Shown piece after piece: positions 1 to 54,362 of a DNA stretch of 54,362 nt. A program made the position numbers and the translations under genes. Each line of letters opens with the position of its first letter. Positions within the stretch are counted from its first letter, which is position 1. Source of the stretch: Acidiphilium sp. PA (GTDB lineage Bacteria; Pseudomonadota; Alphaproteobacteria; Acetobacterales; Acetobacteraceae); the NCBI RefSeq assembly GCF_026191915.1, contig NZ_JAIMBY010000020.1:1-54362 (forward strand). Reading direction: 5' to 3'. The notes below the pieces were generated by a model that searched no databases, was not told where the DNA came from, and was given only the letters and a program-made list of their open reading frames with translations.

Positions 1-205
1 AGGGGTTCAGACCGGTCGCCCCGCCCAAATCACTACTGGCACTAAAAAATATAGGGGACCGCGCCCGCCGATGGATGAACCGTCGGCTATTCGGTGACTG
101 TCGCGAGAGTGCGGCAGTTCTTGCGACGTGCAAATCAGACGACACTACGTTCGTCAAAATCGTGACCAGCTAAAGATCGCAGAAGATATCTTATGGAAAC
201 TCGTA

Positions 206-565
206 TCAATATTCGATGCTATTTTCAGCGTTATTTGCAATATGGGGCATGAGAGCCATCTGTATTTTTGTCTCGATGGCTGGTTTCATATCGTTGGCGT
301 TAATCTCTACCGTCGGTACGCCTGGCTTGCGCAATGCCTCTTTTTTCACTGCGTCGCGCATGGGTGCATTATTCTGATAGTGTCCGTCGCCCTGATACTC
401 GATGGCAAGGATACTCACGCTGACCGCGTCGACGATGAAGATGTCGACCCGCTTGCTGTTAATCGCGCGAAATGCGTTGCGGTCCGGAGACCGCAGCACC
501 TCGCCTAGGCTTGTCTGCGTGCAGACAACACCTCCCCCGCCCTCAGGAGGCTTACGGTGCGCCAT
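206..565 (-). CDS. DUF2726-domain protein, possibly N-terminally truncated
   Basis: 119 aa. The body matches the DUF2726 pattern: a TSLGEVL start, a hydrophobic VDIFIVD strand, LAIEYQGDGHYQ, then a conserved lysine (KKEAL) and GVPTVEI. This fold is restriction-endonuclease-like, with acidic residue, E/Q and K as the likely metal site, but activity is unproven. The first 15 residues are Pro/Gly-rich and unlike the family, and an in-frame stop lies at 581-583, so part of the usual N-terminus may be lost. The DNA is more AT-rich than the efflux operon next to it. The 205 bases to its left hold no gene I can support. Confidence 0.6.
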   Translation of the reverse strand: MAHRKPPEGGGGVVCTQTSLGEVLRSPDRNAFRAINSKRVDIFIVDAVSVSILAIEYQGDGHYQNNAPMRDAVKKEALRKPGVPTVEINANDMKPAIETKIQMALMPHIANNAENSIEY

Positions 566-636
566 CCCGCCTGCGAGATGTCATGAAACCCGACTGGAAA
601 AACCGCCGCATCGTCGCCTCAAGGAACGCGCCAGAG

Positions 637-1128
637 CTAACGCTCGATCTGACGGTCCAACCCCGTCAGATTAGCCCTGATGGTCACCAGCGTGTCGAGA
701 AACTGCTCGGTCGCCGTCTCGGATAACCCACGCACGGCCTCACGGCGCACCGCGCCACGGATCAGGTCGATCGCCTTCAGCACCGGATAAGCCGCCGGGG
801 TCGGCCAGATCGTACGCACCCGCCGGTCGGTCTCGTGGCTGCGCCGCTCGATCAATCCTTGCTGCTGCAAGCTGTCGAGCAGGCGCACCACCATGATCGG
901 TTCGACATCGAGCCGGCCGGCCAGCGTCACCTGATGCAGCCCCGGCTCATGGGCGATATGCACCAGCGTCGTTGCCTCGGACTGGTTGAGCGGCAATCCC
1001 GCCTCGCGCGCGAGCTGAATGAACCGGCGCCGCATCAGCCGTGCCGAATCGCGCATCAGAAACCCCAGCCTGCGGCGCAGCGCATCGGCATCCTCCGGCA
1101 CCACCGCTGGGCTTGGCCGATCGTTCAT
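637..1128 (-). CDS. MarR-family transcriptional regulator of the efflux operon
   Basis: 163 aa starting at the ATG that overlaps the RND stop codon (ATGA, 1125-1128); a longer frame to 1164 is unlikely because it would run deeper into the pump gene. Winged-helix features: NQSEATTLVHIA helix, LAGRLDVEPIMVVRLLDSL recognition region (about residues 60-80), and a wing with RRSHETDRRVRT. MarR proteins are homodimeric repressors released by small aromatic or drug-like ligands. Being the last gene of the pump operon implies autoregulation, and the dyad at 5502-5528 upstream of the first gene is the natural operator. Confidence 0.9.
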   Translation of the reverse strand: MNDRPSPAVVPEDADALRRRLGFLMRDSARLMRRRFIQLAREAGLPLNQSEATTLVHIAHEPGLHQVTLAGRLDVEPIMVVRLLDSLQQQGLIERRSHETDRRVRTIWPTPAAYPVLKAIDLIRGAVRREAVRGLSETATEQFLDTLVTIRANLTGLDRQIER

Positions 1129-4100
1129 GCGCCGGCCACCGGCACAGCAACCCGGCGGCGCCACGCGAGCCGATGCGACAGCCGATCCAGATACAGGTAG
1201 ATCACCGGCGTGGTGTAGAGTGTCAGCACCTGCGAAACGAGCAACCCGCCGACGATCGCGATGCCGAGCGGCTGGCGTAGATCAGACCCGGCGCCCTGCC
1301 CCAGCGCCAACGGCAGGCCACCGAAAATCGCCGCCATCGTCGTCATCATGATCGGGCGAAACCGCATCAGACACGCTTCATGGATCGCCTCGAGCGAGGA
1401 TTTACCGCGCGTGCGCTCGGCCTCCAGCGCGAAGTCGATCATCATGATCGCGTTTTTCTTGACGATGCCGATCAGCAGAATGATGCCGATGATCGCAATC
1501 ACCGTCAGCTGATCGCCCACCACCATCAGCATGATCAGCGCGCCGACCCCTGCCGATGGCAGCGCTGATAAAATGGTGATCGGGTGGATATAACTCTCAT
1601 AGAGCATGCCGAGCACGATATAGACCGCCAGAATCGCCGCCCCGATCAGCAGCGGCATCGAGGCCAGCGAGGATTGAAACGCCTGTGCGGTGCCTTGGAA
1701 AGAGCCCGCCAATGTGATCGGTGTCCGCATCCGGCTTTGCAACTGATCGATCAGATTGACCGCAGTACCCAGCGACACGCCGGGAGCCAGGTTGAACGAC
1801 AGGGTGACCGAGGGAAACTGCCCCTGGTGATTGACGGTCAGCGGCTCGACCTTGCTGACGTAATGCGCGACCGCGCTGAGCGGAATCGCCCCGACCGCCG
1901 CGGCAGGACTTGAGCTCCCACTGTTACCGCTTGCGGCGCTTATCGTTGCGGCACTGGTACCGTTCGTGGCGCTCGCCCCCGCCGTGCCGGTGCCGGCGGC
2001 CGGAATATAGATATCCTGCAACGCCGCCGGCCCGGTCTGGAACTGCGGCTCAACCTCCAGGATAACCTTGTCCTGCGTGGTCGAGGTATACACCGTCGCG
2101 ATCTGGCGCTCGCCGAACGCATCGTAAATCGTATTGTCGATCGTCGCCATCGACAGACCGAGCCGGTACGCCGCATTCCGGTCGACCTCGATCGCGATAT
2201 GCGGCGACGCGACCAGCTGATCCGTCGCGACATCCTGCAACTGCGCCAGCTTGCTCATCGCCGCCTGCAAAATCGGCGCCCAGTGGTTCAACTCATCCGA
2301 GTTGGGGTCGGTCAGCGTGTATTGATACTGATCCTGCGTCAGCTTGCCGCCGACGCTGATGTCCTGCTGCGCCTGCATGAAGAATTTCGCCCCGACCACC
2401 TGCGCCACTTTTGGCCGCAGGCGCTGGATGATCGCCTGGGCCGAGGCGCGCGTGCCGAACGGCTTGAGCTGGATGAACATGCGCGCGGTGTTCTCGCTCG
2501 CATTACCCCCGGTCGCACCGGCGAACCCGACCACGCCGGCAACGCCTGGATCGGCCAGCACGATTTTGGAAAATTCCTGTTCGATCTTCGACATCGCCGC
2601 GAAGGAAATGCTCTGCTTCGCCTGCGCCTGACCGAACAGAAACCCGGTATCCTGCTCGGGGAAAAACCCTTTCGGAATGATGACATATAAAAACACCGTC
2701 ACCCCGATCAACCCGAGCGTGGCTGCCAGCATCAGCGGCTGATGGCGAAATACCCAGATCAGTCCACGATCGTACCGCGCGATGACCCGCGCGAAAAATG
2801 CCTCCGCAGCCCGGCTGAACCGGCCCGGATTGTCGTGCCGCTCACGGGTCAGAAACTGCGCGCACATCATCGGCGTTAGCGTCAGCGACACGAAGGCCGA
2901 AATCACCACCGCAACCGTCACCGTCACCGCGAATTCCTGAAACAGGCGCCCGACGATGCCGCCCATGAACAACAGCGGAATGAACACGGCGATCAGCGAA
3001 AACGTGATCGAGACGATGGTAAAGCCGATCTGCCCGGCGCCCTTGATCGCGGCATCATGCGGCGTATCGCCCGCCTCGATATAGCGCACGATATTCTCGA
3101 TCATCACGATCGCGTCGTCCACCACGAAGCCCACCGCAATGGTCAGCCCCATCAGCGACAAATTATCGATACTGTAGCCGAACAGATACATGATCCCGAA
3201 CGTGCCGATCAGCGCGAGCGGCACCGTCACGCTCGGAATGATGGTCGCCCACATCCGCCGCAGGAACAAAAAGATCACCATCACCACCAGTGCGATGGTG
3301 ATCAGCAACGTCAGCGTCACGTCATTGACCGAGGAGCGGATCGCCTGACTGCGATCCGACACCAGCACGACATGTACCGAAGGCGGCAGCGACGCCTGCA
3401 GCCCGGGCATCAGTTTCTTGATCTGGTTCACCACATCGATCGTGTTCGCGCCATCCGCCCGCTTGACCAGCAGCAACTCGCCCCGATGATTGTCGAACCA
3501 GGCCCCGGTGCGCGGGCTGACCGAAGAATTGATCACGTCGCCGACATCGCCCACCCGGACTGGCGCGCCATTGCGATAGGCGATGATCACCCGGCGGAAC
3601 GCGCGCGCGCTGAACAACTGGTCGTTGGTATCGAGCGTGGTGGTCTGCTTCGGCCCCTCCAGCGTGCCCTTGGGCGAATCCAGCGTCGCGTTGGTCAACG
3701 CGGTATCGACATCGGCAAGCCCGATCCCCTTTGCCGCCAGCAGCAACGGATTGACCTGGACATGCGCCGCATATTGCTGCTGCCCCGCAACGATGACCTG
3801 AGAAACCCCGTTCACCTGCGACAGGCGCTGCGCCATCATCGTGTAGGCGTAATTGTCGAGCTGATACAGCGGCATCGCGTTGGAATAGACCGCATAGATC
3901 AGGATCGCCCGATCAGCCGGATTATCCTTGCGATAGGTCGGCGGGCTCGGCAGGTCCTTCGGCAGCAGCCCGCTCGCCGCGTTGATGGCGGTCTGCACGT
4001 CGCCGGCCGCCCCGTCGATGCTGCGGTTCAGCACGAATTGCAACGTGATATTGGTCGAGCCGAGGCCGCTGGTCGAACTCATCGAGGCAAGCCCCGGGAT

Positions 4101-4319
4101 CGCGGCAAACTGCTGTTCAAGCGGTGCCGCCACCGACGATGCCATCGTATCCGGGCTGGCACCCGGCAGCGAGGCGGTGACCTCGATGGTCGGAAAATCG
4201 ACATTCGGCAGCGCCGCCACCGGCAGTTTGGTATAGGCGATGATGCCCGCCACCAGAATGCCTGCCATCAGCAGCGAGGTTGCGATCGGCCGACGGATGA
4301 ACCCTGCCGAAATATTCAT
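1125..4319 (-). CDS. RND multidrug efflux permease (HAE1/MdtB-MdtC type)
   Basis: 1064 aa, full length for the family. It starts with the standard N-terminal cytoplasmic segment and TM1 (ISAGFIRRPIATSLLMAGIL). TM4 carries the proton-relay acidic pair in GFVVDDAIVMIENI (about residues 398-411), and a GxxG-rich TM12 region is present near the C-terminus. Two periplasmic porter loops follow TM1 and TM7. A Ser/Ala/Thr-rich insertion of about 40 residues (genomic about 1890-1990, minus strand) lengthens the second porter loop. The pump works as an inner-membrane trimer with the adaptor encoded upstream and an outer-membrane channel not in this window. It overlaps the adaptor gene by 4 bases. Confidence 0.96.
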   Translation of the reverse strand: MNISAGFIRRPIATSLLMAGILVAGIIAYTKLPVAALPNVDFPTIEVTASLPGASPDTMASSVAAPLEQQFAAIPGLASMSSTSGLGSTNITLQFVLNRSIDGAAGDVQTAINAASGLLPKDLPSPPTYRKDNPADRAILIYAVYSNAMPLYQLDNYAYTMMAQRLSQVNGVSQVIVAGQQQYAAHVQVNPLLLAAKGIGLADVDTALTNATLDSPKGTLEGPKQTTTLDTNDQLFSARAFRRVIIAYRNGAPVRVGDVGDVINSSVSPRTGAWFDNHRGELLLVKRADGANTIDVVNQIKKLMPGLQASLPPSVHVVLVSDRSQAIRSSVNDVTLTLLITIALVVMVIFLFLRRMWATIIPSVTVPLALIGTFGIMYLFGYSIDNLSLMGLTIAVGFVVDDAIVMIENIVRYIEAGDTPHDAAIKGAGQIGFTIVSITFSLIAVFIPLLFMGGIVGRLFQEFAVTVTVAVVISAFVSLTLTPMMCAQFLTRERHDNPGRFSRAAEAFFARVIARYDRGLIWVFRHQPLMLAATLGLIGVTVFLYVIIPKGFFPEQDTGFLFGQAQAKQSISFAAMSKIEQEFSKIVLADPGVAGVVGFAGATGGNASENTARMFIQLKPFGTRASAQAIIQRLRPKVAQVVGAKFFMQAQQDISVGGKLTQDQYQYTLTDPNSDELNHWAPILQAAMSKLAQLQDVATDQLVASPHIAIEVDRNAAYRLGLSMATIDNTIYDAFGERQIATVYTSTTQDKVILEVEPQFQTGPAALQDIYIPAAGTGTAGASATNGTSAATISAASGNSGSSSPAAAVGAIPLSAVAHYVSKVEPLTVNHQGQFPSVTLSFNLAPGVSLGTAVNLIDQLQSRMRTPITLAGSFQGTAQAFQSSLASMPLLIGAAILAVYIVLGMLYESYIHPITILSALPSAGVGALIMLMVVGDQLTVIAIIGIILLIGIVKKNAIMMIDFALEAERTRGKSSLEAIHEACLMRFRPIMMTTMAAIFGGLPLALGQGAGSDLRQPLGIAIVGGLLVSQVLTLYTTPVIYLYLDRLSHRLAWRRRVAVPVAGA

Positions 4320-5455
4320 GACGCCGGCGCCGGCGTCGGCGAAGGCCTATCGATCCTGACCTTCGCGCCATTAGCCAGGCGGAACTGGCCTTCGCGCACC
4401 ACACGCTCACCGGCGGCGAGGCCTTTGGCAATGATGGCACGACCATCCTGCAGCCGCGCCACCGTCACCGCCCGCCGCACCACCGTATCATCCGGCTGGA
4501 TCACATAGGCGTAATAACCGCTCGGCCCCTCCACCACCGCCGTCGCCGGCACCGTCAACGCCCTGGGCTGCACCGACAGCACCAGCCGCGCTGTTACATA
4601 CTCGCCGGGCCACAATGTCTCGTGGGCATTGTCAAACTGCCCCATCAAACCGATCGTACCGGTGGTGGTGTCAATCAGATTATTGACGAATCGCAGATGC
4701 CCGCGGGCCAGCAGCGTGTGCCCGTCCTCGCCATACGCATCCACGGTGAGGCCATTTTGCGTCTGATGGCGCCGGATTGCGGCGAGACTGGCCTGGGTGA
4801 CCGCGAAACCCACATAGATCGGCTTGGTCTGAGCGATCGTGACCAGCGTCGTTGCCTGCGTCGTCTGCACGACGTTACCGAGATTGACCAGAATGGCCCC
4901 GGTCCGCCCAGCGATCGGGGCGCGAATGAGCGTATAGCCCAGGTTGAGCCGGGCGGTTTCGACCGCGGCGGCATCGATCTTCACCGCCGCCTGCAGTTCC
5001 GCGACCGTGGCGCGCTGATCCTGATAGATCTTGGCCGAGGTATAATTCTGCCGCACCAGCGGACCATAACGCGCGAGATCACCCTCGGCACCGTTCAGCG
5101 TCGCCTGATCCTTCGCTTCTGTCGCAACCGCCTGATCCAGCGCCGCCTGGTACGGCCGTGGATCGATCAAAAACAGCCGCGCCCCGGCCTTCACCGCCTG
5201 CCCCTGGGTGAAAAACACCTTGGTGATCTGCCCATCGACCTGCGGCTTGACGGAAACGGTGTTGAACGCCTGCACCGTGCCCAGCCCCTGCACCTCATCG
5301 CGCACCGGCCCTGCCGTCACCGTGCTGGCCAGCACCGGCACCATGGCGTGAACCACCGGCCGCGACGCCGCCGCCCGCATCGTCAGGGCCCGCACCCCGA
5401 ACCCGATCGCCACCAGTGCCGCCAACCCAAGCCCCAGGCGCCCTAGCCGTGCCAT
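4316..5455 (-). CDS. RND efflux periplasmic adaptor (membrane fusion protein, MdtA-like)
   Basis: 379 aa. An N-terminal signal-anchor (about residues 5-25) is followed by the lipoyl half-motifs (VSVKPQVDGQITKVFF; IRAPIAGRTGAIL), an alpha-hairpin, and beta-barrel and membrane-proximal domains. It bridges the inner-membrane pump and an outer-membrane channel. It is the first gene of a three-gene operon (adaptor, pump, MarR), with ATGA overlaps at both junctions. The dyad at 5502-5528 lies about 47 nt before the start. Confidence 0.95.
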   Translation of the reverse strand: MARLGRLGLGLAALVAIGFGVRALTMRAAASRPVVHAMVPVLASTVTAGPVRDEVQGLGTVQAFNTVSVKPQVDGQITKVFFTQGQAVKAGARLFLIDPRPYQAALDQAVATEAKDQATLNGAEGDLARYGPLVRQNYTSAKIYQDQRATVAELQAAVKIDAAAVETARLNLGYTLIRAPIAGRTGAILVNLGNVVQTTQATTLVTIAQTKPIYVGFAVTQASLAAIRRHQTQNGLTVDAYGEDGHTLLARGHLRFVNNLIDTTTGTIGLMGQFDNAHETLWPGEYVTARLVLSVQPRALTVPATAVVEGPSGYYAYVIQPDDTVVRRAVTVARLQDGRAIIAKGLAAGERVVREGQFRLANGAKVRIDRPSPTPAPAS

Positions 5456-5501
5456 CAGGCGTCGCCTGTCCGGATCGATCGAAACAATGTCATATGGAAC
5501 C

Positions 5502-5528
5502 CTTATCGTAGATAAACACTACGATAAG
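5502..5528. promoter_or_regulatory. Perfect 10-bp inverted repeat, probable MarR operator
   Basis: CTTATCGTAG and CTACGATAAG are separated by 7 bases, 47 nt upstream of the adaptor start. It is an AT-rich dyad in a GC-rich background, with the length and position expected of a MarR-type operator. The only regulator in the operon is the MarR gene at its end. Binding is inferred. The surrounding gap 5456-5697 holds no convincing gene. Confidence 0.65.
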
Positions 5529-5697
5529 CCGCGCCTCGCCGGCCGACAATTCGCGAAAACCGCTCGAAATGTATCCGCCGGCGCGGGCTAACCCGCCAGT
5601 TTCCCCGCAATCGCCTCCAGGCACGACATACACGCTCCATTCGATTTGGAATTTCGTTCCTGCGCTGCGCAAAACCGGGACCGCCTCACGCTCGGCG

Positions 5698-6048
5698 TCA
5701 CCCTGAAATCCGCTGATTCCGGCGGGCCTCGTCGGCGTATTCAGAGATTGTCATACTCGGCCTGAAAAACCGGTCCCATTCAATCCCGATCCCGCCACGG
5801 TTCGGCAGCGTCCTGATCGCCTCCAGTTCAGAGAGCCTGACGCTTCCCAGTTCGGGATACCCCATGCCGAGATCGCACAGTCCCGATGCAATATCTGGCT
5901 CGTCGGGATCAAGATCTGTGAGTAGCCAGGTTGCCCCGCCAAGGGGATCGAACAGTTTCACCACTGGCTGCGGGTTGAAATGCGGATTGCGGGCATAGTC
6001 GCGGCCGTTGGCGAGCATCGTCGCGCGTTGTTCTTCGGTGACCAGCAT
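5698..6048 (-). CDS. DUF2958-domain protein
   Basis: 116 aa; the start is chosen at the ATG preceded by AAGGAGGCACC rather than at the longer frame to 6084. DUF2958 hallmarks: PVVKLFDPLGGATWLLT, DPDEPDIASGLCDLGMGYPELG, then FRPSMTISEYADEARR. The family has unknown biochemistry and is common on alphaproteobacterial plasmids and integrative elements, usually beside ParB-like and ArdC genes, as here. It lies directly downstream of the ParB-like gene and probably shares its transcript. Confidence 0.85.
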   Translation of the reverse strand: MLVTEEQRATMLANGRDYARNPHFNPQPVVKLFDPLGGATWLLTDLDPDEPDIASGLCDLGMGYPELGSVRLSELEAIRTLPNRGGIGIEWDRFFRPSMTISEYADEARRNQRISG

Positions 6049-6107
6049 CGGTGCCTCCTTGTGCCGGGCTTTGCAGCCCGGCACGATCTCTTGAGAGTGG
6101 GTACGGA

Positions 6108-7958
6108 TTATTCCGCTGCGATCTGCTCGAATTCGGCCGGCATTCCGCGCGGCGGTGCCGCCGGCTTGGACAGATCCTCCTCCGGATCGGCAGCGTCGGC
6201 GCCTTCGGCCGGATCAGCGTCATCGGGCGATGCATCGTCAGCGCCATGCTCTGTCTCCGCGCCGTTCGGATCATCGTCGCCTGGACCCTGATTGCCGTTG
6301 TGCCGGGCGTGGCTTTCGGCGAGCTTCGCGGCCTCGTCCGCCGTCAGCGCGAACGCCGCGCCGGGGTAGATGAACCGCTCCGTCTTGAACCGATCCACCA
6401 CCGCGGCGCGGGTTGCCTTGCCGGTCTGGCGGGGCAGCACGCCGCTCGCGCTGCCGATCCGCTCGATCTCGGGCTTGGACAGGCAGGAGAGGAATTCCTG
6501 CGTGGCCATGTTCGGCAGGAACTGGCGGGCATCGACGGTCGCGCCGGCGATCCGTGCGACCGGCCCCGACTGCATCCCGAAGCCGTCGCGCAGGCAGAGT
6601 GCGTGCTTCAGCATCGCCCGCGCTCCGGTGCGGATTGTCTCTGGATCGTAGGTCAGGAGCCCCCCGGAGATCAGCGGATAGGCGATGGCGCTACGTCGGC
6701 GGTAGATTTGGCCGGGTTCGATCTTCTCGCCGGTCCGGACCTGGACATTGTCGCCGGCGAAGGCGACCACAAGCAAGGCGATCAGGGTCTGATCGTCGAT
6801 CTCGACCTTATCCAGCGCCTCATGCAGCGCATCGGTCTGGAAGTCGCCGATCATCTTGAGCCCTTCCTTGGTGACCGGCGGGCGAGAGCTCGCTTGCACG
6901 AATTCAGCCGCGGTCTCGATCTCGCCGGTATCACCGGTATCTCTGGCTTCGTCGGTTACACCCCCTGCCCCGGCGCCGGCAGTGGTCGCCGGGTTGCCCT
7001 TCGCCTTCGCCTTCGATTTCGCGACCGGCTTGGGTTCGGGCAGGCGGTAGATCACGGTCTCGATCTTGCCCGTGCGCTCATTGATGAAGCGTCCGGCGGT
7101 CTCACCCTTCCCCGGCTTCTCGCCATAGACCTTCACCGCCTTGGCGGGCAGCTTCGGTTCGCCATGCTCGTTCACCGGCAGGATGACCTGGCCCTTCGGC
7201 AGCTTCTTGCTCAGATACTCGTGCTGGGCGTTGAGATAGGCCTCGGCCTGGGTGGTGTAGCGGTTGTCCACCCCGTCCTGGCCAAACAGATCCTCTTCCC
7301 AGATGATGCCGTTCGCCGTGGCGATCTTCGCATCGAACGAGGCATCCCGGGCATAGAACCGGGTTTTGGTCAGCGCCCGCGCCAGATCCCACCACATGAC
7401 CCGCTCGGTCTTCTTCGGCTTATGCTTCTTCCAGGCTTCCGCCTGATCTTCGCGTGAGGCGCTGGCGATGGTGCGCAGATCACGCTCGTTCGGTTCATCC
7501 CCCTTGGCCATCTGGTCGAGGAGGGCGGGATGGATCGAACCGCACAGTTTGAGCCGCTTGATCACGCGGGGTGGCAGCGCGAGCGCGGTGGCGATGCCGT
7601 CCTCGGTCCAGCCACCCCCGCAGAGCGCTTCGATGGCGCGCCACATATCGACCGTGCCGAGGCCGGCGCGGACGATGTTCTCGCTGAAGGCGCGCATGCT
7701 GTCGTGATTGGCGTCATCGCCGTCAAGCACCAGCACCGGGATGGTGTCGAGCCCGGCTGCGATGCAGGCGCGGGTGCGACGATCACCGGCCTTGATCACC
7801 AGTCTGCCGTCGATCTCGCGCACGATCGGTGGCTGGATCAAGCCGATCTCGCGGATGTTAGCCGCAAGCTGGGCCTCGTAGGCTTCGTCCGGTTTGACGC
7901 GGCGGGGGTTGGCGGGGTTGGGCACGAGTGTCTTGGGATCAACCTGTCTCAGGTCCAT
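6108..7958 (-). CDS. Large ParB-like (ParB/RepB/Spo0J family) protein
   Basis: 616 aa. The start is the ATG at 7958, placed 9 nt after GGAG; the longer frame to 8162 is low-complexity and covers the leader element. The N-terminal ParB domain (residues about 5-95) has LVPNPANPRR, IGLIQPPIV and GDRRTRA, the last matching the GERRxRA motif of the CTP-binding/nuclease fold. It is followed by a helix-turn-helix (GWTEDGIATALALPPRVIKRL). The C-terminal half (about residues 340-616) is a linker rich in Lys/Ala, a second conserved region, and a very acidic tail. It is longer than segregation ParB proteins (about 300 aa) and no ParA is present, so it is more likely an element-specific ParB-like DNA-binding protein or nuclease. 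Preceded by the leader element at 8011-8142. Confidence 0.85.
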   Translation of the reverse strand: MDLRQVDPKTLVPNPANPRRVKPDEAYEAQLAANIREIGLIQPPIVREIDGRLVIKAGDRRTRACIAAGLDTIPVLVLDGDDANHDSMRAFSENIVRAGLGTVDMWRAIEALCGGGWTEDGIATALALPPRVIKRLKLCGSIHPALLDQMAKGDEPNERDLRTIASASREDQAEAWKKHKPKKTERVMWWDLARALTKTRFYARDASFDAKIATANGIIWEEDLFGQDGVDNRYTTQAEAYLNAQHEYLSKKLPKGQVILPVNEHGEPKLPAKAVKVYGEKPGKGETAGRFINERTGKIETVIYRLPEPKPVAKSKAKAKGNPATTAGAGAGGVTDEARDTGDTGEIETAAEFVQASSRPPVTKEGLKMIGDFQTDALHEALDKVEIDDQTLIALLVVAFAGDNVQVRTGEKIEPGQIYRRRSAIAYPLISGGLLTYDPETIRTGARAMLKHALCLRDGFGMQSGPVARIAGATVDARQFLPNMATQEFLSCLSKPEIERIGSASGVLPRQTGKATRAAVVDRFKTERFIYPGAAFALTADEAAKLAESHARHNGNQGPGDDDPNGAETEHGADDASPDDADPAEGADAADPEEDLSKPAAPPRGMPAEFEQIAAE

Positions 7959-8010
7959 CGGTAGCTCCATTGTGGTTGGGTTGGGTTGGGTTTTGTGTGG
8001 TTTGGTTTCC

Positions 8011-8142
8011 CTTCCAGTTTCTTCTGGAAGTAACTTCCGCGGCGCATGGCGACGGGACCGGCACCATTGCCGGCGAGCCGCCCTGCCCTGCGGCGCGCCG
8101 GAACGGCGCCGACGCGGGGCCGGGTGGCGCAGGCGGCAATGG
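8011..8142 (-). ncRNA. Structured leader element, copy A (divergent), upstream of the ParB-like gene
   Basis: Minus strand, 5' to 3': closing stem CCATTGCCG / CGGCAATGG (8134-8142 with 8064-8072) enclosing GC-rich hairpins, then a hairpin CTTCCAG-AAGAAA-CTGGAAG (8011-8030) and AAGGGAAACC. It has the same order of parts as the four other copies, but a different closing-stem sequence. A C/A-rich linker of AACCC repeats separates it from the start codon. Confidence 0.45.
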
Positions 8143-8192
8143 AGCGCAGCGGTGCCGGGCACGACACCATGCGATCGGGAACGGATTACCGG

Positions 8193-8819
8193 CTACAGAC
8201 CGGCGAACAGGTCCGGCTGGGCGACCGGGGTCTTGAGCGAGCTCTGGCCGGTCGATGGAACACGTGGTTGCGTAAAGACCCGATCGGCCTGCGTGATCTC
8301 CCCCGGAAAACACTCGCACGCGGTAGCTTTTGTGTCCGCCGGATTGGAGATGTTGGTGTCAGTCGGTCTTTGGGAGAATTTCTGGGCCAGTCGCTGGTAC
8401 TCAGAGCGTTCGCGTGCCTCGCTCTCCTGCGCCAGCAATCGCCGGTGCCAGTCGATCACGCCCGATTGTTTCAACCGGGCGCGGATGACCTGCTCGACGT
8501 CGCTGTAGGTCCAGGCGGGGTCACCGTAGCAGGGGTGGCGGATCGTCTGGTCGAGGAAGTCGATCTTCGTGGCGCGGCTCATGAAGAATTCGCTCCAGAA
8601 ACCATGTCGGTCGTACCAGGCGATATGGCCGAAAGTGTTCGACAGCCGTCCGTAGAATTTCTGGGTGAACATGGTCCCCGGGAAATCCTCCGCGATGAAC
8701 CGGAGCAGATGGTTGCCGAATTTCGCTTTGGTCGGCGCGTCATCCCATTTCGTGGGGGTGAATTGCTCCGGGGTCAGCAGGGGCAGACGGATGGCGCGGG
8801 CGAGCGCGGTGGGGAGCAT
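8193..8819 (-). CDS. Conserved hypothetical protein
   Basis: 208 aa, RBS AAGGAG 7 nt before the ATG. No family recognised. It is soluble, with many aromatic residues in the first 120 residues (FGHIAWYDRHGFWSEFF), a segment WTYSDVEQVIRARLKQSG that looks helical, and a weakly conserved C-terminal third. It lies between the giant methylase/helicase gene and the ParB-like gene on the same strand, so it probably belongs to the same functional module. Confidence 0.75.
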   Translation of the reverse strand: MLPTALARAIRLPLLTPEQFTPTKWDDAPTKAKFGNHLLRFIAEDFPGTMFTQKFYGRLSNTFGHIAWYDRHGFWSEFFMSRATKIDFLDQTIRHPCYGDPAWTYSDVEQVIRARLKQSGVIDWHRRLLAQESEARERSEYQRLAQKFSQRPTDTNISNPADTKATACECFPGEITQADRVFTQPRVPSTGQSSLKTPVAQPDLFAGL

Positions 8820-8891
8820 GGCGATCTCCTTTCGGGTCTCGGTGTCGGTGGAAAGGAATGGGAGGGGCGGGAGGGGGTCGTTCCCCCTCCT

Positions 8892-11800
8892 TTATTCGTC
8901 CTGGTCGGCACCAGACGACGCCGCACCGACATCATCGGTCGGATTGTCATCGAGAGAGGAACGTCGTGCGAACATGGCGGGGAATTCCGGGGGTTGGTCC
9001 CCTGCCCCGCTCGCGTTCGGACCCGCGCCGGTGTTGGCCTCGCTCTCCGTGGCGGCCAACGCCTTGTCGATCGCGGCCAGTTCCGCCAGTTTGGCATCGA
9101 GTTCGCCTTGCAGCTCGAACGGCACCCCGAGCCGCGACTGGTATTCGCTGATGCGATACTCGGCGTTGTGCAGGTCCTCCGAGGCGCGGTCGCGCTGGAG
9201 CTCGAACCGGCTGATCACTGATTCGATTCGGGCGATCACCCCGAGGGCGTTCATCTCATCCGGCATTTCGATCGTGAGGCGCTGGTCGGTCAGATGCAGG
9301 ATCACCTTCGCGTCGTCGATCCCGCCCTGCCTGGAGCGCATCACCCGCAGGCTGAATTCGAACCCGCCGATCTCACCGGCAATCGCCTCCTTCTGCTCCC
9401 ACGCGCTCTCCATGATCGTGCGGATCAGCGCCGATCCGGCATGCTTGCGCTCGGTAAACCGGGTCTCGCCAATGGTCATCGCGAAGGCATCGCCGGTGGT
9501 GTCGATCCGCCGCGCGATGTCCTTCTCAAACCCCGCGATCCGCTTGGTGGCGGTCTCGATCGACCAGCGTGCCTCGTTCAGCGTCCGGCGGATCGAGATC
9601 TGCCCGTCGATATGTGCGTCACTCAGACGACGGAGCCTTGCAAGCTCGGCTTCGAGCCCGGCCTTCTGCATCAGCCGCTGATCGCCCGAGGCAATCGCCT
9701 TGGCCATGGCGAACTGGTTGGACTGACTGTCGGCGTCCTCCAGCCGGCGGATCGTGCGATCACCCGACAGCGACGCCTCGATGAACCGCTGCTTGCGTTC
9801 GTTGTTCTGCCACATCGTCGCATCCATGCTGGTCTGCGTCGCATAGGCGTAGATCGCGATTTCCTCGTTCTGGTTGCCCTGCCGCTCGATCCGGCCTTCG
9901 CGCTGCTCGATGTCCGAGGGCAGCCACGGCACGTCGAGATGGTGCAACGCCACCAGTCGCTTCTGGCCGTTCACGCCGGTGCCCATGGTCTGCGATGATC
10001 CGATCAGGATCCGCACCCGCCCGGCGTTGAAGTCGGAGACCACCCGCTGCTTGTCCGCCGCCTTGCGGTAATCCTGCATGAAGGCGATCTCTGCGGCGGG
10101 CACGCCGCGGGCGACCAGCTGATCCCTGATCCAGCGATAGGCCGAGAAGCCGCGGGTTTTCTCGACGTTCAGCGTGCCGAGATCGGAGAAGATCATCTGA
10201 CCCGCGCCGCGATTGGGGTATTCCTCGCCATCAGGCTGGAGGTATCGCCGCTCCGCCGTGTCGCGCCAGGTCTCGAATACCTTGTCGATCAGGGCGTTCA
10301 GCTTGCTGTCGGGGTCCGGCATCCCGCCCTGGGTCACCAGCCGCAGATCGATCGCGGCGTGGCGGCCATCGGTGATAACCGAGAGCAGGATGTCATCACC
10401 CTTCTGCGGCTTACCCTTACGGGCCTCGATCTCCTTGATCCGCTGGTCGAGGAAGCGCTGGTACATCCGGAAATGTGTGCTGGGTTCGACCGTGACCAAC
10501 TGGCGCTTGCCGGTGGCGATGCGGGGGAGTTTCAGATACTCGCGCAGATCGGCCTTCTGGACGACGTCGGCAAAGCTGCGGAAGATGTCGATCAGTTCCG
10601 GCACGTTGACGAATTCCGAGAACCTGGTGACCGGCTTGTATTGGCCCGACGGCTGGAGTTCGAGATCGGTGCGCGCATCCCCGAAGTTCGCCGCCCAGCC
10701 GTCGAAATGCTGCAACCCCATCCGGGTGAGGATGTCTCCGGCAAAGAAGCGCTGCAGCGTGTAGAGTTCACCCATGGTGTTGGTGATCGGCGTGCCGCTC
10801 GCCATCAGCAGGGCGCGGCCGGGGTTCTTCTGGTCAACGAACCGGGCTTTGACGAACAGATCCCACGCCCGCTGCGAGCCGTTCGGATCGACGCCCTTCA
10901 GGGTCGCCATGTTGGTGGCGAAGCTGAGTTTGCGGAACTCCTGCGCTTCATCGACGATGATCTGGTCGATGCCGATCTCACCGATTGTCAGCAGATCGTC
11001 CTTGTCGCTGCCCAGAGCGTCGAGCCGTGCCTCGAACCCCTCCTTGATCCGCTCGATCCGCTTACGGCTGATCCGGTCGTCGCTGTCCACGCTGGTCAGG
11101 ATCTCTTCCATCGCACTAATCTGGTCCTCGAGCATCGACCGCTCGAAGCTGGCCGGGACGGCGATGAACTTGAATGCGGAGTGGGTGATGATGATGCAGT
11201 CCCATTCCCCCGTCGCGGCGCGGGCGAGGAAGCGCTGGCGCTTCGCCTTGGCGAAATTCGTCTCGTCGGCGACCAGAATGCGGGCGGTCGGGTAGAGCAG
11301 TAGGAATTCGCGGCTGGCCTGGCCAAGGCAGTGACCGGGGACCACCATCATCGCCTTGGTGATCATACCGAGGCGTTTCTGCTCCATCACCGCTGCGGCC
11401 ATCGAGAAGGTTTTGCCGGCGCCGACCGCGTGGGCGATGTAGGTCGCGCCATCGGCGATGATCCGCCAGATCACCCGCTTCTGGTGGGGGTAGAAACTGA
11501 TCACGCTCGATGCACCGGGAAGCGTCAGATGCGAGCCGTCGAAGTGACGGGGCACCAGATTGTTCATCAGATCGTTGTAGATCCGGCAAAGCGTCTCGGC
11601 CCGTTCGGCGTCGGTCCAGACCCAGGATTGAAACGCCGTCTTGATTTTGGTCAGCTTCTCCTTGGCGGCCTCGGTCTCGACCACGTTGAGTTCGCGCCGT
11701 TCTGATCCGCCCGCATCCCGCCAGACGTCCCAGATCTGCGGGATCTGCGAATTCAGCGCGTCGTCGAGCAATTCGCCTGCATGGCGGCGTTCGGTGCCCC

Positions 11801-14135
11801 ATTCCGTGGTGCAGGCACCGACGCCGGCGAAGGCGTGGGTGTTGATCGTCCAGCTGCCGATCTCACGGACGTGGCTGACCCGGGTGCTGACACCGATGAT
11901 GTCCGTGCAGAAGCGTTCGATCACATTGGTCGGGATCCAGGTGGCACCGAGGCGAGCGGTGATCTCGGAGGGTTTCAGATCGACCGGCTGGGCGGCTTCG
12001 AGGGCGGTGACATTGATCTCGAATCTGGGGTCTTCCAGCGCGGCACTGCGGGCGATCGTGAGCTTGGTCCGCACCGGGCCGGAGAGATAGGCATCGGAGG
12101 TTTCCCAGCGGCGGGTCTCCGGGTTGAGGAAGATCGCGTTGGGCAGAAGGGAGATGACGGTCTCGGCGGTGGTGCCGAGCAATTCGGCGATGTAGTCGGG
12201 ATCGACGCTGCCGCGATCGTGCAGGCAGACCGTCAGCGCGTCGGCCGCGGTCTCGATCATCGGCTCCGCGGGCGGGTGGATCACCCTTCGGTCGAAGATC
12301 GCACCGTGACGGCCCTTGTCGCTGTCGAGGTCGTACTCCTCGATCGAGGCAACCAGCCACACATCCGGGTCATCCGCGAAGGGGGCGAGATTGGGTCGGC
12401 GGACGATATCGCGGGTCTTGCCGGTTTCCTCATCGGTGATCGTGACCACCTGCGTCCTGTTGATCGCGCCATAGGTCCGCACGAAGCGGCCGTAGACTAG
12501 GCGGAGCTTCTGCTGAGCCTGCTGCCAGGGCAGATCGGCTTCCTGGGCGCGCAGCACCTCCCTGACCGCATCGCGGATCGGGATCAACCCGTCGATGATC
12601 TGGGCGGAGAGCAGCGGGATGCCGTCGCGCTTGGAATTCTTCTGCTTGACCGGGATCTCGGTCGGGATGCCGTCGACCACCTGATGCAGCCGGTTGCGGA
12701 TCACGAGGTAACTGCCCTCGCGGATCGTCGCGCCGTCGGCGGCCTGGCCGGTGTAGACCGGCTCGGCGACTTCATCGGGCTTGCGGAACCGGGCGGAGTC
12801 CGGGGCGTGAACGCCTGATGGCAGGATGGCGAGCGCCTCGTGGATTGCTGCTTCGAGGCCGGGGCCGGTGTCGCCCTTGCAGGTGTAGACCAGGCCGTAG
12901 GGGCTGGTGGTCCGGTCATGGGTGCCGAGGACCTGGGCGGGGTGGTCGAGGAAATACCGGTTGATCGCGATCGCGGCCTCGTTGTCCGTGGTGGGCAGGG
13001 CTTCGCCAGTCTCTGTCCAGTTCACGGCGCCGGGGATCTCGTCATCGGCGCGGGCGCGGAAGACCAGCAGGTCGACCACCACGTCGGTGCCGGCATCGGC
13101 GCGCATTGCCCCGCCCGGCAGGCGCACCGCGCCGAGTAGATCGGCTCTGGCCGTGATAATCCTGCGGGCGGAATCGTCGATCTTGTCCATGGTCCAGCGG
13201 CTGACCACGAAGGCGGCGAGGCCGCCGGGGCGGAGGTGGTAGATCGACCGTGCGATGAAATAATCATGCAGCGACATGGCGGTGGGCGGGGTGATCTCGG
13301 TAAGGCGCTGGGTGCGGTCGGAGAACGGCGGGTTGCCGATCGCGAGGTCGAAATCTCCGATGAGTTTCGCCTTGGTGAAATCCTCCCGTCTGATCTGGCT
13401 TTCGGGGAACAACAGGCGGGTGATGCGGGCGGTCACCGGGTCGGCCTCGATGCCGGTGAAATGGCTGTTCGCGGCGATGGCTTCGGGCGCGAGGGCGAGG
13501 AACAGGCCGGTACCACACCCGGGTTCGAGGACGCGCCCGCCAGCGTAGCCGAGCCGTGCCACCGCGCTCCAGAGCGCCCGGATGATGAATTCCGGGGTGT
13601 AGTGGGCGTATTGAGTGGCGCGCATCAATCCCGCCCGTTCGTGCGGGCTGATCAGCGATTCCAGATCGCGGCCGATCTCTGCCCAACCGGCACGGAATCC
13701 ATCCTCCGCGGATGCGCCATTGCTCGCGGTCGAACCTGACGTGCGGAATGCACCCTGGGCGAGTTCGGTGCTGCTGAAGGCGCAGAACTTGATCAACTGC
13801 GCCTGCTCATCCGGGGTTGCCGGACGGTTCTGGGTTTCGATCAGCTGCAACAGGCGGATCGCGGCGAGATTGTCCTGCGCGCGGGCTTTCCATCCGGCCG
13901 CGAGGTTCCGCGCACCGTCGAGCCGGAAGTTCGTCCCGCGACGTGCGGCATCGGACCGGGACGAACGACTCCCCTGCCCTGCTGGCGTGTCGGCTTCGTC
14001 GGTGTCGTCCACCGGGTTCTCCTTCATCGGGATACGGATCAGGCCGACCGGGTTGAGATCGGCTGGGGTGAGTGCGGTGGTGCCGAACAGGTCGAGACCG
14101 AGTTGGCCGCCCTGGTCGAATGGATTGATCGGCAT
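8892..14135 (-). CDS. Giant N6-adenine methylase / SNF2-type helicase fusion (DarB-like)
   Basis: 1747 aa. N-terminal Rossmann methylase: motif I LEPGCGTG (203-210) and motif IV NPPF (268-271), as in N6-adenine DNA methylases. Helicase part: Walker A AVGAGKT (about 900), DEAQ box (about 1065), SGTPITNTMGEL, and motif VI QREGRIERQGNQ (about 1412). A coiled-coil-rich C-terminus (about 1480-1747) follows. This architecture is that of phage P1 DarB and related plasmid/ICE proteins, which protect incoming DNA from type I restriction. All motifs needed for activity appear intact. Start at ATG with GAGG upstream, just after the hairpin at 14159-14195. ArdC and this protein would give the element two independent antirestriction functions. 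Confidence 0.92.
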   Translation of the reverse strand: MPINPFDQGGQLGLDLFGTTALTPADLNPVGLIRIPMKENPVDDTDEADTPAGQGSRSSRSDAARRGTNFRLDGARNLAAGWKARAQDNLAAIRLLQLIETQNRPATPDEQAQLIKFCAFSSTELAQGAFRTSGSTASNGASAEDGFRAGWAEIGRDLESLISPHERAGLMRATQYAHYTPEFIIRALWSAVARLGYAGGRVLEPGCGTGLFLALAPEAIAANSHFTGIEADPVTARITRLLFPESQIRREDFTKAKLIGDFDLAIGNPPFSDRTQRLTEITPPTAMSLHDYFIARSIYHLRPGGLAAFVVSRWTMDKIDDSARRIITARADLLGAVRLPGGAMRADAGTDVVVDLLVFRARADDEIPGAVNWTETGEALPTTDNEAAIAINRYFLDHPAQVLGTHDRTTSPYGLVYTCKGDTGPGLEAAIHEALAILPSGVHAPDSARFRKPDEVAEPVYTGQAADGATIREGSYLVIRNRLHQVVDGIPTEIPVKQKNSKRDGIPLLSAQIIDGLIPIRDAVREVLRAQEADLPWQQAQQKLRLVYGRFVRTYGAINRTQVVTITDEETGKTRDIVRRPNLAPFADDPDVWLVASIEEYDLDSDKGRHGAIFDRRVIHPPAEPMIETAADALTVCLHDRGSVDPDYIAELLGTTAETVISLLPNAIFLNPETRRWETSDAYLSGPVRTKLTIARSAALEDPRFEINVTALEAAQPVDLKPSEITARLGATWIPTNVIERFCTDIIGVSTRVSHVREIGSWTINTHAFAGVGACTTEWGTERRHAGELLDDALNSQIPQIWDVWRDAGGSERRELNVVETEAAKEKLTKIKTAFQSWVWTDAERAETLCRIYNDLMNNLVPRHFDGSHLTLPGASSVISFYPHQKRVIWRIIADGATYIAHAVGAGKTFSMAAAVMEQKRLGMITKAMMVVPGHCLGQASREFLLLYPTARILVADETNFAKAKRQRFLARAATGEWDCIIITHSAFKFIAVPASFERSMLEDQISAMEEILTSVDSDDRISRKRIERIKEGFEARLDALGSDKDDLLTIGEIGIDQIIVDEAQEFRKLSFATNMATLKGVDPNGSQRAWDLFVKARFVDQKNPGRALLMASGTPITNTMGELYTLQRFFAGDILTRMGLQHFDGWAANFGDARTDLELQPSGQYKPVTRFSEFVNVPELIDIFRSFADVVQKADLREYLKLPRIATGKRQLVTVEPSTHFRMYQRFLDQRIKEIEARKGKPQKGDDILLSVITDGRHAAIDLRLVTQGGMPDPDSKLNALIDKVFETWRDTAERRYLQPDGEEYPNRGAGQMIFSDLGTLNVEKTRGFSAYRWIRDQLVARGVPAAEIAFMQDYRKAADKQRVVSDFNAGRVRILIGSSQTMGTGVNGQKRLVALHHLDVPWLPSDIEQREGRIERQGNQNEEIAIYAYATQTSMDATMWQNNERKQRFIEASLSGDRTIRRLEDADSQSNQFAMAKAIASGDQRLMQKAGLEAELARLRRLSDAHIDGQISIRRTLNEARWSIETATKRIAGFEKDIARRIDTTGDAFAMTIGETRFTERKHAGSALIRTIMESAWEQKEAIAGEIGGFEFSLRVMRSRQGGIDDAKVILHLTDQRLTIEMPDEMNALGVIARIESVISRFELQRDRASEDLHNAEYRISEYQSRLGVPFELQGELDAKLAELAAIDKALAATESEANTGAGPNASGAGDQPPEFPAMFARRSSLDDNPTDDVGAASSGADQDE

Positions 14136-14158
14136 GGCAGGATATCCTCTGGAACGAA

Positions 14159-14195
14159 CGCAGAACGCCGTTCCGGGTTGGAACGGCGTTCTGCG
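14159..14195 (-). terminator. 16-bp perfect hairpin before the methylase/helicase gene
   Basis: CGCAGAACGCCGTTCC and its exact complement flank a 5-base loop; TTCGTTCC follows on the minus strand. It sits between the end of the upstream gene (14274) and the start at 14135. It could be a terminator or attenuator. The U-tract is poor, so Rho-independent activity is uncertain. Confidence 0.5.
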
Positions 14196-14273
14196 GTGGG
14201 CTTGATGGGAAAGGTCAGGTTCGGGCGATCGGGCCGACGTCCGGGCTGGACCGGGTCGGATCGCTGCGGTTTT

Positions 14274-14609
14274 TCAGGCGGGCGGGTGGATCGCGCTCGC
14301 GGGTTCGATCGCTGCGAGCAGATCCGGGTGTTCCTGCGCGAACCGGCCGCGCTGGTAGGGTCGGCCGCGTTCGGTTTCGACGATCAGGCGTTTGAACCGC
14401 TCGACGTCGTTGATCCGGATGTAGCCGTGCCGGACGCACCAGGCTCCGTTCTCGTATTCATCGGAAAGGTCGGGGTGGAGCGGCGGAAGCGGCTTGCCGG
14501 TGACTTGATCGAGCGCACCGCGCAGCCACCAGGCATGCAGGCGGTATTTATCGGTAACCCGCCCGTGTTGCTTGATCAGTCGTTCACGTCGGGAGCGATA
14601 GCGTGTCAT
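14274..14609 (-). CDS. Conserved hypothetical protein, basic
   Basis: 111 aa from the ATG at 14609, with AGGAGG 7 nt upstream; the start overlaps the end of the preceding gene by 26 bases. The N-terminus is strongly basic (TRYRSRRERLIKQHGR), then a compact domain with HAWWLRGALDQVTGKPLPP and WCVRHGYIRINDVERFKRLI. No family recognised. It is the middle member of a minus-strand set 15409-14274. Confidence 0.7.
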   Translation of the reverse strand: MTRYRSRRERLIKQHGRVTDKYRLHAWWLRGALDQVTGKPLPPLHPDLSDEYENGAWCVRHGYIRINDVERFKRLIVETERGRPYQRGRFAQEHPDLLAAIEPASAIHPPA

Positions 14610-15000
14610 CGCCAGCCTCCTGCGGTACGGGGATGTTGTGGATCTCGGCACCGGCGCGGCGATAGTGCGCCGCAACGATCTCCAGTCTTTCGTAGGACAA
14701 GGCTTTGCAGATGATGAAACGCGGTTCCTCGCCGACCGCGATCATCGGCCCGTTGAAAGCCAGGTGAAGCACCTGATCGGGATCGGCCTGACGAACATCG
14801 ATGACGGCACCTCCCGCGGCGAGCACCCGGGCCTTCATCGCATCGAGGTCATAGCCCGAGATGCTGCGCCCCCAACTGACGTAGAGCGTCCATTGCGAGG
14901 GGTTGATCCAGAGGTGGCCGCCTGTGGTCGCACATGACTGCGCGATGAGGTCATCGAGGAACGCCTGGTTGCCGCTGCGCGGCTGGGAAGGATTGCTCAT
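14584..15000 (-). CDS. Conserved hypothetical protein
   Basis: 138 aa, with GAGGAGGCACC before the ATG, the same Shine-Dalgarno context as the DUF2958 gene. It contains two short alpha/beta segments (WINPSQWTLYVSWGRSISGY; LHLAFNGPMIAVGEEPRFII). No family recognised. Its 3' end overlaps the next gene, implying coupled translation. Confidence 0.7.
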   Translation of the reverse strand: MSNPSQPRSGNQAFLDDLIAQSCATTGGHLWINPSQWTLYVSWGRSISGYDLDAMKARVLAAGGAVIDVRQADPDQVLHLAFNGPMIAVGEEPRFIICKALSYERLEIVAAHYRRAGAEIHNIPVPQEAGDDTLSLPT

Positions 15001-15010
15001 CGGTGCCTCC

Positions 15011-15409
15011 TCAGATCATGCCGAGGGCGAGCAGCCAGGACGGTGCACCGTCCCGCGAGTGACCGTCGGGTTCGACCTCCTCGCCATCGGTGGCTTCGAC
15101 CACGCTGTCGGTGGACCAGCGCTCGATCTCGGTCATCGTGGGTAGGTCGGTGATCGACCGGGCCCAGGCCGGGAGATTGGTGATCGCCAGTGCTGCCCGC
15201 TCGAACCGCTCGGCCTTGATCGCATCGGTATCGGCAGGTGCACGGGTGCGTACCCAATCCGAGCACACATCACGGACATAGACGGCACCGTCTTCGCGGT
15301 AGGAGATGAGGCGGTGGAGTTTGACGCTGAAAAACCGGTAGCGTTCGGGTTCCGCGCCGCTCGGCTGGGATGGCGCGTTGTTATGCAGGATTTCCGGGGA
15401 GGCTGACAT
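15011..15409 (-). CDS. Conserved hypothetical protein
   Basis: 132 aa from the ATG at 15409 (GGAG 9 nt upstream). The longer frame to 15826 reads through the leader element and is rejected. Central segment YRFFSVKLHRLISYREDGAVY looks like a beta-rich core and is followed by DVCSDWVRTRAPADTDAIKAERFERAA. The C-terminus is acidic. Function unknown. First gene of the 15409-14274 set, preceded by leader copy B. Confidence 0.65.
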   Translation of the reverse strand: MSASPEILHNNAPSQPSGAEPERYRFFSVKLHRLISYREDGAVYVRDVCSDWVRTRAPADTDAIKAERFERAALAITNLPAWARSITDLPTMTEIERWSTDSVVEATDGEEVEPDGHSRDGAPSWLLALGMI

Positions 15410-15443
15410 GGGAGGAATCTCCTTCGATGGGTGTGATCCGATC

Positions 15444-15612
15444 GAAATCCTTCGTTTTTCTTTGGATTTCTCGAATCTACCCATCGCGCGACCGCAGCTC
15501 GGCGACGGCAGGCAAGGGCGCGGGGCGGGCGCCTTCGCCCGACCCGCGGGAAACGCAGCCAGGCGCAACCGGCGCTTGCGCCGGTGAGCATGGCGAGGCC
15601 CCACCCCTTGCC
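15444..15612 (-). ncRNA. Structured leader element, copy B
   Basis: Minus strand: closing stem GGCAAGGG / CCCTTGCC (15605-15612 with 15511-15518), P2 hairpin ACCGGCG-CAAG-CGCCGGT, P3 hairpin CGCGGGTCGGGCG-AAGG with a near-perfect partner, a conserved CCTCGCCATGCTC box between closing stem and P2, and a distal hairpin GAAATCC / GGATTTC at 15444-15470. Stem sequences differ from the other copies but keep pairing. Confidence 0.55.
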
Positions 15613-15724
15613 GGCCAAGACGGGTGCGGTAGCCGATTTTCTGTTCCCTCTGTTCAACGCCACTCTCTTCAACGGATCCCGAGCGGTGCCGGCCGCAGAT
15701 CGGATGATCACCAGCTATTCTGAC

Positions 15725-15753
15725 TTGCACATGTCCATGTGTATGGGCATAAT
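15725..15753 (+). promoter_or_regulatory. Sigma-70-like promoter with overlapping palindrome
   Basis: TTGCAC (15725-15730), 17-base spacer, CATAAT (15748-15753), 26 nt before the RHH gene start. The spacer contains the palindrome CACATG-TC-CATGTG (15728-15741), placed where a ribbon-helix-helix repressor could block RNA polymerase. Autoregulation by the adjacent gene product is inferred. Confidence 0.6.
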
Positions 15754-15779
15754 GTGTGTCTATTCGAAGGAAATCGATC

Positions 15780-16055
15780 ATGAGCGCCGTCGTCAACGAC
15801 CCGTCACCCTCGCGAACCACTCGCATGTCAGCCCTGGTCAGCGATTTCGAGGCCGCGGAGATTGCCCGGCGGGCGAGTGCTGCCGGACTCTCGGTCAGCG
15901 CCTACTTGCGCGAACGAGCCTTGGACCTGGGCAACAACGCCGGAGATGCCGATGCGCTGCGGCAAGTCGATCGCATGATCGATAAAATGACGGCTGACGT
16001 CGACAATGCGATCGGCGTTCTCGCGACAACTTTGCGGCGAATGAAAAAGGCATGA
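15780..16055 (+). CDS. Ribbon-helix-helix protein, MobC-like or antitoxin-like
   Basis: 91 aa from the ATG at 15780 (AAGG upstream). Core: MSALVSDFEAAEIARRASAAG followed by SVSAYLRERAL, the strand-helix-helix pattern of plasmid mobilisation accessory proteins and RHH repressors. The C-terminal half is an amphipathic helix. It starts a two-gene plus-strand operon and overlaps the next gene by 4 bases (ATGA). No relaxase gene is visible in the window, so a mobilisation role is open; a transcriptional repressor is the other option. Confidence 0.7.
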   Translation: MSAVVNDPSPSRTTRMSALVSDFEAAEIARRASAAGLSVSAYLRERALDLGNNAGDADALRQVDRMIDKMTADVDNAIGVLATTLRRMKKA

Positions 16056-16258
16056 CCGATTGGTTCGATCGCATTGCCCGGCTTGCGGCCCTTGGAGAAC
16101 GCATCGCCGTTCTCGCCGATGGTGTGAAGACGATTGTCGCGAAGGTAGAGGATCATGAAGCGCGTTTGGTCCGGCTGGAAACCATCGTGGAAATCGCACG
16201 ACCGGACGGCAGCGTCTTGCGCATCGCGCCGCAGACGCGTTCGAAAAAACTGCGCTAA
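16052..16258 (+). CDS. Small coiled-coil protein partnered with the RHH gene
   Basis: 68 aa, ATGA-coupled to the RHH gene. It reads as two heptad-rich helices (IARLAALGERIAVLADGVKTIV; VEDHEARLVRLETIVEIARP) and a basic tail. No family recognised. Coupling suggests it binds the RHH protein. The helices could also form an oligomerisation or anchoring module. Confidence 0.6.
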   Translation: MTDWFDRIARLAALGERIAVLADGVKTIVAKVEDHEARLVRLETIVEIARPDGSVLRIAPQTRSKKLR

Positions 16259-16390
16259 CACGTTATTTTTCGGATTTCGCCGTTTTACAGTCAGTTTTTG
16301 AGCGAATGCGCTTGACCTTTCGGATTTTTTCTCAAATTGCTGCTCCTGGTCATGAATTGTGACCGATTGTACAATCATCAAGGAATAGCC

Positions 16391-16924
16391 ATGCCTCGCG
16401 GTATCAAAGGATCCTCCAAACTTAACCCTACTCCTGCTGAAAAGCCCAAGCCCGCTGCGGCTAAATCAGCGGCCGCCAAAGTGACCAAAGTGGCCAAGCC
16501 GGCGATACCCGCCGCTACCTCTGCGCCTTCATCAAAAGCCATGACCAAGCCTGCGAACAAACCAACATCGAAAACACCGATAAAATCGACAAAGTCCGCG
16601 CCCATCAAATCCCTCACCAAACCCGGGCCGAAAAAAACGAGTGCAGCCAAGGCACCAGCGCCGAAATCATCGCCGGCCAAGGTCGCGTTGAAAACGGCGG
16701 GACCAGCAGCGGCCGTTGGAAAAATGCCGATCGGCGAACTGCGCATCAAGCTCGAGAAGCTTGAAACCGAAAACGCGAAACTGCGTACTGAGAAAAAAGA
16801 TCTTCGTGCGCAACTGAGAAACCTGAGTAAGGAACTTGCCGCATCTAAGATTGTGAGCAGCGACAAGCCAGTCGTTGTATCCGCGCCCACCCCGGCTGCA
16901 ACAACAGATGACGAAACACTCTGA
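16391..16924 (+). CDS. Histone-H1-like Lys/Ala/Pro-rich protein with C-terminal coiled coil
   Basis: 177 aa from the ATG at 16391 (AAGGAATAGCC upstream). Residues about 5-110 are a disordered Lys/Ala/Pro/Ser tract with repeated KPAxK and KSxK units, like bacterial H1-type nucleoid proteins. Residues about 118-150 form a charged coiled coil (ELRIKLEKLETENAKLRTEK). The tail is acidic. It may compact or bridge DNA. A histone-like role is inferred from composition only. A 27-base hairpin follows the stop. Confidence 0.6.
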   Translation: MPRGIKGSSKLNPTPAEKPKPAAAKSAAAKVTKVAKPAIPAATSAPSSKAMTKPANKPTSKTPIKSTKSAPIKSLTKPGPKKTSAAKAPAPKSSPAKVALKTAGPAAAVGKMPIGELRIKLEKLETENAKLRTEKKDLRAQLRNLSKELAASKIVSSDKPVVVSAPTPAATTDDETL

Positions 16925-16939
16925 ATAGCACCCCGCTTT

Positions 16940-16966
16940 CGACAACCCGTCTCAGACGGGTTGTCG
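16940..16966 (+). terminator. Hairpin after the H1-like gene
   Basis: CGACAACCCGTCT and AGACGGGTTGTCG form a 13-bp perfect stem around one central base, 17 nt after the stop codon. No long U-tract follows, so it may be a terminator or a protein-binding palindrome. Confidence 0.5.
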
Positions 16967-17072
16967 CTGCTGAAACATCAATTCGGCAGGAAAATCTGTT
17001 AAACGCTGGTCTGCGCAGATCAATTTAGCAAAAGCACACGTCGCCCGTGAACCGCCGCGGATCAGAACCTGG

Positions 17073-17534
17073 TTATGATCGGCAGTTGGTCCGCGCCGCG
17101 AGAGACGGCTTTGCCAAGTCCCATGTTCCATATCGAAATGTTACCGAAATCGGGTGTTGCGCCGTAAGGCCATCGCTAGCCGGAAATTGTAAGCTGCTGA
17201 TCTTTGCCAACAATCGCTCGTTGAGTGCGACCAGACTCGGTTTCAACAGGCGCACATTTGTAACACGGCCATCAGGCGCGATCTGGAACCGCACAACGGC
17301 CGGCCCCTCGCAATACAGATTACGCCCCTTGCCACCGTGGCCAAACGTATCGAACAATTCTTGTTCCACCAAGCGTCGATAATGCTTAGATGGCGCTGGG
17401 ACCATCACTGTGTTGGCGTACCACTCATTCGGCGTTACCGCGGTTTGGCTGGCTGCGAGAGCCATCGGCGGCGCAAGAGCCAATAATCCCAAGCCCAAAA
17501 CGATGGGCCGTGAAAGTCTGGAAACTACCCTCAT
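17073..17534 (-). CDS. Secreted TonB C-terminal-like protein
   Basis: 153 aa from the ATG at 17534 (GAGG 6 nt upstream). Signal peptide: VSRLSRPIVLGLGLLALAP ending at ALA. The mature part has the TonB-C pattern: VVRFQIAPDGRVTNVRLLKPS, then LNERLLAKISSLQFPA and a final ISVTFRYG strand. It lacks the Pro-rich spacer and N-terminal anchor of a true TonB, so it is more likely a periplasmic TonB-domain protein. It sits alone, convergent with the H1-like gene. Confidence 0.75.
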   Translation of the reverse strand: MRVVSRLSRPIVLGLGLLALAPPMALAASQTAVTPNEWYANTVMVPAPSKHYRRLVEQELFDTFGHGGKGRNLYCEGPAVVRFQIAPDGRVTNVRLLKPSLVALNERLLAKISSLQFPASDGLTAQHPISVTFRYGTWDLAKPSLAARTNCRS

Positions 17535-17569
17535 GACAAACCTCGCTTGCAACTACGCTTTAGGATAAG

Positions 17570-18003
17570 GCGACGCCCCACGAAATTTCAATTATGGAAT
17601 TATCCTGGCCGAACTCGGATTGTCAGCCTAGCGCCAGGATGCGTTGATCAGCATGCTCCTGGTGCCGGCCGGCGCCTGGATGCCGTGCATCGGCTGGGCG
17701 AATTCGATACGCCCTGACAGACCGACTGATCTTTATCCGTCGCTCAACTAAACTGACGCCCTGCGCTGAGAATAACGCCTATGATTCGCGCGGATGGGCG
17801 CCGGCAAGGACACATTTGGTTGCACTGCCGCTTCGCGGGTTAGCGATCTCCGTCCAGAGGACGATGAGCGGGTGACCTTTCGTTGATATCTTTGTCGCAC
17901 ATGTGGCTTCTGTTCGTCGGCGAACATCGCCGCAAGGATCATATCGTCATTGATGCACCGGTCGTGGTGGAATTCTTCTCAGCCTCTGGTCCGATGCAAA
18001 AAG
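17570..18003. other. Gap with no convincing gene
   Basis: No convincing coding frame; short open frames (for example 17748-17942, minus) lack a good RBS and family-like sequence. It lies at the downstream edge of the left PAPS-reductase-like copy, where the two segmental copies stop being similar. Confidence 0.5.
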
Positions 18004-19221
18004 TTACGAGAAACTGGCATTGCGACGACGTGTACCAAAGAGTTCTTCATAGCGATCGCGGACGGCGGGGCCGGTCAGATAGTCAGCATCGATGCCAAGC
18101 AGGGCGCTGATCCTGCGGCGGATGCTTGCGAGCATCTCCGCGTCTTCACGGGTCGGCACGATGGTCGGCAAGCCTTTCACGTAGAGCAGATGACGGGGCA
18201 GCCGTGCCTCCAATTGCATCCGCTCGTGGGCAGCGAGCCGGGCCCGCGTCACCGCACGTCGCATATCAGCGTCGAGCAGATGCGGCGCGGTGTCGGCAAG
18301 CCAGCGGTTTCCCTGAAACGCAAAGGTCGATCGGGCTTCGAGATCGACCATGGCGCGGTAGATGTCATGGTTATCCGGGCAGGAGGCGGCGGCCCGGAGA
18401 TCACCGATCGAACTCATGATGCAGAACACGCACGACACGCGGGTCGAGCCGTAGACCGCATAGGCTTCATGGGTCAGACTGGCCGCCACGATGGTCCGCC
18501 AGACGTGCTCGATCGGCCATTCGATGATCGGGTTCCAGACCAGGGCCTCGCGGCGTCTCGTGGCGAGGTTGCTATCGATTGCGCAGACCGGCTTGGCCCG
18601 GCGGGTGGCGCTTTCTTCTCGCCTGATCCCGGTCACGTTCAGGATCGGGCGACCGGGGAAACGTTTGGCCAGCGCCGAAGCGATCACCTTGGTTTTTGCC
18701 TCCGAAGTACAGAACCGCATCGACGGCGTGCTCCAGGGCAGGATCACCTGCACACATTCGAGGGCGGCATAGCGGGCGACGTTGTTGGCCCAGCGCCCAT
18801 TCCACCGGTGCAGCAGATCCCCGGCCTGTCGGCGCACGATGACAAGTTCCCAGCCGATTCGCTCGGCAAGGCGCTGGCAGGACGGGAGACTGTCGCGCCA
18901 CTCCATCCGGCCAAGATCGGCATGGATCAGGATGCGCGGTCCGGTATGGCCGATCACGCTCAGGTGCCGATCCACCGCGATGGCGACCGCGCAGGAATCC
19001 TTGCCGCCACTCACCCCGATTGCGACGGCAGCTTCGTTAGCCAGCAGACGCATGACCTCTGATGTGAGCGCAATCGGCGGGAACGCCGCGTCCAAACCAG
19101 CGCCCGCGTTGCCGTCGATATCGAGGGCCATAATCCCTTGCCGGCGTCTGGTGGGCAGGGGAACGCATCGTTTGCTGTCTCCCCTGCCCTGCTCCGCGCT
19201 TGCGGAGCAAAACGCGTCCAT
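18004..19221 (-). CDS. PAPS-reductase-like PP-loop ATPase, copy 1
   Basis: 405 aa from the ATG at 19221, which overlaps the upstream ArdC stop (TGATG); a GTG one codon earlier is an alternative. PP-loop SGGKDS (about residue 75) binds ATP. Cysteines at RFCTSEAKT and in a C-x2-C-x13-C set (SCVFCIMSS ... AASC) could hold a 4Fe-4S cluster, as in DndC-type proteins. The family includes phage/plasmid PAPS-reductase homologues such as IbrA, which often pair with ParB-like proteins; a ParB-like gene is present at 6108. True sulfate assimilation is unlikely in this context. Paralogue of 23346-24569, differing mainly in the last 15 residues. Confidence 0.82.
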   Translation of the reverse strand: MDAFCSASAEQGRGDSKRCVPLPTRRRQGIMALDIDGNAGAGLDAAFPPIALTSEVMRLLANEAAVAIGVSGGKDSCAVAIAVDRHLSVIGHTGPRILIHADLGRMEWRDSLPSCQRLAERIGWELVIVRRQAGDLLHRWNGRWANNVARYAALECVQVILPWSTPSMRFCTSEAKTKVIASALAKRFPGRPILNVTGIRREESATRRAKPVCAIDSNLATRRREALVWNPIIEWPIEHVWRTIVAASLTHEAYAVYGSTRVSCVFCIMSSIGDLRAAASCPDNHDIYRAMVDLEARSTFAFQGNRWLADTAPHLLDADMRRAVTRARLAAHERMQLEARLPRHLLYVKGLPTIVPTREDAEMLASIRRRISALLGIDADYLTGPAVRDRYEELFGTRRRNASFS

Positions 19222-19725
19222 CACGCAGCCGTCGCAACAGATGAGGCCTCGTCGCCGGCGTCGTCCACCGCCTCTCCCGGATCGACGTCGTTGTCATCGT
19301 CTCCCGCGCCCGGTCCCACTGCCGCTGCCGCTCGCACCGCAGCGGCGTAGTCGGGATGAAAGCCGAGGATATAATCGGCCGCGCGCGGTGCATCGGCCGC
19401 CGCGCGGAAGATCGCCTTCCTGTCGGACCTGATGACGGTCATCCAATCGGCAAGGTAGCTGGCAGTATTCTCGATCTCGGCCTGCACGCCGACCACGGTG
19501 CAGATGTTCACCGAGGCGATCTAGACCATGAGTTCCTCGAACGCATAGGCCGCCGAGCCAAATCGCCCGCTTTGGCTCAGGTCGAGCCGGGGTACCGCGT
19601 ATACATAATGGGCGAGTTCGTGGAACGCAGTATCGGCGAACGCCGCATCACTCCTGAACGCACCTTTCGGTGGCAGGTAGACGCAGTTCCGTGACGGGAC
19701 GAAACAGGCTTGCGAGCCGCCGTAG
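19221..19725 (-). pseudogene. ArdC remnant, copy 1: 5'-truncated with an amber codon
   Basis: Aligns with the C-terminal half of the intact ArdC at 24569-25624. It keeps the peptidase HELAHY motif and the GRFGSAAYAFEEL region, then hits TAG at 19521-19523 exactly where the intact copy has TCG, and continues in the same frame (IASVNICTVVG) to the end. Similarity to the intact copy ends near 19725, inside YGGSQACF, next to an IS66-like remnant. The gene is dead by both truncation and nonsense. Confidence 0.85.
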
Positions 19726-20046
19726 ACGCCGTCATGGCGCTCGCCCCGATCCAACCGTCACGGCAGACGATCACGCCGACGATACGGCAAGGTTCGTGAT
19801 CATCTGTTCCCCTTTCTCGACCACCCCGCGGTCGCTGCCGACAACAACGGATCGGAACGCGAACTTCGGCCCACCGCGACATATCGCAAGGTCACCGGAG
19901 GGTTCCGGTCCAACTGGGGCGCCGATTTCCTCGCCAACGTCCGATCCGTCGTCGGCACCGCCGCACGGCACGGCGTTGATGCCTATACCGCCATCAAAAA
20001 CGCCGTCACCGGAGCATCGATGCCGATCGACCTCCTGCCGGATTGA
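19726..20046 (+). pseudogene. IS66-family transposase C-terminal remnant
   Basis: A frame without a start codon reads YGKVRDHLFPFLDHPAV, then NNGSERELRPTATYRKVTGG and FRSNWGADFLANVRSVVGTA to a TGA at 20044-20046. This is the C-terminal catalytic-domain end of IS66-type transposases, including the NNxxER motif with the final DDE glutamate. Its left edge coincides with the point where ArdC copy 1 is cut, so an IS-associated deletion removed the starts of both genes. Confidence 0.75.
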
Positions 20047-20406
20047 GCGGATACCAGGAGGCGAATTCGCGGGGGATGAGGAGGCGGAGGAAGGCGTGGT
20101 GCTGGTCCCACGGCGCCGGGGTTTCGGGTGGGGTGGGGAAGAGTAAGGGACGTGAGGCGCGCGCGGGTGCGGGCGGGGAGCCTGATCTGGTTGCCGCGTT
20201 GGCAGCCATCGGACCTGAGGCCGCAGATGATGGCGGCGAGGCGGTCGGTCAGAGATGGGCGAGGCGATGCTTCTGGCAGGGGAGAATATCAGCATGGGGG
20301 GTGGGGCGTGAGAAAGGGGGCTTGTCGTTCGATTGGTGATTTTCGGATTTTCGGGGTGGGTGTAAGAGTGACGGGGCCGAATTCGGCTCTTTTGTGGATG
20401 GATGTG
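20047..20406. other. Gap between IS66 remnant and Sel1 gene
   Basis: G-rich sequence with no gene I can support. A minus-strand frame at 20006-20209 includes WDQHHAFLRLLIPREF but has no clear RBS and overlaps the IS66 remnant. The right part must contain the promoter of the Sel1 gene; no clear boxes are seen. Confidence 0.4.
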
Positions 20407-21216
20407 ATGATGAAGCCCTTGGCGTTCGGCGGTGCGGCGGTGGGGATAGTGGTTTTGGCGGCAATCGGGGCCGGTTGGGCGTCGGCGGATAATGGCAGTC
20501 TGCCGACGACCGATCTGAAGCGCGAGGCGGCTTCGGGGCAGGCGGGGGCGGCTTATACGCTGGGGATGCGGTATTACGACGTCGACGGGCACAAGCCGGA
20601 TTATAAGAAGGCGGCGCACTGGCTTACGGTCGCCGCCAAGGCGGGGGATGCGCGGGCGCAGGCGCAGCTCGCTTACTTGTATCAGGAAGGATATGGGGTT
20701 TCGCGCGATTATGCGTTTGCGCGGCATTGGGCCGGACAGGCGGCGGCGCAGGGTGATGGCTCGGCGATGGATTTACTTGGCGATCTTTACCTGCATGGGC
20801 TGGGGGTGAAACGGGATTACGTCACCGCACGTTCATGGTTCGAGAAAAGCGCGGCTAAGGGCAATTCAGCGGGGCAGGCCAATCTCGGATGGATATATTT
20901 CTACGGTCTCGGCGTTCCGAAGGACTGCAAGAGGGCCGTAGGCGACTACCGCGACTCGATCCGACAGAGCGATCCTTCTGGCGAGAATAACCTGGCCGTC
21001 GCATATTTCTTCGGATGCGGAGTACCGCAGAACAATACGGCCTCGCTGAAATGGGCGCTGATCGCCGACCGGTCGATCACCGCTAAACCAGGACTGTTGA
21101 CCGAAGGAAACAAGGCGCGGATCGCGCGAAACATTGTTAATCTCGAGCAGCGGATGACGGCGTCGGAGATCGCGACGGCGAAGGACGAGGCGGCAAAGTG
21201 GAAGCCCGGCGACTAG
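20407..21216 (+). CDS. Secreted Sel1-repeat (SLR/TPR-like) protein
   Basis: 269 aa if the ATG at 20407 is used; ATGs at 20398 and 20410 are equally possible, and the longer frame from 20128 is unlikely. A signal peptide (LAFGGAAVGIVVLAAIG) ends near WASA. At least four Sel1 repeats follow, each with the A-xxLGxxYxxG-xGVxxDYxxAxxWxxxAA pattern (about residues 45-190). Sel1 proteins act as scaffolds in envelope or signalling complexes. It is convergent with the LysM gene, with 4 bases between the two stops. Confidence 0.82.
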   Translation: MMKPLAFGGAAVGIVVLAAIGAGWASADNGSLPTTDLKREAASGQAGAAYTLGMRYYDVDGHKPDYKKAAHWLTVAAKAGDARAQAQLAYLYQEGYGVSRDYAFARHWAGQAAAQGDGSAMDLLGDLYLHGLGVKRDYVTARSWFEKSAAKGNSAGQANLGWIYFYGLGVPKDCKRAVGDYRDSIRQSDPSGENNLAVAYFFGCGVPQNNTASLKWALIADRSITAKPGLLTEGNKARIARNIVNLEQRMTASEIATAKDEAAKWKPGD

Positions 21217-21220
21217 ACGG

Positions 21221-22291
21221 CTAGGCTACCACCGCCAGAGCCAGCCATTCGGGGTTGGCGATGATGAATGCCAATATTCCGCCGATCATGGTTCCTCCGA
21301 CGAGCGGAGCTACGCCGCTTGGCTTGACTTTCGGCCAGCTGAAATGGTGCGGGTTAGATGCGATCAGCGAATGTCTCTGGCGGGGAATCATCCCTACGCT
21401 GCGAGGTGCCGCGCTTGCGATCGTTGTCGTCGGTTTGGATGGGATGGAGCCAACGTTTCTGGAGATTGGGCTATTTGTCGAGTTAGGGGTTCCGCCTGTC
21501 TCTTTCGGTTTGATGGTGATTTCGGCGCTGGCGGAGGCGACGAAATCGTAGCCTTGGAAGCAGCCGTGGATGAGTTTCCAGGTGAGGACGAATTTGGGGC
21601 CTTCGGCGTCGTTTTCGACGGCGATTTCGGGGATGGGGCCGTGGCCGGCTCGGGTGAGGTCGCAGGCGAAGGCGGGGTGTTTGTCGCCGGGTTTCCAGGC
21701 GACGGAGGGTTTGGTGGCGAAATCGCCGAAGGCGTTGTTTGCCTTGAACTCGTGGGCGAGCATGGCGCCGTGGTTGCTGAGGGTGATCAGGGCGGTATCG
21801 TGAACGGGCTGCATGATCGCGTTGCCGGACCATTTGATTTCGGCGGTGAAGCCCGGGGCGACGTAGGTGGTGGGGGGCAGGTCGTCGAAATCGTATTCGA
21901 AGGCGAGGAAGGGTTTGAAGCCGAGATAGGCGGCGGGGTTGGCGCGTTTGTTGCGCGCGACCTGGGCGGGTGACAGGACGAGAGGTTCGGCGGTGAAGGC
22001 GGGGGTGGCGGGTTTGCCGGCGGCGCGGGCATCGGCGCGGCGGATGGCGGCGGCGAGTTTCGGGGCGTTGAGGATGGGACGCAGCAGCGTCACGTCGAGG
22101 TCGGGCAGAAGGATTTTCTGGCCCGGGTAGATCAGGTTGGGGTCGGTGATGAAGCCCGCGTGCTGGATGTGGTTGGCGGCCGCCCAGTTGTTGAAGCTGT
22201 AGAGGCTGGGCCAGAACAGGGCATCGTCATAGCGGGATCTGGCGATGTTCCACAGACAGTCGCCCTTTTTGACCGTATAGGTTTCGAACAT
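21221..22291 (-). CDS. LysM-domain protein with C-terminal membrane segment
   Basis: 356 aa. It opens with a LysM module (YTVKKGDCLWNIARSRYDDA ... IYPGQKILLP, residues about 5-65), unusual in lacking a signal peptide before it. A beta-rich middle domain of unknown family (about 120-260) follows, then a Ser/Thr/Pro linker and a C-terminal hydrophobic segment (GGTMIGGILAFIIANPEWLA). The LysM-first, no-signal layout is seen in phage- or secretion-associated LysM proteins. Function unknown. Confidence 0.75.
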   Translation of the reverse strand: MFETYTVKKGDCLWNIARSRYDDALFWPSLYSFNNWAAANHIQHAGFITDPNLIYPGQKILLPDLDVTLLRPILNAPKLAAAIRRADARAAGKPATPAFTAEPLVLSPAQVARNKRANPAAYLGFKPFLAFEYDFDDLPPTTYVAPGFTAEIKWSGNAIMQPVHDTALITLSNHGAMLAHEFKANNAFGDFATKPSVAWKPGDKHPAFACDLTRAGHGPIPEIAVENDAEGPKFVLTWKLIHGCFQGYDFVASASAEITIKPKETGGTPNSTNSPISRNVGSIPSKPTTTIASAAPRSVGMIPRQRHSLIASNPHHFSWPKVKPSGVAPLVGGTMIGGILAFIIANPEWLALAVVA

Positions 22292-22317
22292 GGTGTGCTC
22301 CGCCGCTGACGGCGGGA

Positions 22318-22575
22318 ATGTCTCATTATTGGTCGGGATTGTCGATGGTGGGGGTTATGGACATCGAGGATTGGGTTGCGGCTTCGGTTGCGTATCTGGC
22401 GTCGGGGACGGCGATGGAAGCGCTGGCGATGAGTCCGTATCGTCAGGTTGAATTGGAACAATCAAGAGCCGCGCTGCCTGTCAGCGAAGCGGTGCCGACT
22501 CCTGCAGATGATCCTGCCGCCCCTGCGATCGCGGCAAAGACCGCAGCTAAACCTGAGGCCAAGGCAGAGCTGTAG
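22318..22575 (+). CDS. Small hypothetical protein
   Basis: 85 aa at most; ATGs at 22345 and 22357 (after GGGGG) are alternatives. A short ordered N-terminus (MDIEDWVAASVAYLASGTAMEALAM) is followed by an Ala/Pro/Lys low-complexity tail. It is divergent from the LysM gene. No family recognised; it may not be translated. Confidence 0.4.
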   Translation: MSHYWSGLSMVGVMDIEDWVAASVAYLASGTAMEALAMSPYRQVELEQSRAALPVSEAVPTPADDPAAPAIAAKTAAKPEAKAEL

Positions 22576-22626
22576 AAAAAGCCGATCATCAAGCAGGGTA
22601 AAGTCAAGATCTGACCCGTCGTCGTC

Positions 22627-22935
22627 TTATCGGATTTCCTCGGTTTCGGATTGTCCTTCGGCAAGCCATTCCTTGACCTTGAGGTCCGTGTCGATCAGGG
22701 CGAACGGCCCCCCATCATCTGCGGTATCGACCGTGGCCCGGAAAGCCACGGTCCATTGCGGCAGGTCCTCCGCCGGCGTCATCACCGCACCGACAGCAAG
22801 GCAATGATAGGCCCCGATCGCTTCGGCGATCGTGTCGAGAAACATTCGGTAGCGTGGTTCCTCGTGCTGCGGGGCGTCTGTCACAATGCCGGTGATGATG
22901 GCTGCGAGTTCAACGTCGGTTGCGATTTTTGCCAT
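22627..22935 (-). CDS. Small conserved hypothetical protein
   Basis: 102 aa from the ATG at 22935 with AAAGGAAA upstream. A predicted alpha/beta protein: VELAAIITGIVTDA, YRMFLDTIAEAIGAY, then acidic DTADDGGPFALIDTDLKVKEWL. No family recognised. It is the last gene of the ArdC / PAPS-reductase / 113-aa / 102-aa operon. Confidence 0.65.
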   Translation of the reverse strand: MAKIATDVELAAIITGIVTDAPQHEEPRYRMFLDTIAEAIGAYHCLAVGAVMTPAEDLPQWTVAFRATVDTADDGGPFALIDTDLKVKEWLAEGQSETEEIR

Positions 22936-22949
22936 GTCGGGATTTCCTT

Positions 22950-23291
22950 TCAGGAACCGATTTCGATGATGTTCTGCTCCGTGATCCGGATGCGTGGTGC
23001 TCGGTCGGGCCGGGGACGCTTCACCGGGTGGGTTCGGAACTCCCGGACCGACCAGGTAATCGCGGTGCGGTTCTCGACCAGGCTCGCACCCAATCGCGAG
23101 AGATACTCTTGCGCTCCCGCCAGATTGGCGCAGGCCCGGATGCACCGGATTGTGTAGCCGGAGCGGGGTTTCGGAATCTCTGCCCACACGCCTATCAGCG
23201 GCAGACCTTTGGCGGGGCGACGTGTTCGGACCTGCGGTTTGAGATTCTCGATGTCAGAGACGCCGAGGTCGTCGTCATCGGTGCCGGTCAT
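22950..23291 (-). CDS. Small conserved hypothetical protein
   Basis: 113 aa with GGAACTCC before the ATG. It has an acidic N-terminus, then a basic domain (VRTRRPAKGLPLIGVWAEIP; GYTIRCIRACANLAGAQEYL). It lies 54 bases after the PAPS-reductase-like gene and before the 102-aa gene. The left copy of the duplicated segment lacks both genes. No family recognised. Confidence 0.65.
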   Translation of the reverse strand: MTGTDDDDLGVSDIENLKPQVRTRRPAKGLPLIGVWAEIPKPRSGYTIRCIRACANLAGAQEYLSRLGASLVENRTAITWSVREFRTHPVKRPRPDRAPRIRITEQNIIEIGS

Positions 23292-23345
23292 GGCCGGAGT
23301 TCCTTTCGATCAGAGGGTTGATGTGGATCCTGAAGCCGGTGGTGG

Positions 23346-24569
23346 TCAGGTTCCGGCGGGCCGATCGGGCTTCGCGGCAATCAGGTCGCCATACCGGTCG
23401 CGGACGGCGGAGCCGGTCAGGTAGTCGGCGTCGATGTCGAGCAGCGTGCTGATCCTGCGGCGGATGCTTGCGAGCATCTCCGCGTCTTCATGGGACGGCA
23501 CGGTGGTCGGCCAGCCTTTGACGTAGAGGAGATAACGGGGCAGCCGTGCTTCGATGCGCATCCGCTCGTGGGCAGCGAGCCGGGCCCGCATCACCGCACG
23601 TCGCATATCGGCGTCGAGCAGATGCGGCGCGGTATCGGCCAGCCAGCGGCTTCCCTGAAAAGCAAAGGTCGAGCGGGCTTCGAGATCGACCATGGCGCGA
23701 TAGATTTCGTGGTTCTCCGGGCAGGAGGCGGCGGCCCGGAGATCACCGATCGAACTCATGTTGCAGAACACGCACGACACGCGGGTCGAGCCGTACACGG
23801 CATAGGCCTCGTGGGTCAGACCGGCCTCGCTGATGGTCCGCCAGATCTGCTCGATCGGCCATTCGATGATCGGGTTCCAGACGAAAACCTCGCGGGTTCG
23901 GGTCGTGAGGTTGGTATCGATCGCGCTGATTGGCTTGCCGCGCCGGTTTGCACTCTCCTGCCGTCTGATCCCGGTGATGTTGAGGATCGGGCGATCGGGG
24001 AAGCGTTTGGCCAGCGCCGAAGCGATGATCCTTGTTTTCATTTCGGAGGTGCAGAACCGCATCGAGGGTGTGCTCCAGGGAAGGATCACCTGCACGCATT
24101 CGAGCGCGGCATAGCGGGCGACGTTGTTGGCCCAACGCCCGTTCCACCGGTGCAGCAGATCCCCGGCCTGTCGGCGTACGATAACCAGTTCCCAGCCGAC
24201 CCGCTCGGCGAGGCGCTGGCAGGCGGCGAGACTGTCGCGCCATTCCACCCGGCCGAGATCGGCGTGGATCAGGATGCGCGGACCCGCGTGGCCGATCGCT
24301 TCCAGATGACGATCTACCGCGATGGCGACCGCGCAGGAATCCTTGCCACCGCTCACGCCGATTGCAACGGCGGCATCAGCGGCCAGCAGACGCGCGACTT
24401 CCGGGGTCAACGCGATCGGCGGGCATTCGGAATCGCAGCCGGTGCCGGCGGAAGTGTTGGCAACGGTGTCGAGCGGGAGCGTCCCTTGCCGGCTTTTGGT
24501 GAGCGGGAGGGCGGATCGTCCGCTGTCCCCCCTGCCCGGCTCCGCGCTTGCGGAGTACGGCAGATCCAT
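23346..24569 (-). CDS. PAPS-reductase-like PP-loop ATPase, copy 2
   Basis: 407 aa from the ATG at 24569 (TGATG overlap with ArdC; GTG at 24572 also possible). It has the same SGGKDS loop, RFCTSEMKT and CVFC ... SC cysteines as copy 1, and near-identical sequence over the central 330 residues. The ends diverge: this copy finishes RYGDLIAAKPDRPAGT. Because this copy keeps intact ArdC upstream and two small genes downstream, it is probably the functional one. The likely activity is ATP-dependent adenylation/thiolation chemistry on a nucleic acid or small thiol; the substrate cannot be read from sequence. Confidence 0.82.
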   Translation of the reverse strand: MDLPYSASAEPGRGDSGRSALPLTKSRQGTLPLDTVANTSAGTGCDSECPPIALTPEVARLLAADAAVAIGVSGGKDSCAVAIAVDRHLEAIGHAGPRILIHADLGRVEWRDSLAACQRLAERVGWELVIVRRQAGDLLHRWNGRWANNVARYAALECVQVILPWSTPSMRFCTSEMKTRIIASALAKRFPDRPILNITGIRRQESANRRGKPISAIDTNLTTRTREVFVWNPIIEWPIEQIWRTISEAGLTHEAYAVYGSTRVSCVFCNMSSIGDLRAAASCPENHEIYRAMVDLEARSTFAFQGSRWLADTAPHLLDADMRRAVMRARLAAHERMRIEARLPRYLLYVKGWPTTVPSHEDAEMLASIRRRISTLLDIDADYLTGSAVRDRYGDLIAAKPDRPAGT

Positions 24570-25624
24570 CACGAAGCGGTGGCGAGAGGTTCGGAAACAG
24601 GCCTAGCCTGGTCGTCGAACTCGTCGAGCGTGTCTCCCGGATCGCCGTCGCCGTCCTGCTCTCCCGCGCCGGCTTCGTTGGCCGCTCGCACCGCAGCCGC
24701 AAGGTCGGGATGAAAGCCGAGGATGTAATCGGCCACGCGCTGTGCATCGGCCGCCGCGCGGAAGATCGCCTTCCTATCGGACCTGATGACGGTCATCCAG
24801 TCGGCCAGGTAGCTCGCGGTGTTCTCGATCTCGGCTTCGACGCCGACTACGGTGCAGATGTTCACCGAGGCGATCGACACCACCAGTTCCTCGAACGCAT
24901 AAGCCGCTGAGCCGAACCGACCACCCTGGCTGAGGTTCAGCCGAGGTGCCGCATAGGCATAATGGGAGAGTTCATGCAGCGCCGTATATGAGAAGGCTGC
25001 ATCGCTGCGGAACGCGCCCTTGGGCGGCAGGTAGATGCAGTCCCGTGATGGCACGAAGCACGCTTGCGAGCCGCCGTAGTGGATGGTGGCACCGCTGTTG
25101 TCGAGGATCGTCTGGACCGCCTCCGGCGTGCGCCACGGCTCGGCTGCGATTCCCGGTGGGTTATAGACGGGAATGCCGTCGATCTGGGTCGCATGAAAGA
25201 CGGTGGAGGCGCGCAGCATGAAGAACGGTCGTGCCCCCTCCCCTGCGGTCTCAGGAGAAACGAGACCCGTCTCCCCGTCCTCGCCGCCCCGCCGCTGGAG
25301 CTTGCGGTAGAACACGACGGTGGTGCCGCGTTCGCCCTTGCGGACCTGCCAGCCACGGGCTTGCGCCTGCCGATATGAGCACCAGCGTGGATCGCCGTTG
25401 AACGCCGCGTCTTGCATCATGCCGAGCAGGAGGGTGTTGATCCCGCGATAGGCCCGCCCCGTCGTCGGGTTCATCGGCGCGCCGGCGAGGCCCTGATCCC
25501 AGCCGCGTTGCCACGGCAGCACGCCGCGTTCCAGAGCAGCGAGGATCTTGTCGGTCACCTCCTGGTAGATGTCGCGGGGATTGGGATTGGGTTTGCCGGA
25601 GCGCCGCCATTTTGGTTTGTTCAT
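24569..25624 (-). CDS. ardC: ArdC-family antirestriction protein with zincin domain
   Basis: 351 aa from the ATG at 25624, which directly abuts a hairpin holding AAGGAG. N-terminal ArdC ssDNA-binding domain (IYQEVTDKILAALERGVLPW, PTTGRAYRGINTLLLGMM, GERGTTVVFY; residues about 15-140). C-terminal metallopeptidase-like domain with HELSHYAY (HExxH) and GRFGSAAYAFEELVVSIAS. ArdC proteins protect incoming conjugative DNA from restriction. The protein ends in an acidic tail. The longer frame to 25801 runs through leader copy C and is rejected. Confidence 0.9.
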   Translation of the reverse strand: MNKPKWRRSGKPNPNPRDIYQEVTDKILAALERGVLPWQRGWDQGLAGAPMNPTTGRAYRGINTLLLGMMQDAAFNGDPRWCSYRQAQARGWQVRKGERGTTVVFYRKLQRRGGEDGETGLVSPETAGEGARPFFMLRASTVFHATQIDGIPVYNPPGIAAEPWRTPEAVQTILDNSGATIHYGGSQACFVPSRDCIYLPPKGAFRSDAAFSYTALHELSHYAYAAPRLNLSQGGRFGSAAYAFEELVVSIASVNICTVVGVEAEIENTASYLADWMTVIRSDRKAIFRAAADAQRVADYILGFHPDLAAAVRAANEAGAGEQDGDGDPGDTLDEFDDQARPVSEPLATAS

Positions 25625-25778
25625 CGGTGTTTCTCCTTTCCTGAAACACCGTTCGCCGGCCGCGTCGGGGCGGGCGGGGCAAGGGCGCGGGACGGGCCGC
25701 TTGGCCCGTCCCGCGGGAAACGCAGCCACGCGCAGCCGGCTCTGGCGCCGGCGAGCATGGCGAGGCCCTACCCCTTGC
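25625..25778 (-). ncRNA. Structured leader element, copy C, abutting the ardC start
   Basis: Closing stem GCAAGGG / CCCTTGC (25772-25778 with 25679-25685); CCTCGCCATGCTC box; P2 GCCGGC / GCCGGC; P3 a perfect 13-bp stem CGCGGGACGGGCC with loop AAGC; distal hairpin CGGTGTTTC / GAAACACCG (25625-25651), whose loop carries AGGAAAGGA and whose last base touches the ATG. The last hairpin would expose or hide the ribosome site. Confidence 0.6.
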
Positions 25779-25843
25779 GGCGCGCGACCCGCATGCGGCA
25801 TTGCTTCCCGCTCGCGGCGGAGATCGCTTTCATGTCTGCTGTC

Positions 25844-27160
25844 TCAATCGTGACCGAAGACCCGAACCACCTTGAACGATTGCCAGGGGTCACCCGCCGG
25901 GCCGGTCGGCGCGGCCAGCGCGAGGATCGCGGCACGGTCGAGCACCGGCCGATCGGCGCGAAGATTACGCGGGGCTGCGTGATCGCGCTGGGAGAACGGT
26001 AAGCCGAGCTTGATCGCCCGCTTCGAGACGATCGTTGGATCGCGCCGCATCACCTTGGCAAGATCGATTATCGAGACGCCTGCCGCATGGGCGATGCGGA
26101 TCAGGAGATCTTCATCCGGGGTCCAGTCCCGGCAGTAGCCATGATCCAATCCGAGGGTGAAGGCGCGGTTGTAGACGGCGGATTTCGGCCGATCGAGCAG
26201 GCCTGCGAGTTCGCCCGTCTTCATCCGGCCTCTGCCGTAATTCGCCCGGAGCATTTCATCGTCTGCCTCGCTCCAGGGGCGGCCCTGGCGTGCGCCGTTG
26301 GGCTTTGGGTGGGTGCCTGACAGGTTGAGTTCTGCGGCTTTCCAGCGGATCGAATGACGCGATCGGCCGAGCCGGTGACTGAGCGCCACCAGATTGTCGC
26401 CGGTCTGATAGGCTTGGCGCAGGAGATCGCATTCCTCCTCGATCCAGGGTCGACCCCAACCCCGGTGATAGCCGCTCGCGGCGATGAACGCCTGAAAACT
26501 GCTTTCCGCGCGAAAGGGGAATCCCTTGGCGGCGAGCTTGCGGCGGATCACCGGTTAGAGATACCCCTCCTCGGCAAGTTTGAGCGCAAGGGCCTGTTCA
26601 TCGGGATGCCAGGGCTTTGGTCCTTCTGGCCGCCGCAGACCGAGATGCGACGCCCGACTGATCACCCCGGAGCCAGGGCGGCCGAGACGCGAGGCGATCT
26701 CGGCAATCGTCGCATCTGTCGTGTAGACCGCTCGAAGAACGGCATCTTCGGCTTCCGACCACAGCGGAGGTGCCGCCTTCGTCAGACCGAGAAGCCCGGC
26801 GCGGACGTAAACAGCCGGCAGACCACGTTCAAGGCGGAGCGCAAGTGTTGCAGTCGGCACGCTGCCGTAGTCCGTGATCAGGACACGGTCCTCATCTTCG
26901 GTCCATGGCCGAAAGTTCGGGCGATAGAGGCCCAGTTCCCAGGCTTTGTCTTTCACCGTCTCGATCGTGCGACGGACGGCAATCGCGATCTCCTCCCAGG
27001 ACGCATCTGCGCCGAGCATATCCCGGAGCGTATCGAGTTCCGCCGGCATCCAACCTCGCGTGTGGTATCTGATCTCTCGCACCAGGATCATCTCTGCCGG
27101 TGTGGTTAGCACCCGGTCCGCAGTCGCGGGATCGAGCGCCACGATCTCGTAATCGCCCAT
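25844..27160 (-). pseudogene. SANT/Myb-like repeat DNA-binding protein split by an in-frame TAA
   Basis: Two open parts, 27160-26555 (201 aa) and 26551-25844 (235 aa from a GTG), are in the same frame and separated only by TAA (26555-26557) and one codon. Together they hold about seven repeats of the type W-x2-E-E/D-D-x2-L ... IA-x2-L-x-R ... A-x2-LGL, as in GcrA/Myb-type DNA-binding modules. The TAA falls inside one repeat (PWHPDEQALALKLAEEGYL, stop, then PVIRRKLAAKGFPF). The GTG has no well-spaced RBS, so this is best read as one roughly 437-codon gene with a nonsense mutation. Two separately translated proteins are the alternative. Confidence 0.7.
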
Positions 27161-27161
27161 G

Positions 27162-28523
27162 TCAGGACAAGCCCACGATGGGTGTATCGGCGATCAGGGT
27201 GCGCAGCGCCGCAGCCAGGCGCACGACGCGGCAGTCGTCGCGCGGCAGCGCGTCGATCATTCGCTCCCCGATCAGCAGATCGATCGCCTGATCGAGGATT
27301 GCCGGTTCGATCGCGAGCTTGGCGGCGATCTCCGTGGTGGTCGTGGCATTGGGAGAGATCCGCTTCAGGGTTTGGACGATCGTGCCCGCAACCGGCGCGA
27401 GGTCGTTGAGCAGGAACAGGCTGAGCGCCAGTCTGCCTCTGCGGTCGGGACGATGGTCGCTGGCCGCCGCGGCGGGCAGGCGATCGAGATCGAGCCGGTC
27501 GCGGGCGTCGGCGTCACTCATCCGTGCCCCAGGCATCGGTGTGGGTGTCGCGCCGACATGCGGGGTGGACCCGATCGCGACGTCGACCGTGACCGCCTCC
27601 CGTGCGAAGGCCGGGCCGATCGCGAAGAACCGTCCTGCCGGCAGTGTGCGCAATTGGCAGGCTTTCTGGTAGGGGAACCCGAGGAGATCACCGGCGCGCG
27701 CGACGTCCCGGTCGTAGACGTTCAGGCCGAGCAGGTGATTGTGGCATTCGCTGACCACGGAACTCGCGAGCTTCGCCAAACGCTGTGTTGCGATCACCGG
27801 TCCAAGGCCACGCTTGCGGCCCCGCGCACAGAGTTCGGTGAGGGTGGCGATCCCGAGGCGGCGGATCTCGGCGTCGCGCCCCGAAGCCGCAAGATGCGGG
27901 GCGATCAGATGGGCCTCGTCGATCGCGACCAGCATCGTGTGCGGCCAGTGTTCCCTGGGTGCGGTCAGCAGGCCGTTCAGGAAGGCGGAGGCACGGACGA
28001 TCCGTTCGTCGGGTGAGAGATCGCTCAGGTCGAGATGCACCGAGAGCCGGTGCCGCCGGGCATTGAGTGCCACGATCGCGAGCCCATCCGCAGCGACGAC
28101 GGCCGCCCGGATCGTGGGAGCGCCGATATGAGAGGCCAGGTTGGCGAACTCGGCTTCCGGATCGAGCAAGGCGATCGCCGTATGAGGATGTGCCTGCTCG
28201 ATGATATGGCGGAGCGCCATGGACTTGCCGGCGCCGGCCGATCCCTGGATCAGGCATTTGTAAGCGATCAACCGGGAGAGATCGACGTCGAGTGTCCCGC
28301 GCGGCGTCTTGCCGAGGGTGAATCGCGGCCCTTTCAGGCTCGGTGCTGGCGATGAACCGGCACGCGCGATCGTTGCGGGTGGTGGATCGGGTTCTTCGAT
28401 CATGCCGCGGTCGCGCAGCAGGGTGCGAAGCGCCGGGGTGGTCGGGAAATTATCATCGTCGGGGCGGACGATGCGCGGCCGTTCGAGCGCCTTGTCGGGC
28501 GCAGGATGTAATCTTGCGGGCAT
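27162..28523 (-). CDS. HerA/VirD4-type P-loop ATPase
   Basis: 453 aa from the ATG at 28523 (GGAG 8 nt upstream). Walker A GSAGAGKS (about residue 100), Walker B MLVAIDEAH (about 205), and RGRKRGLGPVIATQR, the motif region of HerA-like DNA translocases. The C-terminal 100 residues resemble a winged-helix (TTEIAAKLAIEPAILDQAIDLL). It probably acts as a DNA-pumping hexamer in transfer, repair or defence; no NurA-like nuclease is adjacent. It is followed by the SANT/Myb-repeat gene with 1 base between. Confidence 0.8.
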   Translation of the reverse strand: MPARLHPAPDKALERPRIVRPDDDNFPTTPALRTLLRDRGMIEEPDPPPATIARAGSSPAPSLKGPRFTLGKTPRGTLDVDLSRLIAYKCLIQGSAGAGKSMALRHIIEQAHPHTAIALLDPEAEFANLASHIGAPTIRAAVVAADGLAIVALNARRHRLSVHLDLSDLSPDERIVRASAFLNGLLTAPREHWPHTMLVAIDEAHLIAPHLAASGRDAEIRRLGIATLTELCARGRKRGLGPVIATQRLAKLASSVVSECHNHLLGLNVYDRDVARAGDLLGFPYQKACQLRTLPAGRFFAIGPAFAREAVTVDVAIGSTPHVGATPTPMPGARMSDADARDRLDLDRLPAAAASDHRPDRRGRLALSLFLLNDLAPVAGTIVQTLKRISPNATTTTEIAAKLAIEPAILDQAIDLLIGERMIDALPRDDCRVVRLAAALRTLIADTPIVGLS

Positions 28524-28570
28524 GTGATGTCTCCGGGACAGCGCCGAGGAAGGATGCGGCATGTTGAAAC

Positions 28571-28599
28571 GCCAACGCGCCCTCGTGGGGCGCGCTGGC
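28571..28599 (-). terminator. Rho-independent terminator
   Basis: On the minus strand, GCCAGCGCGCCC pairs with GGGCGCGTTGGC. One pair is G-U on this strand but would be A-C on the other, so the minus strand is the transcribed one. GTTTCAA follows. It ends the 29826-28679 unit. Confidence 0.65.
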
Positions 28600-28678
28600 A
28601 GGGTTGAATTCGTCGGAGTAATTCGGATCAGGACCGGAACGTCGCGTTCACAATGACGTCGTGGTCACAATGACGCGG

Positions 28679-29173
28679 TCAGGGAGCGGTTGTGTCTCGA
28701 TCTCGCCGTTCACGCTCATCGCGCCAATGCTGTTCGAGCGCACGGGCGATTTCGGCACGGGGTTGAACTGCGCGGAACAACGCGAAGGCTGGTGCGCCGG
28801 CGACTGCGTTTTGGTCGAGCGCTTCGAGGCTGGCTGTCACGCCGCGGTTCGGGTGTCCAGTCTCGTCGTTGTAGTCGGTAACCAGCTGACGGAAACCCGG
28901 ATGGTCACGATATTCCTGCTCGAGCCGGGCGATCCGGGCGGCGTGGTTCGGCAAGGTCTTGTCGACCGTCTCGGTCGCCGTGGCAGGCAGGTTGGGTTTC
29001 TGCGCCTGCGTTGCCTGTCGAGCCTGCGCTTTAGCCGCACGACGATCGGCAGTCTGAACCAGTTGGGTGATATCCGGCCGTGCGGTGGTCCGGCCCGATG
29101 GCGCGCGCTCACGACCATAGAGGAAGACGACAGCGCAAAGGCCAAGCCCGAGAATGAGGGTGGAACGCTTCAT
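28679..29173 (-). CDS. Membrane-anchored or exported hypothetical protein
   Basis: 164 aa. An N-terminal hydrophobic segment (STLILGLGLCAVVFLYG) serves as signal anchor, followed by an Ala/Gln/Lys-rich helical region and a second helical domain (FRQLVTDYNDETGHPNRGV; FALFRAVQPRAEIARALEQH). No family recognised. It overlaps the upstream gene by 4 bases, so the two are co-translated. Confidence 0.65.
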   Translation of the reverse strand: MKRSTLILGLGLCAVVFLYGRERAPSGRTTARPDITQLVQTADRRAAKAQARQATQAQKPNLPATATETVDKTLPNHAARIARLEQEYRDHPGFRQLVTDYNDETGHPNRGVTASLEALDQNAVAGAPAFALFRAVQPRAEIARALEQHWRDERERRDRDTTAP

Positions 29174-29826
29174 GGCACGGTGCCTATTTTCGGCCGATCG
29201 GCATCGGCTGGCAAATGAATTTCCGAACCCGGCGTTCCATCTCCGTCGATGTCGACCCAGTCCGCGTCATTGCCAAGGCTGGCTGGCAAGCAGAATATCC
29301 TGCGCTCAGACCAGTTGAAGATCGTCGCGCTGCCCAGATCCACCCAGCCGTCATCGTTGGACCAGTAGCCACCTCCCTGCCCCATCTGACTCTCGTTCGG
29401 TGAATAGATCATGAAGCGCTTGCCGGCCTGGATCATCTCGTCGATCCAGTCGCCGCAGTGAAAATCGCCGATAACCTCGCCGGCGCCGAGATCGAGGACG
29501 CAGGCCCCGCCACTGAAGGCGTCGAGGACTGGCCGCGAGCAGACATAGGCCCAGCTAAACCCCCAGCGACCGCGGAGCTTGAAGCGCTTGGCGCAGGCAA
29601 GAACGTAATTGATGACATGATCGGGATCGCCCATGCCATCACCGTCGTGGATCCAGACGCCGCACGGTGAATCCTCCATCGGGTCGGCTGCCACCTCGAA
29701 GCAGACGATATCGCCGTGTCGCGCCATCAGACGCTCATAGGCGGCAAACAGTCGCACGGAGCGGGCGGCATTGCCGGTCGAGCCGGTATCGAGCCGGCAG
29801 GAAAATCGTGTGGAATAGTCGGCCAT
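29170..29826 (-). CDS. Conserved hypothetical protein
   Basis: 218 aa, beginning just after a terminator hairpin, with CGGAGC 8 nt upstream. Soluble and rich in Trp, Gly and Asp, with repeated short acidic loops (WIHDGDGMGDPDHVINYVLA; WVDIDGDGTPGSEIHLP) that look like beta-turns but not EF-hands. FKLRGRWGFSWAYVCSRP is a likely core strand pair. Function unknown. First gene of a two-gene unit. Confidence 0.65.
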   Translation of the reverse strand: MADYSTRFSCRLDTGSTGNAARSVRLFAAYERLMARHGDIVCFEVAADPMEDSPCGVWIHDGDGMGDPDHVINYVLACAKRFKLRGRWGFSWAYVCSRPVLDAFSGGACVLDLGAGEVIGDFHCGDWIDEMIQAGKRFMIYSPNESQMGQGGGYWSNDDGWVDLGSATIFNWSERRIFCLPASLGNDADWVDIDGDGTPGSEIHLPADADRPKIGTVP

Positions 29827-29847
29827 GAGAAAAAGCTCCGTGAATGA

Positions 29848-29874
29848 AAAAGCCCGGTGCGAGATCGGGCTTTT
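29848..29874 (-). terminator. Bidirectional Rho-independent terminator
   Basis: AAAAGCCCG and CGGGCTTTT form a 9-bp stem around a 9-base loop, with T/A runs on both sides. It ends the minus-strand operon 31244-29899, and the next gene begins only 22 nt further on. Confidence 0.8.
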
Positions 29875-29898
29875 CGGAATGAGAGGGAAAGCTGACGA

Positions 29899-30171
29899 TC
29901 AGCCGCCGGGTTGGGGATGGATGCGGTCATCGTCGAACGGGACGGCCTCGATGACCTGTTCCCTGCGGCGGGCAGTGACCCGGTCGATGTAGGCGATGAT
30001 CCCTTCGCGCCGATCGTCGGTGTCGATGTGTTCGGGTTGACTGGCTGATTCCATTGCGTGTTTGGCCGCGACCTTCGCCGCCTCGATGGCCGCGGCATCG
30101 CTGTTCGCCTCGATCGCGATGCTGTCGTAGGCGCGTAGCCAGAAGCCGAGCTTCACGATGTATTCGGTCAT
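29899..30171 (-). CDS. Small conserved hypothetical protein
   Basis: 90 aa, 4-base overlap with the DUF6915-like gene upstream. The start TEYIVKLGFWLRAYDSIAIEA then a helix DAAAIEAAKVAAKHAM looks like a small beta-alpha-beta domain. Last gene of the 31244-29899 operon, just before a terminator. Function unknown. Confidence 0.65.
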   Translation of the reverse strand: MTEYIVKLGFWLRAYDSIAIEANSDAAAIEAAKVAAKHAMESASQPEHIDTDDRREGIIAYIDRVTARRREQVIEAVPFDDDRIHPQPGG

Positions 30172-30551
30172 GATCCGGTTCCTTCCAGAATGTCGCGGCC
30201 CAGCGTGCTGCGCGGTCCCATCCAGGCTTCCGGCCGGATTGCGCGCACCCAGTCCGCGAAACTTGGAATGCGACCGAGGTCTTCTTTCACGTGCTGTTCG
30301 GCGATCAGCCGGACCGGAACGATCCGGCCTGCGCTGTTGGTCAGAACGTGACCGAACACGCGCTCGGTGATGTAGATGCCGTTCGAGTGGTGGAGTGCAG
30401 CGCGGTGCCGAAAGTCGGCGACTGCTGCCTTGCTGGAATCGAGGAAGTCATGGATCGCTTGGTAGTCGTCGGGTGAGCCGCCCCACTGACGGGCGGATGA
30501 CACCGCATGGTGGTACGGGTGTGCCACGGGGCCCTCACATCTCGTGTTCAT
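30168..30551 (-). CDS. DUF6915-like protein
   Basis: 127 aa. Motifs: HPYHHAVSSARQWGG, YQAIHDFLDSSKAA, RHRAALHHSNGIYITERVFG, RLIAEQHVKEDLG and PSFADWVRAI. The dense conserved His/Asp/Glu pattern suggests a metal-binding HD-like fold. I recognise the family (DUF6915 type) by pattern, not by search. It overlaps its upstream neighbour by 17 bases. Confidence 0.7.
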   Translation of the reverse strand: MNTRCEGPVAHPYHHAVSSARQWGGSPDDYQAIHDFLDSSKAAVADFRHRAALHHSNGIYITERVFGHVLTNSAGRIVPVRLIAEQHVKEDLGRIPSFADWVRAIRPEAWMGPRSTLGRDILEGTGS

Positions 30552-31092
30552 AGTAATTTGTTTCGGTGTAGCGTTCGTTCATCTCCAGCCGGATCGTCTC
30601 GCTCTCGACATCGAATCCGCACTCACCGAATCCGCCGTCGTTGTTCTCCCATCCGTCGTGCTTTGCGCCGATGAAGTCCCAGAAGATCTCCTCGATGATG
30701 TCCTGGATCAGGGATGATTTTTCGATTTCCTGGACTTCATAGCCGGCGCAGCGCTGCCCGCTCGGTGTCTCCGAACAGGGTTCATATCGTTCTTTCATCG
30801 TAGCGAACGGATAGGGGATAGGTTCCGCCGGCAGATCGATCGGCTTTTTCTCCGCGTCGTAAGCCTCGACCGATTCGATCTGGCCGCTGTCGCCGTACCC
30901 ATCGAACGTCACGGTGACGCGCGTGATCCCGGCAGCTTTCAAGGCGCCGAACAGGATCGGTTTGGCTTTTCGCAGGATCGAGCTTTGCAGTTTCTGGAAC
31001 TCGGTATGTGCCGCCGTGTAGTCAGCAATCACCGCGGTCGCGGTGGCAACCGATGCCGGTTCGACCGTCGGTGTGGTGGAATGATCGCTCAT
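30535..31092 (-). CDS. DUF6878-like protein
   Basis: 185 aa from the ATG at 31092, which overlaps the small membrane-protein stop (ATGA). Motifs: VTVTFDGYGDSGQIESVEAY and DGWENNDGGFGECGFDVES followed by TIRLEMNERYTET, matching the DUF6878 pattern; a strongly acidic protein of unknown role. The longer frame to 31401 lies in leader copy D and is rejected. Confidence 0.7.
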   Translation of the reverse strand: MSDHSTTPTVEPASVATATAVIADYTAAHTEFQKLQSSILRKAKPILFGALKAAGITRVTVTFDGYGDSGQIESVEAYDAEKKPIDLPAEPIPYPFATMKERYEPCSETPSGQRCAGYEVQEIEKSSLIQDIIEEIFWDFIGAKHDGWENNDGGFGECGFDVESETIRLEMNERYTETNYYEHEM

Positions 31093-31244
31093 GGGGTGGT
31101 CTCCGTCTGATGGGTATGGGGGAAGAGAACGATGGTGGAGCTGCTCGCGCTGAGCAGGCCCGGCGCGATGGCGGCAGCGAGCAGGATCGCGAGAACGATC
31201 AGGAATTCGAGCGTGCCGCGCAGGGTTGTCTTGATGAGTTTCAT
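31089..31244 (-). CDS. Small single-span membrane protein, first gene of the DUF6878 operon
   Basis: 51 aa. AAAGGAAAATCC precedes the ATG at 31244. A short basic N-terminus is followed by one hydrophobic segment (LEFLIVLAILLAAAIAPGLL) and a 20-residue polar tail. Its stop overlaps the DUF6878 start (ATGA). The RBS, coupling and a near analogue at 32630-32791 support it as real. Function unknown. Confidence 0.6.
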   Translation of the reverse strand: MKLIKTTLRGTLEFLIVLAILLAAAIAPGLLSASSSTIVLFPHTHQTETTP

Positions 31245-31256
31245 GGATTTTCCTTT

Positions 31257-31409
31257 CATCTTCTTCGTGAAGATGTCCGGATCGCGGCCACGGCGGTGCC
31301 GGGCGGGACAAGGCTGCGCAAGGGTGCGGAGCGCCCGCAGCGCAGGACCAGAGCCACGCACAGCCTGCCCTCCGGGGCAGGCGAGCATGGCGAGGACCCA
31401 CGCCTTGCC
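31257..31409 (-). ncRNA. Structured leader element, copy D
   Basis: Closing stem GGCAAGGC / GCCTTGTC (31402-31409 with 31307-31314; one G-U pair and one pair flipped relative to copies B and C), CCTCGCCATGCTC box, P2 perfect GCCTGCCC-CGGA-GGGCAGGC, P3 CTGCGC / GCGCAG with inner hairpin, and a distal hairpin CATCTTC-ACGAA-GAAGATG (31257-31275) just before the RBS of the small membrane gene. Confidence 0.6.
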
Positions 31410-31451
31410 CCGCACGGACCGACCGTGGCAGCCGGGCCTACACCGATCGGT

Positions 31452-32123
31452 TCAGGCGACGGTTTGATCCACCCTCATCAACGTTGGCGTCGCTGACGTC
31501 GTGCGTTCAGCGGTTTCGATTTCAGCCGTTGCGAGCACACGTCCGCCGATCCGGTATCGGCCGCCAAGCGGATGGTCTCCGGCATCGACCGGCCGGAAAG
31601 CGAGGATCATTCGTCCCCGCCATGACATAGCTTCAGCGATGAACCTGTCGTAGCTGGCCCCATCGGTAAACCGGAGCGGGGTTGCGAACCGGATGCGGGT
31701 ACCGCTGACGATGCGCGCTTGCTGCCGCCGCACGCCGGCTTTGCGCTCCCGAGCGGCAGCAACCCGTGCCCGCCAGTCCGCCGCATATCCCGCGCCGGGC
31801 AGTTGATCGATCGGGGTCAGCAAATTCATGATCCCGACCGGGCAATCGACCTCGCAGGGACCAACCGACTCGTCCATCGACTTGTAACCGAAATCGCCAT
31901 CGCGGCCCATTTGCGTCAGGTACACATAGGCCACGGTGTATGGCGTCTGATCGGGAATGCTGATCAGCACCGCCGCATACCAGGTCGAACCGACGAAGGC
32001 GGATTTGACCACCTTGATCTCGGCTTTTCCCGGCTTGTCGGCGATCTGCTCGATTTCGCTGCGCAAAAACGCATCCTTGTCGGCGGTGCTACGACCACCG
32101 ATCGGTTGATAAAACCATCCCAT
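31452..32123 (-). CDS. DUF6927-like protein
   Basis: 223 aa from the ATG at 32123 (AAAGGAGTCCC upstream). It starts MGWFYQPIGGRS, then KIVKSAFVGSTWYAAV-like strands, YTVAYVYLTQM, and CEVDCPVGIMNLLTPIDQLP; the C-terminal third is an OB-like basic region (GTRIRFATPLRFTDGASYD). The pattern is that of DUF6927. It sits 54 nt after a terminator hairpin. Function unknown. Confidence 0.65.
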   Translation of the reverse strand: MGWFYQPIGGRSTADKDAFLRSEIEQIADKPGKAEIKVVKSAFVGSTWYAAVLISIPDQTPYTVAYVYLTQMGRDGDFGYKSMDESVGPCEVDCPVGIMNLLTPIDQLPGAGYAADWRARVAAARERKAGVRRQQARIVSGTRIRFATPLRFTDGASYDRFIAEAMSWRGRMILAFRPVDAGDHPLGGRYRIGGRVLATAEIETAERTTSATPTLMRVDQTVA

Positions 32124-32176
32124 GACGGGACTCCTTTGAGAGGGGTTAAAGCAATCCCCCACCCCGAAAACGCAAA

Positions 32177-32196
32177 GCCCGCCGATAAGGGCGGGC
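32177..32196 (-). terminator. Rho-independent terminator
   Basis: Minus strand GCCCGCC / GGCGGGC with a 6-base loop, followed by TTTGCGTTTTC. It closes the unit 32791-32238 and lies between it and the DUF6927-like gene. Confidence 0.7.
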
Positions 32197-32237
32197 CTGG
32201 CGGTTCGAGGGTGGGCAGGTGGCTGCGGATACGTGGC

Positions 32238-32633
32238 CTATTCGTATGAGGGCCGTATCCTCGGGAAATGCGTCGGCATGCTCTGGGCGCGCATGACCCG
32301 GACATCGTATTGCCCAACCGAGTTGGTCTGCGAGATGTCAGGACGGGCTTGGTTCACCTCGGGTAGTTTCATCCGCATTTGCTGCGCGTGGACGTTGGCC
32401 GCAGCGATGGTGCAGAAGCCCGCCGGGGCGGCCCCAAGGGTTTCATAGACCCACGGGTCGATCGCGAGGATGCCGGTTTGATACCACCATCCTCCTTCCT
32501 CGGGGCCGCCGTAACTCAGGTCAATCAGGAAAACCGCAACCCAGTAGAGGCCGGCCCCTTGATCATCGTCGGGACCGGACTCGTAATCGGTAGCCGTGGC
32601 CGGTGGCGCTTCGACATCAATGGTATCGATCAT
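32238..32633 (-). CDS. Conserved hypothetical protein
   Basis: 131 aa from the ATG at 32633, overlapping the small membrane-protein stop (ATGA). An acidic N-terminus precedes LYWVAVFLIDLSYGGPEEGGWWY and a helix-rich second half (FCTIAAANVHAQQMRMKLPEV) ending in an Arg-rich tail. No family recognised. The arrangement mirrors 31244-30535, a small membrane protein coupled to an acidic protein. Confidence 0.6.
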   Translation of the reverse strand: MIDTIDVEAPPATATDYESGPDDDQGAGLYWVAVFLIDLSYGGPEEGGWWYQTGILAIDPWVYETLGAAPAGFCTIAAANVHAQQMRMKLPEVNQARPDISQTNSVGQYDVRVMRAQSMPTHFPRIRPSYE

Positions 32634-32791
32634 CGCACTACCTTCCCACTCGGCAGGGTGACCGCCGGTGCGGGCAAGAGCGTGATTTCCGGCTTCGCGA
32701 GGATGACGGCGAGCAGGACGCCCCCCGTCAGAAACAAGATCACTGCGGCGAGACGTCGCATATCCAGCGATGAGATTGATTTTGATTTCAT
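32630..32791 (-). CDS. Small single-span membrane protein
   Basis: 53 aa; CTGAAGGAAAGTCAG precedes the ATG at 32791. A basic N-terminus, one hydrophobic span (LAAVILFLTGGVLLAVILA), then a short tail. Translationally coupled to the next gene. Analogue in layout to 31089-31244. Function unknown. Confidence 0.6.
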   Translation of the reverse strand: MKSKSISSLDMRRLAAVILFLTGGVLLAVILAKPEITLLPAPAVTLPSGKVVR

Positions 32792-32805
32792 CTGACTTTC
32801 CTTCA

Positions 32806-32912
32806 GTCTTCTCCTTGAAGACCCCCTCCTCCGGCCGCATCGGGGAGACCGGGGCAAGGGCGCGCCAGGGCGCCTGCGCCCGCAGCGCGGGAGCGCAGCG
32901 ACATCCCCTTGC
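32806..32912 (-). ncRNA. Structured leader element, copy E (short form)
   Basis: Closing stem GCAAGGG / CCCTTGC (32906-32912 with 32854-32860) with GC-rich inner hairpins. The CCTCGCCATGCTC box and P2 are missing. The distal hairpin GTCTTC-AAGGA-GAAGAC (32806-32822) precedes the RBS of the small membrane gene. Confidence 0.5.
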
Positions 32913-33057
32913 GGCGGTCACCCCGCATGCGGCACGAGGATTCCCATCTTGTATTTAGCCCTTGGTGCTCGGTTTTTGGTTCGGTCGTTGCTTCTATTTC
33001 CATCGGCACCGGGTCGCGGCGCACATGAACACCGTTGCCGGCGATGAGGTATCCGCT

Positions 33058-33210
33058 CTACCGGAGCAGGCCGCCGGGCCGTCGGCGCGCACGGCGGGCT
33101 TTCCATGCCAGAAATGCGTGTTTCACCCGATGGATCTGCGGTGCGAAAATATAGCCGAACGCTGCTCCGATCATCACGACCGCCACGAGATTTCTAAAAT
33201 AGTTGCTCAT
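33058..33210 (-). CDS. Small membrane protein candidate
   Basis: 50 aa reading from the ATG at 33210 to TAG at 33058. One hydrophobic stretch (NLVAVVMIGAAFGYIFAP) is followed by an Arg/Lys-rich tail (WKARRARRRPGGLLR). It starts 3 nt after the HD-domain stop. RBS GGGG is weak. Supported by position and composition only. Confidence 0.45.
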   Translation of the reverse strand: MSNYFRNLVAVVMIGAAFGYIFAPQIHRVKHAFLAWKARRARRRPGGLLR

Positions 33211-33213
33211 CGC

Positions 33214-33903
33214 CTACCCCGCCGCTTCAGACTGATTATACTCCAAATCATCGGCGGGTTGCGACATTTCACGGCGGGCGCGGAGCAGGTCACGCAACGC
33301 TTCTTCGAACCGTTCGACCGCCAGATGCGCTGGCCAGGGCTCCCATGGCGCCATGCCTGGCGGGATCGTGAGAGGATCTCGGTCGAGCGGTTTGAGCGTG
33401 ATGCCTAGATCGCGCCGCAGCGCCGCCTTGCGCCAGCCAACGACATGGAGCGCCTCGCTCGCGGCTGCGAGATGATCGGAATGTTTGTGGAGTTGATGGC
33501 TGGCCACCGTCCAGGGCGGCAGATCGTAGCGCTGGTTCAATGCCGCCTGGAGACGCCGGTTGATCTGGAGATAGCCCTATCCAAGATGCGGCTTCAGCGG
33601 GGTGATCGGATCGAACCCGCCGATCAACGCCTCGGTTCCATCGTGAAGCAATTCGCGCAGCGCCTCACCCGGCGATAGTGGCGATGGCGCCAACAGCTTG
33701 CGTATCGCCAGCACGGAGAGACTGTGTTGGGCAACAGACAGCGGCAGATCCCAGCAGGAATGCCCGCCCCAGCGATAGGTGCGCGACAGACCGGTCGCTA
33801 GATCGGCGTCGGTCCATGCATTCGGCGCTGGATCGAGCAGATTGAGGCAGTTGCCGGATCGGAACATGATCCACGCTCGGAATGAGGATCTCCGCCCCCA
33901 CAA
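33214..33903 (-). pseudogene. HD-domain phosphohydrolase with an in-frame amber codon
   Basis: One reading frame, broken by TAG at 33577-33579. Before it: LARTYRWGGHS-like metal ligands (TYRWGGHSCWDLPLSVAQHS), then ELLHDGTEALIGGFDPITPL (HD motif). After it, in the same frame: GYLQINRRLQAALNQRYDLP and HKHSDHLAAASEALHVVGW, both typical of YfbR-like HD hydrolases, which dephosphorylate nucleotides. The expected residue at the stop is probably Glu (GAG to TAG). Start is a TTG at 33903 with no clear RBS; the frame may begin nearby. Confidence 0.75.
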
Positions 33904-34035
33904 AAATACCCAAACTGGGGAGCATTTATGTGAGGCAACAGGTCACGCTTCGGGAGCTTTTCAGGCGAGGCAATGCGACCGTGTCATCGCCGGCCAACGC
34001 ACAAGGAACCGTGTTGTGTGTCGCCGTCCGTTTGA

Positions 34036-35016
34036 TCAGCTCCCGTCCGTGACGATCATCAGCTGATCAGGGTCGATGCGACGAAGCAACGTGATGGCGA
34101 GTTTGTGGTCACTGGCAGCCAGCGCGCGGATAACCAGGTGGCGCAGATCGGTCCACACATCGGCAACGCGTCCCAATGCCACGAAGCATTCATCGGTACC
34201 CACCGTCACCAACGCTTCGATGACCTCATTCGTCGGCTCATGCATAACGAGCCCCACGAGAAAAGGCACGGCCTCGCATCGCCCCAAAACACCGAGGACG
34301 ATCGCGGCTTCACGCGCGACGTCGTGATGCAGATCTTCGAGCAATTCGATCAGGCGGGGAACCGCCGCGGGCCAAAAGCGCGCACACCGACAGGCGCTGG
34401 CACGGAGATCGGGCTCGCGCGCGTTCAGCGCGTCGTGCACGATGGTCGGTGGCACCCGTACCCTGAGCCTCGCGGCCGCATTCAGGGCAAATGATAGACC
34501 GGGTTCCGCAACGACATGATCAGTGAGCAATCGTTGCACCGTTGCGGCTGCCTCGGGGCCACCAATCGCCGCCAATCCCGCCAAGGCTACGGTTTGCTCG
34601 CGAACCGGATGGGACATCCCGAACCCTTTGAACCGCCGGCACAACGCATCGAGCGCCGGAACGGCCCCGGCGACCTGACGGCGGACGGCCTCATCCACGT
34701 AGGCTGAACAATCCGCCGACCCCATGAGCGGCAGTCTCTCCAGCAAGAGCCTGTCATCGACGCTTCGCGGATCGATTGGCCCTGAGACCCGCGGTGCCGT
34801 CGCTGCACGCACCGGTGCATCCCAGCCACCTCCGGCGAATAGGTCGCCCTGTCCAGGCAAAGCTGATCCCGGCAAGGCTAACTCATGCTTCGGTTGGTTG
34901 AGGCATGACCCGTAATAATCGAACGCTCCACGGGATTCCACAGCTTTCTGATGGCGGTGCGCAACGATCGGCCTCGGCGCAGATCCAGTATCCTTCCGCC
35001 ACTCAGGCAATTCCAA
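34036..35016 (-). CDS. HEAT-repeat protein divergent from the WGR-SNF2 operon
   Basis: 326 aa from a TTG; no good RBS, so the start is uncertain. An N-terminal unique region (FDYYGSCLNQPKHELALPG, DLFAGGGWD) precedes at least five HEAT-like helical repeats (for example REQTVALAGLAAIGGPEAAA; VAREAAIVLGVLGRCEAVPF; EVIEALVTVGTDECFVALG). HEAT solenoids bind proteins or nucleic acids. Its divergent pairing with the WGR/SNF2 genes across 164 bp suggests a shared system. No catalytic motif seen. Confidence 0.75.
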   Translation of the reverse strand: MELPEWRKDTGSAPRPIVAHRHQKAVESRGAFDYYGSCLNQPKHELALPGSALPGQGDLFAGGGWDAPVRAATAPRVSGPIDPRSVDDRLLLERLPLMGSADCSAYVDEAVRRQVAGAVPALDALCRRFKGFGMSHPVREQTVALAGLAAIGGPEAAATVQRLLTDHVVAEPGLSFALNAAARLRVRVPPTIVHDALNAREPDLRASACRCARFWPAAVPRLIELLEDLHHDVAREAAIVLGVLGRCEAVPFLVGLVMHEPTNEVIEALVTVGTDECFVALGRVADVWTDLRHLVIRALAASDHKLAITLLRRIDPDQLMIVTDGS

Positions 35017-35112
35017 AAAGCGACCACCGGCAGCGTCGCCCCACCCAGCGCCTTAACGCGGTTCGCGAACCGTCATGCGCTCCACCGGCCATCCAGCCTG
35101 CCAACCTCAGGA

Positions 35113-35161
35113 GTGTCGATCATATTATCTGAATCGGGGGGATTCTCATCAGATTCGACAC
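35113..35161. promoter_or_regulatory. Nested dyad between the divergent HEAT and WGR genes
   Basis: GTGTCGA / TCGACAC encloses ATCTGA / TCAGAT and ATC / GAT around GGGGG. It sits in the 164-bp divergent gap, so it could be an operator acting on both promoters. The arms are interrupted, and no -10/-35 pair is clear. Confidence 0.4.
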
Positions 35162-35180
35162 CGCCTAGACTCACACCATC

Positions 35181-35516
35181 ATGATCGATACCCCTGCCAT
35201 GGCTGGCGTCATGCTCGAATTGCGCGCCTGCGCTCCGGAAAAGAACCGGTTCCGCAGTTGGCGGATCGAAATCGATCGCGATCTGTTTGGCGTGCTCAAT
35301 GCAAGGATTACGTTCGGCCGGATCGGCACCACCGGACGAACCCGGCGATGGGATTTCGCGACAGACGCAGAGGCGGCCCGCTTCCTGCGCGCCAAACTGC
35401 GCCGCCGGGCCAGCGGGACGCGACGACGCGGCGCCGTCTATCGCGTGATCGACGCCAGCGCGATCGCAATGCCTTTCATCGGGACGCTGTTGCCGGTAGA
35501 TAATTCGTCGGAATGA
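35181..35516 (+). CDS. WGR-domain protein
   Basis: 111 aa. The WGR core is clear: FRSWRIEIDRDLFGVLNARITFGRIGTTGRTRRWDF-type sequence with F-GRIG in place of W-GR-G, then DAEAARFLRAKLRRR. WGR modules bind nucleic acid in PARPs and MolR proteins. Here the domain stands alone and is ATGA-coupled to the SNF2 helicase, so it probably serves as its DNA-recognition subunit. The tail after residue 85 is hydrophobic and of unknown role. Confidence 0.8.
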   Translation: MIDTPAMAGVMLELRACAPEKNRFRSWRIEIDRDLFGVLNARITFGRIGTTGRTRRWDFATDAEAARFLRAKLRRRASGTRRRGAVYRVIDASAIAMPFIGTLLPVDNSSE

Positions 35517-38500
35517 GCGGCACCATGAACCCCATGCCAAAGTCCGATTTGTGGCAGGCCTACTGCGATCTGCCGATCGATCAGAAGACGATCGTGCGGA
35601 TCGCAAGCCTGACCATGCCGCCGTTCGAGCGCTATTCGCTCCAGACCCATCTGCCACGCACTGCACTACCCGGACCAAACGGAAAGACCTGGTCATATAA
35701 CACGGTCCGCACCACGCTCGACGCGCTGACCCGAAAAGGGCTGCTCACCCAGCAATCCGGCTGCGTCGCGGCACTGCTGCATCCGGTCGCGATCGATGCG
35801 ATCGCCGCGTCCGATGGCGAGCAGATCGTCGCCATGATCCACGCGGCGTATCCCGCGGGCTGTGCGCTCGATACCGGCAACCGGGGCCGCTATCATGGTG
35901 ATTACGACACGCTGCTCCGGCAGATTCGCCTCGCGATCTACACGAATGATATCGAGCGGTTTTCAGTCCTGCGTGACTTTCATGACAAACGCTGCGCACC
36001 CAATCAAACGATCGACTTGTTTGTCCAGCTCTATTTTGGCGTCCAGCTCGAGATCGGATGGCTGAACAGCCGGCACCCCATTATCCAGATCGCCCTGTTG
36101 CAAGCGAAGCTTGCCGGCCTGGTCGGCCTTGGCGTGTCACCCCCCGATTTGGCGGCGCTGGAGACGCATTTCCGGGGTGTGCAGGATCAAGAACCATTCG
36201 CAGCCGTGCTTCCTTTGCTGCTCAATTATGACCTGCTCGCCGGTCGCCTTGCCGATGTCAGAGACCGGTTGCCGCGCCTGCCGGATCCAGCCGGCGCCCA
36301 AAGCCTCTGCATCACTGCGGCACTCGATCTTTTGACCGGCCAGGCCGAGGCGGCGCGCCAGGGATATCGCGCTGCACTGAAAGGCCTACGTAAGAACCTT
36401 GGCCGGCGCAAAGTCTTTCTCGATGGCATCCACGGCATACTATTTCTGCTGACCATGCTGCAAGCCAACGATGCCACCTTGCACCCAGAGATCACCGGCT
36501 ATCTGGACAACGTCCTCGCCGAGCCATTGCGCGCGAACGGTGCTTACTGGAGCGTGCAGGCCCTGCTCTGGCTGAGCCAGGGTTTTGACGGCAAAATCGG
36601 TGCGTTCGTCAAATCGGATCACCGGGGCCTTGCCTCATCCCCGATTGATGTCGCCTTCATGGCACTGGCCGAGTATGCCTACGACCCGGCTTTAGCGCGG
36701 AAAAACCAAGACAAGCTGATCAATCAGTTTCACCAGCTGAAAGATCGGATCCCGTTGCTCGCCCGGATCCATGCCGAGATCCTGGCCGAAGTCGCGCAGG
36801 ATACGACGCCGTACCGCGCATACCTCATCGAGGGCGGAGGAGGCAGCGAGATCGGCCTGCGCTTCACTCGACTTATCACGATGCAGGAGCCATGGGAGCG
36901 GGCACTTGGCAGTCTCGATGTATTGCTGGGGTCGCAGGCTGCTCCATCCGGGATTACCGCACCGGCAGCGGCACCGACCAAGCGGCTCGCATGGTTCATC
37001 GATCCCGACAGCAAGGCGATCGACGTCGTCGAACAATCGGCGAAAGGAACTGGCTGGTCGGACGGGCGCCCGATCGCGCTGAAGCGGCTGTATGAGCGGG
37101 ATCCCCGGCTGACTTATCTCACGCCCGAGGATCGCGCCGGCTTGGCTGGTCTGCGGCGGGAGACGAGCGGATGGAACGCGAACGAGGCCTTCGAGTTCGA
37201 TCCTGTTCGTGCGCTACCGGCACTGGTCGGTCATCCTGCGGTGTTCGATGCGCGCCACCGGGCACGCCGGATCGAACTCGTGAACTATCCGCTGGAACTG
37301 ATCATCGCCAAGAAGGGAAAGGAATTCCGCCTCACCCTCTCGCACACCGCGGATCAACCGGCTGTCTTCCTCGAGGCGGAAACACCGGCCCGCTACCGGG
37401 TAATCGAGTTCCCGAAGCGTCTGCTGCCGATCCAGGAGGTCCTGGGGCGCCGTGGCCTGACCGTGCCGGCGCGGGCGCGCGATCAGGTCATCGCACTGGT
37501 GCGCAAAACCAATCCGACGCTGCCGATCCGCTCCGAAATCGAGGATATCGAACAGGAGGTGCAAGAGGGTGTGGCCGCACCGGTCGTCCAGATCATTCCA
37601 CAACATGAAGGGTTGAAGCTGAACCTGATGGTCCGGCCGTTCGGCCCGGAGGGACCAGCCTATGTGGCTGGACTCGGCGGACGGTCGCTGCTGGCGACAA
37701 TCGCGGGCCAGCAGGTGCGCGTCAACCGCGATCTGGCGGAGGAGGTCGCGGCGCGCCACGCTCTGGTCGACGCCTGCCCGACGCTGCGCGACCGGGGCGG
37801 TACGGACGTCCATGAGCTTGTGCTCGACGATCTGGAGGGCAGCCTGGAGCTACTGCTCGAATTGCAAACCTATGGCGGGCCATTATCAATCGAGTGGCCG
37901 GAAGGTCAGCGGATGCGGGTCAGTCGTGCCGCGTCGGATCGGCTGAGAGTGCAGGTAACCCGCGATCGCGATTGGTTCAATGTCGCGGGGACCATCGACC
38001 TCGACGAGGATCGCGTTCTGGAAATGCGCTTCCTGCTCGAGCGGCTCGGCCGCGCGCGGGGCCGATTCGTGCCGCTGGAGGACGGCAGTTTCGTCGCCCT
38101 CACCCATCAGTTGCAGACCCAGTTACAGAAACTGACGGCGGTATCGGAAGTCCATCGCGCCGGGCACCGGGTACATGCCCTTGGCGCGCCGGCACTGGAG
38201 GCAGCCCTGTCGGAGAGCGGCACGATCGAGGCCGATGCCGCATGGAAGCGCCACGTCGCGCGGATCAATGCGGCCGAACGTTGGACACCGCAGCCTCCCG
38301 TCAACCTGCAGGCCGAATTGCGCGACTACCAGATGGAGGGTTTTGTCTGGCTTTCGCGCCTCGCCCGCTGGGGCGCCGGTGCCTGTCTGGCCGACGACAT
38401 GGGACTCGGCAAGACCGTCCAGACGATCGCCGTCCTGCTCGACCGTGCCCTCGATGGACCCTGTCTGGTGGTTGCTCCGACCTCGGTTTGCCCCAACTGG

Positions 38501-39688
38501 ACCTCGGAAATTCGCCGCTTTGCCCCGACCTTAACCGTGCATCGGCTGTCCACGAGCAGCGATCGCGCCGGATCGATCGCAAGGCTGAGTAAGAACGACG
38601 TCTTGATCTGCAGCTACGGGCTCCTCCATCAGGAAAGCGACGCCCTTGCCGCCGTGGCTTGGTCGATGGTCGTGCTCGACGAAGCGCAGGCGATCAAGAA
38701 TGCCGACACCAAACGTGCCCAGGCGAGCCTGTCGCTTCAGGCGGATTTCCGGGTGGTGCTGACCGGAACCCCCGTCGAGAATTACCTTGATGAACTCTGG
38801 AGCCTGTTCAACTTCCTCAATCCCGGCCTGCTGGGGTCGCGCGAGGGGTTTCAGAAGCGGTTTGCCATCCCGATCGAACGGGACCGGAACCCGCAGGCGC
38901 GTCATGCGTTGCGGACTCTGATCCGGCCATTCCTGCTGCGGCGTACCAAAGCCGCGGTATTGAGCGAATTACCCCCTCGCACCGAACAGACCGTCGTGGT
39001 CGAAATGAACGAGGCTGAGCGCGCGTTCTACGAAGCATTGCGCCAGCAGGCGCTGGACAACCTGGAGAACTTGGACACCCAAGCCGGCAAGCGCAAAATC
39101 CATATCCTGGCCGAGATCACCAGACTGCGGCGGGCCTGCTGCAATCCCGCCTTGATCGATCCGAGCGCAGGCGTGCCAAGTAGCAAGCTGGAAACCTTCC
39201 TCGGGCTGGTCTCAGAACTGATCCGCAATCGGCATCGGGCTCTGGTGTTCAGCCAGTTCGTCGGTCATCTGGCCTTGATCCGCGCCGCCCTTGATGAGCG
39301 CGGCATCGCCTATGAATACCTCGATGGCAGCACGCCATCCGCCGATCGCGAGCGGCGGGTCGCCGCGTTTCAGGCGGGGACATCGGACCTGTTCTTGATC
39401 AGCCTGCGGGCCGGTGGCACCGGGCTGAACCTGACGGCTGCGGATTATGTCGTTCATCTCGATCCGTGGTGGAATCCTGCGGTCGAGGATCAGGCGTCGG
39501 ACCGCGCCCATCGCATCGGCCAGGAGCGGCCGGTCACGATCTACCGCCTGATCATGGAGGGTAGCATTGAAGAGCGCATCCTCGCCCTCCATCGAGACAA
39601 GCGCGATCTGGCGTCGGAACTGCTCGAAGGCGGCGAAGTCGCCGCCCGACTAACCGAGGACGAATTGATCGATCTCATCCGGGTGTAG
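35513..39688 (+). CDS. 1391-aa SNF2-family helicase with a large unique N-terminus
   Basis: The C-terminal 470 residues are a complete SNF2 motor: ADDMGLGKT (about 960), VVLDEAQAIKN (DEAQ box, about 1056), VLTGTPVENYLDELWSLFNF, RRTKAAVLSELPPRTE, ALVFSQFVGHL, and QASDRAHRIGQ (about 1330). The first 900 residues are not a known restriction or SWIM zinc module by eye: no Cys cluster and no nuclease motif. They look like a helical solenoid (about 1-450) followed by beta-rich segments (about 560-860). Translation is coupled to the WGR gene. Likely a dsDNA translocase or remodeller; a defence role is possible but unproven. Confidence 0.9.
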   Translation: MSGTMNPMPKSDLWQAYCDLPIDQKTIVRIASLTMPPFERYSLQTHLPRTALPGPNGKTWSYNTVRTTLDALTRKGLLTQQSGCVAALLHPVAIDAIAASDGEQIVAMIHAAYPAGCALDTGNRGRYHGDYDTLLRQIRLAIYTNDIERFSVLRDFHDKRCAPNQTIDLFVQLYFGVQLEIGWLNSRHPIIQIALLQAKLAGLVGLGVSPPDLAALETHFRGVQDQEPFAAVLPLLLNYDLLAGRLADVRDRLPRLPDPAGAQSLCITAALDLLTGQAEAARQGYRAALKGLRKNLGRRKVFLDGIHGILFLLTMLQANDATLHPEITGYLDNVLAEPLRANGAYWSVQALLWLSQGFDGKIGAFVKSDHRGLASSPIDVAFMALAEYAYDPALARKNQDKLINQFHQLKDRIPLLARIHAEILAEVAQDTTPYRAYLIEGGGGSEIGLRFTRLITMQEPWERALGSLDVLLGSQAAPSGITAPAAAPTKRLAWFIDPDSKAIDVVEQSAKGTGWSDGRPIALKRLYERDPRLTYLTPEDRAGLAGLRRETSGWNANEAFEFDPVRALPALVGHPAVFDARHRARRIELVNYPLELIIAKKGKEFRLTLSHTADQPAVFLEAETPARYRVIEFPKRLLPIQEVLGRRGLTVPARARDQVIALVRKTNPTLPIRSEIEDIEQEVQEGVAAPVVQIIPQHEGLKLNLMVRPFGPEGPAYVAGLGGRSLLATIAGQQVRVNRDLAEEVAARHALVDACPTLRDRGGTDVHELVLDDLEGSLELLLELQTYGGPLSIEWPEGQRMRVSRAASDRLRVQVTRDRDWFNVAGTIDLDEDRVLEMRFLLERLGRARGRFVPLEDGSFVALTHQLQTQLQKLTAVSEVHRAGHRVHALGAPALEAALSESGTIEADAAWKRHVARINAAERWTPQPPVNLQAELRDYQMEGFVWLSRLARWGAGACLADDMGLGKTVQTIAVLLDRALDGPCLVVAPTSVCPNWTSEIRRFAPTLTVHRLSTSSDRAGSIARLSKNDVLICSYGLLHQESDALAAVAWSMVVLDEAQAIKNADTKRAQASLSLQADFRVVLTGTPVENYLDELWSLFNFLNPGLLGSREGFQKRFAIPIERDRNPQARHALRTLIRPFLLRRTKAAVLSELPPRTEQTVVVEMNEAERAFYEALRQQALDNLENLDTQAGKRKIHILAEITRLRRACCNPALIDPSAGVPSSKLETFLGLVSELIRNRHRALVFSQFVGHLALIRAALDERGIAYEYLDGSTPSADRERRVAAFQAGTSDLFLISLRAGGTGLNLTAADYVVHLDPWWNPAVEDQASDRAHRIGQERPVTIYRLIMEGSIEERILALHRDKRDLASELLEGGEVAARLTEDELIDLIRV

Positions 39689-39947
39689 CAAGCCATGGGC
39701 CGTCCGGGAGTTCGCGAGGTCCGTCATATCGGGCGTCTGATGTCGCAACAATGATTCTCGATGATCCGGGCTGAACCGCTATCGCCGGATTGGCCTTGGA
39801 TATCGGCATAGCCTGGCCAAGCGGAAGCGCGAGATGCAGCGGACCGTGCGATAGCGGCAGCTGGCCACAGACCCAATATGGCTCTGCCTCAATTCGTGTG
39901 ATCGTGGTGCTGCTTGACGGCTGGAACGGAGACTGGGCTGATGTGGC

Positions 39948-40870
39948 ATGATCAAAAATACAAAATGGGCGCTTGGATCTGGCCTCGAGCTCTTGGGGTC
40001 GGAGTGCCGCGACGGGCGCTGGACGGTCTCGGCCGTGGGACGGGGAAGCGCTCGTTGTCCCGGATGTGATGTGCGATCTAGCCGGCGTCACGGTTGGCAG
40101 GTTCGCCTTCTGCAGGACCTGCCGGCTCAGGGGACGCCGGTTACGCTACGCGTGCGCCTTTCACGATGGCGATGTCAGAAACAAGGGTGTGCGCGCAAGA
40201 CGTTCAGCGATCGGCTTCCCACAATCGCCGTACCGTCTGCTCGAAGGACCTGCCGGGTGGCCGATTTGACCAGGCTTTTCGGCCATGCCGCCGGCGGTCG
40301 TCCGGCAGAGCGCCTGATGGCTAGCCTGGGGCTGCCACAGAGTGATGACACGATTTTGCGCCATCTCAAGCGCCATGCTGGCGGGCCCGCCGAGGCAGCA
40401 ACGGTGCGGGTGGTCGGGGTAGATGACTGGGCTTGGCAGAAGGGGTTCCGCTACGGGACGATCATGGTCGACCTTGAACGGCGCGAGGTGGTTGACGTGC
40501 TGCCTGACCGTTCGGCAGAGGCCACCGGCCATTGGCTGGCGCAGCATCCCGGTATTGAGATCGTCAGCCGAGATCGCGCCGGTCTCTACGCGGAAGGCGC
40601 GCGCCGGGGCGCGCCGCAGGCCAAGCAGGTGGCTGATCGCTTCCACTTGCCGCAGAACTTCCAGAAGGCGATCGAGCAGCAGTTGAGCCGCGCGCCTCGG
40701 CCCAACAGCCAACCCTCGCCGTCGCTTACCGAGGCCGAGCCCGTGATCCTCGCTGAATGGATTGGTCACGGGCGGCAGCCAGCGTTGGTAGAACATCGGC
40801 AACTGGGTTCAATAGGCCGCAGGGCCGTTAATACGGACAAGTTCAACCAGGTCAAAGCTTTGCAACTTTC
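39948..40870 (+). pseudogene. ISL3 transposase, N-terminal part
   Basis: About 300 residues. Zinc-finger start CRDGRWTVSAVGRGSARCPGC-type region, ending with C-x4-C (WRCQKQGCARKTFSDRLP); HTH; catalytic VGVDDWAWQKGFRYGTIMVD and the second Asp in IVSRDRAGLYAEGARRGAPQ. The coding frame reads FNQVKALQLS at 40870 and would continue as GHRITAIV at 47305 once the insertion is removed. Confidence 0.85.
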
Positions 40871-40955
40871 GCTAGTGGTCGAGTAGCTCGGCCATTCGGC
40901 TTCGCCCTCACGGATCCGGGCAGGCGGCTTTCCCGCACCCGGCTCTTCCTGGAAG

Positions 40956-41790
40956 TCACCGGCTGCGAGCCGTTCGTGGCGTCCATGGATGAGTGATTCG
41001 AGGTTGTGGCAAGGGCAAGCTTGAAGTCACAGCCTCGAACCAATCCCAGCCCATCCGTCGGTTCTTCTGGCTCCGCCGCCTGAGGCAGTTGAACCATATC
41101 CGCCGGACATCTTGCAGGAATCCGTTGAGGGAGCGCCAGTTATGCGGCATGCCATAGTAGCCGTAATGGCCTCGCAGCACGCTGGCGTACCAGTTGTGCT
41201 GCTCCGCCAGAGGAGCATGCATGTGCCGCCGCGCGTCCTGGCGCAACGCTGTCAGCTTTCGTGACAAGCGCTTGCTCTGTGTCTTGTGCTTGACGATGAA
41301 CCGACCGTCCCGGGTCCACCCGCAATAGTGGGTGAACCCAAGGAAGGCAAAGGTTTCCGGACGCCGCTCGCCGCGCTGTTTCCGGGTTAAGGCCGGTAGA
41401 CGGCCAAACTCGATCAGGCGCGTCTTGTCCTCGTGGAGAGACAGGCCGAACTTGGCCAGCCGGTCCTTGAGGTCGGCCAGCATCCGCCGTGCGTCCGCCG
41501 CGCTCTCGAAGCCCATGACGAAGTCATCGGCGTAGCGTACGATCGAGACACGACCGCGTGCGTTCCGACGGCGCCACTGGTGGACCCAGAGATCGAGGAC
41601 GTAATGCAGGAAGATGTTGGCCAGCAGCGGGCTGATGCCCGCTCCTTGCGGCGTTCCCCTGTCAGTCTCGCGCCACTCATCGCTCTCCAGAATACCGGCC
41701 TCGAGCCACATCCGGACCAGCCGGAGGATTCGAGGATCGGCTATTCTATGCGCCAGCATTCGCAACAGCCACTCGTGGTCAACCGAGTCA
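40956..41790 (-). pseudogene. Group II intron reverse transcriptase/maturase, C-terminal part
   Basis: Contains the RT active site YADDFVMGFE, preceded by GTPQGAGISPLLANIFLHYV (RT4 region) and followed by LGFTHYCGW and the maturase X domain (WYASVLRGHYGYYGMPHNW). The frame enters from the inserted element at SSFDSVDHEWLL. The C-terminal tail HPWTPRTARSR is short, so an HNH endonuclease domain is absent. Confidence 0.85.
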
Positions 41791-41926
41791 AACGAAGACA
41801 CGACAGACTACCCATCACCAAGACGGTACGGATTCGATCGTCGTCACTCGTAAACGGCATGTATTTGAAGGGCGTCAGCTCTTTGTCATCCGGAGCCTCA
41901 TAAGACGGGGTGTCCCTGAGTTTCTT

Positions 41927-42304
41927 GTGATTTTGCCTGACGGGAGCCGCACTTTGATTCCCGCAGCATGGACGGACCGGAATGGCGGCTTGAACAGCAA
42001 GCCTTCGGACCCGCTGGCCGCAAGTGCAGATGGTCCCGAAAATCTTTGCTTGATCGGCGATTTGCTCAAGGTGCGCGTCGTCGTCGACGCTCTTTTGAGC
42101 CGACTCGCCGAGTCGGCCCCCGAACAGGAGGGCGACCATGCAGTTGGAGTTGGCATTTCCCGAGATTGCAGTGAAGCCGGACGAACCATCAAAGGGGCCT
42201 TGGGAACAGATCGATCCCGGGGCTCAGGGTGCCGCGCTGGCACTTCTCTCACGGCTGATTGCGCAAATGTTGGTCGCAAGAGCGGCCCCGGAGGGCGGCG
42301 ATGA
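41927..42304 (+). CDS. DUF5372-like small protein of the recombinase element
   Basis: 125 aa from a GTG at 41927, but similarity to family-like sequence seems to begin upstream (VVTRKRHVFEGRQLFVIRSL at about 41841), where no standard start exists. ILPDGSRTLIPAAWTDR then LLKVRVVVDALLSRL is the recognisable core. Such genes commonly accompany this type of recombinase. Function unknown. Confidence 0.55.
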   Translation: MILPDGSRTLIPAAWTDRNGGLNSKPSDPLAASADGPENLCLIGDLLKVRVVVDALLSRLAESAPEQEGDHAVGVGISRDCSEAGRTIKGALGTDRSRGSGCRAGTSLTADCANVGRKSGPGGRR

Positions 42305-42308
42305 GTGA
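42138..42308 (+). CDS. Small accessory ORF of the recombinase element
   Basis: 56 aa in a different frame from the gene it overlaps. Starts MQLELAFPEIAVKPDEPS, then a helix GAALALLSRLIAQMLVARAA. AGGAGGGCGACC precedes the ATG. It overlaps the recombinase start by 8 bases, implying coupled translation. Confidence 0.5.
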   Translation: MQLELAFPEIAVKPDEPSKGPWEQIDPGAQGAALALLSRLIAQMLVARAAPEGGDE

Positions 42309-44508
42309 TGCCATGAAGATAACGTCGAGCCATCTGGCTCGTGTGGCCATCGTCTACCTGCGCCAGTCCAGCGCCGCTCAGGTTGAGAATAACCGCGAGT
42401 CGACCGACCGACAGTATGCCTTGGTGAATAAGGCCACCGATCTCGGATGGGCTGGAGAAGATGTCCTTGTCATCGACGAAGATCTTGGCCTCTCAGGGTC
42501 CGGAGCCGTAGCGCGATCCGGTTTCGCCCGCTTGACCGCGGAGGTCGCGCTCGGACACGTGGGTATTGTTCTGGGGCTTGAGGTCTCGCGATTGGCCCGC
42601 AACAATGCTGACTGGTATCGACTCATCGATCTGTGCGGTCTGTCCAATACGCTGATCGGCGACGCCGACGGGATTTATCACCCCGCGTTGTTCAATGATC
42701 GCCTCCTGCTCGGACTGAAGGGCACGATGAGCGAAGCGGAACTCTATGTCCTTCGAGCGCGTCTCAACGGCGGGATCCGCAATAAGGCGGCCCGAGGCGA
42801 GTTGCGGCGCGGCCTGCCCGTCGGGCTGGTCTGGGGCGAGGCTGACGGCGAAGTCAGGTTTCATCCCGATGAAGCCGTCAGGACCACGATCGCCAGGATC
42901 TTTTCCCGCTTCGCCGAGACGGGCTCGGCTCGCCGCGTTTGGTTGTGGTTCCGATCCGAAGGGCTGCGCATACCGCTTCGGATGCACCAGGGGTGGGAGA
43001 TCCTTTGGGTGGACGCCAGTTACCACGCGATCCATCAGGTTTTGAGCAACCCCGCCTACGCGGGCGCTTACGCTTATGGACGAACGCGTCGGGAGACCAA
43101 GCTCGACGGATCTGGCGTTCCCCAAAAACGCATGCGACACTTGCCGCAGTCTGAATGGCAAGTGCTGATCAAGGAGCACCATGAAGGCTACATCGACTGG
43201 CGAACCTTTGAAGCCAACCGGGTCCGGCTGGCGGGCAACACGCGCCCAGCGCCGCACAAGGCGGGCGGCGCCGTGAGGGAAGGGTCTGCGCTTTTACAGA
43301 GCCTGGGCACATGCGGACATTGTGGCCGGCGCTTGAAGACTCATTATAGCGGGCGCACCGCCGCCCCCGGCTATCACTGCGCCGGGAAGATCATCGTCGA
43401 GGGTCGGGGAAGCTACTGCCTCACCGTTGGCGGCGTGCAGATTGACCAAGCGTTCGCCAAGACCTTTCTCGCCGCGATCGAGCCCGCCAAGCTCGCGGCC
43501 ACGCTCGCCGCCGCTGAGAGACTCGAGGCTGACAACGAGGCGACACTCAAGCAATGGCGGCAAGCCGCAGAGCGGGCCGCCTATGAGGCCAAGCGCGCGG
43601 AGCGGCGCTATCGCGCCGTTGATCCCGACAACCGACTTGTCGCCCGCGGGCTCGAACGCGAATGGGAGCAACGCTTAGCCGACCTGGAAAAAGCGAACGA
43701 AGACCTCGCCCGCCTGCTCGAGCAAAGGCCCCGCGTTCTCAGCCAAGAAGAACGGGGACGCCTCCTCGCCGTTGGAGCCGACCTTGCTTCGGTCTGGGAC
43801 GCGCCGACAACGACGCCGCGCGATCGAAAGGAACTCCTGCGGGCACTCGTCGAGGAGGTGATTGTCTCGGTGGATCGCAACGAACCGGCCGCCCACCTCA
43901 CTGTGCGCTGGAAGGGCGGCGCAATCACCGATGTGGACGTGCCCTTGCCGCGGTCTAGACCTGCGACCATCAAAACCGATGAGGAAACAGTCGACCTCGT
44001 CCGCCGCTTGGCCTTGCTCTATCCGGACACTGTCATCGCAGGCATACTCAATCGACAGGGCCGAACAACGGCGCGCGGCCTTCGGTTCGAAGCCAACAGG
44101 GTCAGCAGTCTCAGGACCCACTGGCGCATCCCCTGCTTTGAACCCAAGTCGGATGCCGGCGTCGGCGAGGTCATGACGATCGCGGCAGCGGCGACCGAGT
44201 TGAACGTTGCGCCCTCGACCCTGCATCGTTGGCTGAATGAAGGCATGATCGCCGGCGAGCAGGTGACCCCGGGGGCACCGTGGCGAATCCGACTGACCGA
44301 GGCACTGAAGGCACGCTTCACCGCCTCGGCCGGCGACGGATTCATCACCATGCAAGAGGCCACCCGTGCTCTTGGCGTCACCCGTCAGACGGTGTTGCAG
44401 CGTGTAAAGCGCGGCGAGATTCAAGCCGCCCACGTCACCAAGGGCGGAAAAGTCGGATTGAGACTAAAGCTTCCAGATCGCCAACCAACCCTCTTTGAAC
44501 CCGCCTGA
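42301..44508 (+). CDS. Large serine recombinase
   Basis: 735 aa from the ATG at 42301. Resolvase domain with the catalytic serine in VAIVYLRQSSAAQVENNRES and conserved GLEVSRLARN. Recombinase domain (about 170-300), zinc ribbon with CGHCGRRL and a downstream Cys, then a coiled coil (about 410-500). The C-terminal extension has two excisionase-like HTH segments (ATELNVAPSTLHRWLNEG; ATRALGVTRQTVLQRVKRGE), which are unusual for integrases and probably add DNA contacts. It appears intact and should drive movement of the element. Confidence 0.92.
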   Translation: MSDAMKITSSHLARVAIVYLRQSSAAQVENNRESTDRQYALVNKATDLGWAGEDVLVIDEDLGLSGSGAVARSGFARLTAEVALGHVGIVLGLEVSRLARNNADWYRLIDLCGLSNTLIGDADGIYHPALFNDRLLLGLKGTMSEAELYVLRARLNGGIRNKAARGELRRGLPVGLVWGEADGEVRFHPDEAVRTTIARIFSRFAETGSARRVWLWFRSEGLRIPLRMHQGWEILWVDASYHAIHQVLSNPAYAGAYAYGRTRRETKLDGSGVPQKRMRHLPQSEWQVLIKEHHEGYIDWRTFEANRVRLAGNTRPAPHKAGGAVREGSALLQSLGTCGHCGRRLKTHYSGRTAAPGYHCAGKIIVEGRGSYCLTVGGVQIDQAFAKTFLAAIEPAKLAATLAAAERLEADNEATLKQWRQAAERAAYEAKRAERRYRAVDPDNRLVARGLEREWEQRLADLEKANEDLARLLEQRPRVLSQEERGRLLAVGADLASVWDAPTTTPRDRKELLRALVEEVIVSVDRNEPAAHLTVRWKGGAITDVDVPLPRSRPATIKTDEETVDLVRRLALLYPDTVIAGILNRQGRTTARGLRFEANRVSSLRTHWRIPCFEPKSDAGVGEVMTIAAAATELNVAPSTLHRWLNEGMIAGEQVTPGAPWRIRLTEALKARFTASAGDGFITMQEATRALGVTRQTVLQRVKRGEIQAAHVTKGGKVGLRLKLPDRQPTLFEPA

Positions 44509-44535
44509 GGGCCCAATCGCGAGACAAAGCCAGCC

Positions 44536-44760
44536 ATGAAGCCAGGACCAAAGCCCCTATCGAGAAGAACTATGAACCACACGGAGCGGCAAGCCCACTA
44601 CAGAGCCAAGCTGGCCGCCCCAAAAAGCCGACTTCAGCGTCGGCGTGACGGCCGACGCCTTGCGCGAGATCTGCGATTTCGACCCATTCGAGCTGGAGAA
44701 TGGGATCCCGCATCGAGGATTTCGGGCGCGACCGATCTCTTGCACGATGTAACGCGAAAT
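44536..44760 (+). pseudogene. Degenerate passenger gene of the recombinase element
   Basis: Starts MKPGPKPLSRRTMNHTERQA, the typical opening of a small gene found downstream of such recombinases. After about 30 codons the family-like sequence shifts frame (DALREICDFDPFELE and GIPHRGF in another frame). A central part is deleted and the frame is broken. Confidence 0.55.
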
Positions 44761-44885
44761 ACGAGCCTCGACGGATTTAACATCCGCCACCTCATATTCA
44801 CCATAATAAACAATGAGATAAATAGCTTACTCAACCCGTGCCGAGCTATTTAAAAACCCTGAGGGCATTATGAAACAGCATCCAA

Positions 44886-45467
44886 GAAGCTGCGTATGTC
44901 GGCATCGAGCACCCAGTTCACGCGCTGGCTCATGATCGCCGTGTGTAACGACGCCAGAGCCTGGTGCGGGTTGCGCCCCGGCCGGAAGCCGTAGGAGAAC
45001 CCCAGGAAGTCGACTTCGTAAATGGCGCTCAGCACCTCGGCTACCGCACTCTGGACGATCTTGTCTTCCAGGGTTGGGACACCGAGAGGTCGCCGGCCGC
45101 CATCTGCTTTCGGGATATAGACGCGCCGGACCGGCTGCGGCCGGTAGCGCCCAGTATGGACTCGTGAGCAGAGGTCCCGGAGATTTGTCTCCAGGTTCTG
45201 CTCGTAGTCCGATACCGTTATCCCATCGACTCCCGCACTGGCCTGCCGCTTCTGACGCCGGAATGCCCGTTCGAGCGCTTCGATGTCAATGTGATGCAAC
45301 AGGGCCGTGAATCGGGTCTGGACGGCCGAACGGGCCGCCGCGTTCACCCTTGCGAGGTGGGATGGCATGGCGACCCGGCTCTGTGTCCGGACCCTGCTCC
45401 CCTCGCGCGGGTTCCTTCCAGGCTGGCCCCTTCCCTCGGCGCATCTCGTTTCCTTCGACGGCGTCAT
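44886..45467 (-). pseudogene. Group II intron reverse transcriptase, N-terminal part
   Basis: RT0-RT3 regions: LERAFRRQKRQASAGVDGIT, YRPQPVRRVYIPKADGGRRP, LGVPTLEDKIVQSAVAEVL, FSYGFRPGRNPHQAL and WVLDADIRSF, where the frame runs into the recombinase element and stops at 44868. Together with the 40956-41790 part it forms one complete RT. Confidence 0.85.
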
Positions 45468-46034
45468 TGGTACTATGAACCAGTCCGACTCCCGACCTCA
45501 GCTCGAAGGGAGGCTCTGGTTTTCCCTCGCCTCCCTCCCCCGCCAGAGACCAATCTGGCGGACCCGGTCGGGCCTCTCATGTTCCGATGAATGCTTTCCA
45601 TGCGTGATACGGCCTTCGACCCCGGCGAAGCGACGTTGTCTCGCGTAGCGACAACGCACGTACTGCCTTCGTGAGCTGGAACACACTCGGCCTTCGCGAT
45701 CTTCCACATTTCGAGGCTCAATCCCGCACCCCACATGGCTCCTGTCTACACTTCAGACCCCGCGTTACCGCGACGCCCGCAAGACTCGGTCCCGGCCTGC
45801 CCGCTACGGCTCTAGCCGGATGAGACTTTCACTCACAGGCATTCATCAGCTTGGCATGACGTACTCCGCGCTCGTGGTGGAAATTGTTTGAATGATGCGG
45901 GTGGGGTTGGGCCTGGAGGTCGGCGTAGCCGGCCGGAAGGGCCAACCCCACCCGCAGACCGGGTTGAGGTGGCCATCGGATCGTTCGGCTAAGGTGGAGT
46001 TGCGAAGCTTCAACCCGAACCGAATGAGGACCCG
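45468..46034. other. Intron 5' ribozyme region and IS256 left segment
   Basis: 45468-45865: GC-rich, structured RNA region upstream of the RT (hairpin CGTTGTC / GACAACG at about 45636-45658), expected to contain intron domains I-III. 45866-46034: inner left end and promoter region of the IS256 element. No protein gene seen. Confidence 0.5.
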
Positions 46035-47243
46035 ATGACCGACGACAGATTACCCCTGGCCGAGCTTCTTTCCAAAGCTGGCGATGGCGATTTCCTGCGC
46101 AGTGTGGCGGAGGCGGTGGTGCAACTGTTGATGGAGTCCGATGTGGAAGGTGTGATCGGCGCCGGGCGGCATGAACGCTCCGGTGAGCGCACCACCTATC
46201 GCAATGGCTATCGCGACCGTACCCTCGATACCCGCCTCGGCAGCCTGCAACTCCGCATCCCAAAGCTTCGGCAAGGCAGCTACTTTCCGCCGTTCCTCGA
46301 ACCCCGCAAAACTTCCGAGAAAGCGCTCGTTGCGGTGATCCAAGAAGCCTGGGTGAGCGGCGTGTCCACCCGGCGCGTCGATGATCTGGTGCAAGCCATG
46401 GGGCTCACTGGGATCAGCAAGAGCACCGTCAGCAAGCTCTGCAAAGATATCGACGACCGCGTCAACGCCTTCCTCGACCGCCCCCTTATCGGCGACTGGC
46501 CCTATCTCTGGCTCGATGCCACCTATCTCAAGCAACGCGAAGGGGGTCGCATCGTCTCAGTCGCGGCAATAATCGCTGTGGCCGCCAATACCGATGGCAA
46601 GCGCGAGATCGTCGGCCTGCACATCGGACCGTCCGAAGCCGAAACCTTCTGGGCAACCTTCCTCAAGAGCTTGGTGCGCCGCGGTCTGCGTGGCATCAAG
46701 CTCGTCATCTCCGATGCGCATGAAGGCCTCAAAGCCGCGATCCGCCGCGTCATGGGAGCATCCTGGCAGCGCTGCCGCGTCCACTGGATGCGCAACGCCC
46801 AATCCTATGTCGGCAAGGGCCAGCAGAGCATGGTCTGCGCCGCCCTGCGCCAGGCGTTCATCCAGCCGGACCGCGCCAGCGCCAGCCAGACGCTTCGCCA
46901 CACCGCTGACCAGCTCCGCGCCAAATGGCCAAAACTCGCCGCCTTCATTGACGACAGCGAAACCGACGTCCTCGCGCACATGGACTTCCCCGCACAACAC
47001 AGGGTCAAGATCCACAGCACCAACCCGATCGAACGGCTGAACAAGGAGGTAAAGCGACGCGCCGACGTCGTTGGCATCTTCCCCAACGAGGCGTCGATCA
47101 TCCGCCTCGTCGGCGCCGTTCTGCTCGAACAAAACGACGAGTGGCAAACCCAACACCGCTACATGCAGACCGAAGCCATGGCAGAGCTCGCGCCGCCAAC
47201 CGTCGAAATAATGCCACCCCAGATCGCCACCGCAGCAGAATGA
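46035..47243 (+). CDS. IS256-family (mutator-like) transposase
   Basis: 402 aa, full length. Catalytic triad: first Asp in YLWLDATYLKQRE, second in LVISDAHEGLKAAI, and Glu in HSTNPIERLNKEVKRR; also the family C/H motif in WQRCRVHWMRNA. Nothing is missing, but the left terminal repeat of its element is split by an intron, so mobility in cis is doubtful; it could act in trans. Confidence 0.95.
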   Translation: MTDDRLPLAELLSKAGDGDFLRSVAEAVVQLLMESDVEGVIGAGRHERSGERTTYRNGYRDRTLDTRLGSLQLRIPKLRQGSYFPPFLEPRKTSEKALVAVIQEAWVSGVSTRRVDDLVQAMGLTGISKSTVSKLCKDIDDRVNAFLDRPLIGDWPYLWLDATYLKQREGGRIVSVAAIIAVAANTDGKREIVGLHIGPSEAETFWATFLKSLVRRGLRGIKLVISDAHEGLKAAIRRVMGASWQRCRVHWMRNAQSYVGKGQQSMVCAALRQAFIQPDRASASQTLRHTADQLRAKWPKLAAFIDDSETDVLAHMDFPAQHRVKIHSTNPIERLNKEVKRRADVVGIFPNEASIIRLVGAVLLEQNDEWQTQHRYMQTEAMAELAPPTVEIMPPQIATAAE

Positions 47244-47296
47244 TCCAAGGCCACCTTATCCCACAACCAAATTACACCACGTTGACGGACGTGATC

Positions 47297-48052
47297 CAAC
47301 TTTCCGGTCACCGCATCACCGCGATTGTCCGCCAGACGAAGTTCAGTCGGCGCACCGTTACGAAATGGGTGCAACTCGATGCGCTGCCAGAGCGCAACGT
47401 GATGGCGCCGAAGCCAAACACACCAAGCGGTTTTCACGACCATCTTGCTCGACGCTGGGCCGAGGGTTGCACGTCCGGGCGGGTCTTGCTGCTGGAGATC
47501 AGAGACCTTGGCTACACCGGCAGCCTATCTCATCTGGGTCGGCTTCTGGCGGGTTGGCACCGTGCCGGGCGCCCAGTCACTGTCGATGCCGCCACGGCTG
47601 CAACGCCCAATTTGATCGATCCATTGACCGGACATCTGGTCTCGCCGATCGTGGCCGCTGCATTGTGTGTCAAGCCACGCGGCTTGCTGACGGACGCCCA
47701 GGCGGCAAAAGTGGATGCGTTCAAGACAATATCTCCCGCATTCGCCACGATGAGAGCATTGGCCATGCGCTTCCGGGGCATTCTGCGCGGCGGCGACGTC
47801 GAAAAGCTCTCCGTCTGGCTGCATGACGCCGACCGCTCAACACTTTATGGTATTCGCCGCTTCGTCCATACGTTGCGCCAAGATTTGGCGGCGGTTGGCA
47901 ATGCAATAACCGAAACCTGGAGCAACGGTCAGACTGAAGGTCAGATCAACCGACTGAAGACGCTGAAACGGGCGATGTACGGCCGTGCGGGCGTCGATTT
48001 GCTCCGCGCGCGAATGATGCCCTTCAGAGTCGAGCCGAATCACACGAATTGA
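47297..48052 (+). pseudogene. ISL3 transposase, C-terminal part
   Basis: The frame resumes LSGHRITAIVRQTKFSRRTV (HTH), then LPERNVMAPKPNTPSGF, WAEGCTSGRVLLLEIRDLGY, and the final acidic catalytic region ITETWSNGQTEGQINRLKTL (the Glu of DDE) to the stop. It is not translated as a start-bearing gene now; an apparent start at 47141 lies inside the IS256 transposase. Confidence 0.8.
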
Positions 48053-48133
48053 GGCAGAGCCCTTTAAGGGAAACTGACAAGAGTCGACCCAAATCACACG
48101 AATTGAGGCAGAGCCCTTTAAGGGAAACTGACA
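48026..48133. repeat. Two tandem 54-bp copies of the ISL3 right end plus flank
   Basis: 48026-48079 and 48080-48133 are identical except at two positions. Each holds the last ISL3 codons (RVE/RVD, PNHTN, stop), the 23-bp terminal repeat and CTTTAAGGGAAACTGACA of flank. Confidence 0.9.
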
Positions 48134-48134
48134 A

Positions 48135-48790
48135 GTGCCGAGGCGCTCGCGGCCAAGCCGGCCGGCACGGCCGCCACGCCGCCGCCCGGATGGGGCCGCG
48201 TGTTCATGCTGGTGTCGTTCCGCGACAGGCAGTATCGCGCTCTGTGCCAGGGCGGTGTTGCAAACAAGATCGCCGACACGCTGGTCTGGGCCTTGTTTCC
48301 GATCTTCTATCGCATACAGGGGCTGAAACTTGCCAAAATCGGCCGGATTACCGGGCTGTATGCGATGGTCTGGGGCTTGTCACAGCTCTGGACCGGGCAT
48401 CTGGCCGACCGGATCGGCCGCAAACCAACGATCGTTGCGGGGTTCCTGCTCCTCGCAGGCGGCATCGCCGTGACCGCACTCGGCACTGTGCCGATCGTCT
48501 GGTTTGTCGCCGCCGCAATCATGGGGCTCGGCATGGCGCTGCTCTACCCCAACCTGATCGCCGCGATGTCGGACCTGACGCCACCGCTCTGGCGCGGCAA
48601 GGCGCTCGGCACCTATCGGTACTGGCGCGACACCGGCTATGCGATCGGCGCCCTCCTGCTCGGCCTCGTGGCCCAGGTTTCGGATGCGGTTCGGCCGGCG
48701 ATGTGGCTGACGGCGATGCTCGTCGCCGGGTCCGGCCTGTGGATCGCGTTCGGGGTCAAGGATCCGAAATCCAGGGACGCGCGAGCTCAC
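48135..48790 (+). pseudogene. MFS transporter, C-terminal half only
   Basis: The frame enters from the ISL3 flank without a start codon: WGRVFMLVSFRDRQY, then TM7-TM12 with the inter-domain signature HLADRIGRKPTIVAG and MGLGMALLYPNLIAAM. The apparent end runs into the IS4-type element (after VKDPKSRDARA). It has lost TM1-TM6 and possibly its own stop, so it cannot transport. Confidence 0.8.
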
Positions 48791-50065
48791 TCATCCCCTC
48801 ATTACGTAGCCGGCATGGAATTGCCGAATATGCCGCTGCTGCGCAGCATTTCCGTGAACCGCCGCATCAGGGGCAGTAGCCGGTGCTTCGGCATGTTCGG
48901 GATCAATTCATAGAGCATGCACCCCTGACGGAACAACGAGTGTGAGCGGGTCTTCGAAGTGTTGGACTTGAGCTGTCGATCCATTCCCAGGCTCTCGCCT
49001 GCCGTCCCGAGCATGGTCAGCAGCGCCATCGCAAACGCGCTGATGAGCAGCAGCCGATCGCGCCGCTCTGGTTCGGCGATGCGGATCTCAGCCATCCCCA
49101 TCCCAAAACGCAAATCCTTGACGTCCCTGAAGCTGGGTTCGATCGTCCAGCGCCGGGAATATTGCTTGATCAATGTCCCTGCAGACGCCGCGGCGTCACT
49201 GCTCGCAAGGCACCATGGCTCCTTCATGTCACGGGCGTGTACGCACACCACGGCACCGACCTGATAGGCGTGCGAGGCGGTGACGCGTGCACCGCGCAGT
49301 TTGCGCGCCCGGCCCGATTTGCCGACCCAGTCCGCCGCGGTTCGCGTCTCGCCTGCGGCATCGGTGACATGGATGTTGCCACGAAAGCGAATGACATAGG
49401 CAAAGCCAAGCTCCGTAAGATACGCGAACAGCTTGTGGTCACCGAAGCCGCGGTCGGCCAGGATGGTCACGCGGCAGCCGGGCGGGACAACCTCCGACAG
49501 GCGGCGCAGGCAAGTATCCTCGATGGCGTTGCGCTGATCTTTCAATTCCTCTTTCCACATCGACAGCCACAACAGAGGCATCGCCCGGCCATGCTTGCTC
49601 ACCAGGTTGAGCGCCAACGTTGCCTGATCGTCGCCGTCGAAATCCGTCCAGTCCATGGCAACGACGATGTCGGTCTGCGAACCCACCAGATGCGGTACCC
49701 AACGGGCGAAGCTTTCCCAGACGTCGATACTCTCGTTACTGAGCATGCGATCAACCTGCTTGATCGCGTGCTTGGTCACCAGCCCGCGCGCCTGTGCCAA
49801 CGCCTGACCGATCATCGCGACGGCGAGCGACGCGCCGGTCATCACGCCCAGTGTCGCAGCAGACAGGGAGTCAACGCGTTTGGCGTGGAGATCGTGGGCA
49901 TACAACTCGTCAATGAATGCGCGGATGTCCTTCAACCGCCCACCATCACGCTTTTTCGATGCTGCAATTCCCATGATCCACCCTCATCCATGCATTCCAA
50001 CGCTTGGTAGAGAATCGCAGCGAATCGGCGCAATACCTAGACCTATGGAAAATGGGGGGATTCCT
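48790..50065 (-). mobile_element. IS4-type insertion sequence
   Basis: About 1.28 kb around one transposase. Ends are approximate: TCATCCCCTCATT on the left and TCAGGAATCCCCCCATT (minus sense) on the right share TCCCCyCATT. No clear target duplication was seen. The left neighbour is a truncated MFS gene and the right neighbour a truncated tail gene. Confidence 0.6.
48802..49974 (-). CDS. IS4-family transposase
   Basis: 390 aa. DDE residues: VVAMDWTDFDGDDQ, TILADRGFGDHKLF and the YREK-type motif YSRRWTIEPSFRDVKDLRFG. It appears complete, with an N-terminal helical region. Confidence 0.92.
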   Translation of the reverse strand: MGIAASKKRDGGRLKDIRAFIDELYAHDLHAKRVDSLSAATLGVMTGASLAVAMIGQALAQARGLVTKHAIKQVDRMLSNESIDVWESFARWVPHLVGSQTDIVVAMDWTDFDGDDQATLALNLVSKHGRAMPLLWLSMWKEELKDQRNAIEDTCLRRLSEVVPPGCRVTILADRGFGDHKLFAYLTELGFAYVIRFRGNIHVTDAAGETRTAADWVGKSGRARKLRGARVTASHAYQVGAVVCVHARDMKEPWCLASSDAAASAGTLIKQYSRRWTIEPSFRDVKDLRFGMGMAEIRIAEPERRDRLLLISAFAMALLTMLGTAGESLGMDRQLKSNTSKTRSHSLFRQGCMLYELIPNMPKHRLLPLMRRFTEMLRSSGIFGNSMPAT

Positions 50066-50094
50066 GAGATGAATTACCGATCTTTCAAAACGGT

Positions 50095-52563
50095 GTGACC
50101 GTCGCTGCAACGCGGGCGCAGATTTTGGCGGGGATGCAGCAGGCACTTGCATTGCCGCAAGGCAGCTTGCTCGGCGGTGTGGGTCCAGGCGTTGCAAGCC
50201 CGGTTCCAATTAGCATCGGGGCTAATCTGACCTTAAACGGCACAGTTCTCTCAGCTGCGGCCGCGCCTTTTGCGATCTCCGGGCTACCTGAGGGTGTGAC
50301 GCCCAGTGCGAATGATCTGGTCCCGCTCGCACAAAGCGGTACGAATAAGGCATTGCCATACGCGGCATTCATGCAGGGGCTGGCCGATGTGCCCGGGATT
50401 CAAGCTGGTGGGCTGGAGGCGATTGCGGCAGGTGCTTCTGCGTTGCGGACCTTGGCAGCGATAGGTGCCAACGCCGTCGCGATCGAGGATTTTGGCGCCG
50501 TGGGTGACGGAGTGACCAATGACGCCGCGGCGCTGATTGCTGCGCTGGCATCGGGTAACCCGGTCCGATTGGGGCCGAAGACGTACAGAATCGATGGTGA
50601 ATGCGATATCGGTGGCGCCAGCGCCGTGTTGCTGGGCGTTCCTGGCTCAACGGTCCTGACCCGGGGTGCGCAGAGTGCGGCTGGAACATCGAGCAATCCT
50701 GCCTGGATCAGTGTCGCGGCCATTCAATTCTTTGCCGACGGAATCGTTTTTGATGCCAATCGGGCGGTGACAGCTGACACCTGGGGCGTGGTGGTGCAGG
50801 CTTCATGTACAAACGCCAACATCACACGTTCGTTGTTTCGCAATGCCATGGGATCCATTTACGGCTGGGGGCTCGCGATTGCGCCCAGTGACCCGACACT
50901 GACCCGCCACCATATCCATGACTGCGAATTTACCGCCAACGCGGTAGATGGCATGTGGGTAGCCGCTTGCGATTCGGTCGCAGTGACCACATGTCGTGCC
51001 CATGGCAATGCGCGTAACGGGATATATGTCGATAGCCAGGATCCGACGTTTGTTTTGAAAATCAGGGATGTTCAGATCGTCGGCAATACATGCTGGAACA
51101 ATCAGACGGGAATATCAGTCGGTAACTTCAATGCGACGAACACCGAGCCTGGCGTTTACGGCAATGCCAACCCCGATGTTCTTGGCGGACTCGTTGCGAA
51201 TAACTGTGTATTTGACAACACAAATTATGGAATTTCGATATCCGGAAGAAATATTCTCGTATCAGGGAATTTGATTGTCAATAATGGGCCGGCCGGTGGC
51301 GGCATGCTAGCCAACACCGGTTACTGCCGGATTGCCGACAACATGATCACGGGTTCCGGCGGTTTTGGGATCGATGCGGGTGGGTCGATCTATGTCGAAC
51401 TGACCGGTAACTATATCGATGGACCGACCATTGGGATCGGTATCGGTGGATCTCAAAACTGTGTGGTTCGGGGCAATTACGTTCAGGATTGCGTTGCGGG
51501 CATCATGGCCCTGAATGTTGAATCTGACGGACGGGGTAATAATTTTGGAATAAGCTGTAATAATTTATCAATTCAAGGTAATTATGTATGCTATGGCGCG
51601 GGGGGATCCGGGATCGTGTTGCGCGATGCACCCCAGCGTGTCGTAGTCGCGGATAACATCGTGTCGTCGGGTACAACGGGTAGTCCACTTAATGCGTTGC
51701 TCCCTTATACTGATTCTCTGCTTCTACATGGCAACATACTAAATTATGCTAACTCGTTCGCAGTGAACCCTACAAATGTGGGTGGCATAAATACCCTGGT
51801 ATTTCCCGATCTGATCGATCGTATCACGGTATCACAAAGTATAGGTCTCGTTGAAAGTATACTGAGTGCGACGGCAGTTATGACGTCGGGACAGATTAGT
51901 TTTATCAAGGTAAATAACGGTGGATCAAATTACAGTAATGCAACGGTATTGATTACAGGAACTGGTAGCGGAGCTAGTGCTCAGGCGTGGATCGCCGGTG
52001 GTGTAATCATTGGGGTCACTATTACGAATGCGGGTAGTGGTTATGGCGCGGGCACTGCAGCGGTGATCAGCGGCGATGGCAGCGGAGCGACAATATCGGT
52101 TCAAGTTGGCTTGCCGGTGGTGCAGGGTCGGCGGCTAGCGGCTCATTGCATCGCGCCGATTGGATTTGCTGCAGCCGGTAGCGCACCGGCCCAGGAGAAT
52201 TGGACGGGCGCCCCGATTACGGTGCCAACTGGTGCGACGATCGAATGGGCAGGGGAAGCTGGCGCATGGCAGGCCACGCGGTTCATGCAATCGGATTACG
52301 TTTCGCCGGACGGCGATGGCAGCGTGACGTTTCAGAGTCGGGCTGGTGATGTGAAGCTTTGTCCGGCCGCAGGTGGCGGGGTACGCTTAATTTCGACCAC
52401 CGAGCCGACCGGATGCGTGACCTTGATCGGGCGTGGCTCGCCGGCCGGCGTTGTCTCGGCTGCACCAGGCTCCAGCTACAGGAATCTGGATGGCGGCATA
52501 AACGCGACGTTTTGGATTAAACAGACTGCGACAGATACTACCGGGTGGGTAGCGGTCGCTTAA
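50095..52563 (+). CDS. Right-handed beta-helix tail-spike-like protein, N-terminus removed by the IS
   Basis: 822 aa from a GTG. The readable frame starts earlier (50068, after TGA at 50065) as ELPIFQNGVTVAATRAQI, which parallels DLLPLSQDGTLYAASVDQI near the start of the next gene (about residues 17-35). So the first 15 or so codons were probably lost to the IS4 insertion. The pectate-lyase-3 motif IEDFGAVGDGVTNDAAAL (about 130-148) opens a long parallel beta-helix with many NxIxxNxI-type turns (about 150-520); a Gly/Ser-rich region and a C-terminal beta domain follow. Such proteins are phage receptor-binding spikes or secreted polysaccharide-binding or degrading enzymes. Confidence 0.8.
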   Translation: MTVAATRAQILAGMQQALALPQGSLLGGVGPGVASPVPISIGANLTLNGTVLSAAAAPFAISGLPEGVTPSANDLVPLAQSGTNKALPYAAFMQGLADVPGIQAGGLEAIAAGASALRTLAAIGANAVAIEDFGAVGDGVTNDAAALIAALASGNPVRLGPKTYRIDGECDIGGASAVLLGVPGSTVLTRGAQSAAGTSSNPAWISVAAIQFFADGIVFDANRAVTADTWGVVVQASCTNANITRSLFRNAMGSIYGWGLAIAPSDPTLTRHHIHDCEFTANAVDGMWVAACDSVAVTTCRAHGNARNGIYVDSQDPTFVLKIRDVQIVGNTCWNNQTGISVGNFNATNTEPGVYGNANPDVLGGLVANNCVFDNTNYGISISGRNILVSGNLIVNNGPAGGGMLANTGYCRIADNMITGSGGFGIDAGGSIYVELTGNYIDGPTIGIGIGGSQNCVVRGNYVQDCVAGIMALNVESDGRGNNFGISCNNLSIQGNYVCYGAGGSGIVLRDAPQRVVVADNIVSSGTTGSPLNALLPYTDSLLLHGNILNYANSFAVNPTNVGGINTLVFPDLIDRITVSQSIGLVESILSATAVMTSGQISFIKVNNGGSNYSNATVLITGTGSGASAQAWIAGGVIIGVTITNAGSGYGAGTAAVISGDGSGATISVQVGLPVVQGRRLAAHCIAPIGFAAAGSAPAQENWTGAPITVPTGATIEWAGEAGAWQATRFMQSDYVSPDGDGSVTFQSRAGDVKLCPAAGGGVRLISTTEPTGCVTLIGRGSPAGVVSAAPGSSYRNLDGGINATFWIKQTATDTTGWVAVA

Positions 52564-52607
52564 GCTTTCGGCCGATTGGTTCCGAACCGTCGACAAGGAT
52601 TTTTCCT

Positions 52608-54245
52608 ATGACCACGATACCACAGCTTCCTACAGCCACTACCGTTGGGCTTACCGATCTCTTGCCGTTATCTCAAGATGGCACGCTCTATGCTGCATCG
52701 GTCGATCAGATCACCGCGGGTCTGCAGACCGAGATTGTGCTGCCGACCGGCGACGTGCTGGGTAGGGCGAGCGCCGGCACTGGGATGCCGGAGGCCCTTT
52801 CGCTGGGTGCGGGACTGGCGCTAGCGGCTACTACGCTCCAGGCGAACGGGACAGATCATTTGGGTTTCGGCTTGCTCGGTAGTTTCTCGACCGACGCCGA
52901 AGTCGTTGTAAACGCCGCGGGAGCGCCAAGTCGTCTGCCAATGAGCTTGTTGCGCGGTTTGTTCAGCGCAGGTGCCGGGATTGCTCTCGATTCCAACGGG
53001 ACTTTTAGCGTGACCGCAGGCGAGATTGCGGGGCCAGCCGGGCCTCAGGGACCTGCTGGGGCGGCTGGACCACAAGGTGTTGCGGGGCCGGTAGGACCGT
53101 CGGGCGCCGGGCTACTCGCTCCGGGCAGCAATAACGCCGCCAGCACCATCGCGGGCAGTGATTACATCGCAATCTGGCAGAATGGTGCCAACGCATGGAT
53201 TACCTATCAGCAGTTGATCGGTGGACAGACGATCGATCAGTTGCCTGCAGCTGGACCGGCTTCGGATTCAGATCAGCTGCTGGTCGCCCAGGGTGGTAAC
53301 GCACTCGCGAGTCAGAGTTTTGCGGCGATCTGGACTTACGTGGGCAAGAAAATTCCGACCATGCGGGCGGGAGTGGTCGAGTTGACCTCAAACACCGTGC
53401 TCGATGCGACGAACCATAACCAGCGCGTGCTGGTGGTGAGTCAACCCCTTGTCTTATCCGCGAATTTCACAAATATGGGCAGTGGTTTCTCGTGCCGGGT
53501 GATCAATCTTTCCGGGGGCATTGTGACGATGGGTGTCGGCATTGTTTCTGGCACAGGTAGCAGCGTGCTGCCGCCCGGCGCGAGTGCTAATATTGTCGGC
53601 CTGACCTACTCCGGAGGCTCGATCGTTTGGTGGAACGGTGTGGCGCCGACGTCGCCGACGATTACGGTTGCGGCGATCTCCGCGCCAGCGCCGAATACAG
53701 CGTTTACTGTGAGTGGCGGTTTGTTCGATGATACTCCGGCTGCGCTTGATTATTCATTTGACGGAAGCCATTGGACGGCAGCGGTCACGCCGACGATCGA
53801 TGCGACGTCGTATAGCTTCCAGGTCCCGGGAGTGGCTGCCGGGACATATACCATCATGGTACGCGATCACGCGAACACTGCAGTGGTTGGCACAAGTCCC
53901 CCGTTTACTATTACGGCAGCGGCGATCACAGTCGGAACCTTAGCGACATCCGTGACGGTTGGTAGCGCGATTTCTGTGACCGGAACAGTGGCGCCGTCTG
54001 GTGTGGCGGTGCAGGTCGGATTGTCTACGAGCAGGACCGTTGCGCCGACAGCGTACGTATCGGCAAACGTAAGCGGCGCAAGTTGGAGTGCGTCTCTGCC
54101 GACGGGTTCTACTGCCGGAACATATTATGTTTGGGCGGAACAGACAAATGATATAAGTATTCAGGTGGTATCGGGCGCAATTGTGGTCTCAGCCAGTGCT
54201 GCCTCGATCAATTACTCGATCAATCAACCGTGCCTATCCGGTTAA
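52608..54245 (+). CDS. Tail-fibre-like protein with collagen repeats
   Basis: 545 aa from the ATG at 52608 (AAGGA upstream). The N-terminal module TTIPQLPTATTVGLTDLLPL is a tail-attachment type. Next comes a short collagen-like G-x-y run (GPAGPQGPAGAAGPQGVAGP, about residues 145-165), then Ig/bacterial-adhesin-like beta domains (about 345-540) rich in Thr, Ser and Val. It looks like a phage tail fibre or a surface adhesin. It follows the beta-helix gene by 44 nt, so the two may form one receptor-binding set. Confidence 0.78.
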   Translation: MTTIPQLPTATTVGLTDLLPLSQDGTLYAASVDQITAGLQTEIVLPTGDVLGRASAGTGMPEALSLGAGLALAATTLQANGTDHLGFGLLGSFSTDAEVVVNAAGAPSRLPMSLLRGLFSAGAGIALDSNGTFSVTAGEIAGPAGPQGPAGAAGPQGVAGPVGPSGAGLLAPGSNNAASTIAGSDYIAIWQNGANAWITYQQLIGGQTIDQLPAAGPASDSDQLLVAQGGNALASQSFAAIWTYVGKKIPTMRAGVVELTSNTVLDATNHNQRVLVVSQPLVLSANFTNMGSGFSCRVINLSGGIVTMGVGIVSGTGSSVLPPGASANIVGLTYSGGSIVWWNGVAPTSPTITVAAISAPAPNTAFTVSGGLFDDTPAALDYSFDGSHWTAAVTPTIDATSYSFQVPGVAAGTYTIMVRDHANTAVVGTSPPFTITAAAITVGTLATSVTVGSAISVTGTVAPSGVAVQVGLSTSRTVAPTAYVSANVSGASWSASLPTGSTAGTYYVWAEQTNDISIQVVSGAIVVSASAASINYSINQPCLSG

Positions 54246-54361
54246 GTCAGACACCCACTACATGTGGGGTGGACCCATGCTCCCGAATAAAGCTGGGCAT
54301 AGGTTGGCGCCTCGGCGCCGCCCGCGATGCCGAGCAACGAGCGGAAGGCGTTGAACGGATA
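54242..54361 (-). CDS. Partial C-terminus of a minus-strand gene at the window edge
   Basis: Reading toward the left, the frame ends YPFNAFRSLLGIAGGAEAPT, then YAQLYSGAWVHPTCSGCLT and TAA, overlapping the fibre stop by 2-3 bases. The amino-acid pattern is plausible for a real gene, but only 39 codons are visible, so no family is named. Confidence 0.35.
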   Translation of the reverse strand, partial: YPFNAFRSLLGIAGGAEAPTYAQLYSGAWVHPTCSGCLT

Positions 54362-54362
54362 A

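Follow-up and report, generated by a model that had tools for sequence, protein, structure and literature searches.

A folding element with compensatory base changes recurs in the DNA of Acidiphilium sp. PA, and this repeated structure is real. As a tentative reading, to which a probability of about 0.43 is given, the element would be folded single-stranded DNA (ssDNA) on the template strand that serves the early expression of the following gene in the recipient, in a manner resembling Frpo but with a different structure. The observed basis for this consists of the structure and its covariation, the place and direction of the element, the kinds of genes behind it, a strand bias of loops, mismatches and the outer stem P0, and the agreement with the relaxase strand. 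Against it stand a T-G pair that is kept on the gene strand, the lack of a -10 box, copies without a called gene, discordant contigs and some carriers which were typed as non-mobilizable.

Copies in Acidiphilium sp. PA

The window, i.e., the whole stretch that was analyzed, comprises 54,362 nt of Acidiphilium sp. PA (NZ_JAIMBY010000020.1, assembly GCF_026191915.1, positions 1-54,362 of the forward strand). Its relevant features are:

6108..7970, minus strand: ParB-like gene (ParB_N by Pfam on ORF 6108-8162; likely start 7970, from the sequence)
8011..8142, minus strand: claimed copy A, a long hairpin plus distal stem; non-member by model (R1, filters off, 8.4 bits)
15011..15409, minus strand: 132-aa gene behind copy B, without Pfam match
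15444..15470, minus strand: distal hairpin of copy B, GAAATCC/GGATTTC (sequence)
15511..15612, minus strand: core of copy B (P1, P2, P3), before the 132-aa gene (R1 103.0 bits; training copy)
15491..15632, minus strand: copy B with outer stem P0, limits approximate (flank pairing)
24569..25624, minus strand: ardC, ArdcN and MPTase-PolyVal domains (Pfam, on the longer ORF 24569-25801)
25625..25651, minus strand: distal hairpin of copy C, ribosome site in the loop, end adjoining the ATG (sequence and fold)
25678..25779, minus strand: core of copy C (P1, P2, P3), before ardC (R1 107.3 bits; training copy)
25659..25800, minus strand: copy C with outer stem P0, limits approximate (flank pairing)
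31092..31244, minus strand: 51-aa membrane-like protein behind copy D (ORF call)
31257..31275, minus strand: distal hairpin of copy D, CATCTTC/GAAGATG (sequence)
31307..31409, minus strand: core of copy D (P1 with flipped pair, P2, P3; R1 82.5 bits; training copy)
31287..31431, minus strand: copy D with outer stem P0, limits approximate (flank pairing)
32806..32822, minus strand: distal hairpin of copy E, GTCTTC/GAAGAC (sequence)
32853..32913, minus strand: core of copy E, short form without P2 (R1 25.9 bits, E 0.0023; not a training copy)
32833..32935, minus strand: copy E with outer stem P0, limits approximate (flank pairing)

The first-pass annotation had described five copies of one structure. 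Copies B, C, D and E indeed fit one family, whereas copy A reached at best 8.4 bits (E 0.056, filters off, 241-base stretch) with the covariance model R1 and was rejected as a member. R1 was built from eight copies, among them B, C and D; copy E, which was left out of the training, was found with the above score when 173,805 bases were searched; two paralogues of it scored 23.9 and 22.8 bits. In the entire genome 15 R1 matches had an E-value below 1e-9, the eight training copies among them, and three short ones had E-values of 0.06-0.34, so that the repeat is not a product of chance.

The proposed order of P1, box, P2 and P3 holds for copies B, C and D, all of which carry the exact CCTCGCCATGCTC box in the minus-strand reading, but not for copy E, in which P2 is missing. 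P1 reads GGCAAGGG/CCCTTGCC in copy B and GGCAAGGC/GCCTTGTC in copy D, and P3 exhibits a C-G to G-C swap between copies B and C; both reported pair flips are thus present. All five distal stems were likewise found as quoted in the minus-strand reading, the ribosome site of the ardC copy does lie inside its distal hairpin, and the position ahead of gene groups is fixed, as had been noted.

Architecture, spread and covariation

The element consists of a core of about 60-110 nt, formed by P1, P2 and P3, and the outer stem P0, whose own arms pair with -26.9 kcal/mol compared to -19.7 kcal/mol for swapped arms (n = 105). P1 retains TTG (95, 87 and 93 of 105). The suspicion of a wider family proved right, as covariance model matches were obtained in 85 of 397 genomes and 33 of 102 genera of the Acetobacteraceae, the bacterial family of the source organism. 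An exact pattern search revealed the element in other alphaproteobacteria as well, covering many genera. A class-wide search with model R2 matched only two of 385 genomes, the own genome and one other, which is probably due to strict filters losing copies. Individual plasmids contain several copies and individual genomes many.

Of the 2,926 column pairs in a model-fitted alignment, 17 were significant at E ≤ 0.05 against a tree-based null. Sixteen of these belong to the model, which has 28 pairs; the remaining one, 13-56, is a P2-base pair outside the model. A MAFFT alignment made without structure yielded nine significant pairs out of 3,486, every one located in P1, P2 or P3. The claim of a conserved secondary structure with compensatory changes is therefore borne out. 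A lack of covariation above background and a match to Rfam had been set beforehand as refuting conditions, and the structure survived both. The further claim that covariation excludes a DNA element did not hold, as folded ssDNA covaries likewise: the covarying stems exceed the phylogenetic background, yet they do not tell RNA and ssDNA apart, and loops and mismatches lean to the template strand.

Which strand folds

The 219 distinct core hairpins contained 41 C(GNA/GNNA)G loops on the template strand and eight on the gene strand; for 57 cluster representatives the corresponding numbers were 30 and 2. GNA loops alone gave 29 versus 6 (19 versus 5 with a stricter stem), and loops of the GNA type make up 2% of 5,016 background hairpins. 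Such GNA and GNNA loops are described, in passages of PMC4686876, as extraordinarily stable DNA mini-hairpins. Loops typical for RNA were nearly missing from the core hairpins of the gene strand, with no c(UNCG)g and two GNRA loops. P0 exhibited the same tendency: its pairing was more specific on the template strand (-10.3 versus -7.3 kcal/mol, with the gene strand ahead in 25 of 105 cases), and its mismatches on the gene strand were A-C in 170 and G-T in 90 cases, compared to 902 versus 698 for swapped arms. This bias of P0 may partly be due to one inherited internal-loop motif.

Other measures point less clearly to one strand. The fold energy of the whole element was -80.6 kcal/mol for the template strand and -78.6 kcal/mol for the gene strand, with the gene strand being lower in 38 of 105 cases, and energies by themselves do not decide between the strands; of three stretches of the F plasmid, two had the lower energy on the template strand, a sample too small to use. 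Counts of G-U and A-C cells within the core were 22 and 30 in set A4 and 33 and 12 in set A5, which does not favor the template strand. P2 has a T-G pair on the gene strand that 91 of 98 and 52 of 52 rows retain; on the template it equals an A-C mismatch. The internal loops, read on the gene strand, are pyrimidine-rich and change slowly.

The distal hairpin looks like a feature of mRNA. Perfect distal hairpins of at least 6 bp follow 39 of 114 non-redundant copies, compared to 15.1 expected from shuffles. On the gene strand, purines make up 72% of their loops, and some of them hold the ribosome site; the reading as an mRNA feature rests on these purine loops and on the ribosome site in the ardC copy. 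The earlier assignment of the folded molecule as RNA finds agreement in the distal hairpin, whereas core loops, mismatches and P0 lean to the template strand, and RNA is not the best-supported folded molecule.

Following genes and direction of transfer

Throughout the annotated plasmids examined the element has one orientation relative to the gene, and in five plasmid stretches those copies that are followed by an annotated CDS lie 34-168 nt ahead of it on the same strand. By mechanical calls, which were available for 125 of 161 list entries, start codons follow the core at a median distance of 79 nt (quartiles 62-104). The other 36 entries, about one fifth, have no called gene behind them, several more of the calls there look false, and some of these geneless copies adjoin genes read as transposases. 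The 48 downstream proteins include six ArdC, three ArdA, two SSB and two ParB_N proteins as well as DNA methylases. Genes of such kinds serve plasmids when they arrive in a new host cell. At some copies there is little intergenic room for a separate promoter; a Komagataeibacter copy lies 28 nt past the stop codon of a helicase and 68 nt ahead of ParB.

The strand of the element agreed with that of the relaxase on 22 of 26 contigs in a test covering TrwC and MobA_MobL, and the template is then the transferred strand. Three contigs were discordant and one was mixed, and eight of the 22 concordant contigs stem from one genus. According to passages of PMC11541004, the lagging region contains the relaxase, and anti-defence genes are located on the T-strand; the F plasmid has the same layout.

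Relation to known elements

Like the Frpo/ssi promoters of F and ColIb-P9, the element precedes genes of the leading region (antirestriction, SSB, ParB-like, methylase) with the transferred strand as template. It is set apart from them by its GC-rich branched fold and by the lack of a -10 box in the expected window: the TTG of P1 is kept, but the best TATAAT match at spacers of 15-19 was 1.71 of 6, compared to 1.81 in shuffled sequences. A canonical Frpo was therefore rejected.

The radC motif (RF01754) is likewise a candidate cis element of Proteobacteria with several copies on one contig, and its gene neighbors reportedly include antirestriction and methylase genes. Its consensus fold is different and has a uucg loop, and its places, as listed for 60 genomes, do not overlap with those of the element. 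The STAXI motif has gene neighbors of similar kinds, namely ssb, antirestriction, topoisomerase and XerDC integrase genes, and its authors also considered a role as ssDNA (Weinberg et al., 2010; PMC2864571). STAXI consists of tandem pseudoknots in which UUCG loops are frequent, a trait that its authors regarded as pointing to RNA, whereas the gene strand of the element has no UUCG loops. In line with the earlier supposition, no family, neither RF01754 nor STAXI, matched the element in Rfam scans of the window, of copy C at E ≤ 5, of eight loci at E ≤ 1 and of 16 loci. A search of 190 class genomes with RF01754 gave nothing, with the RF01754 control genomes giving no match either. In literature searches no report of this folding element was found.

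Several other candidates were discarded. A leader peptide does not fit with the freely varying arm lengths (by eye), and anti-Shine-Dalgarno pairing via the CCUC of J1 was rejected as these letters vary together with their P2-base partners. CsrA/RsmA sites in geneless copies were dismissed since GGA is not kept (by eye). Intrinsic terminators were found downstream on the gene strand in one of 106 copies and upstream on the other strand in two of 106, the count being a lower bound, as the finder missed one with a longer spacer (locus L137).

Weighing the readings

A structured 5′ leader RNA of the radC/STAXI kind is a serious rival, though somewhat less probable than the ssDNA reading. It would control translation, mRNA stability or antitermination in cis in response to a protein or ligand, with the conserved internal loops of P2 as putative binding site. 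The rather fixed distance to the start codons, the strong covariation, the wobble pair kept on the gene strand, the excess of G-U over A-C cells in set A5, the purine loops of the distal hairpins, some with the ribosome site, and the similar gene neighbors of radC and STAXI all speak for it. The near lack of RNA-type loops, the pyrimidine-rich internal loops, the more specific template-strand pairing of P0 and the scarcity of terminators argue against it, as do the few G-U cells apart from the fixed pair: 22 of 2,547 and 33 of 1,272, compared to 11 of 324 for TPP riboswitches from the Acetobacteraceae in a poor alignment with 11 pairs only. A tRNA control gave 13 G-U among 160 cells from seven calls, one of them being the element at locus L062 miscalled as tRNA.

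The evidence from loops and P0 for the template strand would equally suit an ssi-like site at which the complementary strand is initiated or primed in the recipient, the proximity of genes being incidental. Several copies per plasmid and the missing -10 box fit such a site as well, but it leaves the tight distance to start codons and the recurrence of the same kinds of genes unexplained and is considered improbable. Still less probable is a mobile palindrome of the REP/MITE kind without function for the following gene: the many copies per genome and the transposase-like neighbors of geneless copies would agree with it, while the single orientation and bounded distance to the gene, the covariation of three stems and the slow change of the internal loops do not.

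If the element acts as folded ssDNA, conjugation would bring the template strand of the following gene into the recipient, where this strand would fold, and transcription would begin from it before the second strand is made. Transcripts would presumably start past P0 but ahead of the distal hairpin, about 20-35 nt behind the core, and the mRNA would then carry this hairpin at its 5′ end. A more far-reaching version, which appears rather unlikely at present, is that of a second, independently evolved conjugation-triggered ssDNA switch in alphaproteobacterial plasmids, with a branched fold and mini-hairpin loops of the DNA type, which would operate solely during the single-stranded state of the transferred strand and start transcription without ordinary -35/-10 recognition.

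What is understood of early expression on incoming plasmids before second-strand synthesis comes mainly from Frpo of the F-type plasmids. An alphaproteobacterial element that is widespread and has the same place, the same kinds of genes and strand-specific signs of folding makes this question testable elsewhere. The comparison of loops between strands (GNA/GNNA versus UNCG/GNRA) may also be of use for telling RNA and ssDNA apart in the case of other covarying motifs. If the element is an RNA after all, it would constitute a new family of plasmid leader RNAs, and the context it has in common with radC and STAXI would want one explanation.

Copies in the window and occurrence elsewhere

The covariance model R1 was built from eight copies of the element in the own genome, B, C and D of the window included, after the five proposed copies had been read, folded and segmented. 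In the window, R1 scored copy C, which lies before ardC, at 107.3 bits, B at 103.0, D at 82.5 (all three being training copies) and E at 25.9. Four of the five minus-strand copies proposed in the first-pass annotation were thus recovered, while copy A (8011-8142) has to be dropped, as it gave no match at E up to 5 in the window search and its stretch (7950-8190) reached at best 8.4 bits with filters off. Copy E is shortened, having the linker GTCGCTGCGCTCC where the arm P2 would be. Across seven contigs of the own genome, R1 matched 15 places with E below 1e-9 and three further, short ones. Other features of the window are:

40878-45829, minus strand, group II intron parts (Rfam)
40956-41801, minus strand, reverse transcriptase piece inside the group II intron stretch
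42259-44508, plus strand, serine recombinase gene inside the group II intron stretch
18036-19587 and 23378-24941, direct repeat of about 1.5 kb (pieces 72-89% alike)
48026-48133, 54-bp tandem duplication (96% identical)

Both copies of the direct repeat include PAPS-reductase-like genes.

Within the Acetobacteraceae, the element was found in 34 of 200 genomes with R1 and in 85 of 397 genomes (33 of 102 genera) with another covariance model, R2; a class-wide search with strict filters yielded 2 of 385 genomes. An exact pattern matched 42 stretches in the species-genome collection, with carriers among the Rhodobacteraceae, Bradyrhizobium, Brucella, Neorhizobium and Methylobacterium as well as two metagenomic bins labelled Scalindua and Nitrosovibrio, and a shorter pattern matched 11 viral contigs. 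Plasmid records with the element come from Acetobacter, Komagataeibacter, Gluconobacter, Rhodovastum, Lichenicola, Kozakia, Shinella, Jeongeuplla, Paracoccus, Geminicoccaceae and others.

The earlier impression that no Rfam family describes the element held in all searches. The window yielded two group II intron matches only, copy C three sub-threshold chance matches (E<=5), and eight relatives one tRNA (E<=1). A scan of sixteen loci gave two tRNAs and a suhB, these three all lying away from the element. ARAGORN called the element at L062:1501-1587 a tRNA, a false positive and an annotation pitfall. One contig of a genome from the same bacterial family (G037:C6; L222, L242, L243) contains four copies of the radC motif (RF01754), two of which have an ORF starting with ATG no more than about 100 nt downstream.

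Structure and covariation

On the gene strand, the core stem P1 comprises about 8 bp and covaries, yet CAA/TTG is kept. It is followed by the P2 base helix, in which GGTCC pairs with GGTCC on either side of a T-T or G-T mismatch; this helix is outside the pairs of the covariance model, and its partners change together (GCTCC with GGTGC, GGTGC with GCTCC, GTTCT with GATCC). Next is GCCATGC/GCGTGGC with a conserved T-G pair (91 of 98 rows in alignment A4, 52 of 52 in A5), after which an internal loop TC/TGC leads to a variable hairpin. The arm P3 likewise consists of a variable hairpin. In L080, L082, L083, L111, L120 and L122 the P2 module GCCRTGC-TC/TGC-GCGYGGC is doubled inside one arm. The outer stem P0 closes the whole element, with a mean pairing of -26.9 kcal/mol for own arms vs -19.7 for swapped arms (n=105), although roughly one locus in three (33/105 ranked below the best fifth) shows no advantage over swapped arms.

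In A4, 94.7% of cells are paired, and the covariation score from pair counts is 0.458 vs 0.116 after shuffling and at most 0.078 after sliding. A tree-based null of our own, modelled on the R-scape idea, gives coarse E-values because each test used only 20 simulated alignments. With it, the covariation above background expected of a conserved structure was found for 17 of 2,926 column pairs (E<=0.05) in the model-fitted alignment: 16 coincide with pairs of the model, which has 28, and the remaining one belongs to the P2 base helix. In a structure-blind MAFFT alignment it was found for 9 of 3,486 pairs, all within P1, P2 or P3.

Position and downstream genes

Annotated plasmid stretches from Komagataeibacter, Acetobacter, Gluconobacter and Kozakia show the element 34-168 nt ahead of the next CDS, which is on the same strand. 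For a Lichenicola copy, no CDS is annotated within 1.9 kb, in a stretch whose gene table may be incomplete, and a Neorhizobium copy shares bases with the end of a gene annotated as GNAT. Out of 161 list entries, 125 have a gene called behind them by a mechanical start finder, at a median distance of 79 nt and with quartiles of 62-104; some places are entered twice and some calls are surely false. Domains were scanned in 48 of the 62 non-redundant proteins listed, 14 apparent false calls being left out, and included ArdC (6), ArdA (3), SSB, ParB_N, DUF6878 and DUF6876 (2 each) and, as single matches, DNA methylases, DUF2958, PAPS reductase and AAA. Genes of these kinds are named as leading-region and anti-defence genes in an excerpt of PMC11541004.

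Gene-less copies also exist (L059, L060, L062, L064, L067, L068, L070, L071, L083, L084, L094, L096, L103, L112, L116-L118, L130, L137, L157, L170). By eye, they carry a purine-rich 8-mer twice in direct orientation after P0, the two being alike within a locus and the 8-mer differing between loci. Several stand behind putative transposase genes of the IS256, IS110 or IS21 type, assigned by inspection.

Direction of transfer and the candidate folded strand

TrwC and MobA_MobL relaxases were searched in 40 of the 85 carrier genomes, and strands were compared on contigs below chromosome size with both relaxase and element. Among the matches listed, the two share a strand on 22 of 26 contigs by hand count (eight of the 22 from a single genus, g61), are opposite on three (G762:C250, G135:C2, G629:C10) and occur with both strands on one (G022:C2). 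Four named plasmids are concordant by relaxase gene, although pSH1 carries a mobC gene on the opposite strand as well. As the relaxase sits in the lagging region, according to the same excerpt of PMC11541004, the shared strand implies that the template strand of the element's genes is the transferred strand. The F plasmid has the same layout of leading-region genes and transferred strand.

Four observations (transfer direction, loops, P0 specificity and P0 mismatches) lean towards a fold of this template strand. The 219 distinct core hairpins include 41 C(GNA/GNNA)G loops on the template vs 8 on the gene strand (30 vs 2 in 57 cluster representatives), a loop type described in an excerpt of PMC4686876 as extraordinarily stable in DNA. 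G(CTTG)C loops number 9 vs 0, and c(UNCG)g loops are absent from the gene strand. P0 specificity is -10.3 kcal/mol on the template vs -7.3 on the gene strand (-7.0 vs -4.8 with DNA parameters). The P0 mismatches on the gene strand favour A-C over G-T and pyrimidine-pyrimidine over purine-purine, and thus become G-T and G-A on the template strand.

On the template strand the conserved T-G pair would turn into A-C, which counts against such a fold. Core G-U vs A-C cells (22 vs 30 in A4, 33 vs 12 in A5) are not template-biased, so that the core does not follow P0. The gene-less copies count against folded single-stranded DNA serving early expression, as does the lack of a -10 box, which was looked for and not found. 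A structured leader RNA is a serious rival, judged only somewhat less probable than the preferred reading. That the element is a priming site appears unlikely, and that it is a palindrome without function, set beside the covariation of its stems, slightly more unlikely.

The distal hairpin, further toward the gene start, has the opposite sign to the core: its loops are 72% purine on the gene strand, as expected of an mRNA hairpin. These opposite strand signs of neighbouring folds predict a transcription start between them. Judged from sequence, the preferred reading, at a probability of roughly 0.4, is that the element may be a signal on transferred single-stranded DNA, which would drive early expression of the genes behind it.
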